Source of the DNA: Oceaniovalibus sp. ACAM 378
GTDB taxonomy: Bacteria; Pseudomonadota; Alphaproteobacteria; Rhodobacterales; Rhodobacteraceae
DNA: 64,000 bases
Assembly (NCBI RefSeq): GCF_008085915.1
Contig: NZ_VSJK01000007.1
Location: 186,001-250,000 of the forward strand
Reading direction: 5' to 3'
The notes under the pieces are model-generated. The model saw only the letters and a list, made by a program, of their open reading frames with translations, made no database searches and was not told where the DNA came from. The first letter of the stretch is position 1. Each line of letters begins with the position of its first letter. A program made the translations under genes and the position numbers. This document shows positions 1 through 64,000 of this stretch, piece after piece.

Positions 1-222
1 CGTCACGCCGGACTGCGCCCGATGGACGAGGCGATATCAACGGTGGGCGGTGTTGCTGCCGCCGCACTGGACCAGCGATTGATGCTCGAGACCGCGCCCG
101 GCACCTTTGTGGCCGGGGAAATGATCGACTGGGATGCACCCACCGGCGGGTATCTTCTGACCACCTGTTTCGCCACCGGACGGATGGCGGGGCGACAGGC
201 TGCGGCGTTTGCGCTCGGCTGA
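1..222 (+). CDS. HI0933-family flavoprotein (NAD(P)/FAD-dependent oxidoreductase), C-terminal part
   Basis: Only the last 73 residues are in the window; the reading frame is open from base 1. The visible end carries the motif [15 protein letters not shown] followed by CFATGRMAG, the C-terminal FAD-contacting segment of HI0933/TIGR03862-type flavoproteins, where a Gly-Gly turn closes over the isoalloxazine. The preceding STVGG stretch is also typical of this group. The enzyme's substrate is not established for the family; I infer a cytoplasmic FAD-dependent oxidoreductase and cannot say more from the fragment. The gene ends 147 bases before zapE and may be transcribed with it. Confidence 0.75.
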
Positions 223-368
223 TTTCAGGCGGGGAGGGCTGTTGCCAAGTGCCCTTGGCGGATCGACAGGTGCAGGATTGCCCAAATCGCCCCCGACCCG
301 CCAAAGCCGCAGCGCTTGACTCGACCGTTGCGACGAGTAGCGTCGCGCGACTTCGAAAAGGATCATCA

Positions 369-1433
369 ATGCCACCGTTCAGCCAGATTTATGACGCCCG
401 CATCGCCGACGGGACGTTGAACGACGATCCGGTCCAGCGCGCGATCCTGCCCGAATTCGAACGTCTGCGCACCGCCCTGAACCAACCCCCGAAACGCAAC
501 GGATTCTTTTCCCGCAAAGCCCCCGAGCCGATCCCCGGCCTGTACATCTGGGGCGGTGTCGGGCGGGGCAAATCGATGCTGATGGATCTGTTCTTTCAGT
601 CCGTCGACATGCCCGAAAAACGCCGCGTCCACTTTCATGCCTTCATGCAAGAGGTCCACGCAGGCATGATTGCTGCCCGCAAACGCGGTGTGGATGACGC
701 GCTGGAACCGGTGGGCGAGGCTCTGTCGCGCGATCTGCGCCTGCTGTGTCTGGACGAGATGCAGATCAGCGACATCACCGACGCGATGATCGTCGGGCGG
801 CTGTTCGGCATGCTGCTGAAGGCCGGTGTGGTGATTGTCACAACATCGAACCGGGTGCCTGACGACCTGTACAAGAATGGACTGAACCGGCAATTATTCT
901 TGCCGTTCATCGATCTGCTGAAATCGCGGCTGGTGGTGCATGAACTGGCCGCCGCACGGGATTACCGACAAGAGCGGCTGGGTGGGTCGCCGGTGTATTT
1001 TCATCCGGTTGACAAGGCCGCGCGCAGCCAGATGGATGCGCTGTGGGAGACATTGGCCTCTGACGATGTTGCGCCGCTGGTGCTGCATGTACAGGGGCGG
1101 GAGGTGGAGCTGCCACAGTTCTCGGGCGGGGTGGCGCGGGCGGGGTTCTGGGATCTCTGCGGCCGTGCCTTGGGGGCCGCCGATTATCTCGCGGTGGCCG
1201 ATGCGGTCCGGATTCTGCTGCTGGATGGCATCCCCCGGCTGAGTTCGGAGAACTATAACGAGGCCCGGCGTTTCGTCACCCTGATCGACGCGCTTTACGA
1301 GGGGCAGGTCCGGCTGATCGCTTCGGCGGCCGATGTGCCCGAAAACCTGTATCTGGAAGGCGCCGGACTGTTCGAGTTCGAACGCACTGCCTCACGTCTG
1401 CGCGAGATGCAGGCCGCGGATTGGGGCCCATGA
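369..1433 (+). CDS. zapE: Cell division protein ZapE / AFG1-like ATPase
   Basis: A 354-residue AFG1/ZapE P-loop ATPase. Walker A GGVGRGKS lies at about residues 62-69 and Walker B LLCLDE at about 125-130, followed by a sensor-type TTSNR motif. In Escherichia coli ZapE is an ATPase that acts at the Z-ring; eukaryotic AFG1/LACE1 is mitochondrial. I chose ATG 369 because the protein from there begins in the usual family position (MPPFSQIYDARI) and AAAGGA precedes it; the frame is open further upstream but that part has no family character. It reads in the same direction as the flavoprotein fragment. Confidence 0.9.
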   Translation: MPPFSQIYDARIADGTLNDDPVQRAILPEFERLRTALNQPPKRNGFFSRKAPEPIPGLYIWGGVGRGKSMLMDLFFQSVDMPEKRRVHFHAFMQEVHAGMIAARKRGVDDALEPVGEALSRDLRLLCLDEMQISDITDAMIVGRLFGMLLKAGVVIVTTSNRVPDDLYKNGLNRQLFLPFIDLLKSRLVVHELAAARDYRQERLGGSPVYFHPVDKAARSQMDALWETLASDDVAPLVLHVQGREVELPQFSGGVARAGFWDLCGRALGAADYLAVADAVRILLLDGIPRLSSENYNEARRFVTLIDALYEGQVRLIASAADVPENLYLEGAGLFEFERTASRLREMQAADWGP

Positions 1434-1460
1434 GGCAGCGCACCCCGATAAGGGGACTGT

Positions 1461-1514
1461 ACAAATTTTCAAAGAAAATTTGGCCTCCGGCGGGAGTATT
1501 TTCACAAGGAGAAG
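1461..1514. repeat. AT-rich hairpin plus GGAGTATT-type intergenic repeat
   Basis: Between the convergent zapE and thiQ ends, bases 1461-1482 form an inverted repeat (CAAATTTT and AAAATTTG flanking CAAAG). It is followed by GCCTCCGGCGGGAGTATT and a tail CACAAGGAGAAG that resembles the repeats at 8640 and 24682. Such sequences recur between genes in Rhodobacterales. A role as a two-way transcription stop between the convergent genes is an inference. Confidence 0.5.
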
Positions 1515-1521
1515 CCGGGCG

Positions 1522-2214
1522 TCACCCGAGATATTCGCGCAGCGCGGCGGGGGGCGCATCAAGCAGCGCCCCGGCGAGAGAAGGCGGATGCGCGACACCA
1601 TCGGCCACGACGACCAGATCGCCGCCCAGCGCCCTTGCGTCAGCGGGATCATGGGTGACCATCAGCAGGGTGGCGCGGGTGGACACGAGCAGGGATTTGA
1701 CCAGCGCAATCATTTCCGCGCGCAGGGCCGGGCCGAGCGCCGCGAAGGGTTCATCGAGCAGGACCAGCGGGCGGTCCTGCACCAGCATCCGCGCCAGCGC
1801 AGCACGACTTTGCTGACCGCCCGACAGGGTGGCGGGCTTGCGCGTGGCAAAACCTGCCAGTCCGACCTGCGCCAGCGCATCCTGGACGCGGGCGGTTTCT
1901 TTCGTGTTCAGGCGGCCCGAGGGGCGCAGGCCGAGTGCCGCGTTTTCAAACGCGGTGAGGTGCGGAAACAGGTTGTTGTCCTGAAAGATCATCGCGACCG
2001 GGCGTTTGCCGGGCGAAAGGGCTTCCAGATCGGTGCCTTGCCACAGGATTCGGCCCTGTGCCGGCGCGAAGAACCCACCAATCGCGGCCAGCAGCGTGGA
2101 TTTCCCGGCCCCCGAAGGCCCCATCACCGCCGTTCGGCTGCCCCGTGTGACGCTGAAATCGGCAGTCAGGCGGAAATCACCCTGCTCCAGCACGACTTGT
2201 TCAAACGTCAGCAT
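1522..2214 (-). CDS. thiQ: Thiamine ABC transporter, ATP-binding protein ThiQ
   Basis: A 230-residue ABC ATPase with Walker A GPSGAGKST at residues 32-40, signature LSGGQQSRAAL and Walker B LVLLDEPF. It ends the thiBPQ operon that imports thiamine or thiamine pyrophosphate. The start is taken at MLTFEQVVL, because residues upstream in the frame are a shadow of thiP. It overlaps the end of thiP by 14 bases, which suggests translational coupling. The length matches ThiQ (about 230), which is shorter than general spermidine/iron ATPases. Identity rests on gene order ThiB-ThiP-ThiQ and on the upstream TPP riboswitch. Confidence 0.9.
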   Translation of the reverse strand: MLTFEQVVLEQGDFRLTADFSVTRGSRTAVMGPSGAGKSTLLAAIGGFFAPAQGRILWQGTDLEALSPGKRPVAMIFQDNNLFPHLTAFENAALGLRPSGRLNTKETARVQDALAQVGLAGFATRKPATLSGGQQSRAALARMLVQDRPLVLLDEPFAALGPALRAEMIALVKSLLVSTRATLLMVTHDPADARALGGDLVVVADGVAHPPSLAGALLDAPPAALREYLG

Positions 2215-3835
2215 CCACCCGCCCCCCGCGATCAAAGATCCAGAACACCGCAAGGCTGAGCCCCAGCAGCAACAGCGCAACCCCCGCCGCCTGATCCATC
2301 CGGTAAGCCGCCATCAGCCGGTAAAGCAACAGTGGCAATGTTGCCTGCCCCGGATCGGCAAACAGCGTCACGACGCCCAGATCGCCCATGGACAGCGCCC
2401 CCGCCAGCGCGGCGGAGAACCCCAAGGGACGGCGCAGTCGTGGCAGGGTCAACCGGGTAAGGCGCGCGGTGCCGGTCATCCCGAGACTGTCGGCCAGGCG
2501 TCCGAACCGCGACTCGACCTCGGCCGCGGCGGGCACAAGGGCGCGCAGGGCAAACGGCAGCGCCATCACTGCATTGACCAGCGCGGTCACCGGCAGGGCC
2601 AACGCCACTGGATCGGTCAGCGGGAACAGGATCAGGAACAGTCCGGTCCCGATCACCAGCGGCGATGCGGCAATGGCCAGATATCCCACAGGCTCCATCC
2701 AGCGGCCCATCCGTGGGTGACGCACGATCGCCAGCGTCATCGCCAACGCCAGCACCAGCGTCACCGCCACCGAAAGCCCCGCCACCCAAAGCGAACGCCA
2801 GGCCGCCGCCCAGACCTGCACCGGCAGATCGGCAAGCGCGGGCAATCCGCGCGCCGCGATCGCCGCCAGCGGTGTCAGCAGGAACGTGGCCGCCAGCGTG
2901 ATCCACAAGGCATCGATCACGCGCAGGGCAAGGCGGTCAGCGTCCCACCGGCGGACGCTGCGGTCCAGTCCTGCCCCGGTCACCACTGGCACCGCGATAC
3001 GCAACGCGATCAGCGCCGCAGCCCCGGACATTGCAAGCTGGATCAGCGCAAGGACAGCCGCCCGCGACAGATCGAAATCGAGCCGGAACGCGTGGTAGAT
3101 CGCCAGTTCCACGGTTGTCGCCCGTGGCCCGCCCCCCAGTGTCAGCGCAACGGCAAAGGAGGTGGTACAGATCAGGAAGATCACCATGAAGGTTCCCGGC
3201 AGCACTGCCCGCAGCATCGGGCGTTCGAGCAGACGGGCGATGTCGCGCGGTGTGGCGTCCAGCGTGGCGGCGAGGCGGAACCGTTCTGCCGGGATCGCCA
3301 GCCAGCCTTGCAAAATCAGCCGCGTCGCCAGCGGCAGGTTGAAAAACACATGCGCCAGAATCACCCCATGCAAGCCATAGATGCCGATGGGATCGAACCC
3401 GATCAGACCCAGTGCCTGCGACACCCAGCCACTGCGCCCGAACACCGCCAGCAGACCCAGAACCGCGACGATCACCGGCAGGATGAAGGGCGCGCCCATC
3501 AGCGTGACCAACACCGCTCGCCCCGGAAACCGCCGCCGCGCCAAGCCCCGCGCCACCGGCACGGCCAACGCGACGGAAAGCAGCGCCGACAGCGCCGCCT
3601 GCCATAGGGTGAAGCGAATCGCGGCCCAGTCCTGTGGCCCAATGCGGAAACCGCCCTCGGCCCGGATCAGAACGGCGGCCACGGTGCCAAGGGTCAATGC
3701 CAGAACCGCAAGCGTCGCCGCGACTCCGGCGATGCCTGTGCGGGTCACCGCCACCCGTCCCACTGCACCAACCACTGGCAGCACCCCAGCCCGGACCCGA
3801 GCGCGGCCGGTTACCGGCCCAGCGCGGTCAGCCAT
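2201..3835 (-). CDS. thiP: Thiamine ABC transporter permease ThiP
   Basis: A 544-residue integral membrane protein with two repeated permease halves, as in ThiP/FbpB-type proteins; hydrophobic segments occur throughout. Each half carries an EAA-type loop (for example ATLDATPRDIARLLERP in the first half and ADSLGMTGTARLTRL in the second) for docking of ThiQ. It lies between thiB, whose 3' end it overlaps by 25 bases, and thiQ. The length fits ThiP (about 535) and exceeds single-domain permeases. It should move thiamine or its phosphates across the inner membrane. Confidence 0.92.
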   Translation of the reverse strand: MADRAGPVTGRARVRAGVLPVVGAVGRVAVTRTGIAGVAATLAVLALTLGTVAAVLIRAEGGFRIGPQDWAAIRFTLWQAALSALLSVALAVPVARGLARRRFPGRAVLVTLMGAPFILPVIVAVLGLLAVFGRSGWVSQALGLIGFDPIGIYGLHGVILAHVFFNLPLATRLILQGWLAIPAERFRLAATLDATPRDIARLLERPMLRAVLPGTFMVIFLICTTSFAVALTLGGGPRATTVELAIYHAFRLDFDLSRAAVLALIQLAMSGAAALIALRIAVPVVTGAGLDRSVRRWDADRLALRVIDALWITLAATFLLTPLAAIAARGLPALADLPVQVWAAAWRSLWVAGLSVAVTLVLALAMTLAIVRHPRMGRWMEPVGYLAIAASPLVIGTGLFLILFPLTDPVALALPVTALVNAVMALPFALRALVPAAAEVESRFGRLADSLGMTGTARLTRLTLPRLRRPLGFSAALAGALSMGDLGVVTLFADPGQATLPLLLYRLMAAYRMDQAAGVALLLLGLSLAVFWIFDRGGRVDADV

Positions 3836-4806
3836 TCTTCCAGCGCCACATCACGTGCATGATCCGCCTCATCCGCGCCGAACAGCAGCGCGGTGTCGGG
3901 AACGATCAAACTGTAGAAGCCTTCGGGCAAACCGCCCGTCGGGGTCACCGCAGGATACATCCAGTTCGTCGTCGGAATGACCGACTGGAACGCATCCGTC
4001 ACCATGAAGCGCAGAAAATCATTGGCCAGTTCGATCTTGTCCGACGAGGCGATGCTGGCCGCGACTTCGACCTGAAGATAGTGGCCTTCGCTGAACGGCA
4101 CGGCGACCTTGGTGTCGTCGTCTTCCGCGATCACATGATAGGCGGGCGATGTGGTATAGCTCAGCACTATGTCGGCCTCGCCCTCAAGGAACATGCCATA
4201 GGCTTCGCTCCAGCCCTTGGTCACGGTCACGATATTGTCGGCCAGCCCCTCCCAGATTGCCTGTGCCTCGTCGCCATAAGCCGCCTTGATCCAGAGCAGC
4301 AGGCCCAGACCGGGGGTGGACGAGCGGGGGTCCTGAATCAGGATTTTGGCGTCACTGGCGCCAAGCGCACGGAAATCAGTGGGCAGATCCGCGCCCCGTG
4401 TGCCGACAAAGGCGAAATAGCTCCAGTCATAGGGGACGAACATGTCGTCTTCCCACTCGACCGGCATGTCGAAATCCACGTCGCCCAGACCGTGCAGCCC
4501 GAACAGCCCGGTTTCGGCGGCGGCGTGGGTCAGGTTGGTGTCCAGCCCCAGCACCACGTCGGCCTTGGTGCGTGTCCCTTCCAGCCGCAACCGGGCCAGC
4601 AGGGCGGCGCCGTCGCCCGCGGCGACGAATTGCAGATCGCAGGCACAGATCGCCTCAAAGGCCGTTTCGATGGCCGGTCCGGGGCCCCATTCGGACACGA
4701 AACTGTCATAGGTATAGACGGTCAACACAGGTTTTCCCTGTGCGGCGGCAGGCAAGGCAAGCGGCAACGCGGCAAGGGCTGCGAAGATGGCAAGACGATG
4801 GAACAT
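3811..4806 (-). CDS. thiB: Thiamine ABC transporter substrate-binding protein ThiB
   Basis: A 331-residue periplasmic binding protein with a clear signal peptide (FHRLAIFAALAALPLALPAAA). The mature part begins with KPVLTVYTYDSFVSEWGPG, the standard start of ThiB proteins, and contains the thiamine-contacting style VPYDWSYFAF segment. GGAGGATCGATCC precedes the ATG at 4806, so this start is well supported. It is the first gene of thiBPQ and lies directly downstream of a TPP riboswitch. It captures thiamine or its phosphate esters in the periplasm. Confidence 0.93.
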   Translation of the reverse strand: MFHRLAIFAALAALPLALPAAAQGKPVLTVYTYDSFVSEWGPGPAIETAFEAICACDLQFVAAGDGAALLARLRLEGTRTKADVVLGLDTNLTHAAAETGLFGLHGLGDVDFDMPVEWEDDMFVPYDWSYFAFVGTRGADLPTDFRALGASDAKILIQDPRSSTPGLGLLLWIKAAYGDEAQAIWEGLADNIVTVTKGWSEAYGMFLEGEADIVLSYTTSPAYHVIAEDDDTKVAVPFSEGHYLQVEVAASIASSDKIELANDFLRFMVTDAFQSVIPTTNWMYPAVTPTGGLPEGFYSLIVPDTALLFGADEADHARDVALEEWLTALGR

Positions 4807-4879
4807 GGATCGATCCTCCAATGGCCCGGGCAATCCGGGCAGTGCGATGATCGGAGTGGGGTAGAGGACAACTCTGACC

Positions 4880-4962
4880 TTCCCTCCGCCGGTGCTAACC
4901 GGTTCAGGTTCAACGGGTCTGCTTGCGCATCTCAGCCACGACTGGCCCCCCGAGGTGGGACA
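4880..4962 (-). promoter_or_regulatory. TPP riboswitch (THI element)
   Basis: Read on the minus strand the sequence has all the conserved THI-box blocks in order: a GGGGGGCC stem side, GGCTGAGATG, GACCCGTTGAACCTGA, and GGTTAGCACCGGCGGAGGGA. The CTGAGA and ACCTGA blocks are the TPP-contacting cores. It ends about 75 bases before thiB. Binding of thiamine pyrophosphate is expected to reduce thiBPQ expression. No strong terminator hairpin with a T-run is seen between it and thiB, so control at translation initiation is more likely. Confidence 0.93.
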
Positions 4963-5099
4963 AAGGCTATCCCCCGGCGGGATCTCTTGCAAGGGCAGGC
5001 CGCCCATTGCCCCCGGCCCCCCTGCGGTTGGCGCGTTTGCCGTTGCCCGGGCGGCGGCTGCGGCCTAGGTTGCGGCGGAGTATTGCAGAAAGACCCTTC

Positions 5100-5972
5100 A
5101 TGCCGACATCTCTGACGGACCCGATGTCGGGTACGGTTTTCATGGCTGTGATCGCGGCGGCGCTGCTGCATGCCGTGTGGAACGCACTGGTCAAGGGCGG
5201 TGGCGACAAACGGCTGGCGATGTGTGCCGTGGTGGTCGGGCATGTGCCGCTTGCAGTTATCGCGCTGTGCATCGTTCCGGCCCCCGATCCGGCCAGTTGG
5301 CCGTATCTTCTGGGCGGGATCGTGCTGCATGCCGGATATCAGATATTTCTGGTCCGGGCCTATAACTCGGGCGATCTGACACAGGTTTATCCGATTGCGC
5401 GGGGATCGGCACCGCTGATCGTCGGACTGGTGTCGGTCACGGTGCTGGGTGTCACGCTGGCGCCGCTCGAAATGCTTGGGATTGCGGCGATCGCGGCCGG
5501 AATCCTGTCCATCGCGCTGGTCCGGCAAAAGGACGGGCTGCGCAATCCGGCGGCCGCAAGGCTGGCGCTGGTGACCGGCTGTTTCATCGCGTCCTATTCG
5601 CTGGTCGATGGATTGGGCGCGCGGGTGGCCGGCACCTCTTTCGGCTTCTACAGTTGGCTTGCGCTGGGCAATGCTGCGATCTTTCTGGGGTATATGCTGC
5701 GCGTCGCCCCGCAGACGATTCCAGGTCTCTGGGGATCAGCGCGTGTGGCCTTCGTGGTGGGCGGCTCGGCCTCTTATGCTGCCTATGCGATGGTCGTCTG
5801 GGCGTTTACACAGGCACCGATTGCCATGGTGACCGCACTGCGCGAAACCTCCATCGTCTTTGCGCTGCTGATCGGCGTGGTTTTCCTGAAAGAACCGATG
5901 AACCTGCTGAAGGTTGTATCGACCATGACCACGCTGTTTGGTGCATTGCTGTTGCGACTGGCCCGGCTTTGA
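5100..5972 (+). CDS. EamA/DMT-family transporter
   Basis: A 290-residue, very hydrophobic protein with two EamA-like halves of about five membrane segments each, as in drug/metabolite transporters. Characteristic pieces are [13 protein letters not shown] near the start, [14 protein letters not shown] in the middle and [21 protein letters not shown] near the end, which is the conserved EamA C-terminal motif. The ATG at 5100 is used; a second ATG (MSGTVF, 5124) is possible. The gene is divergent from thiBPQ and not under its riboswitch, which is on the other strand. Substrate unknown; export of a small metabolite is typical of the family. Confidence 0.85.
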
Positions 5973-6048
5973 ACCCCAACCCTGTCGCTGCGCGCCTTTT
6001 CCCCCGTCGCCATTTGCCGTAAAGACATCGGCAAGGAGATCTGCCCAC

Positions 6049-7152
6049 ATGAGCCTGAACACCTTCGGTCACCTGTTTCGCGTCACCACCTGGGGCGAAA
6101 GCCACGGCCCCGCCCTCGGCGCCACCGTTGACGGTTGCCCGCCCGGCGTGCCCATCGCGGCGGCGGATCTGCAACACTGGCTGGACCGCCGCAAACCGGG
6201 GCAGAACAAATACACCACCCAGCGGCGCGAAGCGGATGAGGTTGAAATTCTGTCCGGTGTGTTCGAAGGCCTGTCTACCGGGACACCGATTCAATTGGCG
6301 ATCCAGAACACCGACCAGCGCAGCAAGGATTACGGCGACATCGCCGAGAAATTCCGCCCCGGTCATGCCGATATCACCTATTGGCAGAAATACGGCATCC
6401 GCGATCCGCGCGGTGGCGGGCGGTCGTCGGCGCGTGAAACCGCAGCCCGGGTCGCAGCGGGCGGTGTGGCGCGGGCGGCGCTGGCGGCACTCGTGCCGGG
6501 GCTGACGATCACCGGTTACATGGTGCAGATGGGGCCGCGCACCGCCGACCGCGCCCGGTTCGACATGGCCGAGATTGAAAGAAACCCGTTCTGGACTCCG
6601 GATGCACAGGCGGCAGCCGACTGGGCCGGATATCTGGACGACCTGCGCAAATCGGGCAATTCGGTCGGCGCCGTGGTCGAGGTTGTCGCCAAAGGCGTTC
6701 CGCCCGGCCTTGGCGCACCGGTCTATGCGAAGCTCGACACTGAACTAGCCGCCGCGATGATGAGTATCAACGCCGTCAAGGGTGTGGAAATCGGCGAAGG
6801 CATGGGCGCCGCCGCCCTGACCGGCGAAGAGAATGCGGACGAGATCTTCATGGGGGATGACGGGGTGCCGGTGTTTTCCAGCAATCACGCCGGCGGTATT
6901 CTGGGCGGAATTTCAACCGGTCAGGATGTGGTGGTGCGGTTCGCGGTCAAGCCGACATCATCAATCCTCAAGCCGCGCCAGACGATCAGCAAGTCGGGCG
7001 ATACCGCCGAGATCATAACCAAAGGACGGCACGACCCCTGCGTCGGGATACGCGCCGTTCCGGTGGGCGAGGCGATGATGGCCTGTGTCCTGCTTGACCA
7101 TCTGCTGTTGGATCGCGGTCAGACCGGTGGTGTGCGTGGCCGGATAGGGTGA
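6049..7152 (+). CDS. aroC: Chorismate synthase
   Basis: A 367-residue chorismate synthase, which converts 5-enolpyruvylshikimate-3-phosphate to chorismate using reduced FMN, the last common step to aromatic amino acids. The three family signatures are visible: [18 protein letters not shown] at the N-terminus, [22 protein letters not shown] in the middle (shown here only to identify it at about residues 115-135), and the C-terminal RHDPC motif. AAGGAG lies 8 bases before the ATG. The length equals the usual 350-370. The gene appears to be transcribed alone or with the DMT gene 76 bases upstream. Confidence 0.97.
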
Positions 7153-7198
7153 CTGTGGCCACGCACCTTGAGCCCGTAAAGTAAGTCAGAGCCGGGAA

Positions 7199-7567
7199 TC
7201 AGAGCCAATAATACGGCAGTCCAAAGTGGCTGTAGGTCTGTTTTTCCCAATCGCGGTCCCGCGCCCAGTCATCTTCGCGCAGCGGCAGGCCCTCGACCTG
7301 CTCCTTGGTGATGTCGCTGACATATCCACCACGGTCGCGATCATAGTGTAGCTTAGCCCAAGGGATCGCCATGTGGTCTTCGCCAATCCCGAGAAAGCCG
7401 CCGAAGCCCATCACGGCATATCCGATCTTGCCGCTGACCTTGTCGATCATCAGGTGATCAATTTCACCAATATGGTCGCCCGACGGGCTGTAAACGGCGG
7501 TGCCATTCACGTCAGAGGATGAGATCAGCCCGCTGTGCGAGGTCGATTGTTCTGTTGCAGTTGTCAT
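7199..7567 (-). CDS. PRC-barrel domain protein
   Basis: A 122-residue protein with one PRC-barrel domain at about residues 14-90: LISSSDVNGTAVYSPSG and HIGEIDHLMIDKVSGKIGY are the typical first strands. The tail REDDWARDRDWEKQTYSHF is acidic and aromatic, as in stress-associated PRC-barrel proteins of Rhizobiales and Rhodobacterales. AAAGGAG precedes the ATG at 7567; the open frame extends far upstream but runs antisense-like through the next gene without family features. The domain is named after photosynthetic reaction-centre H subunits and RimM; function here is not known. Confidence 0.85.
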   Translation of the reverse strand: MTTATEQSTSHSGLISSSDVNGTAVYSPSGDHIGEIDHLMIDKVSGKIGYAVMGFGGFLGIGEDHMAIPWAKLHYDRDRGGYVSDITKEQVEGLPLREDDWARDRDWEKQTYSHFGLPYYWL

Positions 7568-7644
7568 TGGAAACTCCTTTCCAGCGATGTCTGCAGATTC
7601 AATCGCCAAGCGGGAAAAAAGTTCCGGCCCCCTTAAGTCCGCCC

Positions 7645-8538
7645 TTAAGTCCGGACGTAGGGCGCAGGCGGGATTCGGTTCGTCTTGGAGATTTGCACCG
7701 CGAAGATACCGGCGGTGATGATCGCCACGCCAAGAACATCGATCCATCCGAGATGCTCGCCAAGCAAAATGGCAGCGACGCTGACCCCCAGAAACGGGTT
7801 CAGGAAGTGGAACGTGGCCGCACGCACCGCGCCAATCCTTTCGACCAGCACGAACCAGACCAGCGTCGCCACCAGCCCCGGAACCAGTGTGGTATAGGCG
7901 AATGCAGCCACCAGCCGGGTTGACCAGTTGACCGTAAAGGTTTCGGTGACCAAGGCGACAGGGGCAAGAAAAGCCGCGCCCACAAGCATCTGCAATCCCA
8001 CCACCATCAGCAGATTGCCCTTGGCCGCCAAGCCCCGCACCGACAGGGTGGCGACGGTCAGCGCCATGGCTGCCAGAATACACAGCACCAGACCGGTCAG
8101 ATCGACCCCGCCGGAAAGGCGCGACCCCATGATCAGCAACACGCCGAACATACCGGCCCCGAGCCCCGCCAGTGCAAGCGGTCTGGTCCGGTCGCCAAGG
8201 AACATCCAACCCGCCAATGCCACCATCAGCGGCAACGACGATGCAATGATCGACGCCAGTCCCGCCTCGATCTGCTGCATGGCAACAAAGTTCAGCCCAA
8301 GGTACAGCGCGTTCTGGCAGATGCCGAATATTATCGTCGCCCGCCACTGGCCGCGCGTCAGGTGCCAGGTCTGGCCAAGCATCCGGGCGATGGCGATGCC
8401 GATCAGCCCCGATATCAGGAACCTCAGGGTCAGCGCCGTCAACGGTGGCGCATCGAGCACGATCATCCGCGCGCTGGTAAAGGCCGAAGACCACATCGCC
8501 GCAAAGGCCACTCCTAGAACGATTGCGCGAAAATCCAT
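7645..8538 (-). CDS. EamA/DMT-family transporter
   Basis: A 297-residue DMT-superfamily transporter with ten predicted membrane segments in two EamA repeats. MWSSAFTSARMIV at the N-terminus and HFLNPFLGVSVAAILLGEHLG near the C-terminus are the usual repeat motifs. It differs clearly from the DMT protein at 5100 and is not a duplication of it. It lies between the PRC-barrel gene and the catabolic operon that starts at 16098 and ends at 8670. Being on the same strand and just downstream of marR (131 bases), it might be read through from that operon; substrate unknown. Confidence 0.85.
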   Translation of the reverse strand: MDFRAIVLGVAFAAMWSSAFTSARMIVLDAPPLTALTLRFLISGLIGIAIARMLGQTWHLTRGQWRATIIFGICQNALYLGLNFVAMQQIEAGLASIIASSLPLMVALAGWMFLGDRTRPLALAGLGAGMFGVLLIMGSRLSGGVDLTGLVLCILAAMALTVATLSVRGLAAKGNLLMVVGLQMLVGAAFLAPVALVTETFTVNWSTRLVAAFAYTTLVPGLVATLVWFVLVERIGAVRAATFHFLNPFLGVSVAAILLGEHLGWIDVLGVAIITAGIFAVQISKTNRIPPAPYVRT

Positions 8539-8639
8539 GTCTGCCCCGGGGTTGACCTGATCGCCTGCTATCCCATTGCCGGGGCCAGGTCAGCCGCAAA
8601 ATTTCGGTGACGGGGAAGGAACATAGGCAGAAAGGAAGA

Positions 8640-8661
8640 TGAGTATTTGTGCAAAGAAGAA
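8640..8661. repeat. 22-base intergenic repeat, single copy
   Basis: The 22 bases here, containing GAGTATTTGTGCAAAGAA, are identical to 24682-24703, and a near-perfect inverted copy is at 24714-24735. The copy lies between the MarR gene end and the DMT gene start. On its own it does not fold into a strong hairpin. Confidence 0.7.
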
Positions 8662-8669
8662 ACCCGGGA

Positions 8670-9080
8670 TCAGATCAAACGGGTGAGAAGTGCCACCAAT
8701 GTGGCGCTGTCTTCTGGCGACAGGGCGGAAAGAGTTTCGCCGGTGATCGTTTCGCCCGCTTCATGTAGATTAGAGATCATCGCCTGACTCTGCGCAGTCA
8801 GGTTGATCCGGTTGCGGCGTTTGTCGCCGGGATAGGCGGAAAGCGCGACCAGCCCCTTGGCGCGCAACCGGTCGACCACACCCTTGATTGTGGCCACGTC
8901 CATGGCCGTTGCCCGGCCCAGTTCGTTTTGGGACAGCGGACCCAGTTGATCAAGCCGGACCAACGCCGAAAACTGTGTCGGCGTCAGGCCGGCGGGGGCA
9001 TGCGCCTGAAAGATCAGCCCATGGCGCTGGCTGACCTGACGCAGGATGTAACCCACCTGTTCGTCAAGGACATAGGTCAT
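8670..9080 (-). CDS. MarR-family transcriptional regulator
   Basis: A 136-residue winged-helix regulator of the MarR family. The recognition region is LTPTQFSALVRLDQLGPLSQNELGRATAMDVATIKGVVDRLRAKGLV at about residues 32-80 (only positions given for the longer part), followed by the wing DKRRNRINLT. It is the last gene of the seven-gene operon starting at 16098 and its ATG overlaps the upstream stop by 4 bases. MarR proteins usually bind the aromatic substrate or product of the genes they control; NicR of Pseudomonas putida, which responds to 6-hydroxynicotinate, is also a MarR protein. I infer it represses its own operon and perhaps the 18468 operon. Confidence 0.88.
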   Translation of the reverse strand: MTYVLDEQVGYILRQVSQRHGLIFQAHAPAGLTPTQFSALVRLDQLGPLSQNELGRATAMDVATIKGVVDRLRAKGLVALSAYPGDKRRNRINLTAQSQAMISNLHEAGETITGETLSALSPEDSATLVALLTRLI

Positions 9081-9661
9081 CGCAACCCGTCCTTTCCCAC
9101 CGCCTCGGCGTGGGTCAGTCCGCCAACGCGCGGCAGGGGACGCCCGCTGTCGGTGATGGCGACGGCGACCATGATCTCGTTGGCGCGGGGGGCATCGTTC
9201 AGCCGCACCTCGACCCCGTCGAAATGGCTGCGGACATAGGCGGCGTCCTTGTGGCCCAGAGGCACGTCCAGATCCTGACCCGGGCCGCCCATTTTCTTTG
9301 ATGACGGGACCAGCGCGGCGCCGCTTTCCACCGCTTCGCGCAGGGGCGCGCCGAGTTTCGGATGCAGGATTGCGGCGGCATGTTCCAATTCGCCGTTTTC
9401 CCCAACCATCGCCGCCTTGCCATAGCTTTCGGCCTGTCCCGGCTCTATGCGCAGAGCGGCGACACAACGTGCGCCCAGCAGCGCGCCCAGTTCGGCGCCG
9501 ATATCCATCAGCGGCGTAAGGTCTTCGACATAGCGCCCGGCAAAGGGATTGGCGATAACGGCCACTGCCACCGCCTTGCGTGTTGGCGGTTGGATCGGGC
9601 GGCCCATTTCGGTGTGTGTCTCTTCGACCCAGACGGCGATCTTGCGGATTTGCGCGCTCAT
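9077..9661 (-). CDS. DUF1185 (AA_synth) family protein, copy B
   Basis: A 194-residue protein of Pfam PF06684, annotated in databases as amino acid synthesis family protein. Family landmarks: VIANPFAGRYVEDL, a GELEHAA segment, VPSSKKMGGPG, and YVRSHFDGVEVRLNDAPRA, ending in GKDGLR. It has exactly the same length as the neighbouring copy at 9658 and shares all these blocks, so the two are tandem paralogues that could form a mixed oligomer. As I recall, crystal structures of the family show a variant of the Bacillus chorismate mutase fold; no reaction is established. Both ends overlap neighbours by 4 bases. Confidence 0.85.
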   Translation of the reverse strand: MSAQIRKIAVWVEETHTEMGRPIQPPTRKAVAVAVIANPFAGRYVEDLTPLMDIGAELGALLGARCVAALRIEPGQAESYGKAAMVGENGELEHAAAILHPKLGAPLREAVESGAALVPSSKKMGGPGQDLDVPLGHKDAAYVRSHFDGVEVRLNDAPRANEIMVAVAITDSGRPLPRVGGLTHAEAVGKDGLR

Positions 9662-10242
9662 CGCAGCCCGTCCTTTCCGGTGATATCGACGGCCGACAGA
9701 CCTCCGGATCGGCTGTGGATACGCGCACCTGTGGTCATCACCAGAACATACATCAACTCGGCGGCGCGGGGCGAATCGTTCAACCCCACCTCCATGCTGT
9801 CGAAATGGCTGCGCACATAGGAGGCGTCGATATGGGTCACCGGCACGTCGAGCCGCGTGCCAACTCCACCGACTTTTTTCGTTGAAGGCACAATGGCCAT
9901 GGGTGCGCCCAGAACCTCGCGCATCGAGTATCCGCCCGGGGCGTGCCAAAGCGCGCCATGCTCCAACTCGCCCTCGCTGCCGATGATCGCGCCTTTGCCA
10001 TAGCCCTCGATCGCCTTTGGATCGCCGCCAAGATCGGCCAGAAGGCGGCGTGCCATGGACAGGCCGAGCGGTTTCAAATCCTCCATGAACGGCTGGATAT
10101 CGGCGACATAACGACCCGCAAAGGGGTTGGCGATCACTGCCATCACTGCGCCACGTTTCAGCGGGCGGTCGGGGGCGGGGCCAAATTCGTGGAACACCTC
10201 CTCGATCTGGGTGGCGATCTTTCTGATCCTGACCTCAGGCAT
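9658..10242 (-). CDS. DUF1185 (AA_synth) family protein, copy A
   Basis: A 194-residue PF06684 protein. It has VIANPFAGRYVADIQP, GELEHGALWHAPGG, VPSTKKVGGVG and LDVPVTHIDASYVRSHFD, matching copy B block for block, and also ends in GKDGLR. The start MPEVRIRKI at 10242 overlaps the UPF0280 gene by 8 bases. The duplication is old, because the two copies differ at many positions outside these blocks. Its constant position beside the ring reductase suggests a step acting on the reduced or opened ring, but that is inference. Confidence 0.85.
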   Translation of the reverse strand: MPEVRIRKIATQIEEVFHEFGPAPDRPLKRGAVMAVIANPFAGRYVADIQPFMEDLKPLGLSMARRLLADLGGDPKAIEGYGKGAIIGSEGELEHGALWHAPGGYSMREVLGAPMAIVPSTKKVGGVGTRLDVPVTHIDASYVRSHFDSMEVGLNDSPRAAELMYVLVMTTGARIHSRSGGLSAVDITGKDGLR

Positions 10243-11068
10243 GGGCGGGTTCCTTTCTTGGAATGGTATCGATGTGACCGACAATCTGTTGGGTGTTCGC
10301 CAGAACCAGAGCCGCCGCTGTGATCAGCCCGCTTGCCCGCAGAGATTCGGCAAATGCGGCGCCACGGGTCAGGGCGGTACGGGTCTCGGCGGGGGTCAGC
10401 GGGCCGACATGGGTGACAACCGGGCGGGTGCCCAGATCACTGTCGTCGCGGAGCGTGTTGGCCGGAGCGCGGCGAATGGCAGGATGGCCCGGCAGATCGA
10501 CGGCATTGGCAATCAGCGTCGCAGCGGCGTCGGCCATGGCGGCCGTGGGTGCCAGCACCGTCACCTGATCGGCAATGCCCATGGTCAGGCTGCGCCCGCC
10601 CCGCCCGCTGGTGGCGATGCCGCGCACGGGATCGTCGGCACTGATCGCGATCCGCCCCAGATCGCGACGATCCAGACCGGCCCGCGCCAGACGAAACGAC
10701 TCTCCCTGCGTCAGATGCAGTGCAATGTCGCCGCCGTTGTTCACATAGGCCCGTTGCAATCCGCAGATCGGAACCATCGCCGCCAACACCGCATCGGCCA
10801 CCGCCCCCGCCACCGCCGCCATGGGCGTGACGAAACACTCAAACGGCTGAACCGCCTGCCACATGGCGCGGGCAATCCCGCCCCGGGGCTGCGGCCCGTG
10901 GTCGCGGCGCAGCAGGGGCAGTTCAGCGACCAGTTCATCCAGCACGGTGGAAAACCGCGCCGTGGCTGCGATAAACGCCCGTTCGCGCGCGCCATCCGCG
11001 CCGATCACCAGATCGATCGGTCCGTGTTGCAGATGCAGCCGGTCACCGGGCAGGCGCGCGGCGATCAC
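10235..11068 (-). CDS. UPF0280 family protein (ApbE-like fold), candidate flavin transferase
   Basis: A 277-residue UPF0280 protein. The start is GTG at 11068, which overlaps the upstream stop as GTGA; residues upstream in frame have no family character. Two blocks match the ApbE FAD:protein FMN transferase superfamily: YVNNGGDIAL at about 108-117 (the ApbE N-x-GG-[DE]-I turn) and GIATSGRGGR at about 150-159 followed by ADQVTVLAPTAAMADAAAT, as in ApbE ATSG...ADALAT. UPF0280 itself has no proven activity. Its position next to a homologue of a reductase known to carry covalent flavin makes flavin attachment an attractive role. Confidence 0.82.
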   Translation of the reverse strand: MIAARLPGDRLHLQHGPIDLVIGADGARERAFIAATARFSTVLDELVAELPLLRRDHGPQPRGGIARAMWQAVQPFECFVTPMAAVAGAVADAVLAAMVPICGLQRAYVNNGGDIALHLTQGESFRLARAGLDRRDLGRIAISADDPVRGIATSGRGGRSLTMGIADQVTVLAPTAAMADAAATLIANAVDLPGHPAIRRAPANTLRDDSDLGTRPVVTHVGPLTPAETRTALTRGAAFAESLRASGLITAAALVLANTQQIVGHIDTIPRKEPAHA

Positions 11069-12507
11069 TTTGCACCCCGGGGCAAGCGGCGGATGGCGGG
11101 GGTCAGCACGTCCTCTACCGGGCGGATACGGTCCATATGGCCGCCAAGTGCTGCGTAATCTTCGCGCCGCATGGTGAACTCGATGGGGGCGACCAGCGCG
11201 GGCGTGGGCACGTATCCGAAGGCATTGCTTGGCATTCGTGTCACATCGGCCATCACCGTAATGCCACCGCCGGGCCAGACATAGGCCTCGGCCCCGCCGA
11301 CGGTCACGCGGGTCAGCGCGTCCTTGACGCTGCGGGTCAGGCCGACGGGGTTTTCGGTGACCCCGGCGCGCAATGACCCTCCCGCGCCGCCCATGAACAG
11401 CACGGAACACAGCGACGGTTCGCAGTTGTCGGCGATCCGTTCGGCAATGGCTCGCAGCGGGGCGGGGATTTCGGCGGGTTGTGGTGACAGATCGCCGTCC
11501 AGCACGAAATACGCCGATTGCTCACCGGTGGTGGAAATCATCAGCAACCGCAGCCCCGGCCATGCGATTTTGGGATCAACCGATTTGATGATCGTCAGCG
11601 GATCCGTCACATCGGTTCCGCCCCAGCCGGTGCCGGGATTGGCCACCTGAAAATACCGCCCCGGGGTCGAGCGCCGCCCGGTCACCCGGATACCTGCCGG
11701 GCGCATAGCGAGCTGTTTGCCCGCCTCATGTTCCGTCAGCACGCCGGTGATGTGATCGTCGACCACGACCACCTCGTCCACATGAGCGACCCATTGCTGT
11801 GCGAACATGCCGATGGCAGCCGATCCGCAGCCAACACGCATCAATTTCTCTGGCACACCGTCGATCACCGGGGCCCGCCCGGCCTGTACAATCAGAGTCA
11901 CGCCATCGTCGACGGTCATTTCGACAGCTTCGCAGTTGCACAGCGCCAGCAGCGCGTCACAGGTCACGCGGCCTTCTTTTTTCGTGCCCCCGGTCAAATG
12001 CTCGACGCCGCCAAGGCTCAGCATTTTCGAGCCGTATTCCCCGGTCATCACATGGCCGATCGCCTCGCCATCCACCCGGACAATCGCGCGCTCCTCGCCG
12101 ATGTGGCGGTCGGTGTCGATCTTCACTTTGACGCCGCAGTAGGAAAATATCCCCTCGGTCACGACGGTGATCATATCGGCATCGCCAACCATCTGGGACA
12201 CGATGAACGGCGCCGGTTTATAGTCGGGATAGGTGGTGCCCGCCCCGATGGCGGTTACGAAAGGCCCGATCCGAATGGGGGCATCCACAATAGGCCGGTC
12301 GCCCTGCACAATGTCGCCGTCCCATTCGCGGCCCAGAAACGGCACCATCGGCCCGCCACCCTCAATCACCGTCAAAGGGTCCAGACGCACCAAGACACCT
12401 CCATGGTTGGCATAGCGGTCACAGGCCCCGGCCCGACCGTCAGAGATGAAACACATCACCGGGCAAGCATCGCAGCGGATCTTTTCGTCACCGGTTTTCG
12501 CGCTCAT
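11065..12507 (-). CDS. 6-hydroxynicotinate reductase-like iron-sulfur flavoprotein
   Basis: A 480-residue protein of the family annotated as 6-hydroxynicotinate reductase (Hnr). Near the N-terminus C12, C15, C19 and C29 form a CX2CX3CX9C iron-sulfur motif (CDACPVMC then GAC); more cysteines follow in LLALCNCEAVEM and RVGCGSAAIG. In Eubacterium barkeri Hnr reduces 6-hydroxynicotinate to 1,4,5,6-tetrahydro-6-oxonicotinate and has a covalent flavin and iron-sulfur clusters. Here it sits between the hydroxylase and UPF0280, with 4-base overlaps on both sides. The exact ring substrate is inferred, not shown. Confidence 0.82.
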   Translation of the reverse strand: MSAKTGDEKIRCDACPVMCFISDGRAGACDRYANHGGVLVRLDPLTVIEGGGPMVPFLGREWDGDIVQGDRPIVDAPIRIGPFVTAIGAGTTYPDYKPAPFIVSQMVGDADMITVVTEGIFSYCGVKVKIDTDRHIGEERAIVRVDGEAIGHVMTGEYGSKMLSLGGVEHLTGGTKKEGRVTCDALLALCNCEAVEMTVDDGVTLIVQAGRAPVIDGVPEKLMRVGCGSAAIGMFAQQWVAHVDEVVVVDDHITGVLTEHEAGKQLAMRPAGIRVTGRRSTPGRYFQVANPGTGWGGTDVTDPLTIIKSVDPKIAWPGLRLLMISTTGEQSAYFVLDGDLSPQPAEIPAPLRAIAERIADNCEPSLCSVLFMGGAGGSLRAGVTENPVGLTRSVKDALTRVTVGGAEAYVWPGGGITVMADVTRMPSNAFGYVPTPALVAPIEFTMRREDYAALGGHMDRIRPVEDVLTPAIRRLPRGAK

Positions 12508-15230
12508 GTCCTGTCCTTCAGCAAGGTATGCAAACGCGACGGAGTGACGGGCACGGCCCGAACAGACACGCCCGTCGCGTGCCGGATCGCGTTAAGCAGT
12601 GCAGGCGCCGTGGGGATCAGCACGTGTTCGCCCAGCCCCTTGGCACCGTATGGACCATGGGCGTCGGGGTCTTCGACGATCAGGGTTTCGATCGGCGGAA
12701 TGTCTCCGATAGTGGGGATCAGATAGTCGTGCAGGTTTTCGGTGCGACCGGGCAAATACTCCTCCATCAAGGCCATCCCAAGCCCCTGCGCGATGCCGCC
12801 CTGCACCTGACCCTCGACCAGCAGGGGGTTGATCGCCTGCCCCACATCATGGGCGGCGGTGAATCGCAGCGGTTTCACACAGCCCAGCGCCAGATCAACC
12901 TCGACCACGGCCAGATGCGCGGCATAGCCGAACTGTGCATAGGGGACGCCCTGCCCGTTCGCATCCAGAGGGCGCGTCGGCGGGTCATAGGTTTCGCAGG
13001 CGGCGAAGACATATCCGTCCCCGTCCGCAGGCAGTTGGTCCAGCGCCAGGTCGTGCCGTTCCGCCCCGTGGGTGACGGTGAGCGTGGCCCCTTCAAGCGC
13101 AATCGTGGCGGTCTCGGGCGCGTTGCAGCGTTGCAGGATCGACGCGCGCAAGGCCTCGCCGGACAGTTTTGCCGCCGCGCCGGTAACGAAGGTCTGGCGC
13201 GATGCGCTGGTTTTGCCCGCGTCCGGCGTCACATCGGTATCGCCGCCAATCAGGGTCAGCGCCGACAGCGGCACGCCCAGCGCTTGCGCGAAGATCTGCG
13301 CGATCACCGTATTCGCGCCTTGGCCGATGTCCATCGCGCCCTGATGCAGCATCACCGCGCCATCGGTCCGGATTCCCGCCTTGATCGTCGACGGGTTGGG
13401 CAATGACGTGTTGCCACAGCCGTACCATCCGCCGGCAATCCCGACGCCGCGTTTGACATGCTCTGATCCGGCATTGAACGCTGCGCATTCCGCCTTGGCA
13501 ATCTCCCACGCCGGTTGCAGCGCGGCGAAACAGGCGCCGATCCCGACTCCCTGCGCGAATACCTGACCACAGACCGTGGGCACACCGTTGGCCAGCGCAT
13601 TTTTCATCCGAAAGGCCAATGGGTCCATGCCCAGTTTCAGCGCGAGATCGTCGAACAGGCATTCCTGCGCGATGGCCGATTGCGGTACGCCAAAGCCACG
13701 AAACGCACCCGACGGCGGGCAATGGGTGTGGATACCGCGGGCAACGGCGCGGTAATCGGCGATACGGTACGGCCCCGAGGCATGTACCGGCACCCGGTTC
13801 GCCACAGTTGGCCCCCAGCTTGCATAGGCGCCAGTGTTGAAATCGCCCGCAAACGTCATGCCCGACAGGGTGCCGTCGGCCATCGCGCCGATCCTGACCC
13901 GCAGGTCCGATGGATGCCGCTTGGTCGTCGATTGCATGGATTCGCTACGGGAATAAGTCAGGCGCACTGGCCTGCCGGTCTTGATCGCCGCCAAAGCAAG
14001 GATCGGCTGCACCGAGAGATCCAGTTTTGCGCCGAACCCGCCGCCCACTGCGGTCGGCACGATCCGCACACGGTCGGCAGACCAGCCGAGAATTTCGGCA
14101 ATGCCGTCGCGGTCCATCACTGGTGCCTGCGTGCAGGCGTGAATTTCAATCCGATCCCCGACCATCCGGGCAAATCCTGCTTCGGGTTCGATATAAGCGT
14201 GTTCGACAAACCCGCTGGAAAACCGCCCCTCGACCGTCACATCCGCCCGCGCCAGCGCCGCTTCGGCGTCGCCGCATTGCACGAACCCCTTGGTCATCAC
14301 ATTGCCCGCGCGGTCCGGGTGCAGGAGCGGCGCATCTTGAGCCAGCGCCTGTGGAACTGTCTGAACCGCTGGCAAAGGCTCCCATGTCACGGGAAAATCC
14401 GCCGGGTCGAACACGGCCAACACTTCGGCGTCGCCCACCACCGCCGCCACGGCCTCACCCCGGAACCGCGCTTCGCGTTCGGCAAAGACCGGTTGGTCGG
14501 CAAAGGCGGGAATGACACCAAAGACGTTGCGCCCGGTCACGTCAGCCGCGCTGAGCACTGCCGCTATTCCGGGCCGCGCGGCGTAGGCGTCCAGATCGCC
14601 AAGAGTAAAGGCGGCGCGCGGATGGGGCGAACGGATCACCCGGATCACCAGCGCGCCCTCGGGTGCCACATCATCGCCAAACCGCTCAGACCCGTCGACC
14701 TTGGCCGCGCCATCAATCCGCACCACCGCATCGCCCACAGCCCCCGCCCCGTGCAGCGCCGCAGGACGCCCGATCACCGCATCGACGATCTTGCGATACC
14801 CGGTACAACGGCACAGCACGCCTGACAGCGCATCCATCACCTGAACCTCACTCGGGCCCGGAACATCACGCAGCAGCGCGATGGCCGACACCAACATGCC
14901 CGGCGTACAGATGCCGCATTGCGCCGCCTGATGATCCTGAAACCGCTGTTGCAGCGCGACCATGGCCGGGTCGTCGTTCAGCCCGCGCAGGGTTTCGACC
15001 GACCGCCCCGCTGCCTGTTGAACCGGCATAAGACAGGCACAGACCGGCGCACCATCGACCAATACGGTGCAGGCGCCGCAATCCCCGGCATTGCAGCCCA
15101 CTTTGACGTCGCGCGCACCGCAACGCTCACGCAGCGCAGCAGACAGGCGTTCGCCGACCCGGGGCGACAGGGTGACGGGTGTGCCGTTCAGCATCAGGCC
15201 GATGGTGGTATCCGCGCTGCGCTTATCCAT
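12504..15230 (-). CDS. Molybdenum hydroxylase, fused 2Fe-2S and Mo-cofactor subunit (xanthine dehydrogenase family)
   Basis: A 908-residue fusion. Residues 1-155 are the small iron-sulfur subunit: first 2Fe-2S site C46, C51, C54, C64 (VGCNAGDCGACTVL) and second site C105, C108, C140, C142 (CGIC and CRC). The rest is the molybdopterin subunit, with AVGGGFGAKLDLS, PPSGAFRGFGVPQ and a C-terminal GAKGLGEHVL bearing the catalytic Glu. Enzymes of this family hydroxylate N-heterocycles with water; nicotinate dehydrogenase is one member. FAD is supplied by the adjacent subunit, whose gene overlaps by 8 bases. Iron-sulfur/Mo fusion without FAD is less usual than separate subunits. Confidence 0.9.
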   Translation of the reverse strand: MDKRSADTTIGLMLNGTPVTLSPRVGERLSAALRERCGARDVKVGCNAGDCGACTVLVDGAPVCACLMPVQQAAGRSVETLRGLNDDPAMVALQQRFQDHQAAQCGICTPGMLVSAIALLRDVPGPSEVQVMDALSGVLCRCTGYRKIVDAVIGRPAALHGAGAVGDAVVRIDGAAKVDGSERFGDDVAPEGALVIRVIRSPHPRAAFTLGDLDAYAARPGIAAVLSAADVTGRNVFGVIPAFADQPVFAEREARFRGEAVAAVVGDAEVLAVFDPADFPVTWEPLPAVQTVPQALAQDAPLLHPDRAGNVMTKGFVQCGDAEAALARADVTVEGRFSSGFVEHAYIEPEAGFARMVGDRIEIHACTQAPVMDRDGIAEILGWSADRVRIVPTAVGGGFGAKLDLSVQPILALAAIKTGRPVRLTYSRSESMQSTTKRHPSDLRVRIGAMADGTLSGMTFAGDFNTGAYASWGPTVANRVPVHASGPYRIADYRAVARGIHTHCPPSGAFRGFGVPQSAIAQECLFDDLALKLGMDPLAFRMKNALANGVPTVCGQVFAQGVGIGACFAALQPAWEIAKAECAAFNAGSEHVKRGVGIAGGWYGCGNTSLPNPSTIKAGIRTDGAVMLHQGAMDIGQGANTVIAQIFAQALGVPLSALTLIGGDTDVTPDAGKTSASRQTFVTGAAAKLSGEALRASILQRCNAPETATIALEGATLTVTHGAERHDLALDQLPADGDGYVFAACETYDPPTRPLDANGQGVPYAQFGYAAHLAVVEVDLALGCVKPLRFTAAHDVGQAINPLLVEGQVQGGIAQGLGMALMEEYLPGRTENLHDYLIPTIGDIPPIETLIVEDPDAHGPYGAKGLGEHVLIPTAPALLNAIRHATGVSVRAVPVTPSRLHTLLKDRT

Positions 15231-16098
15231 CGGCGGCCCTCCTTACGGCGCGGTGAATCAACTCGGCCACCGCCGCCCTGCGATAGCCTGCCGTGCCGCG
15301 CACATCATCGATGGGTGACAGAGACGCCAGATGTTCCGGAGTGATCACCGGCAACGCGTCGGGCCTGCATCCGACCAGAGCGGACTCGAGCAGCGGCAGA
15401 CGCTGTGCCACGGGCGATGCGGCACCGACAGCGATACGCGCCTGAGCAATCCAGGGGCCGTCCATCACCACCACCGCGGAAGCCATGACAATGGAGATCA
15501 CCAGATACCGGCGACTGCCCAGTTTGACAAATGAGGCGCCGGCCCCCTCGGGCAGATCGGGAACATGAATCGCCGTGAGCAGCTCAGCGGGGGCCAGCGC
15601 CGTCTTGCGCACGCCAAGCAGGAAATCGGCCAAAGCCATCTGCCGCACGCCCGCCACGCTGCTCAGTTCGACCGTCGCATTCAGCGCCAGCAGTGGCGGC
15701 ACCCCATCGGCGGCGGGCGAGGCGTTGCACAGGTTGCCCGCCACAGTGCCCGCGTTCTGGATCTGCACCGATCCAACCTTGCGCGCGGCCGCCTTCAGCC
15801 CGTCGAAACCGGCGGGCAACGCCGCGCTCATAACATCGCTCCAGGTCGCAGCACCACCGATCCGCCAGCCCGCGCCGTGGCGCGCAATACCGCGCATTTC
15901 GGCCACACGGCTGACATCCACCAGATCGGCGGGGGCTGGCAATTCGCCCAGCGCAGGAAACAAATCGGTACCACCCGCCACGATCCGCGCGCCGGTTGCC
16001 TGCCCCAGCGCGGTCAGCGCATCGGCCAGAGTCTCTGCTGCATGGTAGCCCAGGGTATGCCCCCTTTGCGGTGTCGGCCGGAGACGTCGTTCGTACAC
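15223..16098 (-). CDS. Molybdenum hydroxylase FAD-binding (medium) subunit
   Basis: A 291-residue FAD subunit of the CoxM/NdhF type. VAGGTDLFPALGE at about 40-53 and QNAGTVAGNLCNASPAADG at about 113-131 are the two FAD pyrophosphate-binding loops. It passes electrons from the iron-sulfur clusters of the fused subunit to an acceptor. It heads the seven-gene operon. The most upstream start with a promoter in front is GTG at 16098, lying only about 3 bases from the predicted -10 box, so either the mRNA is leaderless or translation begins slightly downstream (AAAGGGGG lies around residue 12). Confidence 0.87.
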   Translation of the reverse strand: MYERRLRPTPQRGHTLGYHAAETLADALTALGQATGARIVAGGTDLFPALGELPAPADLVDVSRVAEMRGIARHGAGWRIGGAATWSDVMSAALPAGFDGLKAAARKVGSVQIQNAGTVAGNLCNASPAADGVPPLLALNATVELSSVAGVRQMALADFLLGVRKTALAPAELLTAIHVPDLPEGAGASFVKLGSRRYLVISIVMASAVVVMDGPWIAQARIAVGAASPVAQRLPLLESALVGCRPDALPVITPEHLASLSPIDDVRGTAGYRRAAVAELIHRAVRRAADG

Positions 16099-16100
16099 TA

Positions 16101-16129
16101 ATCAAATGCGCGGACGGTTCCCGTGTCAA
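16101..16129 (-). promoter_or_regulatory. Sigma-70-type promoter of the hydroxylase operon
   Basis: On the minus strand TTGACA (16129-16124, perfect -35) is followed after exactly 17 bases by TTTGAT (16106-16101, four of six matches to TATAAT). It occupies the 53-base gap between the PCuAC-like gene and the FAD subunit gene. The predicted transcription start falls at about 16094-16096, at or inside the GTG codon. Confidence 0.55.
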
Positions 16130-16151
16130 TGGTTCTGACGGCTTCCGACGA

Positions 16152-16934
16152 TCACGGCACCACAATCTGCACCGTCGCTGTGACCGGCGTGTCGCCCACC
16201 ACATAGGCCCGATGGTCGTTGGTGTTCAGCGTCACCTCGACCTGATGTTCGCCCGGGGGCAGCGCACCGATCACCGCGCCCGGCGTATACATCCGCTGTA
16301 ACTTGACCCCGTTCAGATACAGATGGCCATGACCATAGCCCGGAACATGGCCGATCCCATCCACCGGCTCGGTGAAGTGGAAATCCTTCGTCGCCACCGT
16401 CACCCGCCACCCGTTGCCCGACGGCACCACGTTCAGCGTCATCGCCGGGGCCGGTTCCCCCTCGCCCACACGGCAGATCCCCCCGAGCGACAACAGGCCC
16501 AGCGCCGCCGCTTCGCCCACCTGAACCGGGTCGGACAGAATCGCCCGTGTCGCGATGCGCCCGCCGCTGGCAAGGGACAGCGTGACCGGCACCACCGCGC
16601 CGTGGCGCAATCCGGGGTCCAGCCCGGTCATTCGCAGATGCGCGCCATCCACGGCCAGAATCGCGGTGCCCGGCCCGGGAAGCGTGATGTCGGGCGGACC
16701 GATAACCGATATTTGTCCGGCCAGCGGCGATTGCGCGCCAATAACCCGGTCCGGCCCGCCGCTGTTAGTCAGTGTCACGAACAGCCGCAGCGCGCCCGGT
16801 TCGCCCTCAATCGGCACGGCAACCGCCTGATCGGCGCGCACCTGCATTGGCGCGGGACGCAGGGCGAGAAACCCGGCGCCAGCCAGAACGACGCCCAGTG
16901 TCAGAAAAATCGCGAATATGCGGCGCAGGTTCAT
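16152..16934 (-). CDS. Periplasmic/lipid-anchored protein with degenerate PCu(A)C copper-chaperone domain
   Basis: A 260-residue exported protein with an N-terminal membrane anchor or signal (FAIFLTLGVVLAGAGFLAL). Residues of about 40-145 follow the PCu(A)C pattern (LRLFVTLTNSGGPDRVIGAQSPLAG, then VDGAHLRMTGLDPGLRHGAVVPVTLSL), but the usual His and MxM copper ligands after the SPLA segment are missing; only HLRM remains. The C-terminal half has a His-rich block VPGYGHGHLYLNGV and NTNDHRAYV, which could bind a metal. I took the start MNLRRIF at 16934. It is divergent, 34 bases, from the membrane protein at 16969, suggesting a joint function. Confidence 0.65.
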   Translation of the reverse strand: MNLRRIFAIFLTLGVVLAGAGFLALRPAPMQVRADQAVAVPIEGEPGALRLFVTLTNSGGPDRVIGAQSPLAGQISVIGPPDITLPGPGTAILAVDGAHLRMTGLDPGLRHGAVVPVTLSLASGGRIATRAILSDPVQVGEAAALGLLSLGGICRVGEGEPAPAMTLNVVPSGNGWRVTVATKDFHFTEPVDGIGHVPGYGHGHLYLNGVKLQRMYTPGAVIGALPPGEHQVEVTLNTNDHRAYVVGDTPVTATVQIVVP

Positions 16935-16968
16935 TGGCTTACCGGAACTGTTGTGGCTGAGTGGCAGC

Positions 16969-18375
16969 ATGAAAACCGCAGACCGATCCGTCAACCTTGT
17001 CCGAGCGCTTAATCTTGCGTGTATCGCGGGGCTTTCGGCTGGCCCGGCATTGGCCCATCCGGCGCAAGGCGGCTTTGTGCTGTTGCTGCCGACGGGCGTT
17101 TATACCGCCGCAGGAGTCGGTGCCGTCGCGCTCAGCGTTCTTATCGTCGCGCTGGTTCCGCTGCGCGCCCTGGACCGGCTGTTCCCCGTGCCCCCCGCGC
17201 CTAAGGCTCCCGGGCGCGCAGCGACATTCGGCGGAATAGTCGCGTTGATCGCGCTGGCCGGTCTGATCTGGGTGGGATTTTACGGACCGCGCGATCCGCT
17301 GTCCAATCTGCTGCCGTTGGCGATCTGGACCCTGTGGTGGATCGGGTTTGTCACGCTTCAGGGCGCTTTGGGCGATCTATGGCGCTGGATCAATCCGTTC
17401 ACCGGGTTTCACCGGACCCTGTGGGGCGATGTGCCGCCGCCCTTGCGCCTGCCCGGTTGGGTCGGGCACTGGCCCGCCGTGATCGGTTTCCTGCTGATCA
17501 TCGGCTTCTCTCTGGCCGATATTGCGCCTGATGATCCGGCGCGGTTGGCGGGGTTTGTCATGGGGTATGCGCTGTTCACGCTGGCCGCGATGGCGCTGTT
17601 TGGTCGGGAGTGGCTGATGCGGGGCGAGTGTTTTACGCTGCTGCTGACCCTGTTCGCCCGGCTCGCGCCGTTTCAAGCTGGACGGATCGGCATGCCCGGG
17701 CGCGGCGCGTTGTCGTTGCCCATCGACCTGTCGCTGGCGGTTTTCATCCTGTCCCTGCTGGCCGCAGGCAGTTTTGACGGCCTGAACGACACGTTCTGGT
17801 GGATGGCGCGGATCGGGATCAATCCGCTGGACTTTCCCGGGCGCTCAGCGGTCGTCACTCCCACCACATTGGGCTTGATCGGCGCTGTCGCGCTGTTGAT
17901 CGCCACCTTCGCGCTGGCGGTGCTGGCGGGATGGCTGCTGTTGCGCGCCTTTGCCCCCGCTGGGCCGCTGCCGCCGCTGAAACAGGCATTCTGCCGGTTG
18001 TCCCTGTCGGTGCTGCCCATCGCATTCGGCTATCACGTCGCGCATTTTCTGACGTCGTTTCTGGTCAACGTGCAATATTCTGTCGCCGCGCTGACCGATC
18101 CTCTGGCCAATGGGGCCGACCTGCTGAATCTCGGGCAGTTCTATGTGACCACGGGGTTTTTCAACACCCGCGCCACGGTGCAGGCGATCTGGCTGGCACA
18201 GGCGGGGGCGATCGTGATGGCCCATATCACAGGCGTTCTGCTGGCCCATCGGATTGCCGGAGGTCTATTTGGCGGCGGGCGAAGGGCGGTTCTGGGGCAT
18301 TTGCCGCTTGCCCTGTTCATGGTGGCCTATACCTTGTTGGGATTGTGGCTGCTGGCGGCACCGCGCATTGGCTGA
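16969..18375 (+). CDS. Polytopic membrane protein, possibly FedB-like
   Basis: A 468-residue protein with a signal-like N-terminus (IAGLSAGPALAHPAQ) and about eleven hydrophobic segments. The mature N-terminus begins with a His (AHPAQGGF), as in several copper-handling membrane proteins. Proteins like this from alphaproteobacteria are often labelled fenitrothion hydrolase FedB, a label I regard as weak evidence for activity. Conserved-looking polar pieces in membrane segments are LWWIGFVTLQGALGDLW and AFGYHVAHFLTSF, with two His. The divergent PCuAC-like partner suggests metal or copper handling. Function not recognised with certainty. Confidence 0.6.
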   Translation: MKTADRSVNLVRALNLACIAGLSAGPALAHPAQGGFVLLLPTGVYTAAGVGAVALSVLIVALVPLRALDRLFPVPPAPKAPGRAATFGGIVALIALAGLIWVGFYGPRDPLSNLLPLAIWTLWWIGFVTLQGALGDLWRWINPFTGFHRTLWGDVPPPLRLPGWVGHWPAVIGFLLIIGFSLADIAPDDPARLAGFVMGYALFTLAAMALFGREWLMRGECFTLLLTLFARLAPFQAGRIGMPGRGALSLPIDLSLAVFILSLLAAGSFDGLNDTFWWMARIGINPLDFPGRSAVVTPTTLGLIGAVALLIATFALAVLAGWLLLRAFAPAGPLPPLKQAFCRLSLSVLPIAFGYHVAHFLTSFLVNVQYSVAALTDPLANGADLLNLGQFYVTTGFFNTRATVQAIWLAQAGAIVMAHITGVLLAHRIAGGLFGGGRRAVLGHLPLALFMVAYTLLGLWLLAAPRIG

Positions 18376-18467
18376 CACCGAATGGCACAAAAAAAACTGG
18401 ACAGATCATTGGCACACATACAACCATGCCCCATCGCCCCGATCAGAGGGCGGAGCACAGGAGGTTC

Positions 18468-19766
18468 ATGATGAATCGGAAGACCCTACTTACTCCCGAC
18501 TATTCCCGGCGCGGTGCGCTGAAAACGCTGGGCCTTGGTGCCGGAGCGCTGGCCGCGACCACGGCGATGCCCGGCTTTGTTCAGGCGCAAAGCAGCGCGC
18601 CGATCCGCATCGGATTTCAGGTGCACCGCACGGGTATCGGCGCCTCCTATGGCCGCTGGTATGATCGTACATCGCAGGCGGCGGTGAAACGGATCAATGA
18701 CGCGGGCGGGATCAACGGACGGATGGTCGAATTGGTCGCCGAAGATGACGGGACCGACCCGAAACGCGGCGCCGAGGTGATCGAGAAATTCGCCACACAA
18801 TCCAACTGTGACATCGCGTTCGGCACGTTGTTTTCCCATGTGGTGATCGGATCGGCCCCGCGGGCGGGCGAATTGAAACTGCCATACTTTGTGGTCTCCG
18901 AGGGGCATCATGTGGCCTCGGGGATGCTGAATCGCTATACCCTCCAGCCCGGCATCACCGATGTGAAAAGTCAGGTTCAGGCGATGGCCCCCTTCGTGGC
19001 GGAAAATCTGGGGAAAAAGGTCTGCATGATCTTCCCCGACTTCGCCTTCGGCCATGACCACCGCGATTATTTCGCCAAGGCGTTCGAGGCGCAGGGCGGC
19101 ACGGTTAATGCGCTGATCGCCATTCCACCGACCGAAACCAGCTTTACCAAATACTTCCCGCAGATCCCCCGCGATACCGAGGTGATCTATCACGTGATGA
19201 CCGGCCCCGCGGTTCTGACCTTCGTGAAAGAACTGGGTGAATTCTTTGGTCCCTCGCGCCCCGAGCTGTTCGGCTATATCGACAGTCTGGAGGCCGTGGA
19301 TATGGCCTCACCCGGTCTCGAATTTCTTGAGGGTTCCTATATGTGGGAAGGCAATCCGCGTTATGCTCAGGCCGACCAGACCGAGTATGACAAGGCCTAC
19401 CGCGAAGCGGTCGGCGTGGACGACAACGGCGCCTCGGTTTCCGATGCACGGGATGTCAGCACCTATGCGCATATGTTCGGCTGCTGGGAAACGCTGAACG
19501 TCATCAAGGCCGGGATGGAAGCTGCGGATTACCAAGGCCCCCAAGACCGCGCCGCGTTGATCGAGGCGGTCGAAGCAATGAGCGATATGCCCGCCGGAGC
19601 GGACCACCCACAGGGCGCCAAAGTGTTCAACGGCAAGACGCATCAGGTGTTTGGCCACCAGTATATCAGCAAGGTCGAAGATGGCCGGTTGAACGTGGTC
19701 CATACCACCAGCATCGAAGACACGCTGTATGAGGACGAGGTGGATTACACCACGAGGTCGTTCTGA
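18468..19766 (+). CDS. Branched-chain-amino-acid-type ABC transporter substrate-binding protein
   Basis: A 432-residue Leu/Ile/Val-type periplasmic binding protein (Peripla_BP_6). The N-terminus YSRRGALKTLGLGAGALAATTA with twin arginines looks like a Tat signal. The mature start RIGFQVHRTGIGASYG and KRINDAGGINGRMVELV are the typical family blocks. Two adjacent ATG codons (18468 and 18471) follow AGGAGG; the second has better spacing. It is the first gene of an operon running to the enamidase at 24653. By context I infer a nicotinate-like or related aromatic acid as ligand rather than an amino acid. Confidence 0.88.
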   Translation: MMNRKTLLTPDYSRRGALKTLGLGAGALAATTAMPGFVQAQSSAPIRIGFQVHRTGIGASYGRWYDRTSQAAVKRINDAGGINGRMVELVAEDDGTDPKRGAEVIEKFATQSNCDIAFGTLFSHVVIGSAPRAGELKLPYFVVSEGHHVASGMLNRYTLQPGITDVKSQVQAMAPFVAENLGKKVCMIFPDFAFGHDHRDYFAKAFEAQGGTVNALIAIPPTETSFTKYFPQIPRDTEVIYHVMTGPAVLTFVKELGEFFGPSRPELFGYIDSLEAVDMASPGLEFLEGSYMWEGNPRYAQADQTEYDKAYREAVGVDDNGASVSDARDVSTYAHMFGCWETLNVIKAGMEAADYQGPQDRAALIEAVEAMSDMPAGADHPQGAKVFNGKTHQVFGHQYISKVEDGRLNVVHTTSIEDTLYEDEVDYTTRSF

Positions 19767-19794
19767 TGCGGGCTATTCTGAAGGAGCCGTGCTG

Positions 19795-20199
19795 ATGGCG
19801 AACAATGTCACTCCGTTCCTGACCTTTACCGGTCAGGGGCGCGATGCGCTGGAGCTTTACGCAGCAGTGTTTCCAAACGCCGAGGTGGAACAGCGAACCG
19901 AATTCGGCCCCGGAGAAGACGGTGTCGAGGGCACCCTGCGACAGGCTGTGCTGAAGATCGGCAAGGGGCGTGTCCGGCTTATCGACACACCGCACCGCAC
20001 CGGGTTTCATTTTTCCTCGGCCATGTCGCTGTTCGTTGACTGTGACAGCGCGCAGGATGTGGATACCATCGCCGCCGCCCTGTCGGAGGGCGGTGAAACC
20101 CTGATGCCCGCCGACACCTATGACTTTGCCGAACGGTTCGCCTGGGTCGCCGACCCGTTTGGCGTCAACTGGCAGTTGTCCTATGGCGCGCGGACCTGA
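19795..20199 (+). CDS. VOC/PhnB-like protein
   Basis: A 134-residue protein of the vicinal oxygen chelate superfamily, PhnB/3-demethylubiquinone-methyltransferase-like branch: VTPFLTFTGQGRDALELYAAVFPNA at the start (positions 5-29) and ERFAWVADPFGVNWQL at the end. AAGGAG lies 8 bases before the ATG. It is placed between the binding-protein gene and the first permease gene (3-base gap), so it is part of the transport operon. The family includes lyases, dioxygenases and isomerases and many members of unknown activity; I cannot assign a reaction. Confidence 0.8.
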   Translation: MANNVTPFLTFTGQGRDALELYAAVFPNAEVEQRTEFGPGEDGVEGTLRQAVLKIGKGRVRLIDTPHRTGFHFSSAMSLFVDCDSAQDVDTIAAALSEGGETLMPADTYDFAERFAWVADPFGVNWQLSYGART

Positions 20200-20202
20200 C
20201 AA

Positions 20203-21129
20203 GTGGATTTCGGCCCGCATCTGATGCTTGCCATGCTGGAAGGCGCGGTCACGGCGGCAATCCTTGCGCTGACCGCCATGGGGCTGTCCGTGGTGTTTGG
20301 CGTGATGCGTGTGGTCAATGTGGCGCACGGCGAATTCTATATGCTCGGGGCGGTTATCGCATGGTTCGTCGCCAGCACCCTTGGCACCCATCCGGCGGTT
20401 GGGTTTGTCGCGGCACTGGTGATCGCGCCGCTGCTGGTCGGCGCGCTGGCCGCGCTGATTGATATCACTGTCCTGCAACGGATCGGCTATGACCCCGAGC
20501 GTACGATCGTCGCCACCATCGGCCTGCTGTATATCCTGCAACAGGGCACGCTGATGACCTTTGGCCCCGATGCCCGTCCCGTCGCGCCGCCGTTCAACAC
20601 CCGCCTTGCCCTGCCCTTTGTCGAATGGGGTGAAAACGGGCTGGCGCTGTATTGGCCATGGGGGCTGTCGATCACATCCTACAAACTGTTCGTCACCGCT
20701 GCTGCGGCGGTGATCCTGATTGCGCTGTGGCTGTTCATGACCCGCACCCGCGCCGGGCTGATCATGCGCGCCACGCAACAGGACAGTGCCATGGCCCGCG
20801 CCTTTGGGATTCCGGTGGCCAAGGTCTATGCGCTGGTCTTTGGGCTTGGCGCGGCTTTGGCGGCGATGGGGGCGGTTCTGGTGGTGCCGATCCAGCAGGC
20901 GCATTACCTGATGGGGGGCGATCCGCTGCTTTTGTCGTTCATCGTGGTGATCATCGGCGGCCTCGGCTCACTTCCCGGAACGGTGATCGCCGCCCTACTG
21001 ATCGGGATGAGCGATGGCGTGATCTCGGTCTTCTTCTCGCCGACACTGGCGAAAATCCTCGCGACACTGGCGGTTGCCATGGTTTTGGTGTTCCGCCCGC
21101 AAGGGTTGCTGGGGAAAAAGCCGCAGTGA
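20203..21129 (+). CDS. ABC transporter permease, LivH type
   Basis: A 308-residue inner-membrane permease of the LivH branch with about eight hydrophobic segments. Typical blocks are LSVVFGVMRVVNVAHGEFYMLGA near residue 28 and the EAA-like ATQQDSAMARAFGIPVAKVY at about 190-209. The start is GTG at 20203, three bases after the VOC stop. Its stop overlaps the next permease start (TGATG). With LivM, LivG and LivF it forms a complete importer. Confidence 0.92.
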   Translation: MDFGPHLMLAMLEGAVTAAILALTAMGLSVVFGVMRVVNVAHGEFYMLGAVIAWFVASTLGTHPAVGFVAALVIAPLLVGALAALIDITVLQRIGYDPERTIVATIGLLYILQQGTLMTFGPDARPVAPPFNTRLALPFVEWGENGLALYWPWGLSITSYKLFVTAAAAVILIALWLFMTRTRAGLIMRATQQDSAMARAFGIPVAKVYALVFGLGAALAAMGAVLVVPIQQAHYLMGGDPLLLSFIVVIIGGLGSLPGTVIAALLIGMSDGVISVFFSPTLAKILATLAVAMVLVFRPQGLLGKKPQ

Positions 21130-22064
21130 TGAACCGCCCGCTCGCCCTGCATCTGGTCGTGATTGCGGCACTGGCGGCGGCATTCTTTGTGCTGCCGGAC
21201 TATCACTCGGGCAATCTGGCGCGGATCATGGTGCTGGCGGTCTATGCCATGGGGTACAATCTGGCGTTCGGATACACTGGGTTGCTGTCACTGGGGCATG
21301 CGCTGTTCTTTGCGGCGGGGATGTACGGGCTGGCGCTGTCGATGCAGCACCTGTCACTTACCGCCATCCCGGCCCTGATGGTTGCGCTGATCGCCTCGGC
21401 GCTGGTGGCGGGGATCACCGGCGCACTGGCGCTGCGCACCCGGGGCGTGGCCTTTATGATCGTCACGCTGATGTTCGCGCAGGCGGGATATCTGACCGCG
21501 CTGTATTTCGTGCAATACACCCGGGGAGACGAAGGCTTTGTCCTGCCCCAGGCGGTGCGGCAAATCGCAGGGGTCGATCTGTCATCCGCTATGGGGCGCT
21601 ATTTCGCCGCGCTGATCCTGTTCTCCGTGACGCTGTTGATCATCGGCGCCCTTGTCCGCGCGCCGTTCGGACGCACCCTGATCGCGATCCGCGAGAACGA
21701 GGCACGGGCGACCATGCTCGGCTATGATGTGCAGCGGCGCAAATGGCTGGCGCTGGTGGCATCAGGCACGATTTCGGGCATGGCGGGGGCGGCGTACGCG
21801 CTGTTGTTCGGCTATGCCGGAGCCTCTTTCGCCGCTGTGCCCTATTCGATCTTTCCCCTGCTTTATGTGCTGCTGGGCGGTGCTGGCACGACGCTGGGCC
21901 CGCTGGTCGGGGCGGTGTTCATGTTCTATCTGATTGACCTGTCCAGCGGCGTGACCGACGCCTATATGCTGGTCGCCGGGGTGGTTCTGGTGCTGCTGAC
22001 GCTGTTCCTGCCCCAGGGTCTGCTCGGCACGCTCAGGAAACGGTGGGTGCCATGGCTACCGTGA
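21129..22064 (+). CDS. ABC transporter permease, LivM type
   Basis: A 311-residue LivM-type permease. YNLAFGYTGLLSLGHALFF at about 43-61 is the diagnostic LivM block, and AIRENEARATMLGYDVQRRK is the ATPase-docking loop. The ATG shares a base with the upstream stop codon and the gene's 3' end overlaps the first ATPase gene by 13 bases. It partners the LivH-type permease to form the membrane channel. Confidence 0.92.
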   Translation: MNRPLALHLVVIAALAAAFFVLPDYHSGNLARIMVLAVYAMGYNLAFGYTGLLSLGHALFFAAGMYGLALSMQHLSLTAIPALMVALIASALVAGITGALALRTRGVAFMIVTLMFAQAGYLTALYFVQYTRGDEGFVLPQAVRQIAGVDLSSAMGRYFAALILFSVTLLIIGALVRAPFGRTLIAIRENEARATMLGYDVQRRKWLALVASGTISGMAGAAYALLFGYAGASFAAVPYSIFPLLYVLLGGAGTTLGPLVGAVFMFYLIDLSSGVTDAYMLVAGVVLVLLTLFLPQGLLGTLRKRWVPWLP

Positions 22065-22759
22065 TCCTCGAAACCCGCGGCCTGACGAAAACCTATGCCG
22101 GGGTGCAGGCAAATACTGACATTGATTTCGACCTGCCCGAGGGTCAGATCCGCGCGCTGATCGGCCCGAACGGTGCGGGCAAGACCACTTTCGTCGGCAT
22201 GTTGTGCGGCCGCATCCCAGTCACACGCGGCAAGGTGATCTTCGACGGGCGCGACATCTCTGGCCTGCCGGCGCACAAACGCATCACCCTTGGCATCGCC
22301 TATACGTTTCAGATCACATCGGTTTTCGCCGGGCTGAGCGTGCACGAGAACATCGCGCTGGCCGCCCGCCGTGCCGGGGGCAATGCCGCCAGAGTGACTG
22401 AAACGCTGGAACGTGTCGGTCTGGCCGACCGGGCCGATCAGACGGCGGGCGATCTGTCCTATGGTCATCAGCGAATCCTTGAAATCGGCATGGGGCTGGC
22501 CCAATCGCCGCGCCTGTTCATCCTCGACGAACCGACGCAGGGGTTGGCGGAATCCGAGGTTGCGGCCTTCAAGACCCTGATCACCGGGCTGAAGAACACC
22601 ACGATCCTGCTGATCGAACACAACATGTCCGTGGTCATGGAAACCGCCGATTACATCACGGTGCTGGACCAGGGCATGACACTGGCCGAAGGCACCCCCG
22701 ACGCGATCCGCGCCAACCGGGCGGTGCGGGCTGCCTATCTGGGAACCGCCGATGCTTGA
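22052..22759 (+). CDS. ABC transporter ATP-binding protein, LivG type
   Basis: A 235-residue ABC ATPase of the LivG branch: Walker A GPNGAGKT at residues 38-45, signature LSYGHQRILEIGMGL, Walker B LFILDEPTQG, and the switch His in IEHNMSVV. ATG 22052 is used; a GTG nine bases upstream is possible. It overlaps both neighbours (13 and 8 bases). It energises the importer together with the LivF-type ATPase. Confidence 0.92.
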   Translation: MATVILETRGLTKTYAGVQANTDIDFDLPEGQIRALIGPNGAGKTTFVGMLCGRIPVTRGKVIFDGRDISGLPAHKRITLGIAYTFQITSVFAGLSVHENIALAARRAGGNAARVTETLERVGLADRADQTAGDLSYGHQRILEIGMGLAQSPRLFILDEPTQGLAESEVAAFKTLITGLKNTTILLIEHNMSVVMETADYITVLDQGMTLAEGTPDAIRANRAVRAAYLGTADA

Positions 22760-23447
22760 GATCGCGGATATCCACGCCGCCCATGGCCGGGTTCCCACGC
22801 TGACCGGGGTATCACTGAGGGCAAGGGCCGGGGAAATCACCTGCCTGCTGGGGCGCAACGGCGCGGGCAAGACCACAGTGATGCGCTGTATCATGGGGCT
22901 GCTGCCGATCACGGCGGGGGCGATCATGCTGGACGGCGAGGCTCTGCACACCCTGCCCACCGAACAGATCGCGCGACGGCGCGTCGGCTATATCCCGCAG
23001 GGCCGCCGGTTGTTCGCCGAATTGAGTGTGGCGGAAAACATCGAAATCGGCCTGATGACCTGTGGCGAGGGCCGGGACACCCGCGACTGGGTGCTCGACA
23101 TATTTCCCCGCCTGCGCGAACGTCTGGGCCAACGCGCGGAAACGCTTTCAGGCGGAGAACAGCAGATGCTTGCGACCGCCCGCGCCCTGTGTCTGCGGCC
23201 CCGCGTCCTTTTGCTGGACGAACCAACCGAAGGCCTGCAACCCAGCATGATCGAACAGATCCGCCAGGTCGTGCTGCGGATGAAAGCCGAAGGCGTCGCG
23301 GTGGTGCTGGTCGAGCAGCGGATGGAGGCGATCCTGTCCATGGCCGATCATGCAGCATTCATCGAAACCGGGCGCAGCATCGAGACGGTTTCCGCCGCCG
23401 CCCTGCGCGCCGACCCAACGATCCTCCCCCGCCATCTAGGAGTCTGA
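22752..23447 (+). CDS. ABC transporter ATP-binding protein, LivF type
   Basis: A 231-residue LivF-type ABC ATPase: Walker A GRNGAGKT at 34-41, IPQGRRLFAELSVAENI (the LivF Q-loop block), signature LSGGEQQMLATAR and Walker B VLLLDEPTEG. It starts inside the end of the LivG-type gene and ends three bases before the enamidase ATG, which ties the transporter to the catabolic enzyme. Confidence 0.92.
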   Translation: MLEIADIHAAHGRVPTLTGVSLRARAGEITCLLGRNGAGKTTVMRCIMGLLPITAGAIMLDGEALHTLPTEQIARRRVGYIPQGRRLFAELSVAENIEIGLMTCGEGRDTRDWVLDIFPRLRERLGQRAETLSGGEQQMLATARALCLRPRVLLLDEPTEGLQPSMIEQIRQVVLRMKAEGVAVVLVEQRMEAILSMADHAAFIETGRSIETVSAAALRADPTILPRHLGV

Positions 23448-23450
23448 CCC

Positions 23451-24653
23451 ATGGCCGAAACCGCACCCCCCGCCGCCGGCCCGGAAGATGGCCGCGCAAA
23501 GCTGGTGATCCGCAACATCGGGATGATCTTGTCGGGCAAGATGGAACAGCCGATCCTTGATGCCGACTGTATCATCTGCATCGACGGCAAGATCACCGAA
23601 GTCGGACGCGGAACGGAGATGGATTGCGGCGGCGCGACGACCACGGTCGACGCCATGGGCACCACCCTCGCCCCCGGTCTGATCGACAGTCACGTTCACC
23701 CCGTCGTCGGCGATTACACCCCCCGCCAGCAGCAACTCGGCTGGATCGACTCAACCCTGCACGGCGGAGTGACCACGCTGATTTCGGCCGGAGAGGTGCA
23801 TATGCCCGGCCGGCCAAAAGACATTATCGGACTCAAGGCCATGGCGATCGCGTCGCAGCGCTGGTACGAGAATTTCCGCCCCTCCGGCGTCAAGGTCCAT
23901 GCCGGGGCACCAGTGATCGAACACGGCATGGAAGAGCATGACTTCAAGGAACTGGCCGAGGCGGGTGTCACGCTTTTGGGTGAGATCGGGCTTGGCTCGG
24001 TCAAGGATGGCAAGACCGCGCATCAGATGGTGCAATGGGCGCGCAAATACGGGATTCAAAGCACGATCCACACCGGCGGCCCGTCGATTCCCGGCTCGGG
24101 CCTGATCGACGCCGACATGGTGCTTGAAACCGGAACCGATGTGATCGGCCATATCAACGGCGGTCATTCCGCCCTGCCCGACGACCAGATCATCTGCCTG
24201 TGCGAATCCTGCAAACAGGCGCTCGAAATCGTCCACAACGGCAACGAGCGCGCTGCGCTGCTGACGCTGAACACCGCCCGGGAGTTGGGCAAGATGGATC
24301 AGATCATCCTCGGCACCGACGGCCCGGCAGGGTCGGGGGTGCAACCTCTTGGGATTCTGCGCATGATCGCCATGCTGTCGAGCCTTGGAAACGTCCCGGC
24401 AGAAATCGCCTTCTGCTTTGGCAACGGCAACACCGCGCGGCAGCGAAAGCTCGATACCGGGCTGATCGAAACAGGTTTTTGCGCCGATTTCGTGCTGATG
24501 GATCAGGCGCAGCATTCAGGCGGCAAGACGCTGCTCGAATCGGTGCAACTGGGCAACCTGCCTGGCGTTGGCATGACGATCATCGACGGGCGCGTCACCT
24601 CGCAGCGTTCGCGCAACACACCGCCTGCGGGACGGGTGCCGGTGATCGTCTGA
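23451..24653 (+). CDS. ena: Enamidase-like amidohydrolase (6-oxo-1,4,5,6-tetrahydronicotinate ring opening)
   Basis: A 400-residue amidohydrolase that resembles E. barkeri enamidase along its whole length: GDYTPRQQQLGWIDSTLHGG, ISAGEVHMPGRPKD and the C-terminal SRNTPPAGR are counterparts of that enzyme. Metal ligands are visible: H81 and H83 (HVH), E178, H207 (HTGG), H234 (HINGG) and D290 (GTDGPAG). Enamidase is a bifunctional Fe-Zn enzyme hydrolysing the reduced ring to ammonia and 2-formylglutarate. GGAG precedes the ATG. It is last in the transporter operon. Assignment to exactly this substrate is by similarity and by the reductase gene 11 kb away. Confidence 0.85.
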   Translation: MAETAPPAAGPEDGRAKLVIRNIGMILSGKMEQPILDADCIICIDGKITEVGRGTEMDCGGATTTVDAMGTTLAPGLIDSHVHPVVGDYTPRQQQLGWIDSTLHGGVTTLISAGEVHMPGRPKDIIGLKAMAIASQRWYENFRPSGVKVHAGAPVIEHGMEEHDFKELAEAGVTLLGEIGLGSVKDGKTAHQMVQWARKYGIQSTIHTGGPSIPGSGLIDADMVLETGTDVIGHINGGHSALPDDQIICLCESCKQALEIVHNGNERAALLTLNTARELGKMDQIILGTDGPAGSGVQPLGILRMIAMLSSLGNVPAEIAFCFGNGNTARQRKLDTGLIETGFCADFVLMDQAQHSGGKTLLESVQLGNLPGVGMTIIDGRVTSQRSRNTPPAGRVPVIV

Positions 24654-24681
24654 CCGCTCAGGCGACCGACCTGTCGGATTT

Positions 24682-24735
24682 TGAGTATTTGTGCAAAGAA
24701 GAAGCCCATCTGTTTCTTCTTTGTACAAATACTCA
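24682..24735. terminator. 22-base inverted-repeat hairpin between convergent genes
   Basis: Arms 24682-24703 and 24714-24735 pair over 22 bases with a single G-T position and a 10-base loop. The left arm is identical to the single repeat at 8640-8661. It lies just past the enamidase stop and opposite the HU gene, so it probably ends transcription from the left and perhaps from both sides. Confidence 0.7.
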
Positions 24736-24753
24736 TTCCATGACCTTAAACGC

Positions 24754-24783
24754 AAACGGGCCGCCCGATGTTGGGCGGCCCGT
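24754..24783 (-). terminator. GC-rich rho-independent terminator of the HU gene
   Basis: A perfect 11-base stem (ACGGGCCGCCC at 24756-24766 with its partner at 24773-24783, six-base loop) is followed on the minus strand by TTTGCGTTT. It lies 20 bases past the HU stop codon. Confidence 0.8.
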
Positions 24784-24804
24784 TGCAATCCGATGGACGT
24801 TGGA

Positions 24805-25092
24805 TCAGCCGTTGACGCTGTCTTTTAGTGCCTTGGCAATGGTCATCTTTACCACCTTGTCGGCATCTTTCGGCATCTGCTCGCCCGTGGCGGGGTTGCG
24901 CACCATGCGGGCCGGGCGTTCGCGGCAATAGATCTTGCCGACACCCGGAAGCGTGACGGCACCGCCGGCAGAGACTTCCTTGGTGATGATGTTCACGATG
25001 GAATCAAGTGCGGCGCCTGCCGCTTTCTTGTCCTCACCCATTTCCTCGGCGAGAGCTGCCACCAGCTGCGTCTTGGTCATCGGTTTTGCCAT
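24805..25092 (-). CDS. hup: HU-family DNA-binding protein
   Basis: A 95-residue histone-like protein. MTKTQLVAALAEEMG at the start, PGVGKIYCRERPARMVRNPATG (the DNA-binding arm, with RNPATG) in the middle and a basic C-terminus KALKDSVNG are standard for HU. A Cys in the arm region is unusual but not disqualifying. GGAGAAG precedes ATG 25092. HU bends and compacts DNA in the nucleoid. Transcribed alone with its own terminator. Confidence 0.92.
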   Translation of the reverse strand: MAKPMTKTQLVAALAEEMGEDKKAAGAALDSIVNIITKEVSAGGAVTLPGVGKIYCRERPARMVRNPATGEQMPKDADKVVKMTIAKALKDSVNG

Positions 25093-25241
25093 GTATCTTC
25101 TCCTCAAACTGCCCATGTGGGGCCATTGGCGGTGTTTTAGCCTTATCTTGTGACGCTACACAACGATTAGTGGTGCAGATTCCATAGAAAACAAGCAGTT
25201 TCTGGCGGATTTTCGCCCGATAACAGCCGGCTACTGGCCCA

Positions 25242-26723
25242 TTACAGGAATGCGGTCTCTTCGAAAGAGCGCAATTTACGCGAGTGGATCCGGTCGAGGG
25301 GCATGCCCGAGAGTGTTTCCATCGCGCGAATCCCGATCCGAAGATGCCGGGCGACCTGTGTACGATAGAAATCCGAGGCCATGCCGGGCAATTTCAACTC
25401 ACCATGCAGCGGCTTGTCAGACACGCACAGCAAAGTGCCATAGGGCACCCGGAACCGGAAACCATTGGCGGCAATCGTCGCGCTTTCCATGTCGAGCGCG
25501 ATGGCGCGCGACTGGCTGAGCCGCTGCACCGGGCCGCGCTGATCGCGCAATTCCCAGTTGCGGTTGTCGACGCTGGCGACGGTGCCGGTGCGCATGACCC
25601 GTTTCAGATCGTACCCCTTCAGCTCTGTCACCTCGGCCACCGATTGTTCCAGCGCGATCTGGATTTCGGCCAGCGCAGGCACCGGCACCCAGACCGGCAG
25701 ATCGTCGTCCAGCACCTTGTCCTCGCGCAGGTAAGCGTGGGCCAGTACGAAATCCCCCAACCGCTGTGAATTGCGCAACCCGGCGCAATGCCCCACCATG
25801 ATCCAGGCATGGGGGCGCAGCACCGCGATGTGATCCGTTGCCGTCTTCGCGTTGGACGGACCGACGCCGATATTGACCAGCGTGATCCCGCTGCCGTCCC
25901 TGCGTTTCAGGTGATAGGATGGCATCTGCGGCAGCTTTTCGGGCACCGGCAATGCTTCGTCCGCCGCAGTGATTTCCTGATTTCCCGGTCCGACGAATGC
26001 GATATAGCCGCTGTCGGGATCGGCCAGGGCGGCGCGGGCGAAGGTTTCGAATTCTTCGATATAAAACTGATAGTTGGTGAACAGGACATGGTTCTGGAAA
26101 TGCTCGGGCGTCGTTGCGGTATAATGCGACAGGCGGGCCAGAGAATAGTCGATGCGCTGGGCAGTGAACGGAGCCAGCGGCGCCGATCCGTCGGGGTGGG
26201 TAAAGCCGAACCCGTTGACGATCTCGTCATTCGTTGTCGCCAGATCCGGCACGTCGAAGACGTCGCGCAGGGTAAAGTCCAGCGTGCCGTCATGGGGCAC
26301 AGTCACCAGCCGGTCTGCCACGGCAAAATGCACCGGGATCGGTGTCTGTGACGCACCGATCTCGACCCCGACCCCATGGTTTTCGATCAACAGGCCGATT
26401 TGCTGGATCAGGTAATTGGCGAAGAGATCGGGACGGGTGATGGTGGTGGAATAGATGCCGGGCATCGCCACATAGCCAAAGCTGAGTCTGCTGTCGACGC
26501 CGGCGAAACTGGTCGTGGTGAACCGGATTTCGGGGTAAAAGGCGCGATACCGGGCCTCGGGCGGAGGGCCGGCCAGAGATTGAGAGAACCGTTCGGTCAG
26601 AAAGGCGCAGGACTCGTCATAAAGCGCCTGCAAACGCGACACGGCGGCGGCGGGATCGGTGAACATCGCGTGCGGCGCGGGATCCGGCGTGACAAGCGGC
26701 AGGTTTCTTGTGGGGACGTACAT
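25242..26723 (-). CDS. amn: AMP nucleosidase
   Basis: A 493-residue AMP nucleosidase, which splits AMP to adenine and ribose 5-phosphate. It has the N-terminal AMN-specific domain (YPEIRFTTTSFAGVDSRLSFGYV region, residues about 70-95) and a C-terminal nucleoside-phosphorylase-like domain with VNIGVGPSNAKTATDH, WIMVGHCAGLR and the catalytic-type AIALDMESATIAANG, followed by DKPLHGELK. Length matches the E. coli enzyme (484). AAAGGA precedes ATG 26723. Divergent from the class II aldolase-like gene, with a long intergenic region between. Confidence 0.93.
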   Translation of the reverse strand: MYVPTRNLPLVTPDPAPHAMFTDPAAAVSRLQALYDESCAFLTERFSQSLAGPPPEARYRAFYPEIRFTTTSFAGVDSRLSFGYVAMPGIYSTTITRPDLFANYLIQQIGLLIENHGVGVEIGASQTPIPVHFAVADRLVTVPHDGTLDFTLRDVFDVPDLATTNDEIVNGFGFTHPDGSAPLAPFTAQRIDYSLARLSHYTATTPEHFQNHVLFTNYQFYIEEFETFARAALADPDSGYIAFVGPGNQEITAADEALPVPEKLPQMPSYHLKRRDGSGITLVNIGVGPSNAKTATDHIAVLRPHAWIMVGHCAGLRNSQRLGDFVLAHAYLREDKVLDDDLPVWVPVPALAEIQIALEQSVAEVTELKGYDLKRVMRTGTVASVDNRNWELRDQRGPVQRLSQSRAIALDMESATIAANGFRFRVPYGTLLCVSDKPLHGELKLPGMASDFYRTQVARHLRIGIRAMETLSGMPLDRIHSRKLRSFEETAFL

Positions 26724-27128
26724 GGCGCATCCTTTCTTGTTCGGACCGTCTTGGTCCGGGCGCGTCCGGGGCGCAATGACGTTGATTAACGCATCACTCC
26801 CCAATGGCACAAGATGCAGAGCGTGGACGGCACCGATCCCTGCCCTTGTCCGTTGCGTGATCTGCCGCCCGGAACCCTGAATCGGCATCTCTGTGAAGTG
26901 GACGCGCAGGGCGTAAAATGCCGATGGACAGGCGATATATCGAATGTGACGCTCCGCACCACTCCCCGCGATTGCGCGACTTTTGCGTTTTTCGGCTGGC
27001 TCCACCAGCGGTGCAAAGGCCGAATTGTGGCTGCAACACCGGAGCGAACACGCTGACGCGCTGTGAAACCGGTTGGCCCGCCGTCCCGCCTGTGATGTCA
27101 TGGCAGGGCGCAATCAAGGAGCCCGCCG
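26724..27128. other. Divergent intergenic region, 405 bases
   Basis: No gene is supported in this stretch. It must hold the promoters of amn (minus) and of the class II aldolase-like gene (plus). A short dyad, CGGACC and GGTCCG with a five-base loop, lies at 26742-26758 in the amn leader. I see no convincing -35/-10 pair. Confidence 0.5.
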
Positions 27129-27884
27129 ATGTCTCTCACCTCTCTTCGCCCCAATCTGGACCACTGGCCCGAACGCAGCGATCTGGCCGCCGCCTTTCGC
27201 TGGACCGCCCGTCTGAACATGAACGAAGCGGTGGCGAATCACTTTTCGCTGGCAACAAACGACGACGGCACGCGGTTTCTGATGAACCCGAACCAAATGC
27301 ATTTTGCCCGGATCCGCGCCTCCGACCTGATCACCGTCGATGCCAACGATCCCGCGACGCTTGAGGGACCGGACGCCCCTGACCTGACCGCCTGGGGGCT
27401 GCACGGCGGATTGCATCGCCACTGCGCCCATGCCCGCTGTGCGATGCATGTGCATTCGATTCATGCGACGGTTCTGGCGGCCCTTGCCGACAGCCGCTTG
27501 CCGCCGATCGATCAGAACTGCGCCACCTTCTTTGACCGGATCGTCATCGATAACGAGTATGGCGGGCTGGCCTTCGAAGAAGAAGGCGTGCGCTGTGCAT
27601 CGCTGTTCACCGACCCGAAGAAAAAAGTGATGGTGATGGGCAATCACGGCGTCATGGTGATCGGCGCGACCGTGGCCGAGACCTTCAACCGGCTGTATTA
27701 TTTCGAACGCGCCGCCGAAACCTATATCCGCGCCTTGCAGACCGGTCAGCCCCTGCGCATCCTGTCTGACGAGATCGCGGAAAAGACGGCGCGCGAACTG
27801 GAATTCTATCCTGAACAGGACAGCCGCCATCTGGCCGAACTGCGGGCGATCCTTGATGATGAAGGCTCGAATTACGCCACCTGA
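27129..27884 (+). CDS. Class II aldolase/adducin-domain protein
   Basis: A 251-residue protein with the class II aldolase/adducin fold. Metal-site candidates are the HRHCAHARCAMHVHSIHATV segment (about residues 98-117) and a later His in MGNHGVMVIG. The N-terminus LAAAFRWTARLNMNEAVANHFSLA is the standard first helix and glycine-loop region. Members include L-fuculose-phosphate aldolase, ribulose-phosphate epimerase and decarboxylases, but many environmental members are uncharacterised; the substrate cannot be told from the sequence. AAGGAG precedes the ATG. It stands alone, convergent with lpxK. Confidence 0.85.
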   Translation: MSLTSLRPNLDHWPERSDLAAAFRWTARLNMNEAVANHFSLATNDDGTRFLMNPNQMHFARIRASDLITVDANDPATLEGPDAPDLTAWGLHGGLHRHCAHARCAMHVHSIHATVLAALADSRLPPIDQNCATFFDRIVIDNEYGGLAFEEEGVRCASLFTDPKKKVMVMGNHGVMVIGATVAETFNRLYYFERAAETYIRALQTGQPLRILSDEIAEKTARELEFYPEQDSRHLAELRAILDDEGSNYAT

Positions 27885-27888
27885 CCGC

Positions 27889-28887
27889 CTAGTCGGTCAA
27901 CAGTCCCAGCCGGTTTAGCGCAGCGTCAAGTGGCCGCGCGTCGTCGAGGTTGAGACGGACCGGCAGGGTCAGCACACGAGGGCGAAAGGCGGCGGGCAGG
28001 CGCACGGCGTCTTTTTCGGTTGTCACCAGTTGTGCGCCCAGCGCCGCTGCTTCCCGCTCCAGCCGAGTGAGCAGGGCAGTGGTCAGCGACTGGTGATCGT
28101 CCAGCGCCCGCCGCCCGGCAATCTCGGCCCCTTCGGCGGCAAGGGTGGTAAAGAATTTCTCGGGCCGCCCGATCCCTGCAAAGGCAAAGGCGCGCAACCC
28201 GGTCCAGTCCATGCCCATGGCCAGCGGCGCCAGATGCCCGGTGAGCAGCGGCAGGGCAATCTGCGCACCCCAGATATCTGTAAACCGCCGCTGTGCCGCA
28301 GCGTCGCCGATGGCCAGCACCATATCGCCCCGGCCAAGACCGACAGGCACCGGTTCGCGCAGCGGCCCGGCCGGAATCACCCGGCCATTGCCGAACCCCA
28401 CCGCCGCATCCACCACGATCAGCGACAGGTCGCGCTGCACCCCCGGGGTCTGGAACCCATCGTCAAGGATGATGACATCGGCGCCGGACTCTGCCGCACA
28501 GGTCACGCCCTCTGCCCGGCTTCGCGACACCCAGACCGGCGCGAAGGCCGCCAGCAGCAAAGGCTCATCGCCCACGTCGGCGGCACTGTGGCGCTTGGGG
28601 TCGACCTGCACCGGCCCGGTCAGCCGCCCGCCATGGCCGCGCGACACGATGGCCGGGATGTGGCCCGCCGTTGCCAGCCGCTGTGTCAGATAGATCACCA
28701 CCGGCGTCTTGCCCGTGCCCCCGGCGTTCAGATTGCCAACGCAGATCACCGGCACCCCGGCCCCGGCGGCAGGTGCCCGCACCCGCCGCGCTGTCGCCCC
28801 GGCATAGATCGCGCCAAGCGGGGCCAACAGGCGCGCCTGCCAGCCCGGTGCATCGGGCGGGTTGAACCAGAACGCCGGTGGCTTCAC
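27889..28887 (-). CDS. lpxK: Tetraacyldisaccharide 4'-kinase
   Basis: A 332-residue LpxK, the inner-membrane-associated kinase that phosphorylates the 4' position of the lipid A disaccharide. The P-loop GGTGKT is at residues 56-61 ([15 protein letters not shown]), followed by SRGHGGR and DDGFQ, both hallmark motifs; the N-terminus has the usual FWF and LAPLGAIY amphipathic region. The ATG overlaps the stop of the WaaA-like gene by 4 bases, so the genes are coupled in one lipopolysaccharide operon. Confidence 0.95.
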
Positions 28888-30131
28888 GGCAACGCATCCG
28901 CCCGGTCAAGTGCCGCGCCGACCAGCTCCAGCGCACGATCTGCCGCTTCGGCGCCCGAGGTCAGTTCCGCCCAAGCCCGGTGGGCCAGATCGGCCACCTT
29001 ATCGGGGGCCAGCAACCGTTCGATCGCCCGGCCCAACTCGGTCGCGTCGGCGACAGGCATGTGGCCGCCCGCCCGGTGCAGCCTTTCCACGACCGCACCA
29101 TGCGCCCCTGTGTCCGGCCCGTGCACCACGACCGATCCCAGTGCCGCCGGTTCCATGGGCGAACGCCCGTTGCCGCCGTCAAGCGTGTGTCCGAGATATG
29201 TCACCGGCGCGAGGCGATACCACAGGCCCATTTCCCCCACGGAATCGGCGACATAGACCTGCGTGTCGGGCTCGGGTTCCTCATCGGCCGAGCGCAACAT
29301 GGTGCGCAGACCTTGCGACTCGAGCTGTGCGCGAAGCGCCGGGCCCGTCGCGACATCGGCAGGCACCAGTATAAGCAACAGGCGGTGTGACAGACGGCTG
29401 GCGAAACGATGCGCGGCGATGACCGCCGGGATCTCGGCCATCGGCACATCGGCGGCCAGCCAAACCGGCCGCGCGTCAAGGGTTTCCGACAGTCCCGTCC
29501 ACTCGGCCTCGTTGCAGGGGAGGGCCGCAACCGAAGATTCCAACCACCCCACCGTTTCGACCCGCGCACCGTCGCCACCAAGGGCCGTCAACCGCGCGGC
29601 GTCGTCGCGCGTTCCGGTCAGGATATGACGAAACGGCGCCAGTTCCGCCCGGGCAAGCGCGGCTTTCCACCGACGACCACGCATATGGGCTTCGGACATC
29701 CGCGCATCCGCTGCGATACATTCGACCCCACGTCCGGAGGCTTCGGTCAACAGCACCGGTGCCCAGCCTTCGCCAATCCAGAGACAGACATCGGGCCGCC
29801 AGTGCGACAAAAACCCCTCGACCGCTTCGGTCACATCGGCGGGAAGCTGTTGGGTCAGGGCAGCAGCAAATTCGGCAGGCGCAGGATAGGCGTCAAGAGT
29901 GACCAGCACCGCCAGATCGCCGCGCGCTTCGTCCAGCCGGGTCAGCAGCAAGGCCACCGCCGCAACATCCGCCCCCGGCCCAAGATGCACCCAAAGCAAT
30001 GGCCCCTCGGGCCGCAGCGAACAGCTTTCGCCCAGTTGTTGCGACAGGACATCCGCCTGCACCGGGTCCGCCGTCCGCCGCCGCTGTCGCAGGCCAAGCG
30101 CCCGGACACCCTCGGACAGCCGGTGGCGCAA
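28884..30131 (-). CDS. WaaA/KdtA-like 3-deoxy-D-manno-octulosonic acid transferase, active-site divergent
   Basis: A 415-residue GT30-type glycosyltransferase. The C-terminal half is convincing: [19 protein letters not shown] and a following [17 protein letters not shown] match the CMP-Kdo-binding half. The N-terminal half is odd. The canonical H-A-A-S-V-G-E catalytic segment is replaced by [11 protein letters not shown], so the catalytic Glu has become Asp or is absent, and the usual ETELWP is LWIGEGWAP. In position and operon (DUF4170-waaA-lpxK) it is the lipid A Kdo transferase. A true canonical WaaA may exist elsewhere. Confidence 0.8.
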
Positions 30132-30139
30132 AAGGCTTA

Positions 30140-30385
30140 TCAGTTACCCAGCTCCTCGGTCGGCGAAGCGGGGGTTTCCTCGTCACGCAGCCGGTGCAGG
30201 TGAGCGATGAAATAACGCATATGGGCATTGTCGACCGTGCGCTGTGCCGCCGATTTCCAAGCGTCATAGGCGCTGGCATAGTCGGGAAACATCCCGATGA
30301 TATCAATCTGTTCAACATCACTGAAAACGTTCTTTGTCGGATCGATCAACTCGCCTCCGAACACCAGATGCAGACGCTGTGTCAT
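30140..30385 (-). CDS. DUF4170 domain protein
   Basis: An 81-residue protein of the DUF4170 family: QRLHLVFGGELIDP at the start, then an IIGMFPDYASAYDAWKSAAQRTVDNA segment (about 28-53) and an acidic end. The family is found almost only in alphaproteobacteria, very often upstream of waaA and lpxK as here; the gene ends 8 bases before the WaaA start. Function is not known; a small cytoplasmic partner in lipid A synthesis is a guess from context only. Confidence 0.85.
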   Translation of the reverse strand: MTQRLHLVFGGELIDPTKNVFSDVEQIDIIGMFPDYASAYDAWKSAAQRTVDNAHMRYFIAHLHRLRDEETPASPTEELGN

Positions 30386-30599
30386 GGGATATCCCTTTTA
30401 TGCCGCGTTGCGGCGCACCCTATCCCGGGGCGGAGCGCGCATCAACTCCCGCATCACTTCGACAATGGCGATTTGGTGGCTGTGCCGGCGTAGAACCCAT
30501 ATCACACACCCTGCGTCCGGGATGGATTGCCCCCGGGTTCCACAATAATTCTTGTGTCTCGGTTGCCCCGCCCGTGACGAATGGGATAGTTTGCGCCCC

Positions 30600-31532
30600 A
30601 TGGATCAAGTGACAAAGACATGCTGTGCGCCGCAGGGGAAAAAGGGCGATCTGACAAGTGTGACTGTGCCCCGCTCGGCCCTGCCGCGCGATCACGGTGC
30701 GGTGGCGGTTCCGGGCGGCACGGCGATGGTTGGCACCGCTCGTCCCGGCATTCCCGATGATGGCGAAGGACCGGTGCGGCAGGTGCGGCTCAAACCCTTT
30801 CGGATCGGGGCCGGGGCAATCACCAACGCCGAATTCGCCGCCTTTGTCGATGAAACCGGCTATGTGACCGAGACCGAGCGCTTTGGCTGGTCTTTTGTCT
30901 TCTGGGCGCAGGTGCCCGAGGAAATCCGCGTGACGCAGGGGGTCAAGGGGATCGAGTGGTGGCGCCGGGTCGACGGTGCCACATGGCGCGAGATCAACGG
31001 CCCGGGCACCGGCGATGTCTGGCACGCCGATCACCCGGTCGTGCAGGTGTCGTGGAACGATGCCACCGCCTATGCCGCATGGGCCGGCGGCCGTCTGCCG
31101 ACCGAGGCGGAATGGGAACACGCAGCCCGGGGCGGACAGGGGGATGTGAAATTTCCTTGGGGCGAGGCAGAACCCGACGACACCGGGCAATTTCCCTGCA
31201 ACATCTGGCAGGGGAAATTTCCGTCTAAAAACACCGGCGCAGACGGGTTCCTGACCACCGCGCCGGCGCTTGCCTTTGCGCCGAACGGTTACGGGATTCA
31301 CACGCTGGTTGGCAATGTGTGGGAGTGGACGGCGGATACCTATCGCATCCGGTCGCTGAAAAAGTCGGTCAAGACCCGGCTGGCAGGCATGCAGGGGTAC
31401 AAACTCAGCAAGGGCGGGTCGTTTCTGTGCCACCGAAGCTATTGCTACCGGTATCGGATCGCCGCCCGTTCGGGCACATCGGCCGACAGTGCGACAACCC
31501 ATCAGGGATTTCGGGTGGTCTGGGACGCCTGA
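30600..31532 (+). CDS. Formylglycine-generating enzyme (sulfatase-modifying factor) family protein
   Basis: A 310-residue FGE-sulfatase family protein. Unlike many members that lack the active site, it keeps both catalytic cysteines: C277 and C282 in GSFLCHRSYCYRYR, the same spacing as C336 and C341 of human SUMF1. Other family blocks are TNAEFAAFVDETGYVTET, GRLPTEAEWEHAARGG and LVGNVWEWTAD. FGE oxidises a Cys in sulfatases to formylglycine in a copper-dependent reaction. ATG 30600 gives the normal length. No sulfatase gene is in the window, so its client is elsewhere. Transcribed singly, divergent from DUF4170. Confidence 0.9.
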   Translation: MDQVTKTCCAPQGKKGDLTSVTVPRSALPRDHGAVAVPGGTAMVGTARPGIPDDGEGPVRQVRLKPFRIGAGAITNAEFAAFVDETGYVTETERFGWSFVFWAQVPEEIRVTQGVKGIEWWRRVDGATWREINGPGTGDVWHADHPVVQVSWNDATAYAAWAGGRLPTEAEWEHAARGGQGDVKFPWGEAEPDDTGQFPCNIWQGKFPSKNTGADGFLTTAPALAFAPNGYGIHTLVGNVWEWTADTYRIRSLKKSVKTRLAGMQGYKLSKGGSFLCHRSYCYRYRIAARSGTSADSATTHQGFRVVWDA

Positions 31533-31633
31533 GCGACCGGGCATCACGGGTGGGGGATGGTTTCAGGGCTGTCGCCGCAGATGATCGGCTGCTAGTTTCA
31601 GCCATTCCCTTTGCCCACAGCCCGAGACATCAC

Positions 31634-32563
31634 ATGCCGGATAACACCACCCCAGCCGACCACAGCACCCATGACGCCGACGAGGATATCCGTAATCGCG
31701 ATATCAAGATCTATGTGAACGGCGAACTCGTTCACCGCGATGATGCCAAGGTGTCGGTCTACGACTCCGGCTTCCTTCTGGGCGACGGCATGTGGGAGGG
31801 GATGCGGCTTTACAACGGCAAATGGGCGTTCTTTGACGAACACATGGATCGCTTCTTTGACAGCTGCAAGGCGGTCTCGCTGGACGTCGGGATGGACCGG
31901 GCCGGAATTCTGGACGCGCTGACCCGCACGGCCACGGCGAACGGCATGACCCATGACGTGCATTGCCGCCTGATGCTGACCCGGGGGATCAAGGCAAAAC
32001 CGTTCCAGCATCCGCGCCTGTCGCGCAGTGGTCCCACACTGGTCATCATCATGGAACATTCGCGCCCGGTTGAAAGCCTGCTGTCACAGGGCATCCGGCT
32101 GGCCAGCGTGCCGCAGGTGCGTGGATTGCCCCACAGTCAGGACGCAAAGTTCAACAGCCATTCCAAACTGAACTGTGTGATCGCCTGTCTTCAAGCCGAA
32201 CAGGCCGGCGCGGATGAGGCGCTGATGCTTGACCCGCTTGGCTTCGTCAACACCACCAACGCCTGCAACTTCTTCATCGTGCGAAAGGGCGCGGTGTGGA
32301 CGTCGACCGGCGATTACTGCATGAACGGGGTGACACGGCAAAAGGTGATTGACCTGTGCCATGCCAACGCAATCCCCTGCTTTGAAAAGAATTTCTCGCT
32401 GTATGAGGCTTACAGCGCCGATGAAGCCTTCCTGACCGGCACCTTTGGCGCACAGACCCTGGTCGCCTCCATCGACGGCAAGGTAATCGGCGACGGCAAC
32501 CGACCGGTCACCGCCCTTCTGCGGGCGCTCTACAAGGAGCTTGTGGTTCGCACCACGGGCTGA
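31634..32563 (+). CDS. Class IV aminotransferase (branched-chain/D-amino-acid type)
   Basis: A 309-residue PLP enzyme of fold type IV. DAKVSVYDSGFLLGDGMWEGMRLYNG (about residues 37-62) is the standard N-terminal block; the PLP lysine is K172 or K178 in the AKFNSHSKLN stretch; TTNACNFFIV and GVTRQKVIDL are the cofactor-phosphate motifs. The family contains branched-chain aminotransferases, D-alanine aminotransferases and aminodeoxychorismate lyase; the substrate here is not decided by the sequence. It begins with a 24-residue hydrophilic extension. The next gene is convergent. Confidence 0.85.
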   Translation: MPDNTTPADHSTHDADEDIRNRDIKIYVNGELVHRDDAKVSVYDSGFLLGDGMWEGMRLYNGKWAFFDEHMDRFFDSCKAVSLDVGMDRAGILDALTRTATANGMTHDVHCRLMLTRGIKAKPFQHPRLSRSGPTLVIIMEHSRPVESLLSQGIRLASVPQVRGLPHSQDAKFNSHSKLNCVIACLQAEQAGADEALMLDPLGFVNTTNACNFFIVRKGAVWTSTGDYCMNGVTRQKVIDLCHANAIPCFEKNFSLYEAYSADEAFLTGTFGAQTLVASIDGKVIGDGNRPVTALLRALYKELVVRTTG

Positions 32564-32586
32564 TCCGCCGCTGCGCGCGATTGCGC

Positions 32587-34368
32587 TTACCGGCCCACCG
32601 CATAGGCCTGCATCAGCCGTGGCGTGGCCGCCGCGCGCAGCATTCCGTCGGCGTCTCGCATCGCCGCCGTCAGACGCCCCACGGTCCATGGCGCGGCCAC
32701 TGTGACCCTGTGACCACGGGCGCGCAGATCGGCGATCACCGCTTCGCCCACCCCCGGCTCGACCATCATCTCGCCCGGGCGCACCTCACGCGGGAAGAAC
32801 GAGCCCTGAAAGTGCATCGAATGGAACAGCGGTGCGTCGATCCCCTGTTGCAGATCGAACCCGTGATGAACGAACCGCAGGAACCAGATCAGCTGCCACT
32901 GGTCCTGCTGATCTCCGCCGGGTGTGCCAAAGGCAATCCGTGCTCCGTCCTTTTCGGCCATCGACGGGGTCAGCGTGGTGCGTGGCCTGCGCCCGGGGGC
33001 CAGCGAGGTCGGCAGGCCTTCGTCCAGCCAGAACATCTGCGCCCGGCTGTTCAGCGCAAACCCAAGCCCGGGAATGATCGGCGAGCTTTGCAGCCAGCCA
33101 CCCGAGGGCGTGGCCGACACCATGTTGCCCCAGCGATCGATGATATCAATATGCACGGTGTCGCCGCGCCGCTCGGTCAGATGCGCCATGGTGGGTTCTT
33201 GTGCCGCCACTGGCCCCGCGCCGAAATCGCGTGCCGCGCGTTCGATATAGGCGTCGGCCAGATGTTCGAACCCGGGCACCCGGCCGGGCCGCTGATCCAT
33301 TGACGCCGTGTCGGCAATCAGGGCGCGTCGGGCGGCGTTGTATTCCTCGCTCAGCAGATGTGCCATCGGGATGTCGCTGTGCGCCGGGTCGCCGTAATAT
33401 GCCTCGCGGTCGGCATAGGCGAGCTTGATCGCCTCGATCACCACATGGACAAATTCGGCGCCGTTCGGGTCCATCGCCGCCAGATCGACCCCTTTCAGGA
33501 TCGCCAGCGCCTGCAACAGCACCGGCCCCTGCGACCAAGGCGCGGTCTTGTGCACCGTCCAGCCGTGATACTCAAAGCTGAGCGGTTCTTCGTAAGTTGC
33601 GCGCCAGTCCGCCATGTCACTCCGCGCCAGAACGGCGGAATGTTTGCGCCCCGAAACATCGTGCACCTTGGCGTCCTTGAGATAGTCGAAAATCGCATCG
33701 GCGACAAAACCACTGCGCCAAGCCTCTCGCGCTGCATCAATGCGCGCCGCGCGGCTGTCGCCCGGGCTGTCGGACAGACGTTGCCATGTGGCGGCCAGAT
33801 CGGGGTTGCGGAACAGGGCGTGGGGTTCAGGGGCCGCGCCAGTGGGGCACCAGACGGCAGCCGAACTTGGCCATTCGGCGGCGAAATATTCCGCCACGCC
33901 GGCAATGGCATCGGCGACGCGTGGCAGCATCGGGTGGCCGTCGCGGGCATATTCGATGGCGGGTTGCATCACGTCGCACAGCTCCATCGTGCCGTGATCC
34001 TTCAGCATCAGCATCCAGCCGTCGAAGGCCCCCGGCACCACCGTGGCCAACAGGCCCGACCCGGGAATCAGCGTCAGACCCTGCGCGCGGTAATGTTCGA
34101 TGGTCGCGGCAGCAGGCGCCGGTCCTTGTGCGCAGAGCACCCGGATCTCGCCGGTTTGCGCCGAATAGAGGATCGCCGGCATGTCACCCGCCGGGCCATT
34201 CAGATGCGGTTCGACCACTTGCAGCGTCAGCCCGGTGGCCACGGCAGCGTCAAAGGCATTGCCACCGCGCTCCAGGATACCCATGCCGACCGCCGAGGCG
34301 ATCCAGTGGGTCGATGTCACGACGCCGAACGTGCCGCGAATTTCGGGGCGTGTGGTAAAATCGGACAT
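32587..34368 (-). CDS. ggt: Gamma-glutamyltransferase
   Basis: A 593-residue gamma-glutamyltransferase family protein. The nucleophile is T404 in RGDTVHIDIIDRWGNMVS, where the proenzyme is expected to cleave itself into large and small subunits. Other blocks: MGILERGGNAFDAAVA at 29-44 and GGDQQDQWQLIWF near the end. No obvious signal peptide is seen, so a cytoplasmic location is likely, unlike E. coli GGT. AGGAG precedes ATG 34368. It could act on glutathione or other gamma-glutamyl compounds. Confidence 0.9.
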   Translation of the reverse strand: MSDFTTRPEIRGTFGVVTSTHWIASAVGMGILERGGNAFDAAVATGLTLQVVEPHLNGPAGDMPAILYSAQTGEIRVLCAQGPAPAAATIEHYRAQGLTLIPGSGLLATVVPGAFDGWMLMLKDHGTMELCDVMQPAIEYARDGHPMLPRVADAIAGVAEYFAAEWPSSAAVWCPTGAAPEPHALFRNPDLAATWQRLSDSPGDSRAARIDAAREAWRSGFVADAIFDYLKDAKVHDVSGRKHSAVLARSDMADWRATYEEPLSFEYHGWTVHKTAPWSQGPVLLQALAILKGVDLAAMDPNGAEFVHVVIEAIKLAYADREAYYGDPAHSDIPMAHLLSEEYNAARRALIADTASMDQRPGRVPGFEHLADAYIERAARDFGAGPVAAQEPTMAHLTERRGDTVHIDIIDRWGNMVSATPSGGWLQSSPIIPGLGFALNSRAQMFWLDEGLPTSLAPGRRPRTTLTPSMAEKDGARIAFGTPGGDQQDQWQLIWFLRFVHHGFDLQQGIDAPLFHSMHFQGSFFPREVRPGEMMVEPGVGEAVIADLRARGHRVTVAAPWTVGRLTAAMRDADGMLRAAATPRLMQAYAVGR

Positions 34369-34466
34369 GCTGACTCCTGTTCGGGCTGGGGTGGGAAACG
34401 CATGCTCACTGTTTCCCGGTACCGCCGCAACCCCGGAGATATGGAAATGCCGCCTGACCCTGCCGA

Positions 34467-35135
34467 TCAGCGCCGCAGGCTGACACGGAACGGACCGGTG
34501 GAAATATCGATCCCGGCCAACCCGCCGGTTTTGCCATAGGTGAGTGTCAAATCAAGCGCGGTGAACCGGAACGGCGACAGGTGCCCCGGCCCGGCAACAA
34601 CCCGGTATTGCATGTCACAGATCAGGGCGACATCGGTGGTCTGCGATCCGCGCGGTGCAATCTCGATCACACGCCTGCCGTCATAGATGCGAAAGGCTGC
34701 GGGACAGCCCTGCGCGCCCGCCAGCCGAGACAGGGCCGCCACAGGATCGATGACGTCAGAGGGGACGTTTGCGGGATCTGACAGGGCGGTGCGTTCGCTT
34801 TCGGGTGTGATCAGGGTCGTCAGAACCCGGCCCCGATCATGGTCAAACCCGATGGAACGTCCCTTGCGGCCCGACCGGGCGTCGCTTGCATAACGGGTGA
34901 TTGACCGGCCATGGGTTGTCGTCGCCGCATCCGAGGTCGCGGCAAAGGTTCCGTCGGCCACGCCCAGCGGCGTATTGTCGAGCAGAGTGCGCAACTGCCC
35001 AGCCGTCGTTTCCAGCGTGCCAAGTGTCCGACCGCCCAGCAATACGCGGAACGTATCGGCATTGGCCTCCCCGGCGTTGCACACCGCTCCAAGAACCACG
35101 GCAAGCGCACCGAGCAGTATCGTGGGGGCCATCAT
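34467..35135 (-). CDS. DUF3108/DUF6134-like exported protein
   Basis: A 222-residue secreted protein with signal peptide (APTILLGALAVVLGAVCNAGEANA). The mature part is beta-rich: FRVLLGGRTLGTLET at its start and YDGRRVIEIAP near residue 150, the pattern seen in periplasmic DUF3108-type proteins that may form a lipocalin-like barrel. Function unknown. No neighbours on the same strand are close enough to suggest an operon except ggt, which lies 98 bases downstream. Confidence 0.65.
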   Translation of the reverse strand: MMAPTILLGALAVVLGAVCNAGEANADTFRVLLGGRTLGTLETTAGQLRTLLDNTPLGVADGTFAATSDAATTTHGRSITRYASDARSGRKGRSIGFDHDRGRVLTTLITPESERTALSDPANVPSDVIDPVAALSRLAGAQGCPAAFRIYDGRRVIEIAPRGSQTTDVALICDMQYRVVAGPGHLSPFRFTALDLTLTYGKTGGLAGIDISTGPFRVSLRR

Positions 35136-35392
35136 GTCGCGCTCCTTGTTTGCCGGGTCTTGCCTGTTGAGGCGGGATTGATTGTCCGCTTTCCGGCACC
35201 GGTCAAGGTTTGGCAGGCCCCCGGTGACCGGTCTTTATCCCAAGCCGCCGACCGGTTCCATCGGCCATCGCTCATGCCCGTTCTGCACTTGCCCAAAGGC
35301 CGCCCCCGATCAGGAATGCACCGAAACGGGGTTGCCCATGACGGCTTTCGTCGGTCATGTGCAGCGCAATGAAACCCAGAACGGAGCGACCC

Positions 35393-35737
35393 ATGACCCT
35401 GAAACACCACAACCCCGGCGCAAGAATGAGCGAAGCGGTGATCCATGGCGATACAGTTTATCTTTCCGGTCAGGTCGGCAACCCCGACGCAGATCTGGCG
35501 ACCCAGACACAGGACTGTCTGGACAAGATTGACCGCATCCTGTCCGAAGTGGGCAGCAGCAAGTCCAAGGCCGTCCGGGTGGTCATCTGGCTGGCCGATA
35601 TGGCTGATTTCGCGGCAATGAACGCGGTTTACGACGCCTGGATCGATCCGGCCTGCCCGCCGACCCGCGCCTGTGGCGAGGCCAAACTGGCAACGCCCAA
35701 GCATCTGGTGGAATTCACCGTCGTCGCGGCCCTGTAA
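35393..35737 (+). CDS. RidA family protein
   Basis: A 114-residue RidA/YjgF protein. The N-terminus MTLKHHNPGARMSEAV leads to YLSGQVG, and the C-terminal half has the block CPPTRACGEAKLATPKHLVEFTV, in which the canonical RidA arginine (R in PTRACGE) that binds the carboxylate of the imine substrate is present. RidA hydrolyses enamine/imine intermediates formed by PLP enzymes. ACGGAG precedes the ATG. It lies alone between two minus-strand genes. Confidence 0.9.
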   Translation: MTLKHHNPGARMSEAVIHGDTVYLSGQVGNPDADLATQTQDCLDKIDRILSEVGSSKSKAVRVVIWLADMADFAAMNAVYDAWIDPACPPTRACGEAKLATPKHLVEFTVVAAL

Positions 35738-35778
35738 TACGCGTACAACAATTCGCCGGGCGCCCGAAACAGCGCGGT

Positions 35779-36516
35779 TCATCCGCGCGCAACGGTGCCC
35801 GGCGATTTTGCCCAGCGCAGCAGATCGGCCTCCGCCGTGTCCAGACTTTCGGCGTTGATGATCCGCGCCTGAATCGCATTCGACACGGCGCGCGACCGTT
35901 TGTTCAACTGAATATCTTCAAGTTGCGACAGCGCGTCGCTGATCTCGAGCTTGTCATAGAGCGAAATCAACCGGTTCTGCACCGTCCTCAGCGACAGGTG
36001 CCGCCGCTCGGCAATCTGCTTGTCCGGCAGGCCCAGCGCGATGTCCAGAAGGATCGCATGTTCCACCTCGGTCAGCGCCTCACGCGAACGGCTTTGGAAT
36101 GTCTGGCGCGAATGGACCTCGCGGTCGATCATGATCTGGCCCTCGACCAGCACCGCCCGCAGCGCCAGCGCCAGCCGTTCGGACGGCGCGGTCTTCAGCA
36201 CATAACCATAGGCCGCCTGTTCGGGCACAATGCGCGAAATGCCGCGCAGATATGCCTCGTCCGAGTGGTTCGACCAGAACAGGATGCGGGTGTCGGGACG
36301 TTCCGACCAGATCACCCGCGCCGCCTCGATCCCGTTGCGGTTGCGCATCCGCAAATCCATCACGATGGCCGGGGTGCGGGTGGCGCGGGCGATCTTTTCG
36401 GCCTCGAACCCGCTGGTGGCGGTGTGGATCGAATCCGCCTGCGGCAGGTTGGTTTCCACCTGTTCGCGCAGATAACTCAGGTGCAGGGGGTCGTCCTCAA
36501 CCAGCAGAATGCGCAT
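35779..36516 (-). CDS. LuxR-type response regulator
   Basis: A 245-residue response regulator. The receiver has E8-D9, phosphoacceptor D54 (VMDLRM) and K107-region YVLKTA. The C-terminal HTH is of the NarL/LuxR type (LTEVEHAILLDIALGLPDKQIAERRHLSLRTVQNRL, positions about 155-190). It overlaps the end of the histidine kinase gene upstream by 20 bases, so the two make a two-component pair. Start MRILLVEDD is taken at 36516; eight codons upstream there is another ATG. The target genes are unknown; the adjacent sugar importer (37901) is a candidate. Confidence 0.9.
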   Translation of the reverse strand: MRILLVEDDPLHLSYLREQVETNLPQADSIHTATSGFEAEKIARATRTPAIVMDLRMRNRNGIEAARVIWSERPDTRILFWSNHSDEAYLRGISRIVPEQAAYGYVLKTAPSERLALALRAVLVEGQIMIDREVHSRQTFQSRSREALTEVEHAILLDIALGLPDKQIAERRHLSLRTVQNRLISLYDKLEISDALSQLEDIQLNKRSRAVSNAIQARIINAESLDTAEADLLRWAKSPGTVARG

Positions 36517-37699
36517 CGGGCAACTCCGTTTCTTCATGGGTTTGTGGCAGAATCACCGTGATCGCAGTGCCATCAATGCGCGTCAGGGTGAACCGCCCGC
36601 CGATCAGCCGGGCGCGGGTGCGCATATGCGCCAACCCGCCCGAGCGTCCGGGTTCTGTCCGCCGAAAGCTGCCGTCGTCCTGCATCGTCAGGTTCAATCC
36701 CCGGTCGGACTCGGTTGTGATCGTCACACAGAACCGCCCTGCCCCGGCGTGTTTCAGTGAGTTGTTCACTGCCTCCTGACAGATGCGGAACAGCGCGATC
36801 CGCGTTGCATCGGGCAGCCTGTCGATCATCCCGCCGGTGTCGTCGCGAAAGACGAAACTGACTGGGCGCGCCGGGTCCGACGCGGTTTCGAAATGCGAGC
36901 GCACGGCCTCTTCGAAGCCGAACAATTCAAGGATCGACGGGATAGAGGTGTCGATGATGCCGCGCAGCCCCTGAATGCAGATGTTGATCCGCTGCTGCAA
37001 ACGCTCGGTTTCCTTGCGGCCCAGACCGGGGCGCAGATCGCGGGCAAGACGGGTCAGATCGGCCAGCGTCTGGTCGTGCAGGTCCATGCCGACCCTCTGG
37101 CGCTCGTTCTCCAACGCTTCGGTCAGGTGCAGCGCGCCGATGCGCAACCCCTCTTGCTGTGCTTCGATCCGGGTGCGTTCAATGGCCGAACGTTTGGCGG
37201 TTTCATTCGCCCGCAGCGCAAAGAAATACGGCGACAGGATATCGGCCAGCGCCTGCACCTGCGCAAGATTGTCAACATTGTAGTAATCGGTCCGGCGCGA
37301 CGAACAGTTCAGCGCGCCAATCGTATGACCCAGCACCTTCATCGCGACGTTGATCCGGCTGCGCAGCGCATGTTGCAAAATCGGCCCGCTGTGGGCGCCG
37401 GGGAACATATAACGCAGATCGTCAGGCGCATTGCCGGTCATCATCGTGTCACATGCCCCGGTCAGAATATCGCGTACCGGCGACTCGGAGACCAGCGAAC
37501 GTGACGCGCTCCAACTGGTGTGCAGGCCGACCTCATAGGAATGGTTGTTCACCATTTCCTCGTCCATCAGACAGACATCAAGATGATCGACATCGATCAT
37601 CCTGTCGATTTCACCCTTTACCGCGCGCAGGGCCGAGCGAATATCCAGCTCGCCCGCCAAATGATTCGAGATACGCAGGTAATAGGCCAGATCCGACAA
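36497..37699 (-). CDS. Sensor histidine kinase, GAF plus HisKA_3/HATPase (NarX-like type)
   Basis: About 400 residues with no membrane segments, so a cytoplasmic sensor. A GAF-like input domain at about 15-175 (ALRSRINVAMKVLGHTIGALNCSS), then a HisKA_3 phosphoacceptor ENERQRVGMDLHDQTLADL with the His of HD, and an HATPase with ICQEAVNNSLKHAG (N box) and RSGGLAHMRTRARLIGGRF (G2 region). There is no ATG in a good place: I prefer TTG 37699, preceded by GGAGCGTCGCC; another TTG at 37789 would add 30 residues. It phosphorylates the regulator gene it overlaps. Confidence 0.85.
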   Translation of the reverse strand: MSDLAYYLRISNHLAGELDIRSALRAVKGEIDRMIDVDHLDVCLMDEEMVNNHSYEVGLHTSWSASRSLVSESPVRDILTGACDTMMTGNAPDDLRYMFPGAHSGPILQHALRSRINVAMKVLGHTIGALNCSSRRTDYYNVDNLAQVQALADILSPYFFALRANETAKRSAIERTRIEAQQEGLRIGALHLTEALENERQRVGMDLHDQTLADLTRLARDLRPGLGRKETERLQQRINICIQGLRGIIDTSIPSILELFGFEEAVRSHFETASDPARPVSFVFRDDTGGMIDRLPDATRIALFRICQEAVNNSLKHAGAGRFCVTITTESDRGLNLTMQDDGSFRRTEPGRSGGLAHMRTRARLIGGRFTLTRIDGTAITVILPQTHEETELPDAHSAG

Positions 37700-37900
37700 G
37701 GCGACGCTCCATTTTTCCCACAGTCTAGCCGCGCTGCGCCGCTCTGTCTTGCGGCCACGCTCAGCACGCTTGCGGGTTCCCGCAATCAAGGTGCGCGGGT
37801 TACTCTACAATCCGGACGCAATCGATAGTCTTTTCCGCCAAGGCGCGAGGAGGCGCCGGAAAAACAAGACGCGCGGCCACGCCGCCGTGGGGAGGACGAT

Positions 37901-38914
37901 ATGTCAAGACACACGATGCTTATGGGGGCCGTTGCCACCTTTGCCCTGTGCGCCGCTGCGCCGGGGTTCGCCGACACTTCGGGCAAGCGCATTGCCCTGT
38001 CCAACAATTATGCCGGGAACAGCTGGCGGCAGGCGATGCTGGAAAGCTGGGACAAGGTGGCGGGGGCCGCCGTAAGCGATGGCGTTGTTGCCGCCGCCGA
38101 TGCTTTCACCACCTCGGAAAATCAGGCCACAGAACAGGCCGCGCAGATCCAGAACATGATCCTTCAGGGGTACGATGCGATCGTGATCAACGCCGCCTCG
38201 CCCACGGCGGTCAATGGCGCGGTGAAAGAAGCCTGCGATGCCGGAATCACGGTCGTTTCCTTTGACGGGATCGTCACCGAACCCTGTGCCTGGCGAATCG
38301 CCGTGGATTTCAAACTGATGGGCCGCGAGCAGGTGAAATTCCTCGCCGCGAAATATCCCGAGGGCGGCAATCTGCTGGAAATTCGCGGGCTGGCCGGCGT
38401 GTTCGTGGATGACGAAATCAGCGCAGGCATTCACGACGAAGTTTCACGCTCGAACTTCAAGATCGTCGGGTCGGTCCATGGCGACTGGGCACAGGACGTG
38501 GCGCAAAAAGCCGTCGCGGGCATTTTGCCCAGCTTGCCGGAAATCACCGGTGTCGTGACGCAGGGCGGCGACGGATACGGCACGGCGCAGGCGATTGCAG
38601 CGACCGACCGGCCAATGCCGACCATCGTGATGGGCAACCGTCAGGATGAATTGGCATGGTGGGCCGAACAAAAGGCGGCAAACGGTTACGAAACCACGTC
38701 ACTGTCGATTGCACCCGGAGTCAGCACGCTGGCCTTCTGGGTCGCGCAGCAGATTCTGGATGGCAAGGAGGTGCCACATGATCTGACCGTGCCATTCCTG
38801 ACCATCGAACAGGACGGGCTGGAAGCCGCGCTTGAAACAACGCCGATGGGTTCGGTTTCAAACGTTGAATACAATCTGGACGACGCGCTTGCCGTGATCG
38901 ATCCCGCCGGCTGA
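37901..38914 (+). CDS. Ribose-type sugar ABC transporter substrate-binding protein
   Basis: A 337-residue periplasmic binding protein of the RbsB type (Peripla_BP_4). Signal peptide at the start (MGAVATFALCAAAPGFA), then KRIALSNNYAGNSWRQAM, NMILQGYDAIVINAASP and CDAGITVVSFDG, the usual hinge and ligand blocks. GGGGAGGACGAT precedes the ATG. First gene of a five-gene operon with an ATPase, two permeases and an SMP-30 enzyme. A sugar, sugar acid or polyol is the expected ligand. Confidence 0.9.
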   Translation: MSRHTMLMGAVATFALCAAAPGFADTSGKRIALSNNYAGNSWRQAMLESWDKVAGAAVSDGVVAAADAFTTSENQATEQAAQIQNMILQGYDAIVINAASPTAVNGAVKEACDAGITVVSFDGIVTEPCAWRIAVDFKLMGREQVKFLAAKYPEGGNLLEIRGLAGVFVDDEISAGIHDEVSRSNFKIVGSVHGDWAQDVAQKAVAGILPSLPEITGVVTQGGDGYGTAQAIAATDRPMPTIVMGNRQDELAWWAEQKAANGYETTSLSIAPGVSTLAFWVAQQILDGKEVPHDLTVPFLTIEQDGLEAALETTPMGSVSNVEYNLDDALAVIDPAG

Positions 38915-38923
38915 ACCGTCGCA

Positions 38924-40390
38924 ATGCCGAATAATGACACGATGTCCGGCACCCTTGGGGTGCCGGTCGTTGCCTTGGGCGACGTACATAAATCCTTTGG
39001 CCCGGTGCATGCGCTTTCCGGGGCGACTCTGACCGTCCATGCGGGCGAATGTATTGGGCTGGTCGGTCACAATGGCGCCGGAAAATCGACGCTGGTCAAT
39101 GTGATCAACGGTCGGCTTGAGCCCACATCAGGCGACCTTGCCTTTGCCGGTGAAACGCCCGGCCAACCGCCGAAGGGCGCCCAACGGGCCGCCCGCGCCG
39201 GTGTGCGCAGCGTGTTTCAGGAGCTGTCGCTCTGCCCCAACCTGACCGTGGCCGAAAACCTGCGCATTCCCTATCGCACCATGCCGCGCTGGGGCTGGCG
39301 TGCGCTGGCCCGCAAGACGGTTCGCGCGGCGCTTGACGAAGTGTTTCCCGACCATGGCATCACAGCCCGCACCCTTGTCGGCGATCTGCCTCTGGCCGAG
39401 CGGCAGATGGTGGAAATCGCCATCGCCTTTTCCCGCCGCGACAGTGATGCACGACTGGTCATCCTTGATGAACCCACATCGTCGCTGGATGCCGCCATCG
39501 CTCTGCAGCTTTTGACCCACATCCGCCGGTTCTGTGACTCAGGCGGCGCGGTGATCTTCATCTCGCACATGCTGGGCGAAGTGTTCGGAGTCGCCAGCCG
39601 GATCGTCGTGATGAAGGATGGCCGGATCACCGAGGATCGCCCGACCAAGGGATTCACCCGCGCAACGCTGGTCGATGCCATGGGTCACGTCGCCTCGGCC
39701 GCCACAAGAACCACCAGCCGCGATTTCGGCGCCGAGGTTCTGCGCCTGCCCAACGGTCTGGCCGCGCGCCGGGGCGAGGTCGTGGGTCTTGCCGGGCTGG
39801 CGGGACACGGACAGGCCGAGGTGCTGGCCGATTTCTTCTTTTCGCGCAGTTCCACATGGCACGCGCGCCGCAAACCGCATGTGGCCTTTGTCGCCGGTGA
39901 CCGCAGCCGCGATGGGGTACTGCCCCTGTGGTCGATCCTGCGCAATCTTGGGCTGATGACGCTGCGCGAACACAGCAGTCGGGGCATGGTCGACCACGCA
40001 CAGGAACGCGCGATTGGCGACACATGGCGCGAGCGGATCAAGATTCGCACCGACGACATGACCAATCCGATCCTGTCCCTGTCGGGCGGTAACCAGCAAA
40101 AGGTGCTGTTTGCCCGGGCGCTGGCATCCTCGGCCCCCATCGTCGTGATGGACGACCCAATGCGCGGCGTCGATGTCGGCACCAAAAAGGAAGTCTATCG
40201 CATGATCCGCGCCGAGGCCGAACAGGGCCGCACATTTCTGTGGTACTCGACCGAAACCGACGAAATTCTGGAGTGTGACCGGGTGTTCGTGTTCCGCAAC
40301 GGTGCCGTGTCCGCCGAACTGACCGGCGATGCCATAACCGAGGAAAACATGTTGCGCGCCTCCTTTGAGATGCAGGAGGCGGCGGAATGA
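38924..40390 (+). CDS. Sugar ABC transporter ATP-binding protein, RbsA type
   Basis: A 488-residue protein with two ABC domains. The first has Walker [10 protein letters not shown] at 48-56, [16 protein letters not shown] and [12 protein letters not shown]. The second lacks a proper Walker A ([14 protein letters not shown]) but keeps [15 protein letters not shown] and [11 protein letters not shown], the usual asymmetry of RbsA-type ATPases. Its 3' end overlaps the first permease start by 4 bases. It is slightly shorter than RbsA (about 500). Confidence 0.9.
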
Positions 40391-41313
40391 CCCGCGAACA
40401 TCTGCGGTTCATGCTGCCCATCCTGTCGCTGTCGATCCTGCTGGTCGGGGTGTTTTACCTGCAACCCCGGGCGATGAGCTATTTCGGCCTGAACCTGCTG
40501 TTCAATCTGGCGATTCCGGTGGCTTTGGCGACCATCGCGCAGATGATGATCATCATGGTCAACGACATCGACCTGTCCATCGGCACATTCGTCAGCTTTT
40601 GCGCCTGTGTCACCGCCACACTGGTGCAGGACACGCCGCTGCTGGGGTATACCGTGCTGGCTCTGGCGATTGTCGGATATGCCGCCATCGGTGCCGTGAT
40701 CCACATTCGCGGGCTGCCGGCCATCGTCGTGACGCTGGGGATGTCTTTCGTCTGGGCCGGGCTGGCGGTGTTGCTTTTGCCATCACCAGGCGGGTCGCCC
40801 CCGCCTTGGCTGCGAACGCTGATGACAATGAAACCGCCGCTTGTCCCTTTCGCGATCATCGCCGCCTGCGTGATTGCGGCGGTTACGCATCTGTTCATCA
40901 AACGCTCGTCCTTTGGTGTGCTGTTGCGAGGCGTGGGCGGCAATGAACGCGCGCTGGAGCGGTCAGGCTGGTCCATCGTCTGGCTGAAGGCCGCCGCCTA
41001 TGGGCTGGCCGGGCTGTTCGGTGTGCTGGCAGGAATGGCGCTGGTCGGGCTGACCACATCGGCGGATGCGAATATCGCGCTGCGCTATACCCTGCTGTCG
41101 ATTGCCGGAGTGATCCTTGGCGGCGGCGAATTCACCGGCGGGCGGGTGTCGCCCATCGGCGCGGTGATCGGCGCCCTTACGCTGACGCTGGCGGCCAGTT
41201 TTCTGTCGTTTCTGCGGCTGTCCTCCGACTGGCAGATCGGTGCGCAGGGGGCGATCCTGATACTGGTGCTGGCGGTGCGGCTGCTGGTTTCGCGGCGCGA
41301 GGGCGCGGCATGA
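40387..41313 (+). CDS. Sugar ABC transporter permease, RbsC type (1)
   Basis: A 308-residue polytopic permease of the BPD_transp_2 family. [17 protein letters not shown] (the D-L-S-x-G segment) at about 58-74, [19 protein letters not shown], and the C-terminal [21 protein letters not shown] are family blocks. It overlaps the ATPase gene and the second permease gene by 4 bases each. Two non-identical permeases imply a heterodimeric channel. Confidence 0.9.
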
Positions 41314-42248
41314 CCGGTTTCCTGCAACGTCCGTGGATCTGGGCCTATCTTGCTGCCGCCGCCGCATTCATTGCCACGATGTATGTCTCCGGCGGTCAGG
41401 GGGCCGGATCGCTGGCCTATGCCGCGCTGACATTCGCGGCCTTTGCGGCCATCGTCGGGGTCGGGCAGATGTTCGTCATCACCCTGGGGCCCGGCAACGT
41501 CGACCTGTCGATCCCGGCCACGATGACGCTGGCGGGCACGCTGGCGCTGAAATTCATGGCAACCGACAGTTCGCTGATCCTGCCGGGGCTGGGCATTGCT
41601 CTGGGTGTCGGGCTGATCTGTGGCATCGTCAACTTTGCGTTGATTCTGCTGCTGCGCATCCCGCCGATCATCGCCACGCTGGCCGCGTCATTCCTGTTTC
41701 AGTCGGTCGCGATCTGGTCGAACCGGGGCTTGCGGATCAAACCGCCCGCCCCGCTGGCTGATTTCTCGACTGGTGGACTCCCGGGCCTGCCCAATCTTGC
41801 GCTGGTGGCGATCCTGATTGCGATTGCCGCCTGGGTGCTGCTGGAACGTGGCCTTGCAGGGCGCTGGATCCTTGCCATCGGCCAGAATGCCCGCGCTGCA
41901 CAGTTAAGCGGGGTGCCGGTGAACGCCGTGCGCTTTGGCGTCTATGTGGGCAGCGCGGTTCTGGCGGCGCTGACCGGGTTCCTTCTGGCCAGTTTTTCCG
42001 GCGGTGCGAACCTGAACATGGGGACGGAATACATGCTGATGTCGATTGCCGTGGTGGTGATCGGCGGCAGTTCGATCGGCGGCGGCAGCTCCAACGTGCC
42101 GGGCATCTGGGGTGCATCGCTGTTCATGTTTCTGATCGTTTCGATGTTGAACAGCTATGGGTTGGGCGCGGGTGTGCGGCTGATCCTCACCGGCTGCATC
42201 ATCGTCACCGTCGTCGCCTTTGCCAGCAAACGGAGTCATTCCGCATGA
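41310..42248 (+). CDS. Sugar ABC transporter permease, RbsC type (2)
   Basis: A 312-residue RbsC-type permease. GPGNVDLSIPATMTLAG at about 62-78 is the counterpart of the D-L-S-x-G block in the first permease, and VVIGGSSIGGGSSNVPGIWGA is the C-terminal conserved block. It overlaps both neighbours by 4 bases. It is clearly related to, but diverged from, the first permease. Confidence 0.9.
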   Translation: MTGFLQRPWIWAYLAAAAAFIATMYVSGGQGAGSLAYAALTFAAFAAIVGVGQMFVITLGPGNVDLSIPATMTLAGTLALKFMATDSSLILPGLGIALGVGLICGIVNFALILLLRIPPIIATLAASFLFQSVAIWSNRGLRIKPPAPLADFSTGGLPGLPNLALVAILIAIAAWVLLERGLAGRWILAIGQNARAAQLSGVPVNAVRFGVYVGSAVLAALTGFLLASFSGGANLNMGTEYMLMSIAVVVIGGSSIGGGSSNVPGIWGASLFMFLIVSMLNSYGLGAGVRLILTGCIIVTVVAFASKRSHSA

Positions 42249-43147
42249 CCGAGCTTTACGATATCCGCGACGACAGGTTCCGCGCGCTTTTACAGATGAA
42301 TGTCGCCCTGACCCGTCTGTCGTCGGGTCATATGTGGACCGAAGGCCCGGTCTGGGTTCCCGCGCATCAGTGCCTGTATTTCTCGGACATTCCGAACCAG
42401 CGCATCCACCGCTGGACACCGGATGGCAGCGTCACCGTGCTGCGTGAGTCCTCGGGGTTTGCCAATGGCAACACGCTGGATCGGCAGGGGCGGCTTTTGA
42501 CCTGTCAGCATGGCACACGGTCACTGACCCGCACGGATCACGACGGAACGATTGAAACGCTGGCCGACAGTTTTGAGGGCAAGCCGCTGAATTCACCCAA
42601 CGATGTGGTGGTAAAGCGCGACGGGACGGTGTGGTTCACTGATCCGACCTATGGCATCATGGGAAATTATGAGGGCAACCGCGCCACCCCCGAACAGGAC
42701 GGGCGGCATGTGTTCCGCTATGATCCCGAAACCCGCGCGCTTACCGTCGTCGCCCGGGGTTTTGCACAGCCGAATGGACTGGCATTTTCACCGGACGAAC
42801 GGGTGCTTTACATCGCCGAGTCCGGGCGCAGCCATGACGCATCCGTCCCCGCAGTGGTCCGCGCCTTTGACGTTGATGACGACAACGGGCTTGGCGCGGG
42901 GCGCGATCTGCTGACGCTGGAGCCGGGGTTGCCGGACGGATTGCGCGTCGATGTGCATGGCAACCTCTGGGTGTCCTCGGCCGACAGCGTGCAGTGTTTC
43001 GACAACACCGGCACCTTGCTGGGGCGGATTTTGGTGCCTGAGGTCGTCTCGAACCTGACCTTTGGCGGGCCGCGCAAGACGCAGCTTTTCATAACGGCCA
43101 CGACCAGCGTCTATGGAATCCATCTGAACACTGAATCGGCGGTCTGA
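42245..43147 (+). CDS. SMP-30/gluconolactonase/LRE family protein
   Basis: A 300-residue six-bladed beta-propeller of the SMP-30/gluconolactonase family. Metal-binding positions are in place: Glu in WTEGPVWVP, Asn in LNSPNDVVVK and PNGLAFSPDE, and Asp in LPDGLRVD. Such lactonases hydrolyse sugar lactones such as gluconolactone or xylonolactone. It is coupled by a 4-base overlap to the second permease, so it probably acts on the imported sugar after oxidation to a lactone. No sugar dehydrogenase is next to it. Confidence 0.9.
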   Translation: MTELYDIRDDRFRALLQMNVALTRLSSGHMWTEGPVWVPAHQCLYFSDIPNQRIHRWTPDGSVTVLRESSGFANGNTLDRQGRLLTCQHGTRSLTRTDHDGTIETLADSFEGKPLNSPNDVVVKRDGTVWFTDPTYGIMGNYEGNRATPEQDGRHVFRYDPETRALTVVARGFAQPNGLAFSPDERVLYIAESGRSHDASVPAVVRAFDVDDDNGLGAGRDLLTLEPGLPDGLRVDVHGNLWVSSADSVQCFDNTGTLLGRILVPEVVSNLTFGGPRKTQLFITATTSVYGIHLNTESAV

Positions 43148-43186
43148 CCGGACTGTCTGATCGGACGGGCCGGTCAAACGGCAGGG

Positions 43187-44161
43187 TCAGATGAAATCGG
43201 CAAGGTTCAGACTGTCGAACCGGCCCACACCACCGGTCGTCGCGTCAAAGCCGGTCATGGGCGCGGCGGCGACAAGCGCGTTCAGGATCGCCTCTTCCGT
43301 CGCCTCGATTGCCGCCTCAAACAGCGGCGACAGTTCTGATTGTGGCAGATGTGGCGCATCGCCGGTTGTGCAGAACGCCAGCGCGTAATCGCCCGACCCG
43401 TGCGAAAGCGCGGCCCCGGTGCGCGCCAGACCGCCGAAACAGCGGGTCGCGATCCGGTGCAGATGGCGGGTGCCCGTGGGCGCATCGGTCGCCAGTATGA
43501 TCACGATGGATCCATCCGCGTCATGTACCGGCGGATTGGCGGCAGAGCGCCCGCCAACGCAGAGCCGCCCGCCAAAGTTCGCCTGCACCAGAACGCCCAG
43601 CATATGCGCGCCGACCCGGCGCGACGCGGTGCCGATCCCGGCCTTCAGCCCGAAGGACACGGTGCCGGTGCCTGCACCCACTGCGCCCTCGGCCACTGGA
43701 CCATCCGTGGCCGCCGCAAGGGCCGCGCGCAATTCGTCCACCGTGGGACGCGCAGCGCGGATGTCGTTCAGACGGCCATCGTTGGTTTCACCAACCACAG
43801 CATTCAGCGATGTCACCAGCTCATTCCCCGGCTGCGCCAGAGTGTGGGCGATCAGCGCGTCGATCCCGCGCCCAACGGCCAGCGTATTGGTCAGCAGGAT
43901 CGGCGTCTCGATCTCGCCGAGTTCGGCGATCTGGGTCGCGCCTGCGAATTTGCCGAACCCGTTCAGCACCGCCAGAGCTGCGGGCACCTTTTGCGCGACC
44001 ATGTTGCCACCATGGGGCAGGATTGCCGTTGCCCCGGTGCGGGTCCGCTCGCCCTCGATCAGTGTCACATGACCGACCCGCACCCCGGCTACATCGGTGA
44101 TCGCGTTCAGCGGCCCGGTGGGATGGGTGCCGATCGTGATCCCGTGGTCGCGCAGCCTCAT
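43187..44161 (-). CDS. P1-family (DmpA-type) aminopeptidase
   Basis: A 324-residue N-terminal-nucleophile hydrolase of peptidase family S58/P1. The precursor should cleave itself between G217 and S218 in DADGSIVIILATDAPTG; S218 is then the nucleophile. Other blocks are NAITDVAGVRVGHVTLIEG at 19-37, VGAGTGTVSFGLKAGIG and VLVQANFGGRL. Substrates of the family are D-amino-acid amides, beta-peptides and similar compounds. The ATG overlaps the stop of the upstream SDR gene by 4 bases, so the two are one operon. Confidence 0.9.
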   Translation of the reverse strand: MRLRDHGITIGTHPTGPLNAITDVAGVRVGHVTLIEGERTRTGATAILPHGGNMVAQKVPAALAVLNGFGKFAGATQIAELGEIETPILLTNTLAVGRGIDALIAHTLAQPGNELVTSLNAVVGETNDGRLNDIRAARPTVDELRAALAAATDGPVAEGAVGAGTGTVSFGLKAGIGTASRRVGAHMLGVLVQANFGGRLCVGGRSAANPPVHDADGSIVIILATDAPTGTRHLHRIATRCFGGLARTGAALSHGSGDYALAFCTTGDAPHLPQSELSPLFEAAIEATEEAILNALVAAAPMTGFDATTGGVGRFDSLNLADFI

Positions 44162-44916
44162 TCCTCGATCAAGCCGATCTGGCGGCGCAGACCCTCATCG
44201 CGCAAGGACAACTCCTCGCCCAGATGCACATCGGCATCGGGCGAGCACATCCACAGCAGCGCCCGCGCGGGCCAGTCAGCGGGGATATGGTCGGACCAGT
44301 CGAGCTGACTGATCCGGTTGATGCCGCTTGCCTTGATCTCGCGCTGCATCTGTGTGGCGACGGTGCCCGGCGACAGCCCCATGATCCGCACACCATCCGC
44401 CCGCGTTTCAGTGTCGGCGCAGCGGGTCAGCATCGCCGCCCCGGCCTTTGACGCGCAATAGGCCGACCATGCCTCGACCGGATTATGTGCCGCGCCCGAC
44501 GAAACGGTCAGGATCGTTCCGCCCCCCGCGGCCTGCATCACCGGAAGGGCCGCGCGCATACCGTTGAACACACCCTTGAGGTTTACGTCGATTGCCTGAC
44601 CCCATGCCTCGGGGTCGGCGGTGGCCAGATGCGAGATCGGATCGATCACACCGGCATTGTTGATCAGCACGTCAAGAGCGCCGAAATTCCGCACACAGGC
44701 GTCCACCGCTGCCGCGACCTCCCAATAGCGCGACACATCGCAGGGAATCGCCAGCGCGCGCTCTGCGCCCAATTCGCCGGTCAGATCCGCCACTGCCTCG
44801 GCGTTGCGCGCGATAAGCGCCACATTTGCCCCCGCAGCGGCAAACACGCGCGCAGCTTCGGCGCCGATGCCGCGGCTGGCTCCGGTGATCAGTACCGTCT
44901 TGCCTGTCATGTCCAT
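44158..44916 (-). CDS. SDR-family oxidoreductase
   Basis: A 252-residue short-chain dehydrogenase. TGASRGIG nucleotide-binding loop at about residues 11-18, NNAG in LINNAGVIDP, and the catalytic SSGAAHN...YCASK triad (Ser, Tyr, Lys). The start MDMTGKTVLITG at 44916 is clear; the frame upstream is a shadow. Substrate unknown. Coupled to the P1 peptidase gene. Confidence 0.9.
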   Translation of the reverse strand: MDMTGKTVLITGASRGIGAEAARVFAAAGANVALIARNAEAVADLTGELGAERALAIPCDVSRYWEVAAAVDACVRNFGALDVLINNAGVIDPISHLATADPEAWGQAIDVNLKGVFNGMRAALPVMQAAGGGTILTVSSGAAHNPVEAWSAYCASKAGAAMLTRCADTETRADGVRIMGLSPGTVATQMQREIKASGINRISQLDWSDHIPADWPARALLWMCSPDADVHLGEELSLRDEGLRRQIGLIEE

Positions 44917-45052
44917 CGCTGTATTCCTTTCCCGATTACGCCACCGCAGACCTAGCGCGTCGAGACTTCGGCGGAAAGTCCCATGTCGCCCTTGACCTCG
45001 CCCTCTGCCATGACCAATCTTTCCTTTAACGATTGCAGGAAAGAGCCCTATT

Positions 45053-46570
45053 ATGATCCGCATTTCACATCTATCCGCCACATCGGCCATCGCACTGTGC
45101 CTGGCCACGCCAGTGCTGGCCGACATCACCGCAGCCGAGGTGTGGGAAGACTGGAAATCCACTTCGGCCGCGTTCGGCCAGACCCTGACTGCGGGCAATG
45201 AAGACAACAGCGGTGGTGTTCTGACGCTGAACGATGTTGCCGTGACAATGGAAATGCCGGGCGAGAAGATCGACGGTATGATCCCGAACATCACGCTGAC
45301 CGAACTGGGCAATGGAACGGTGGAAATCCGCATGTCGCCCGAGTTTGTAATGACGATGATGATCGACCCGCCCAAGGATTCCGATGGCGAAGCAGTCAAG
45401 ACGACAATTGTGATCGCGACACCGGGAATGGACACGGTCGTATCCGGCGATGCCGCCGCGCCAATCTATGACTTTACCGCGCCGGTGATCGATTTGAACG
45501 TGACGGAAATGATCGTCGACGGCAGCCCGGTCGACATGGAAACCGCCATCGGACTTACCGACCTTGCCGGGCGGTACGCGATCCAGGGAACCGGCGACCG
45601 CGACCATGAATCGCAGATAAACGCGGCAACGCTGACCATCAACATCTCGGGCAGCGACCCCGAGGATGGCGGCAGCACTTTTTCGCTGAAAACCGCATAT
45701 AAGGCGATTGAAACCACGTCCGCCGGGACAGCCGCCGGGATGGGCGCACTGGGCGGCGATCCCGCAGCCGCGATCACACCCGAAACCCGCGTGACGGCGA
45801 TGCTGCGTCATGGCGGCGGTTCAACCGCAGTTGCGGTGACAGATCCGGAAACTGGCGATTTTAAGCTCGATGCGACGACCCGCAGCGGGCAGTTGGATGT
45901 CACGATCGCCGATGGCGTCATCGGGTATGACGCGGTGGGAAAGGGGTTGGACATCACTGTTTCCGGTGATCAGATTCCCGTGCCCGAAGTGACGGCGGCA
46001 ATGGACGAAATGGCATTCGGCCTGACCCTGCCGATCCTCAAAGGCGAAGACGTCAAGGATTACGGGCTGTTGCTCAACCTGTCCGGGCTGACGGTCAGCG
46101 ATTTCCTGTGGTCGATGATCGACCCCGAAACGGTTCTGCCCCGCGATCCGGCCACCCTGCTGATCGAACTCGCGGGCAAGGCCCGGGTGCTGACCGACCT
46201 GACCGACACCGCCGCGCTTGAGGCCGGCGCATCCCCGGGCGAGGTCGAGTCCCTGAACGTGAAAAACCTGCGTCTGGCCTTTGCCGGGGCCGATCTGACC
46301 GGCAAAGGCGACTTCACCTTCGACAATTCCGACACGCTGACCTTTGGTGGCTTTCCCGCCCCCGATGGCAAGGTCGATCTGAAACTCACCGGTGGGAATG
46401 GACTGCTGGACAAGCTGGTACAGCTTGGCGTGCTGCCGCAGGATCAGGCGATGGGCGCGCGGATGATGATGGGCCTGTTCGCCAAACCGACGGGCGATGA
46501 CACGATGGAAAGCCAGATCGAGGTCAAGCCGGACGGCTCGATCTCGGCCAACGGACAGCGGCTGAAGTAA
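45053..46570 (+). CDS. DUF2125 domain exported protein
   Basis: A 505-residue secreted protein with signal peptide (LSATSAIALCLATPVLA). The rest is beta-rich with repeated acidic turns; the DUF2125 family is widespread in alphaproteobacteria and has no assigned function. Recognisable pieces are TAAEVWEDWKSTSAAFGQTL after cleavage and GLLLNLSGLTVSDFLWSMIDP in the second half. GGAAAGAG lies before the ATG. It may resemble AsmA-like envelope proteins, but that is a guess. Confidence 0.8.
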   Translation: MIRISHLSATSAIALCLATPVLADITAAEVWEDWKSTSAAFGQTLTAGNEDNSGGVLTLNDVAVTMEMPGEKIDGMIPNITLTELGNGTVEIRMSPEFVMTMMIDPPKDSDGEAVKTTIVIATPGMDTVVSGDAAAPIYDFTAPVIDLNVTEMIVDGSPVDMETAIGLTDLAGRYAIQGTGDRDHESQINAATLTINISGSDPEDGGSTFSLKTAYKAIETTSAGTAAGMGALGGDPAAAITPETRVTAMLRHGGGSTAVAVTDPETGDFKLDATTRSGQLDVTIADGVIGYDAVGKGLDITVSGDQIPVPEVTAAMDEMAFGLTLPILKGEDVKDYGLLLNLSGLTVSDFLWSMIDPETVLPRDPATLLIELAGKARVLTDLTDTAALEAGASPGEVESLNVKNLRLAFAGADLTGKGDFTFDNSDTLTFGGFPAPDGKVDLKLTGGNGLLDKLVQLGVLPQDQAMGARMMMGLFAKPTGDDTMESQIEVKPDGSISANGQRLK

Positions 46571-46736
46571 TCCACCGCCTGCCCGTCGGAATGGTGATTC
46601 CGGCGGGCAAAGGCCACCAAACGACAGCGCTGCCGCACCCTGTGCAGGCATCGACATGTGGCCCCTGCGCCGCTGAACCCTTGCGCCCGGGGGCATGGGG
46701 CACTAACTCAACCCCCGACCGCGAGAGGATGACCGG

Positions 46737-48086
46737 ATGCCCGACGACCGCCTTGCCAATCTTACTGCCGCTCTGCTGGACGCTGCACGCGTCGCAGGTG
46801 CGGATACGGCCGATGCCATCGCCATCGACGGCACTTCGGTGTCAATCGACGTCCGCCAAGGCCAGTTGGAACAGGCCGAACGCGCCGAGGGGGTCGAAAT
46901 CGGCCTGCGGGTGATGATTGGCCAGCGACAGGCCTGTGTATCGGCCTCGGACATATCGTCTGCCACCATGGCACAGATGGCCGAACGCGCCGTCGCCATG
47001 GCCCGCGAGGCTCCGGTGGACACGACCATCGGACTGGCCGATCCGGAACAGTTTGCCCGTGATCCGGACATCGCCGCGCTGGATATGCTCGACCCGACCC
47101 ACGAACCCGAACCCGCCGCGCTTGAGGATGACGCCCGCCGGGCCGAGGCGGCCGCCCTTGCCGTGACAGGCGTATCGCAGGTGCAAAGCGCGTCTGCCGG
47201 ATATGGCCGCACTCAGGTACATCTGGCCACGTCGAATGGGTTTTCCGGCGGATACGGGCGCAGCGACCGGGCGATTTCCTGTGTGGCGATCACCGGTACA
47301 GGCAGCGGGATGGAGCGGGATTATTTCGGCGATTCCCGTCTGCATCAGTCGGACCTGATGTCGCCCGAAGACATCGGCCGTCTCGCCGGTGAGCGTACAG
47401 TCGCCCGGGCGGGGGCACGTCAGCCCAAGACCGGCGCTTATCCTGTGATGTTCGACGAACGTATCGCGGCCTCGCTGATTGGTCATCTGGTGCAGGCGAT
47501 CAATGGCAGCGCCATTGCCCGTGGCGCATCATGGCTGCGCGATGCGCTGGGTGAACAGGTGCTGCCAAGGGGCATGTCGCTGACCGAAGATCCGCGGCGT
47601 CCGCGCACTTCAGGGTCGCGGCCCTTTGATGGCGAGGGTCTGCCCACCGCGCGCCGCCTGATCGTCGATGACGGCGTGTTGCAGGGCTGGACGCTGGATC
47701 TGGCAACGGGGCGCAAGCTGGGCATGCCCAGCACGGCCTCGGCAAGCCGTGGCACCTCATCGCCCCCCATGCCAAGCGTCTCGAACCTGTCGCTGACCCA
47801 AGGCACCTTGAGCCGCGACGCTCTGCTGGCTGAAATGGGCACCGGGCTGTTGGTCACATCAATGATCGGCAGCACGATCAACCCGACCACCGGCGATTAT
47901 TCCCGGGGGGCGTCGGGCATGTGGATCGAAAACGGCGTGCCGGTCTATCCGGTCAACGAATGTAACCTGGCGGGCAATCTGCGCGACATGCTGCTGTCAC
48001 TGACGGCGGCGAACGATGCCCGCAGCCATCTGTCGCGCGTTGTGCCGTCGCTGCGCGTCGAGGGTCTGACGCTTGCAGGCGCCTGA
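46737..48086 (+). CDS. pmbA: TldD/PmbA family protein (TldE-like)
   Basis: A 449-residue PmbA/TldE protein. The N-terminal domain has GTSVSIDVRQGQLEQAERAEGVEIGLRV (positions about 35-62), and the C-terminal half has FDERIAASLIGHLVQAINGSA, GEGLPTARRLIVDDGVL and GDYSRGASGMWIENG, the last being the family's C-terminal motif. In E. coli TldD and TldE form a protease for microcin B17 and CcdA; TldE itself lacks the HExxxH metal site, as here. GAGAGGATG precedes the ATG. A TldD partner is not in the window. Confidence 0.92.
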   Translation: MPDDRLANLTAALLDAARVAGADTADAIAIDGTSVSIDVRQGQLEQAERAEGVEIGLRVMIGQRQACVSASDISSATMAQMAERAVAMAREAPVDTTIGLADPEQFARDPDIAALDMLDPTHEPEPAALEDDARRAEAAALAVTGVSQVQSASAGYGRTQVHLATSNGFSGGYGRSDRAISCVAITGTGSGMERDYFGDSRLHQSDLMSPEDIGRLAGERTVARAGARQPKTGAYPVMFDERIAASLIGHLVQAINGSAIARGASWLRDALGEQVLPRGMSLTEDPRRPRTSGSRPFDGEGLPTARRLIVDDGVLQGWTLDLATGRKLGMPSTASASRGTSSPPMPSVSNLSLTQGTLSRDALLAEMGTGLLVTSMIGSTINPTTGDYSRGASGMWIENGVPVYPVNECNLAGNLRDMLLSLTAANDARSHLSRVVPSLRVEGLTLAGA

Positions 48087-48858
48087 AAATGTTCATGACG
48101 ATCTGACCCTGCTGACCGGCGTCGCCCGGGCCGCCGGTGATATTGCGCGCCCCTTTTGGCGCGCGAAGGCCCGGCACTGGAACAAGGCAGACGGCACCGG
48201 CCCGGTCAGCGAGGCGGATCTGGCCGTTAACACCATGCTGCACGATCGCCTTCTGTCGGCCCGGCCGGATCATGGCTGGCTGTCCGAGGAATCGCTGGAT
48301 GATCCGGTGCGCCTGTCCCGCGACCGGGTGTTCATCGTCGATCCCATCGACGGCACCCGTGCCTTTATCGATGGACAGGCGGCCTGGTCGCATTCCATCG
48401 CGATTGCCGAACACGGCAGGATCATCGCCGGCGTCGTCTATCTGCCGGTGTTGGACAAGATTTATGCCGCAGCTTTGGGCCGGGGTGCCACGCTGAACGA
48501 TGCGCCGATCCGTGCCAATGCAACAACAGACCCCGATGGCGCCAGCATGCTTGCCTCGCGCCCGGTGCTGGATGCCCACAACTGGCAGGTGCCGCCGGGT
48601 GTGACGCGGCATTTCCGCCCCTCGCTGGCCTATCGAATGTGTCTGGTGGCCGAGGGCCGGTTCGACGCGATGCTGGCTTTGCGACGGACCTGGGAATGGG
48701 ACATCGCGGCAGGAGCGTTGATCGTGACCGAGGCAGGCGGCACCGTGTCAGACCGCAGAGGCGCGCCGTTGCTGTTCAACAACCCGGTGCCGCAGACCGA
48801 TGGCACGCTTTCAGCCGCACCGGTCTTGCACCCGCGGCTGATTGAACGCCTGCTCTGA
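48073..48858 (+). CDS. Inositol monophosphatase-family phosphatase (CysQ-like)
   Basis: A 261-residue metal-dependent phosphatase. The central motif VDPIDGTRAFIDGQAAW carries the metal-binding Asp residues; the first site is SEESLDDP and the C-terminal site WEWDIAAGALIVTEAGG. Members hydrolyse inositol phosphates, 3'-phosphoadenosine-5'-phosphate (CysQ) or histidinol phosphate. No ATG is available near the N-terminus; TTG at 48073, overlapping the pmbA end by 14 bases, gives the full first helix. Confidence 0.88.
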   Translation: MQAPENVHDDLTLLTGVARAAGDIARPFWRAKARHWNKADGTGPVSEADLAVNTMLHDRLLSARPDHGWLSEESLDDPVRLSRDRVFIVDPIDGTRAFIDGQAAWSHSIAIAEHGRIIAGVVYLPVLDKIYAAALGRGATLNDAPIRANATTDPDGASMLASRPVLDAHNWQVPPGVTRHFRPSLAYRMCLVAEGRFDAMLALRRTWEWDIAAGALIVTEAGGTVSDRRGAPLLFNNPVPQTDGTLSAAPVLHPRLIERLL

Positions 48859-48888
48859 AATTCCGCCGGCGAAAACCGCCTGAGCAAC

Positions 48889-49656
48889 TTAGCCGCGCAA
48901 CGCAGGCAGACCGATCCCCGTCGCCTGAAACCCACCATCCGCAGCCAACACCTGACCGGTGATATATCCCGCCTTGTCAGAACACAGGAAACAGATCGCT
49001 TCGGCGATTTCCTGCTCTGACCCATAGCGGTTCAACGGAATCGCGTCGTGATAGGCGGCGATGATTTCCGGCGAATGCACCGCCATCGCCAGTTTCGTGC
49101 GCACCGGGCCGGGGGCCACGCAATTGGCGCGGATTCCCAGCTCCCCAAGCTCGACCGCCTGTTGCAGGGTCAACTGGACCACCGCGGCCTTGGACGTGCC
49201 ATAGGCGACGCGCAGGGTGGAGGCGCGAAGACCGGAAATCGACGCGATATTCACGATGGCGCCGCGCCGAATGGCCAGTTCGGGTGTTAGTGCCTGACTA
49301 ACCAGAAACACCCCGTCAAGATTGGTCGCCATCACTTGCCGCCAGCGGGCAAATGTCGTCTCGGCGATCGGCGCAAAATCTGCCACCCCAGCGTTATTGA
49401 CCAGCGCATCCAGTCCGCCGAAATCGCGCGTCACCCGGTACGCCATACTGGCGACCGAGTCTTCGTCGGACACATCACAAACAATCGGAACCGCGTCCGG
49501 CACGCCCTGTGCAGCCAGTTCCAGCACATCGGCGTCACGGTCAACCATCGCGACGCGCCAGCCCATCCCGGCAAGCAGCCCGGCGGTGGCCAGCCCGATT
49601 CCCCGGGCCGCGCCGGTGACGACTGCCGTTTTCGGTGTCGCCGTTTTCGGTGTCAT
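48889..49656 (-). CDS. SDR-family oxidoreductase
   Basis: A 255-residue short-chain dehydrogenase: TGAARGIGLATAG at about 15-27, NNAGVADFAP, catalytic Ser and Tyr-x-x-x-Lys in SISGLRASTLRVAYGTSKAA, and the C-terminal YITGQVLAADGGF typical of 3-oxoacyl reductase/glucose dehydrogenase-like SDRs. Distinct from the SDR at 44158 (low obvious identity). Substrate unknown. It lies 60 bases downstream of the DsbA-like gene on the same strand. Confidence 0.9.
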   Translation of the reverse strand: MTPKTATPKTAVVTGAARGIGLATAGLLAGMGWRVAMVDRDADVLELAAQGVPDAVPIVCDVSDEDSVASMAYRVTRDFGGLDALVNNAGVADFAPIAETTFARWRQVMATNLDGVFLVSQALTPELAIRRGAIVNIASISGLRASTLRVAYGTSKAAVVQLTLQQAVELGELGIRANCVAPGPVRTKLAMAVHSPEIIAAYHDAIPLNRYGSEQEIAEAICFLCSDKAGYITGQVLAADGGFQATGIGLPALRG

Positions 49657-49716
49657 AGTTGTGCCATCGTTGTGAAGCTCCGGTTCAGCCGCACCGTGCG
49701 GGGAAATGGCTTTGAA

Positions 49717-50376
49717 TCATTCACCCAGTTCCTTGTCCAGTACGGTCGCGAATTCGGCATAGGACATGTTGCTGTAGTTCGTGCCGTTGACCACGAAAGA
49801 GGGTGTGGAAGTGACATTGTCCTGCTCGGCGTTCTTTTCCCAGACCGCCACCATCGCCTTGGCTTTGTCGCCATCCGCCATACATGCGTCAAGCTGAACA
49901 TCGGACAGCCCCGCCGTCTTGCCGATACGGCGCAGATTGGCCGCTACGGCCTCGGGTTCGCCTTTGGTCCACTCGGCCTGCCGGTCATAGATCATATCGG
50001 TCAGACCGAAATACCGCAGCGGACCGCCACAGCGTGCCACCATCCCGGCCCACAAGCCGTACCGATCGAAATACACTTCGCGGTAAATGAAATTGATCTT
50101 GCCGGTGTCGATATAGTTTGCCTTGATCTCTTTCATCGGCCCGGAATTGAAGTTTTTGCAATGCGGGCATGTAAAGGATGCGTATTCGATCATCGTCACT
50201 GACGCGTCGGGATTGCCCATCGACATTTCCTGAACAAGGCTCAGATCCGCGTCGGTGGCTTCCTGCGCCTCGACGGCAAGCGACGCGAGGCCGGTCACTG
50301 GCTGTGACGAGAAGTAATAATATGCGCCGCCAAGGCCCAATGCGATGGCGAGAATACCGGGAATGAATCGTTTCAT
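49717..50376 (-). CDS. DsbA-family thiol:disulfide oxidoreductase
   Basis: A 219-residue exported thioredoxin-fold protein with an N-terminal membrane anchor/signal (FIPGILAIALGLGGAYYYF). The active site is CPHC at residues 70-73 (SFTCPHCKNF) and the cis-Pro loop is TPSFVVNG. Members in Rhodobacterales oxidise cysteines in periplasmic proteins or act in cytochrome c maturation. ATG 50376 is used; a TTG six bases upstream overlaps the DciA stop by 4 bases and is equally possible. Confidence 0.9.
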   Translation of the reverse strand: MKRFIPGILAIALGLGGAYYYFSSQPVTGLASLAVEAQEATDADLSLVQEMSMGNPDASVTMIEYASFTCPHCKNFNSGPMKEIKANYIDTGKINFIYREVYFDRYGLWAGMVARCGGPLRYFGLTDMIYDRQAEWTKGEPEAVAANLRRIGKTAGLSDVQLDACMADGDKAKAMVAVWEKNAEQDNVTSTPSFVVNGTNYSNMSYAEFATVLDKELGE

Positions 50377-50378
50377 CG

Positions 50379-50906
50379 TCAAGACCTATCTTTTCTGCGT
50401 GGAGTAAGGACATTTTCGCCCAGCGCCTGAAGTGCTGCGCGCAGTGTGTCGTCGTGAACCGGGGCCGTCGCCTGTTCCGCCGCCTTCTGAACCCCGGGGT
50501 CGGGGGCAGCAGGCGCGGACTTGGCGGGGCGGTGAGAGAAATCGGCCTGCCCTTCGGCAAATCCGGTGGCGGCCGTCTGGGTGATCCGCACCCGCGCGAT
50601 GGCGTTATAGCCATAGCAGGCATTGACCTTTTCGCGGATGCGATCCTTTTGCATTTCCAGCATCGGGGCCCGTGCACCGGTGGTCAGCAGACTGAGCGTC
50701 GCGCCGAAACCGCCCCGGGCATAATTGACATTGACCGGGCGGCACTGGCTCGCGATATCCTCGCCGACGATCTCGGGCCAATGGGTCAGCAGACGGGTGA
50801 CGGCAAAGCCGCGCTGCTCTCCGGCCTCGCGGATTCGCGCGTTCAGCAACGCGCCGGTCATCTGGAACCCTCGCGTCGTTGGGCGTCTGGGTGAACTGGG
50901 GCGCAT
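50379..50906 (-). CDS. dciA: DciA family protein (DUF721), putative replicative helicase loader
   Basis: A 175-residue DUF721 protein. RIREAGEQRGFAVTRLLTHWPEIVG at about 24-48 is the core of DciA, the ancestral loader of the DnaB helicase in bacteria without DnaC. The N-terminus RPSSPRRPTTRGF is the usual basic start in Rhodobacterales, which fixes the ATG at 50906. It lies between dsbA-like and divergent mutY, the standard Rhodobacterales order. Confidence 0.88.
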   Translation of the reverse strand: MRPSSPRRPTTRGFQMTGALLNARIREAGEQRGFAVTRLLTHWPEIVGEDIASQCRPVNVNYARGGFGATLSLLTTGARAPMLEMQKDRIREKVNACYGYNAIARVRITQTAATGFAEGQADFSHRPAKSAPAAPDPGVQKAAEQATAPVHDDTLRAALQALGENVLTPRRKDRS

Positions 50907-50989
50907 GATGCCTCGCTTGCCGTGCTGCACTGGAAGTAACGCAGGCAAGAGTGCATACCAAGCCCTGCATCCAAGGGGGAGCATAAAGT

Positions 50990-52111
50990 TTGCGTGACAC
51001 GGGTTTGTCAGGGTCAGATATCGGGCCGGATACGGGGCCACATTCAGAAACGGGATCGGCGCAGGGGCTGAGCGATGCTCTTTTGCTCTGGTACGATTCA
51101 CACGCCCGCTCGATGCCGTGGCGGGTGCCGCCCGACCAGCGTCAGGCGGGGGTGCGCCCTGACCCATACCGCATCTGGCTGTCCGAGGTCATGTTGCAAC
51201 AGACGACGGTGGCGGCGGTGCGCGCTTATTTCCGCCGGTTCACCGAACGCTGGCCGACGGTGGGCGATCTGGCGGCGGCGGAAGACGCCGATGTGATGGC
51301 CGAATGGGCGGGCCTTGGATATTATGCCCGGGCGCGCAACCTGCTGAAATGCGCGCGTGCGGTCGTCGCCGATCATGGCGGCCTGTTTCCTGACACGCGC
51401 GACGGGCTGCTGGCCCTGCCCGGCATCGGCCCCTATACGGCGGCGGCGGTTTCCTCCATCGCGTTTGACCGTCCCGAAACTGTGGTGGACGGCAATGTCG
51501 AACGGGTGATGGCGCGTATCTTCGCGATCACCGATCCCCTGCCCCGTGCAAAACCCCGCCTGAGCGCACTTGCCGCCACCCTGACCCCAAGCGCCCGACC
51601 GGGCGACTATGCTCAGGCGGTGATGGATCTCGGTGCCACGATCTGCACTCCGAAATCCCCCGCCTGTGGCATCTGCCCCTGGATCGCCCCCTGCCGCGCC
51701 CGCCTCATGGGCATCGCCGCAGAGCTGCCGCGCAAGCTGGCGAAACAGCCCAAACCCGTGCGTCAAGGCATCGCCTATGTGGCGCGGCGCAGCGATGGTG
51801 CCTGGCTGTTGGAGCGGCGCCCCGACAGCGGGTTGCTGGGCGGCATGCTGGGCTGGCCCGGGGCGCCTTGGGGCGACACGGCACAGGAACAACCGCCCGC
51901 GCCCGCCGACTGGCACGACCCTGGGATCGAGGTGCGCCACACCTTCACGCATTTTCACCTGATCCTGTCCCTGCGCATCGCAACCCTGCCGGAAACCGCC
52001 ACGCCGATCACCGGCAGCTTTGTGCCGGGCGACCGGTTCCGCCCCGCAGACCTGCCCACCGTGATGCGCAAGGCCTTCGACGCCGCGTCAGCGACATTTG
52101 ACTACGATTGA
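50990..52111 (+). CDS. mutY: A/G-specific adenine DNA glycosylase MutY
   Basis: A 373-residue MutY, which removes A opposite 8-oxoG. SEVMLQQT at 65-72 carries the catalytic Glu, LPGIGPYT at 143-150 the helix-hairpin-helix, VVDGNV the catalytic Asp (D168), and C219, C226, C229 and C235 (CTPKSPACGICPWIAPC) bind the 4Fe-4S cluster. The C-terminal NUDIX-like domain reads 8-oxoG. The start is TTG at 50990 after AAGGGGGA; about 25 residues precede the conserved helix. Confidence 0.95.
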   Translation: MRDTGLSGSDIGPDTGPHSETGSAQGLSDALLLWYDSHARSMPWRVPPDQRQAGVRPDPYRIWLSEVMLQQTTVAAVRAYFRRFTERWPTVGDLAAAEDADVMAEWAGLGYYARARNLLKCARAVVADHGGLFPDTRDGLLALPGIGPYTAAAVSSIAFDRPETVVDGNVERVMARIFAITDPLPRAKPRLSALAATLTPSARPGDYAQAVMDLGATICTPKSPACGICPWIAPCRARLMGIAAELPRKLAKQPKPVRQGIAYVARRSDGAWLLERRPDSGLLGGMLGWPGAPWGDTAQEQPPAPADWHDPGIEVRHTFTHFHLILSLRIATLPETATPITGSFVPGDRFRPADLPTVMRKAFDAASATFDYD

Positions 52112-52158
52112 GCCGCGACCACCCTGCGCTATAACCGGTGCAAAACACGAGGCAGACC

Positions 52159-53307
52159 ATGAGCATTCCCGAAACATTTCCGACCCGCGCACTGGGCGGT
52201 CTGGCCCGCGCCCTGCCGTTCTGGCTGTCGCTGGTGCTGGTGCCGGTGCTGATGTTCAGCGCGGTGATGGGCGGCTGGTGGGTGCTGCTGATGCCGCTGT
52301 GCACATGGTATCTGTTTTCCATCGTCGACGTCTTTGCCGGGCTGGACAAGGCGAATGCCGATCCGCAGACCCCTGACAACCGGCTGTTCTGGTATCGCGC
52401 GATCACTCTGATCTGGTTTCCCGTTCAATTCACGCTGACCTTCGGGGTGATCTGGTATTCCGCCCATTCCGGGCATCTGGGTACATGGGAAAAAATCGGC
52501 CTGTTCTTCGGCGTCGGCGTGGTGAACGGCACCATCGGGATCAATTATTCGCACGAGTTGATGCACCAGAAATCGAAACTGGAGCGCTGGATGGCCGATC
52601 TGCTGTTGGCCATGGTGTTCTATTCGCATTTCCGCAGCGAACATCTGTTGGTGCATCACCGCTATGTCGGCACGCCCCGCGATCCGGTGTCGGCGCGGTA
52701 TAACGAAGGGTTTCATCGGTTCTTTCCCCGTGTCCTGCGTCAAAGCCCGGCATCTGCATGGCGGGCCGAGGCGGCGATGCTGGCGCGCAAGGGGCTGGGG
52801 CCGATGCACCGCTCAAACCCGTTTTGGCGGTATGCGGCTTTACAGGGCGCAATGGCGCTGCTGGCGCTGCTTCTTGGCGGGCTATCCGGGCTTGCCCTGT
52901 TCGCCTTTTCGGCTTTTGTTGCGGTCTGGCAGCTTGAGCTGACCAATTATGTCGAACACTATGGGCTGACCCGCAAACATCTCGGCGGTGGCAAATATGA
53001 ACACGTCATGCCGCGCCATTCCTGGAACGCCTCGCATAAGGTCAGCAACTGGCTGCTGATCAATCTGCAACGCCATTCCGACCACCACTATAAGCCCGAC
53101 CGGCCATTTCCGCTGCTTCAGACCTATGGCACCGATCAGGCGCCACAGCTTCCCTATGGCTATCCGGTGATGACAATGCTGGCGATGATCCCCCCGGTCT
53201 GGCGCAGGGTGATGAACCCGCGGGTGCGCGACTGGCGCAGGACATGGTATCCTGAAATCACCGACTGGGCCGCTTACAAGGCGGCCACCAACCCGATGCC
53301 GCGATAA
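52159..53307 (+). CDS. alkB: AlkB-type alkane 1-monooxygenase
   Basis: A 382-residue membrane di-iron monooxygenase. The histidine boxes are HELMHQK (132-138), EHLLVHH (161-167) and LQRHSDHH, plus the NYVEHYG motif, all diagnostic of AlkB. The hydrophobic N-terminus contains about six membrane segments. It hydroxylates medium-chain alkanes at the end carbon with rubredoxin electrons; no rubredoxin, reductase or AlkS-type regulator gene is near. The gene follows mutY by 47 bases. Confidence 0.93.
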   Translation: MSIPETFPTRALGGLARALPFWLSLVLVPVLMFSAVMGGWWVLLMPLCTWYLFSIVDVFAGLDKANADPQTPDNRLFWYRAITLIWFPVQFTLTFGVIWYSAHSGHLGTWEKIGLFFGVGVVNGTIGINYSHELMHQKSKLERWMADLLLAMVFYSHFRSEHLLVHHRYVGTPRDPVSARYNEGFHRFFPRVLRQSPASAWRAEAAMLARKGLGPMHRSNPFWRYAALQGAMALLALLLGGLSGLALFAFSAFVAVWQLELTNYVEHYGLTRKHLGGGKYEHVMPRHSWNASHKVSNWLLINLQRHSDHHYKPDRPFPLLQTYGTDQAPQLPYGYPVMTMLAMIPPVWRRVMNPRVRDWRRTWYPEITDWAAYKAATNPMPR

Positions 53308-53367
53308 TTGTCAGACTTGTGCGGCAGCACGAGCCGTGGAACGATGGAACCGGAGGGGGAGATTCCC

Positions 53368-54048
53368 ATGGAAGGTGCCGATACGACTGTCACCCGCAAA
53401 TCGCTGAACGCTGCCGAAGTCGGCGCGCTGGCGCATCTCTACCGTGGCGAGGTCTATCGTTCGACGATCTGGCGAACCCGGCTGGACACGACGACCAACT
53501 GGGCCGTTGTGACACTGGGGATCGCGCTTTCCATCGCATTCTCATCGCCCGCCGCATCTGCGCTGCCGCTCGTTCTGGTGGGGGTTCTGGTGTTCTTCTT
53601 CCTGATGCTCGAAGCGCGGCGCTATCGCTATTTCAACGTCTGGCGGGCGCGCTGCCGCTGGATGGAGACGCATTTCTTTGCGCCGATGCTGCACGACGGT
53701 GATATCCACCTTGAGGACGGCTGGCAAAAACAACTGGCCGAGGATTACTGGCGTCCGCGGTATCATGTGTCGATGTGGGTTGCGCTGGGGCGGCGGATCC
53801 GGCGCAACTATTTCTGGATCCTGCTGATCCAGACTCTGGCCTATCTCGGCAAACTGGCGGTGCATCCGCTGCCTTTGCTTGACGCGGCGCAATTGGTCGA
53901 ACGCGCGACGATCGGGCCGCTGCCCGGCTGGGTGGTGCTGGCAGCCGGAGCGACCTATTGCGGCGCATTGGGCGCTATCGCCGCCTGGAGCTGGCGCGAC
54001 GATGCCCGCCGCGCCCGCATGCGGGCTCCGGCATCGTCGATGGGGTGA
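53368..54048 (+). CDS. DUF2270 domain membrane protein
   Basis: A 226-residue protein of the DUF2270 family with about four membrane segments (WAVVTLGIALSIAFSS and LPLVLVGVLVFFFLML first). The N-terminal hydrophilic segment AAEVGALAHLYRGEVYRSTIWRTRLD and the cytoplasmic EARRYRYFNVWRARCRWMETHFFAPML block are the family marks. Function unknown. GGAGGGGGAG precedes ATG 53368. It reads in the same direction as alkB (60 bases apart). Confidence 0.85.
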   Translation: MEGADTTVTRKSLNAAEVGALAHLYRGEVYRSTIWRTRLDTTTNWAVVTLGIALSIAFSSPAASALPLVLVGVLVFFFLMLEARRYRYFNVWRARCRWMETHFFAPMLHDGDIHLEDGWQKQLAEDYWRPRYHVSMWVALGRRIRRNYFWILLIQTLAYLGKLAVHPLPLLDAAQLVERATIGPLPGWVVLAAGATYCGALGAIAAWSWRDDARRARMRAPASSMG

Positions 54049-54560
54049 GACAGCCTAGGGGTCGCGCCGACGCGCACCAGCTGCTTGCCAAGGTTGCCGC
54101 CTTTCAACCTCTCGATGAACGCCCCGGGCGCGCTCTCTAACCCTTCGGCCACGGATTCCGTGTATTTCAGCGCACCCGAGGCGACCAGCGGCGCAACCTC
54201 GGATTCGAAATCGGGGCGGCGATGCCCGTGGTCAAAGACAATCACCCCCTGCACTTTCAACCGCCGGGTCAGGATCGTGCGCCACATCGCCGGAAGCGGG
54301 ATCGTCTGATCCATGTTCGCACCGGAAAACCAGGCGATCATACCGATCACCGCGATCCGCCCGCCGATGTTCATCTGTGGCAGAACTGACATCAATGTCG
54401 CGCCGCCAACGTTTTCGAAATAGACATCCACACCTTCGGGCGCTGCCTCGCGACAGAGGTCTTGTACCGGCCATTCCGGCAGACAGTCATCGGATGCGCC
54501 GGATCGGCAAGATCTGGCCGACCACCCAGGCCGAAACACCGATAACACGCTCAACCACGG
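53955..54560 (-). pseudogene. Decayed NADP-dependent MDR oxidoreductase (C-terminal remnant)
   Basis: Read on the minus strand this encodes the C-terminal half of a YfmJ/leukotriene-B4-dehydrogenase-type MDR enzyme: APEGVDVYFENVGG, GRIAVIGMIAWFSG, ILTRRLKVQGVIVFDH and GNLGKQLVRV. The N-terminal catalytic half is absent; upstream, pieces such as VIGVSAWVVGQI in a shifted frame resemble the lost Rossmann fold entrance. The normal end (LVRV) is overrun and the frame continues into the DUF2270 gene on the opposite strand. I read this as a truncated, frameshifted pseudogene. Confidence 0.75.
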
Positions 54561-54752
54561 ATCCCGGCCTGATCTGCGTTAATGCGGCGGCCCCCGCGTC
54601 ACCCTATTTTAAGGCATTCCGCCCCAGGTCCGGACACCGTCGGGCGTGGATGAGTCTGACGACGCCCGTGGAACATCCTCATCGAACGTGGTCGCCTAAG
54701 CCACCTCTGAGTGCGGGGGTCGTCAGTCTTTCCCCTCACCTGCCCCTATCAC

Positions 54753-54780
54753 AAAAAAAACCCCGCCATTTCTGGCGGGG
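54753..54780 (-). terminator. Rho-independent terminator of ccrM
   Basis: Bases 54761-54780 form an 8-base stem (CCCCGCCA/TGGCGGGG) with a TTTC loop, followed on the minus strand by eight T (54760-54753). It is about 75 bases past the ccrM stop. The rest of the space between ccrM and the MDR remnant (54561-54856) shows nothing I can support. Confidence 0.88.
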
Positions 54781-54856
54781 CAAGTTAGGGCCACATGGCA
54801 AAAGGCCACGGGCACCGGCGGTAACTGTTGTGTTCTGTAAATCGGGATCCGGGATG

Positions 54857-56092
<1,236 letters not shown>

Positions 56093-56098
56093 TCAGCG

Positions 56099-56139
56099 AA
56101 TCATGGTCAATTTCTTTTTGAATCAGCGGGTTGGATTCT
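56099..56139. promoter_or_regulatory. Cluster of three GANTC methylation sites upstream of ccrM
   Basis: GAATC at 56099-56103, GAATC at 56121-56125 and GATTC at 56135-56139 lie within 41 bases, between 67 and 107 bases upstream of the ccrM ATG (the last two fall in the 3' end of rnhB). GANTC is the CcrM target, so methylation-dependent self-control is possible. Confidence 0.45.
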
Positions 56140-56755
56140 TTTCTTGATACAATATCTTGTGTATCGGTTTGAACGAACGCCTATGGTGAGCGGTCACGCC
56201 AAGAGTTTGCAAACCAGCAGCGTGTCGTTTCGTCCCGTATCCCATGTTCGTTTCCCAACCATAACCTGGATGCTGTTGCGCAAGTGCCACCATGCCCAAA
56301 TCTCGCCGTATTTTTGCCATTATTGAAGCCGCCGCGATACTGGCCGACCGACCGTCGCCGCCAACCACAGGTTGAGCAAAACAGGGCATTCCCCGAGGCA
56401 CCATATTGCCGTCAATCAGCGCAGCGTCAGGCGGGCGCGACAGGCCCCGGACCGCGCGGACCATGGCAAGATGGCTGGCTTGCAGGATGTTCATGACGTC
56501 GATCTCCTCGACGCTGGCGGACCCCAGAGACACCTCGGCCGATTCGGCGATCAACACCGACAGCCGATCGCGCGCCCGCGCACTCAGGCGCTTGGAATCG
56601 TTCAGTCCCGGGGGGATATAACGCGGGTCCAGCACAACCGCCGCCGCGACCACCGGCCCGGCCCAGGGGCCACGCCCGACCTCGTCGATCCCGGCAATGC
56701 GCAGGCTTCCCCGGTCGATCAGTACTTGCTCAAATGAAAAATCGGGACCGGTCAT
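56123..56755 (-). CDS. rnhB: Ribonuclease HII
   Basis: A 210-residue RNase HII, which removes ribonucleotides from DNA. The metal-binding D24-E25 in GIDEVGRGPWAGPVVAA, the Asp in ALIDGN, and AASIMAKIRRD are family marks; the C-terminal GVTAHHRRSFKP is the standard end. GAGGGGCC precedes the ATG. It lies 90 bases upstream of ccrM on the same strand, a pairing common in alphaproteobacteria. Confidence 0.95.
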   Translation of the reverse strand: MTGPDFSFEQVLIDRGSLRIAGIDEVGRGPWAGPVVAAAVVLDPRYIPPGLNDSKRLSARARDRLSVLIAESAEVSLGSASVEEIDVMNILQASHLAMVRAVRGLSRPPDAALIDGNMVPRGMPCFAQPVVGGDGRSASIAAASIMAKIRRDLGMVALAQQHPGYGWETNMGYGTKRHAAGLQTLGVTAHHRRSFKPIHKILYQEKNPTR

Positions 56756-56869
56756 GGCCCCTCATACCCCGCCCGTCCACGGCGGGAAAGCGCGGGTTCG
56801 GGCCGCTTCTGCCGGATGTCGCGTTTTACATGCCACCCGCTGCGGACTGTGCCCAGCGATACGATGTCG

Positions 56870-56896
56870 AAAAAAAACCCGGGCACAAGGCCCGGG
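56870..56896 (-). terminator. Rho-independent terminator downstream of the OmpR-type regulator
   Basis: A 7-base stem CCCGGGC/GCCCGGG (56878-56896, five-base loop) with eight A on the plus strand (56870-56877), which become the T-run for the minus-strand transcript. It shares the core CGGGCACAAGGCCCG with the porin terminator at 60179. Confidence 0.85.
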
Positions 56897-57028
56897 TCAG
56901 TTCAACAGGGAGGTTTGCACGCCATAACCCGGGCGTGCGACGGGAACCTGTGTCAATCGATCAAGCCAGTCCGCGAATATGGTCCAATATTGACCGGAAC
57001 AAGACGCTTTGACAGTCGGGAAAACCAT
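56897..57028 (-). CDS. Possible 43-residue small protein
   Basis: An open frame MVFPTVKASCSGQYWTIF... of 43 codons whose stop codon directly adjoins the terminator hairpin. It starts 45 bases after the response-regulator stop. No ribosome-binding site is evident and I know no homologue; it may be only the 3' untranslated region of the regulator mRNA. Confidence 0.2.
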   Translation of the reverse strand: MVFPTVKASCSGQYWTIFADWLDRLTQVPVARPGYGVQTSLLN

Positions 57029-57072
57029 ACCCGCGCGAATTGCGGCACATTCCAACCGCGCGGGAAACAGCG

Positions 57073-57759
57073 TCAGGCAACCAGCCGATACCCACCGCTT
57101 TCCGTGACCAGCAGGCGTGCATTGGAGGGATCCGGCTCAATCTTTTGCCGCAGCCGATAGATATGCGTTTCCAGAGTATGCGTCGTGACCCCGGCGTTAT
57201 ATCCCCAGACTTCGTGCAGGAGGACATCACGCGCCACCACACCATCGGTTGAACGATAGAGAAACTTGAGAATGTTGGTTTCTTTCTCGGTCAAGCGGAT
57301 CTTCTTATCCGCCGCATCGACCAGCAGCTTATGCGCGGGGCGGAACGAATACGGGCCCAATTGGAACACCGCATCCTCTGACTGTTCGTGCTGGCGCAGC
57401 TGCGAGCGGATGCGCGCAAGAAGAACCGGAAAGCGGAACGGTTTCGTCACATAGTCATTCGCTCCCGCATCCAGACCCAGAATCGCGTCGGCGTCGCTGT
57501 CATGTCCGGTCAGCATGATGGTCGGGCATTTCACACCCTGCTTGCGCATCAGGCGGCACAGTTCGCGTCCGTCTGTGTCAGGCAGACCGACGTCAAGGAT
57601 CACCAGATCGAACAGCCCCGCCTTGACCTTTTCGAGCGCTTCGGCGCCATTGACCGCTTCGAAGACATCGAAATCCTCGGTCATCACCAGTTGTTCGCTC
57701 AGCGCATCGCGCAGATCGTCATCATCATCGACCAGAAGTATTTTCTTGAGACTGCTCAT
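57073..57759 (-). CDS. OmpR/PhoB-family response regulator
   Basis: A 228-residue regulator. Receiver: acidic pocket D11-D13, phosphoacceptor D56 (VILDVGLPD), T84 and K106 (VTKPF). C-terminal winged helix: RLTEKETNILKFLYRS and THTLETHIYRLRQKIEPD. It resembles the CenR-like essential envelope regulators of alphaproteobacteria, a tentative assignment because no kinase is adjacent. AGGAGCAGGTCC lies before the ATG. Transcribed alone, divergent from ribA. Confidence 0.88.
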   Translation of the reverse strand: MSSLKKILLVDDDDDLRDALSEQLVMTEDFDVFEAVNGAEALEKVKAGLFDLVILDVGLPDTDGRELCRLMRKQGVKCPTIMLTGHDSDADAILGLDAGANDYVTKPFRFPVLLARIRSQLRQHEQSEDAVFQLGPYSFRPAHKLLVDAADKKIRLTEKETNILKFLYRSTDGVVARDVLLHEVWGYNAGVTTHTLETHIYRLRQKIEPDPSNARLLVTESGGYRLVA

Positions 57760-57898
57760 GGACCTGCTCCTTGGTTACTGCACGGAGATGTGATGCAAAT
57801 ACCTACAGGGCAAGAAATGCTGCATCCGGATCACGCGGACGTGTATCAGGGATGGGAAATGTTTCACATTCCTTCACTCTGGCCGTAGAACCGCCTGC

Positions 57899-58969
57899 AT
57901 GTCCTTTGCTCCTACCCCTGACGAACGCCTATCGCGCGCCCGCTCCGATCTTCGGATGGGGCTGCCGGTGATTTTGCGCGACGGGACCGGTGCCGCATTG
58001 GTCGCCGCACCCGAAGTGCTGGACGACGCGCGCTTTGCCGCGCTGGTGGCGGGGGGTGGCGCGGTGCTGGTGCTGACCGGACGACGGGCAGAGACGCTCA
58101 AGGCGCCGGTATACGACGGAGACGTGACGCGGATCGCAGTTCCGGCAGACATGGGGCTGGCGCGGGTGCAAGCCATCATAGATCCGGCGGACGACCTGCG
58201 CGCGCCATTGAAGGGGCCATTCCGCCCGGTGCGCGGCGGCGACGCCGGGTTGGCGCGGGCAGCCATCGCGATCCTGAAATCCGCCCGCCTGCTCCCCGGG
58301 GCGCTGATCGTTCCGCTGATCGGTCAGATGGTGAATGATTTGACGGTGATCGACCTGAGCGATCCGGGGATGAACCTTGGGGGCGATCCCGCAGTGCACC
58401 CGGTTGTGTCGGCCCGATTGCCGCTCGCGCTCGCCGGAACCGGGCGGCTGCACATCTTTCGACCCGATGATGGCGGCGATGAACACTACGCGATCGAGCT
58501 GGGTCGGATCGACCGGTCCGCGCCGGTGCTGACGCGGTTGCATTCGGCCTGCTTCACCGGCGACGTGCTTGGCTCGCTCAAATGCGACTGCGGGCCGCAA
58601 CTGCATGGTGCGCTGGCTCAGATGGCGGCGGGTGGCGTGCTGCTTTATCTCAACCAAGAGGGACGGGGAATCGGGCTGGCCAACAAGATGCGCGCTTACT
58701 CCCTGCAAGATCAGGGGTTCGATACGGTCGAGGCCAACCACCGTCTGGGATTCGAGGATGACGAGCGGGATTTCAGGATCGGCGCGCGAATCCTGACCGC
58801 GATGGGGGTGGGCACGGTCCGCCTGCTGACGAACAATCCGCGCAAGGTGGCGATGTTGGAGGCTTGCGGCGTGACCGTGGCCGAACGGGTGGCGCTGAAG
58901 GCAGGCGAAAACCCTTTGAATGCCGGATATCTGGCGACCAAGGCGGCGAAATCGGGGCATCTTCTGTGA
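57899..58969 (+). CDS. ribA: GTP cyclohydrolase II with degenerate RibB-like N-terminal domain
   Basis: A 356-residue enzyme. The C-terminal domain (from about residue 165) is GTP cyclohydrolase II: zinc ligands C218, C229 and C231 in RLHSACFTGDVLGSLKCDCG, and YLNQEGRGIGLANKMRAY. It opens GTP to the first riboflavin precursor. The N-terminal 150 residues resemble a DHBP synthase (RibB) domain, GLPVILRDGTGAAL..., but lack the acidic DDEDRENE active-site segment, so this half should be inactive in that reaction. Followed 11 bases later by an L,D-transpeptidase gene. Confidence 0.92.
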   Translation: MSFAPTPDERLSRARSDLRMGLPVILRDGTGAALVAAPEVLDDARFAALVAGGGAVLVLTGRRAETLKAPVYDGDVTRIAVPADMGLARVQAIIDPADDLRAPLKGPFRPVRGGDAGLARAAIAILKSARLLPGALIVPLIGQMVNDLTVIDLSDPGMNLGGDPAVHPVVSARLPLALAGTGRLHIFRPDDGGDEHYAIELGRIDRSAPVLTRLHSACFTGDVLGSLKCDCGPQLHGALAQMAAGGVLLYLNQEGRGIGLANKMRAYSLQDQGFDTVEANHRLGFEDDERDFRIGARILTAMGVGTVRLLTNNPRKVAMLEACGVTVAERVALKAGENPLNAGYLATKAAKSGHLL

Positions 58970-58980
58970 GGGGCCAAGCG

Positions 58981-59475
58981 ATGGGTCAGGCCGATCTGGT
59001 GCTGACGCCCCGTGGGCTGCGGTTTGTCGGACGCTATTGGCCCTGCTCCATCGGGCGCGGTGGCATCAAGACGAACAAACGCGAGGGGGACGGCGCGACA
59101 CCGCGCGGCACCCACGCCATCACCGGGATGCTGTATCGCCCCGACCGGATCGCGCGCCCTGTGCCCTGGGCAGTGCCCGTGCGGCGCGGCGATCTGTGGT
59201 CGGACGATCCGCGTGATCCCGAATACAACCTGATGGTGCGTGCGCCGCATCAGTATTCCCACGAACGGCTGTGGCGCGGCGATTCGCTGTATGATCTGGT
59301 GCTGCTGACCGATTGGAACTGGCCGCACAGCACTCCGGGGCGGGGATCGGCGATCTTTTTGCACCGCTGGCGCAGACCGGGCTATGCGACCGAGGGTTGT
59401 GTCGCGCTGTCGCCCGGCAATCTGCTGCGTATCGCACAGCGGATCACCCCCGGTTCGCGACTGATCGTGCTCTAA
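58981..59475 (+). CDS. L,D-transpeptidase (YkuD-type) family protein
   Basis: A 164-residue YkuD-domain protein. H128 (IFLHRW) and C140 in YATEGCVALS form the catalytic pair of L,D-transpeptidases. No signal peptide is visible, so either the start is further upstream or the protein acts in the cytoplasm; ATG 58981 is 11 bases after the ribA stop. TPRGTHAITGMLYRPDR is the usual substrate-loop region. It could cross-link peptidoglycan or attach proteins. Convergent with yggS (4-base overlap of ends). Confidence 0.85.
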   Translation: MGQADLVLTPRGLRFVGRYWPCSIGRGGIKTNKREGDGATPRGTHAITGMLYRPDRIARPVPWAVPVRRGDLWSDDPRDPEYNLMVRAPHQYSHERLWRGDSLYDLVLLTDWNWPHSTPGRGSAIFLHRWRRPGYATEGCVALSPGNLLRIAQRITPGSRLIVL

Positions 59476-60125
59476 CCCTCGGTCCGCGTGCCAAAGATCG
59501 CCGAGCCGACCCGCACATGAGTTGCGCCTTTGGCGATGGCCGTTTCAAAATCGTCGGACATTCCCATGGACAGCCCGGTAAGCCCATTGCGCGCGGCCAT
59601 GTCGGCCAACACGGTGAAATGCACTGACGCATCCTCGTCTGCCGGTGGGATACACATCAACCCACTGATCGACAGGTCCATGCCGGAGCAATCGGCCACG
59701 AAACGGTCGACGTCGGCGGGGGCGATCCCGGCCTTTTGCGGCTCTTCGCCGGTATTGACCTGAATGAACAATCCGGGGCATTTGCCCGCGTCCTGTGCCA
59801 GCCGGGCCAGAGTTGTGGCCAGCTTTGGGCGGTCGAGCGAATGGATCACGTCGAAAAGCTCCATCGCCTGCCGCGCCTTGTTGGTTTGCAAGGGCCCAAG
59901 AAGGTGGAGTTCACAGTCACCATAGCGCTGTTGCAGATCCGGCCATTTTCCGGCTGCTTCCTGCACCCGGTTTTCGCCAAAGATACGATGCCCCAGTTGC
60001 AGAACAGATTCGACGCGTTCCAGCGGCTGAATTTTGGATACGGCAATCAGACATACCGATCCGGGCGCACGTTCGGCGGCGATTTCGGCGTGATGGATGC
60101 GTTCGGTGATGGTTTCAAGGGTCAT
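59472..60125 (-). CDS. yggS: YggS-family PLP homeostasis protein
   Basis: A 217-residue COG0325 protein of the alanine-racemase-like fold. The PLP lysine is K31 in IAVSKIQP; FGENRVQEA, HLLGPLQTNKA, FIQVNTGEEPQKAG and LSMGMSDDFETAIAKGATHVR (the last at the C-terminus) are family blocks. YggS binds PLP without known catalysis and affects vitamin B6 and amino-acid balance. Confidence 0.94.
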   Translation of the reverse strand: MTLETITERIHHAEIAAERAPGSVCLIAVSKIQPLERVESVLQLGHRIFGENRVQEAAGKWPDLQQRYGDCELHLLGPLQTNKARQAMELFDVIHSLDRPKLATTLARLAQDAGKCPGLFIQVNTGEEPQKAGIAPADVDRFVADCSGMDLSISGLMCIPPADEDASVHFTVLADMAARNGLTGLSMGMSDDFETAIAKGATHVRVGSAIFGTRTEG

Positions 60126-60178
60126 TGGCAGCTCCTGTCATATGGGCCGCAGATGGCCACAGGCCCGCACAAAAGAAA

Positions 60179-60201
60179 AGAGCGGGCACAAGGCCCGCTC
60201 T
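60179..60201 (-). terminator. Rho-independent terminator of the porin gene
   Basis: A 9-base stem AGAGCGGGC/GCCCGCTCT with five-base loop; on the minus strand it is followed by TTTCTTTT. It is 26 bases past the porin stop. Confidence 0.85.
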
Positions 60202-60226
60202 CTCCAAAGTACCAATCCGGAATGGA

Positions 60227-61120
60227 TCAGAACGTCATCGACATACCGAAGTCGTAGCGAGTTTCGTCGCCGAAGACGATGCTGTTGCTGTTGTCGCGGA
60301 CGACACCACCAACCAGAGCGGCACCGCCACCCAGGTCATAACGTCCACCGATACCATAGTCGGTTTCGCCGTCGAACTGCTTGATGCCGAAAGCGGTGAC
60401 AGTGGTCGCACCGAAGACATAGTCAAGCGACAGACCATACTGGTCGTCGTCCAGGCCGGGAACGTTGTTATCTGCATTGCCATAGACAGCTTTAACAGTC
60501 GCACCACCGAAGACGGCCGAACCGCCCAGGATGACGTGATCGAACGTTACGCCAGCAACATCAACGTTCTCATAACCCAGCGAGACGCTGTAGTTCGAAG
60601 GAGCGTACTTCACAGCAACGCCGTAACCTTCGTTTGCGCCGACGGGGTTGTCGAACGACAGATAGGCAGTGATGTCGCCAGTCGAATACTCATAACGAGC
60701 GGACGGACGCTGCCCAGCAACGCTGGTGTTCAGCAGGTAGGTGAGTTCGTTCTCGTCACCCAGACCGGTCAGGCCAACGCCGGACAGATCGCCGACAGCA
60801 GCTTCTGCCGCACCGGAGACGTCACCCATCGACAGCTTGCCGAATGCGCCCGAAACAAACACGTTGCCTTCGGTGCCATTGGTTGCTTGATCTTGCTCGT
60901 AGTTGTCGACGCGAACCGAACCACCGAAGGTCAGGCCGCCGTCTGTTTCGCCGGAAGCGGCGAACGAGATACGGATACGGCTGGTGAATGCCAGATCGTC
61001 GCCCGTGTTGTTGTCAAAGCCGATGATACCCATGCGGCCGTCACCGGCAACGGTAACTTCGGCGGCTGCGAAACCTGCGGACAGGATCAGAGCGGTCGAA
61101 GCAAGGAGGACCTTTTTCAT
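60227..61120 (-). CDS. Outer-membrane porin (small Rhodobacter type)
   Basis: A 297-residue porin. Signal peptide MKKVLLASTALILSAGFAAA, then VTVAGDGRMGIIGFDNN, alternating beta strands, and the C-terminal Phe (YDFGMSMTF), the outer-membrane sorting mark. The size fits the 16-strand trimeric porins of Rhodobacter (about 300). The base composition is lower in GC than neighbours and codon use is regular, as in highly expressed genes. GAGGGAAATCGAA precedes the ATG. Single-gene unit with its own terminator. Confidence 0.93.
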   Translation of the reverse strand: MKKVLLASTALILSAGFAAAEVTVAGDGRMGIIGFDNNTGDDLAFTSRIRISFAASGETDGGLTFGGSVRVDNYEQDQATNGTEGNVFVSGAFGKLSMGDVSGAAEAAVGDLSGVGLTGLGDENELTYLLNTSVAGQRPSARYEYSTGDITAYLSFDNPVGANEGYGVAVKYAPSNYSVSLGYENVDVAGVTFDHVILGGSAVFGGATVKAVYGNADNNVPGLDDDQYGLSLDYVFGATTVTAFGIKQFDGETDYGIGGRYDLGGGAALVGGVVRDNSNSIVFGDETRYDFGMSMTF

Positions 61121-61404
61121 TTCGATTTCCCTCGTATTTCTAAAGGTTCATCTCATTTCAGGGAATCCGAAGTGAGACATAAGCCTAATTCGCTCGCAGC
61201 GGCCTTGATTGCAAGCGGACCGTCAAAGCGCACTGCATAGCGAAAGAAGTTGGTGCAGCTTTGCCACAGTAACCCGCACCCCCCGGGGAACGCCCGGAAT
61301 TCGCGCTGTTATACTGCGCTTGAGGCCTGCGGGTGGCAAAAAACCTTGTGACACCATGACCGCTCGGATACACACGTGAAAAACACGGGTTAAAGGCGGG
61401 TCTG

Positions 61405-61911
61405 ATGAATTTTCGCGGTATCACATCCGGTTGTCTATTGCTGACACTCGGCTTTGCGCTGTCGGCCTGCGGCGGCTTCTCGTTCCGCGAGGATCCAAGC
61501 AAGGAAAGCGGAGCCGAACAGAGCGCCCGTGAATTCCGGGATCGCGAGTTGCAGCAAAAGCCGACCGATTCGACCCTGTTCGACCTGTTCAGCAACTCGG
61601 ACGATCCGAACACCACCATTGAGGTGAACAAATACATCTGGAATGCTGCGCAGGAAGTGCTGAACTTCATGCCGCTGGAAACCGCAGATCCGTTTTCCGG
61701 GGTGCTGGTCTATGGCTACGGACGCCCGCCCGGCGGTGGACGCGCCTATCGCGCCACCGTTTATGTGCAGGATCCGGCGCTTGATGCGCGGTCACTGAAT
61801 GTCGCGCTGCAAAGCCAGGGTGGCCCGGCCAGTGTCGACACCGTGCGCGCCATCGAAGACGCAATCCTGACCCGCGCGCGCCAAATGCGCATCCGCGACA
61901 GCAAGCTTTAA
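61405..61911 (+). CDS. DUF3576 lipoprotein
   Basis: A 168-residue lipoprotein. The signal ends with the lipobox LSACGG, so the mature N-terminus is a lipid-modified Cys. The following ISKESGAEQ-type acidic linker and VNKYIWNAAQEVLNFMPLETADPFSGV are the DUF3576 core. The family is alphaproteobacterial and of unknown function, probably anchored to the outer membrane facing the periplasm. ATG 61405 follows GGCGGG, a weak ribosome-binding site. It lies downstream of the porin promoter region, in opposite orientation. Confidence 0.85.
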   Translation: MNFRGITSGCLLLTLGFALSACGGFSFREDPSKESGAEQSAREFRDRELQQKPTDSTLFDLFSNSDDPNTTIEVNKYIWNAAQEVLNFMPLETADPFSGVLVYGYGRPPGGGRAYRATVYVQDPALDARSLNVALQSQGGPASVDTVRAIEDAILTRARQMRIRDSKL

Positions 61912-61932
61912 GCGCGCCAGACGTTCGACCCT

Positions 61933-63168
61933 TTATGCGAGCGCCAAGCGCTCGACCCAATCGAACTGCCGGGGCAAACACACCGTCCGCAGATCATAGT
62001 CCGCCAGAATCCGCGCCCGCGCCGCCGCGCCCAGCCGGGCGCGCAACGCTGGATCGCGGCACAGCGATTCGATCTGGTCGACCATCGCCGCCCCATCGAA
62101 GAAATCAAACAACAGCCCGGTCTCGCCGTCGGTGATCACCTCGGCCACCGGTGCTGTGTTGCTGGCGACGATCGCGCATTCGATCGCCATTGATTCCATC
62201 AGACTCCAGGACAGCACAAACGGATAGGTCAGATAAACGTGAACCGTCGAGACCCGCAGCAGACTGAGAAAATCGCTATAGGGCAGCTTGCCCACGAAAT
62301 GCACCCGCGCCCAATCGGCGTCGGAAATCTGTCCGCGCACCTCGCCCAGCATCTTTTCCTTCCATGTCCCCCCCCCACTCGGGGCCGTGCCATAGCTGAT
62401 CGCATCTCCGCCAACGATCACCACCTGCGCGTTCGGGCGACGGCGCAACAATTCGGGCAGCGCGCGCATGAACACGTGAAAGCCGCGATAGGGCTCAAGA
62501 TTGCGATTTACGAAGGTGATCACCTCGTCGTCGCGGGTCAGGGTCAGGCCATCGATTGCAAGCCGCGCCGCCGGATCGGGCTTGGCCGTTTCGGTGTCGA
62601 TGCCGTCGTGAACCACGGTGATCTTGTCGCGCAGTTCGGGCGGATGGGTGCCCGCCTGCCATGCGGTGGGTGACAGCGCCATATGCGCCCGCTCAAGCTG
62701 CATCCGCATGGACAGGTTGCGCATCCGCATCCGCGCCGCTTCGCCGAACGCGCCGATGGTCGCGAATTCAGGGTCAAACCCGATGTCGGCCCCCGCGGGC
62801 TGATAGTGAAACTCGCTGAACACGCCGACTTTTGCATCGGGCCAGACATCCTGCACGAACAGCGATTCGCCCCAGCCGGTATGCGCGATCACCATATCGG
62901 GGCTGTATCCCCGGCTCGCCAGCACTTCCGCCGCCCGGTACACCGCCGCGCCCCGGTGCATTGCGCCGTTCAGATTGGTCAGCCAGGGGTGATGCACCTG
63001 CGCTTCGGGATCTTTCCAGCCATAGGGCACGATCTGCACCCCGTTCCACATCTGCGCCTTCTCGACGCGCGATGTCAGGGCCGTCACCCGATGGCTCCGG
63101 GCTGCCAGCGCGGGCGCCAGATGTTTGAATTGGCCGGGAAAGTTCTGGTGCAGAAACAGTATGTTCAT
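61933..63168 (-). CDS. GT4-family glycosyltransferase
   Basis: A 411-residue glycosyltransferase of the GT4 kind. The N-terminus [21 protein letters not shown] is the usual GT-B start; [22 protein letters not shown] and [23 protein letters not shown] (with the E-x7-E type motif) are the donor-binding half. The substrate is unknown; polysaccharide or lipid-linked saccharide synthesis is likely. It stands alone between the DUF3576 gene and divergent leuS. Confidence 0.88.
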
Positions 63169-63369
63169 GGTGTCTTCTTCGTCGGGTCGGTCAATCTGGC
63201 GCTCAGGCTATACGACAACATCCCCCGGCGTCACGGCAGAAGTGAGGCACGAACCGGGGAAACACCGTGCCCACTGGACGATTCCGCGTCCAGTCCCTAT
63301 CACAACCCTGCCCCGTTCCGGCCAATGGCGACCGGGCACCGCGTCATTGAATTCCAGAGGTTTCTGCCC

Positions 63370-64000
63370 ATGTCCCGCTACTCCGCCGCCGAGATCGAAC
63401 CGAAATGGCAAGAGGCTTGGCACGATGCCGGCACCTTTACCGCCCGCCGCGATGACAGCCGGCCCAAGTATTACGTGCTCGAGATGTTTCCCTATCCGTC
63501 CGGGAACCTGCATATCGGCCATGTCCGCAACTATACGATGGGCGATGTTGTCGCGCGGTACAAACTGGCGACCGGCCATGCGGTACTGCACCCCATGGGA
63601 TGGGATGCCTTCGGCCTTCCGGCAGAAAACGCCGCGATGGAGCGTGGCATTCACCCCGGCGACTGGACCTATAGCAACATCGCTAACATGAAGACCCAAT
63701 TCGCGCGGCTGGGCCTGTCGCTTGACTGGACCCGCGAATTCGCCACCTGCGACCCGGAGTATTACGGCCAGCAGCAATCCATGTTCCTCGATTTTCTGGC
63801 CAAGGGGCTGGCCTATCGCAAGAACGCGGTGGTCAACTGGGATCCGGTCGATATGACCGTTCTGGCCAACGAACAGGTCGAAGACGGCAAGGGCTGGCGG
63901 TCGGGCGCTCCGGTTGAACGGCGTGAGCTGACCCAATGGTTCTTCCGCATCTCGGATTACTCCGAGGAATTGCTCGAGGCGCTGGACCGGCTCGATCATT
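63370..64000 (+). CDS. leuS: Leucyl-tRNA synthetase, N-terminal part
   Basis: The first 210 codons of leuS; the gene runs off the window. HIGH lies at residues 48-51 in [20 protein letters not shown], and [15 protein letters not shown] is the diagnostic LeuRS block. The start [14 protein letters not shown] is that of alphaproteobacterial LeuRS. It charges tRNA-Leu. The 201 bases upstream hold the promoter and no other feature I can name. Confidence 0.95.

Follow-up and report, generated by a model that had tools for sequence, protein, structure and literature searches.

Which compound does the divergent gene set at 8670-24653 break down, and why does it include a UPF0280 protein? The set lies in a 64,000-nucleotide stretch of DNA from Oceaniovalibus sp. 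ACAM 378, called the window here. Gene calls and family searches resolved a catabolic set on the minus strand and an importer and enamidase set on the plus strand, and the genes named in an earlier note lie at or very near the positions given there. We consider it very likely that the locus takes up nicotinate and degrades it reductively, as the known clusters of Azorhizobium and Bradyrhizobiaceae do. What was observed directly are the genes present, their homologies, the conservation of the operon, patterns of co-occurrence, fold and the exchange of hydroxylases and ring-openers in relatives, and from these we infer substrate, reactions, regulation and flavin transfer. By homology, the ABC importer would take up nicotinate or a closely related compound, the molybdenum hydroxylase would convert nicotinate to 6-hydroxynicotinate, the 6-hydroxynicotinate reductase (Hnr) would yield 1,4,5,6-tetrahydro-6-oxonicotinate, and the enamidase would open its ring to give 2-formylglutarate and ammonia. 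The steps after 2-formylglutarate would be encoded elsewhere, probably proceeding via glutarate.

A cluster of this kind has already been published for Azorhizobium and Bradyrhizobiaceae, covering the three initial steps along with a transporter and uncharacterised proteins; that paper names Azorhizobium caulinodans ORS571, Bradyrhizobium japonicum, Rhodopseudomonas palustris HaA2 and strain SG-6C as carriers, and SG-6C uses nicotinate or 6-hydroxynicotinate as sole carbon source (PMC3511419, Fig. 4). An ABC transporter is part of the cluster here as well. The published carriers belong to a different order from this genome, however, and gene order and hydroxylase type may also differ. The reductive route through hydroxylase, Hnr and enamidase put forward in the earlier note is well supported by homology, by this published cluster and by the NicB-type hydroxylase found in relatives. 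Its suggestion that the pathway or its substrate might be new is not borne out, because a like cluster has been published and the clusters of relatives regularly include UPF0280 and DUF1185 proteins. The locus very probably serves nicotinate breakdown by a route known from other bacteria, and the novelty is that the unassigned UPF0280, which resembles a flavin-attaching enzyme, travels with Hnr.

At E 0.001 neither Pfam nor NCBIfam yielded a family for the Hnr homologue (480 residues; 11065-12507, minus strand), and its putative identity comes from the names of orthologue records and from conservation. Orthologues at 60-80% identity occur in 26 plasmid records, where they are named "6-hydroxynicotinate reductase" (17), hypothetical (3) or are left without annotation (6). 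E. barkeri Hnr carries a covalent flavin, and the ApbE target motif D-x-x-[ST]-G-A-[ST] was found in none of the 53 rows of the Hnr alignment. The UPF0280/COG2122 protein (about 10235-11068, minus strand) has a predicted GTG start that overlaps the Hnr stop, and it scores 358.5 bits against NF003322, exceeding the curated cut-off of 290. It adopts the ApbE fold along its whole chain. Residues S157 and D183 are invariant in 47/47 rows and are aligned by hhalign with the ApbE Ser and Asp motifs, which are presumably the triad residues Ser241/Asp285; the HIIDP loop with the general base His257 falls in a gap of the same profile alignment. Unlike ApbE, Ftp and FmnB, UPF0280 has no HIIDP/His257 loop; it also has no evident hydrophobic stretch at the N-terminus, and its proposed client does not carry the motif that theirs do.

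We tentatively propose, at slightly less than even weight, that the NF003322 subfamily serves Hnr specifically as its flavin transferase in the cytosol, working without the ApbE His on a target without the motif, and that HyuAB stands in for the enamidase in many genomes. UPF0280 is a tied partner of Hnr, and its likeliest role is to attach the covalent flavin of Hnr in the cytosol. If the proposal is true, NF003322 would gain a first function, the ApbE fold would be known to support a second flavinylation chemistry, and UPF0280 would be the missing gene for active Hnr in other hosts. The bond between the two proteins offers a single testable client for NF003322 and may explain how Hnr acquires its flavin.

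It is rather unlikely that UPF0280 instead delivers sulfur or Fe-S to Hnr, a role that has been put forward for archaeal COG2122 (MA1715). Homocysteine synthesis in Desulfovibrio needs COG2122, DUF39 and a ferredoxin, and a part in sulfur trafficking has been proposed (PMC5764234, PMC12068725); the first of these papers also relays the view that the homology of COG2122 to ApbE stops short of the flavin-binding region. The eight invariant cysteines of Hnr would also suit such a role. However, UPF0280 has no conserved cysteine of its own (at most 10/47 rows in any column, with two rows free of Cys), and it retains the ApbE fold over its whole length together with the Ser and Asp motifs. The NF003322 subfamily differs from the COG2122 proteins of methanogens and Desulfovibrio (DVU1097, 2O34; MA1715), in that the latter act in homocysteine synthesis whereas the former goes with Hnr and has no conserved cysteine.

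We next turn to the substrate. The candidate nicotinate hydroxylase of the XDH family (12504-15230, minus strand) has as its large subunit a single 908-residue chain that holds both MoCoBD domains (MoCoBD_1 and MoCoBD_2) and fused 2Fe-2S domains (Fer2_2 and Fer2), and its FAD subunit (FAD_binding_5, CO_deh_flav_C) is encoded at 15223-16098 on the same strand. On the plus strand, the importer comprises a periplasmic substrate-binding protein (18468-19766; Peripla_BP_6, E 3.3e-49), LivH-like and LivM-like permeases (20203-21129 and 21132-22064; both PF02653) and LivG-like and LivF-like ATPases (22043-22759 and 22752-23447; both PF00005). It is followed by the enamidase homologue (23451-24653, plus strand). 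The earlier note had called for a comparison with the E. barkeri enamidase, and the match to its solved structure 2VUN is strong (E 1.2e-105 over 382 residues): an HxH pair, one Glu, two more His and one Asp, which we take to be the metal ligands, are identical at the aligned sites.

That the true substrate is a different acid of the pyridine or pyrimidine series, or a nicotinate bearing an N-methyl group or a halogen, seems distinctly unlikely, although several observations point that way. The hydroxylase falls below every NCBIfam cut-off, with its family assigned by Pfam domains. Importers vary among the 80 related loci that form our comparison set, 23 of which match the binding protein of the window, 14 of them with 65-85% identity and the other 9 with 24-29%. 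A Rieske oxygenase in 9/80 loci (its VanA_C domain was read on a like gene in L154) suggests different entry substrates; such compounds could converge on 6-hydroxynicotinate. Against another substrate stand the similarity of the enamidase to 2VUN, the published use of nicotinate by SG-6C (PMC3511419), and the replacement of the XDH-type enzyme by a cytochrome-c-fused NicB-type hydroxylase in related clusters. In related clusters, too, HyuAB, an oxoprolinase type expected to be an ATP-dependent lactamase, takes the place of the enamidase, and this exchange predicts a second enzyme for one ring-opening step. Swaps of hydroxylase and ring-opener around a constant Hnr are expected if all of them feed or take the same lactam.

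How firmly is UPF0280 tied to Hnr? Of the 78 related loci that leave enough space for UPF0280, 74 have it immediately downstream of Hnr, and because of this the arrangement is not due to chance. It occurs in the same 124/761 genomes as Hnr (in G150 as remnants of both only) and above the cut-off in none of the other 637, those without Hnr, a co-occurrence that is confounded by operon linkage; two Hnr-free genomes gave weak matches under the cut-off. All 26 Hnr plasmids carry UPF0280, and one plasmid carries it without Hnr. It is quite improbable that UPF0280 is a mere operon passenger with no role in Hnr function, even though joint transfer of adjacent genes could produce such co-occurrence. 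UPF0280 was present in 6/6 genomes examined, four of which do not have it beside Hnr: it persists elsewhere in the genomes of L103, L112, L120 and L124, and in G099 and G106 it is >4 kb away from Hnr. Moreover, the two genes have decayed together in G150. The DUF1185 genes of the same operon are less tied to Hnr, being absent from 2/35 Hnr genomes and present in 36/86 Hnr-free ones (121 genomes, presumably G000-G120).

The two DUF1185 proteins themselves are probably accessory. DUF1185b (9077-9661, minus strand; PF06684, E 5.2e-73) is the orthologue of R. pomeroyi SPO0826, crystallised as 2QTP (E 5.6e-103), whereas its paralogue DUF1185a (9658-10242, minus strand; PF06684, E 5.1e-68) is closer to 3BYQ. 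The structure 2QTP, filed under amino-acid metabolism, is thereby placed beside nicotinate genes in a near relative.

The cluster shares with the E. barkeri system (Ndh, Hnr, Ena) a 2VUN-homologous enamidase, an Hnr-type reductase and a molybdenum hydroxylase. It is nevertheless scarcely credible that it runs the 2-hydroxymethylglutarate branch of that fermentation on account of these first three enzyme types, since its hydroxylase is a single fused chain where the molybdopterin protein of E. barkeri comes as separate NdhL and NdhM (PMC10331938), the earlier note found none of the later fermentation genes within the window, and A. caulinodans degrades via glutarate (PMC3511419, citing Kitts 1992). 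The Azorhizobium glutarate route seems more likely here. The genome encodes eight class III CoA-transferases, beside which no glutaryl-CoA dehydrogenase or downstream enzyme was recognised by eye.

A MarR-family regulator (about 8670-9080, minus strand; PF01047, E 6.6e-12), matched in 50/80 related loci, is a probable substrate-responsive repressor that would govern the gene set. The minus-strand set begins with a PCuAC-like gene (16152-16934, start predicted; PF04314, E 3.4e-7, marginally above cut-off), found in one of the 80 loci (L068). The importer set is headed by a 485-residue membrane protein (16966-18375, plus strand, start predicted) that matched no family in Pfam or NCBIfam and occurs in 12/80 loci. 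Within the ABC operon, a VOC/3-dmu-9_3-mt gene (19795-20199, plus strand; PF06983, E 1.4e-20) was found in none of the 80 loci, and its part in the pathway is doubtful. An FNR-like gene, present in 21/80 loci, is a possible electron supply. Hnr occurs in 98/390 genomes of the order of the window, Rhodobacterales as judged by the nearest named loci, extending the published route to a quarter of those sampled; degrading vitamin B3 (nicotinate) by the reductive route may therefore be widespread in this order. Many of the nearest named loci come from marine genera.

The gene content described in the earlier note was confirmed: a hydroxylase/Hnr set and a divergent importer/enamidase set are transcribed away from each other across a short gap near 16.94-16.97 kb (gene starts inferred). 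The minus-strand set encodes, in order of transcription, a PCuAC-like protein, an FAD subunit, a fused 2Fe-2S/molybdopterin hydroxylase (XDH-type), the 6-hydroxynicotinate reductase (Hnr)-like protein (11065..12507), UPF0280 (10235..11068), DUF1185a (9658..10242), DUF1185b and MarR. The plus-strand set encodes a membrane protein, a substrate-binding protein, a VOC-like protein, two permeases, two ATPases and the enamidase-like hydrolase (23451..24653). Adjacent genes share a few bases at several junctions, and the GTG of UPF0280 overlaps the TGA of Hnr. The VOC/3-dmu-9_3-mt gene, at 19795-20199 between the binding-protein and permease genes, had no match in any of the 80 related loci.

Over 382 residues the hydrolase aligned with 2VUN, the enamidase of E. 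barkeri (E 1.2e-105), and an HxH pair, one Glu, two more His and one Asp, which we take to be the metal-binding residues, are identical between the two. The window locus is an ordinary member of an already published catabolic cluster. According to the report on strain SG-6C (PMC3511419), nicotinate and 6-hydroxynicotinate are each degraded as sole carbon source, the cluster has conserved counterparts in A. caulinodans, B. japonicum and R. palustris HaA2, the SG-6C Hnr is 42% identical to that of E. barkeri, and the remainder of the A. caulinodans route proceeds via glutarate. In the window's order (Rhodobacterales, judged by the nearest named loci), 98 of the 390 genomes sampled hold Hnr, and so do 32 of 398 genomes of a phylum-wide draw. 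Among 80 loci kept from 591 confirmed Hnr loci in named genomes, the order MoFAD-MoLS-Hnr-UPF0280-DUF1185 recurs. Where Hnr is followed by at least 900 bases (78 loci), UPF0280 sits immediately 3' of it in 74.

UPF0280 tracked Hnr. When the two draws were combined (761 different genomes), the genomes with an Hnr match and those with a UPF0280 match were the same 124, as compared by eye. UPF0280 exceeded the cut-off in 123 of these 124 and in 0 of the 637 genomes without an Hnr match, two of which gave sub-cut-off matches (G668 and G739, E 8e-5 and 4e-4). The exception is G150, alone in this among the Hnr genomes of its draw. On its contig 13 (31594-31990), Hnr and UPF0280 stand side by side, both only as decayed remnants. 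Because a shared operon inflates co-occurrence counts, unlinked cases weigh more as evidence; UPF0280 was found in six examined genomes, including those of loci L103, L112, L120 and L124, in which Hnr has no UPF0280 next to it. All 26 Hnr plasmids also carry UPF0280. One further plasmid, from Hydrogenophaga sp. BPS33 (L157), has four UPF0280 sites and no Hnr match; in the part that was viewed, UPF0280 neighbours IS1071. An IS1071-bounded unit there (1047-22507) holds UPF0280, Rieske oxygenase and reductase genes, and two copies of it fall within the viewed part. In contrast, DUF1185 occurred in 69 of 121 genomes (taken as G000-G120, as the listing implies), namely 33 of the 35 Hnr genomes and 36 of the 86 that have no Hnr. 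Since it is missing from two Hnr genomes, DUF1185 is an accessory in the cluster.

The flavin of E. barkeri Hnr is reportedly attached covalently, and the enzyme is reported to hold three iron-sulfur clusters as well (Alhapel 2006). The locking of an ApbE-fold protein to a covalent flavoenzyme suggests UPF0280 as a candidate flavin transferase for Hnr. However, UPF0280 lacks the ApbE catalytic His, and the ApbE target motif appears in 0 of 53 Hnr rows, both of which count against flavin transfer. So does the view in the literature (PMC5764234 and PMC12068725) that the likeness of COG2122 to ApbE stops short of the flavin-binding region, a sulfur role being proposed instead. UPF0280 and COG2122 are both unmentioned in the main text of PMC8238504, which surveys systems linked to ApbE. 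A role of UPF0280 as an Hnr maturation factor is the one strong functional lead here, beside a comparative result from relatives, the exchange of the ring opener.

Hydroxylation and ring opening are two exchangeable steps of the pathway in the relatives. Where at least 2.5 kb precedes Hnr (72 loci), the XDH-type enzyme adjoins Hnr in 67 and lies slightly farther off in one (L095); the other four have a NicB-type enzyme that shares 69-80% identity with Neorhizobium NicB, a protein with molybdopterin and cytochrome c domains. Across 139 loci and the window, 120 were XDH-type (the window included), 15 NicB-type and 5 assigned to neither, with at least three changes of type on the Hnr tree. The NicB-type loci still keep UPF0280, which goes with Hnr and not with the hydroxylase type. 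A Ferredoxin-NADP-reductase-like gene, a possible electron supply, lies near Hnr in 21 of the 80 loci (for example L155:3846-4682) and has no match in the window.

For ring opening, a first set of 59 loci, each with 5 kb to either side, comprised 41 with enamidase, 8 with HyuA, HyuB or both, and 10 with neither; none of the 59 had enamidase together with Hyu. The Hyu proteins of the 8 loci, of the hydantoinase/oxoprolinase type (Pfam Hydantoinase A and B), are 61-93% identical to Neorhizobium HyuAB. Of nine whole genomes with linked HyuAB (these 8 and the shorter L118), eight lacked an enamidase orthologue and L131 had a homologue at 55%. Among the 10 "neither" genomes, six had enamidase elsewhere and the other four had HyuB at 67-80%; in 17 enamidase genomes the best HyuB reached at most 44% (37% in the window's genome). 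A second set of 60 genomes, viewed within about 9.9 kb, gave 13 with enamidase, 19 with Hyu, 28 with neither and none with both. At E up to 1e-30, enamidase was found in 0 of the 19 Hyu genomes and 7 of the 28; when stretches up to about 30 kb were read where the contig allowed, 10 of the remaining 21 had HyuAB just beyond 9.9 kb, and in the other 11 neither enamidase nor, within those stretches, HyuAB was located. Over both sets, 42 genomes have HyuA/HyuB in the enamidase's place (e.g. L155:15647-19437 and L196:15017-18852), 41 without an enamidase orthologue and one with the 55% homologue. The two states changed at least 11 times on the Hnr tree (one FastTree tree, 28 rows without a state omitted). 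Of the 54 loci scored as enamidase, five (L098, L130, L136, L142, L223) hold a homologue at only 48-52%, and its activity could be different. On the Sulfitobacter S190 plasmid (L154), enamidase matches at 84%, and a HyuA/HyuB pair at 41-42%, which we read as a paralogue, lies about 9 kb ahead of Hnr. Like oxoprolinase and caprolactamase, HyuAB is presumably an ATP-dependent lactamase, and we read enamidase and HyuAB as two unrelated openers of the same lactam.

The crystallised R. pomeroyi DUF1185 protein 2QTP (SPO0826) is filed under amino-acid metabolism. DUF1185b of the window (9077-9661) is its orthologue, the copy that the nicotinate cluster of Ruegeria arenilitoris carries (L105, 12923-13489) matches 2QTP at E 1.1e-108, and SPO0826 neighbours the ABC transporter genes SPO0822-0825 according to PMC2954203; we therefore infer that the structure very likely stems from a nicotinate cluster. 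A Rieske oxygenase gene lies near the cluster in L154 (19282-20352; VanA_C domain read in this locus only), L073, L074, L077, L080, L097, L103, L106, L107 and L138, followed in most of them by an ABC importer, and is a candidate N-demethylase for trigonelline (N-methylnicotinate).
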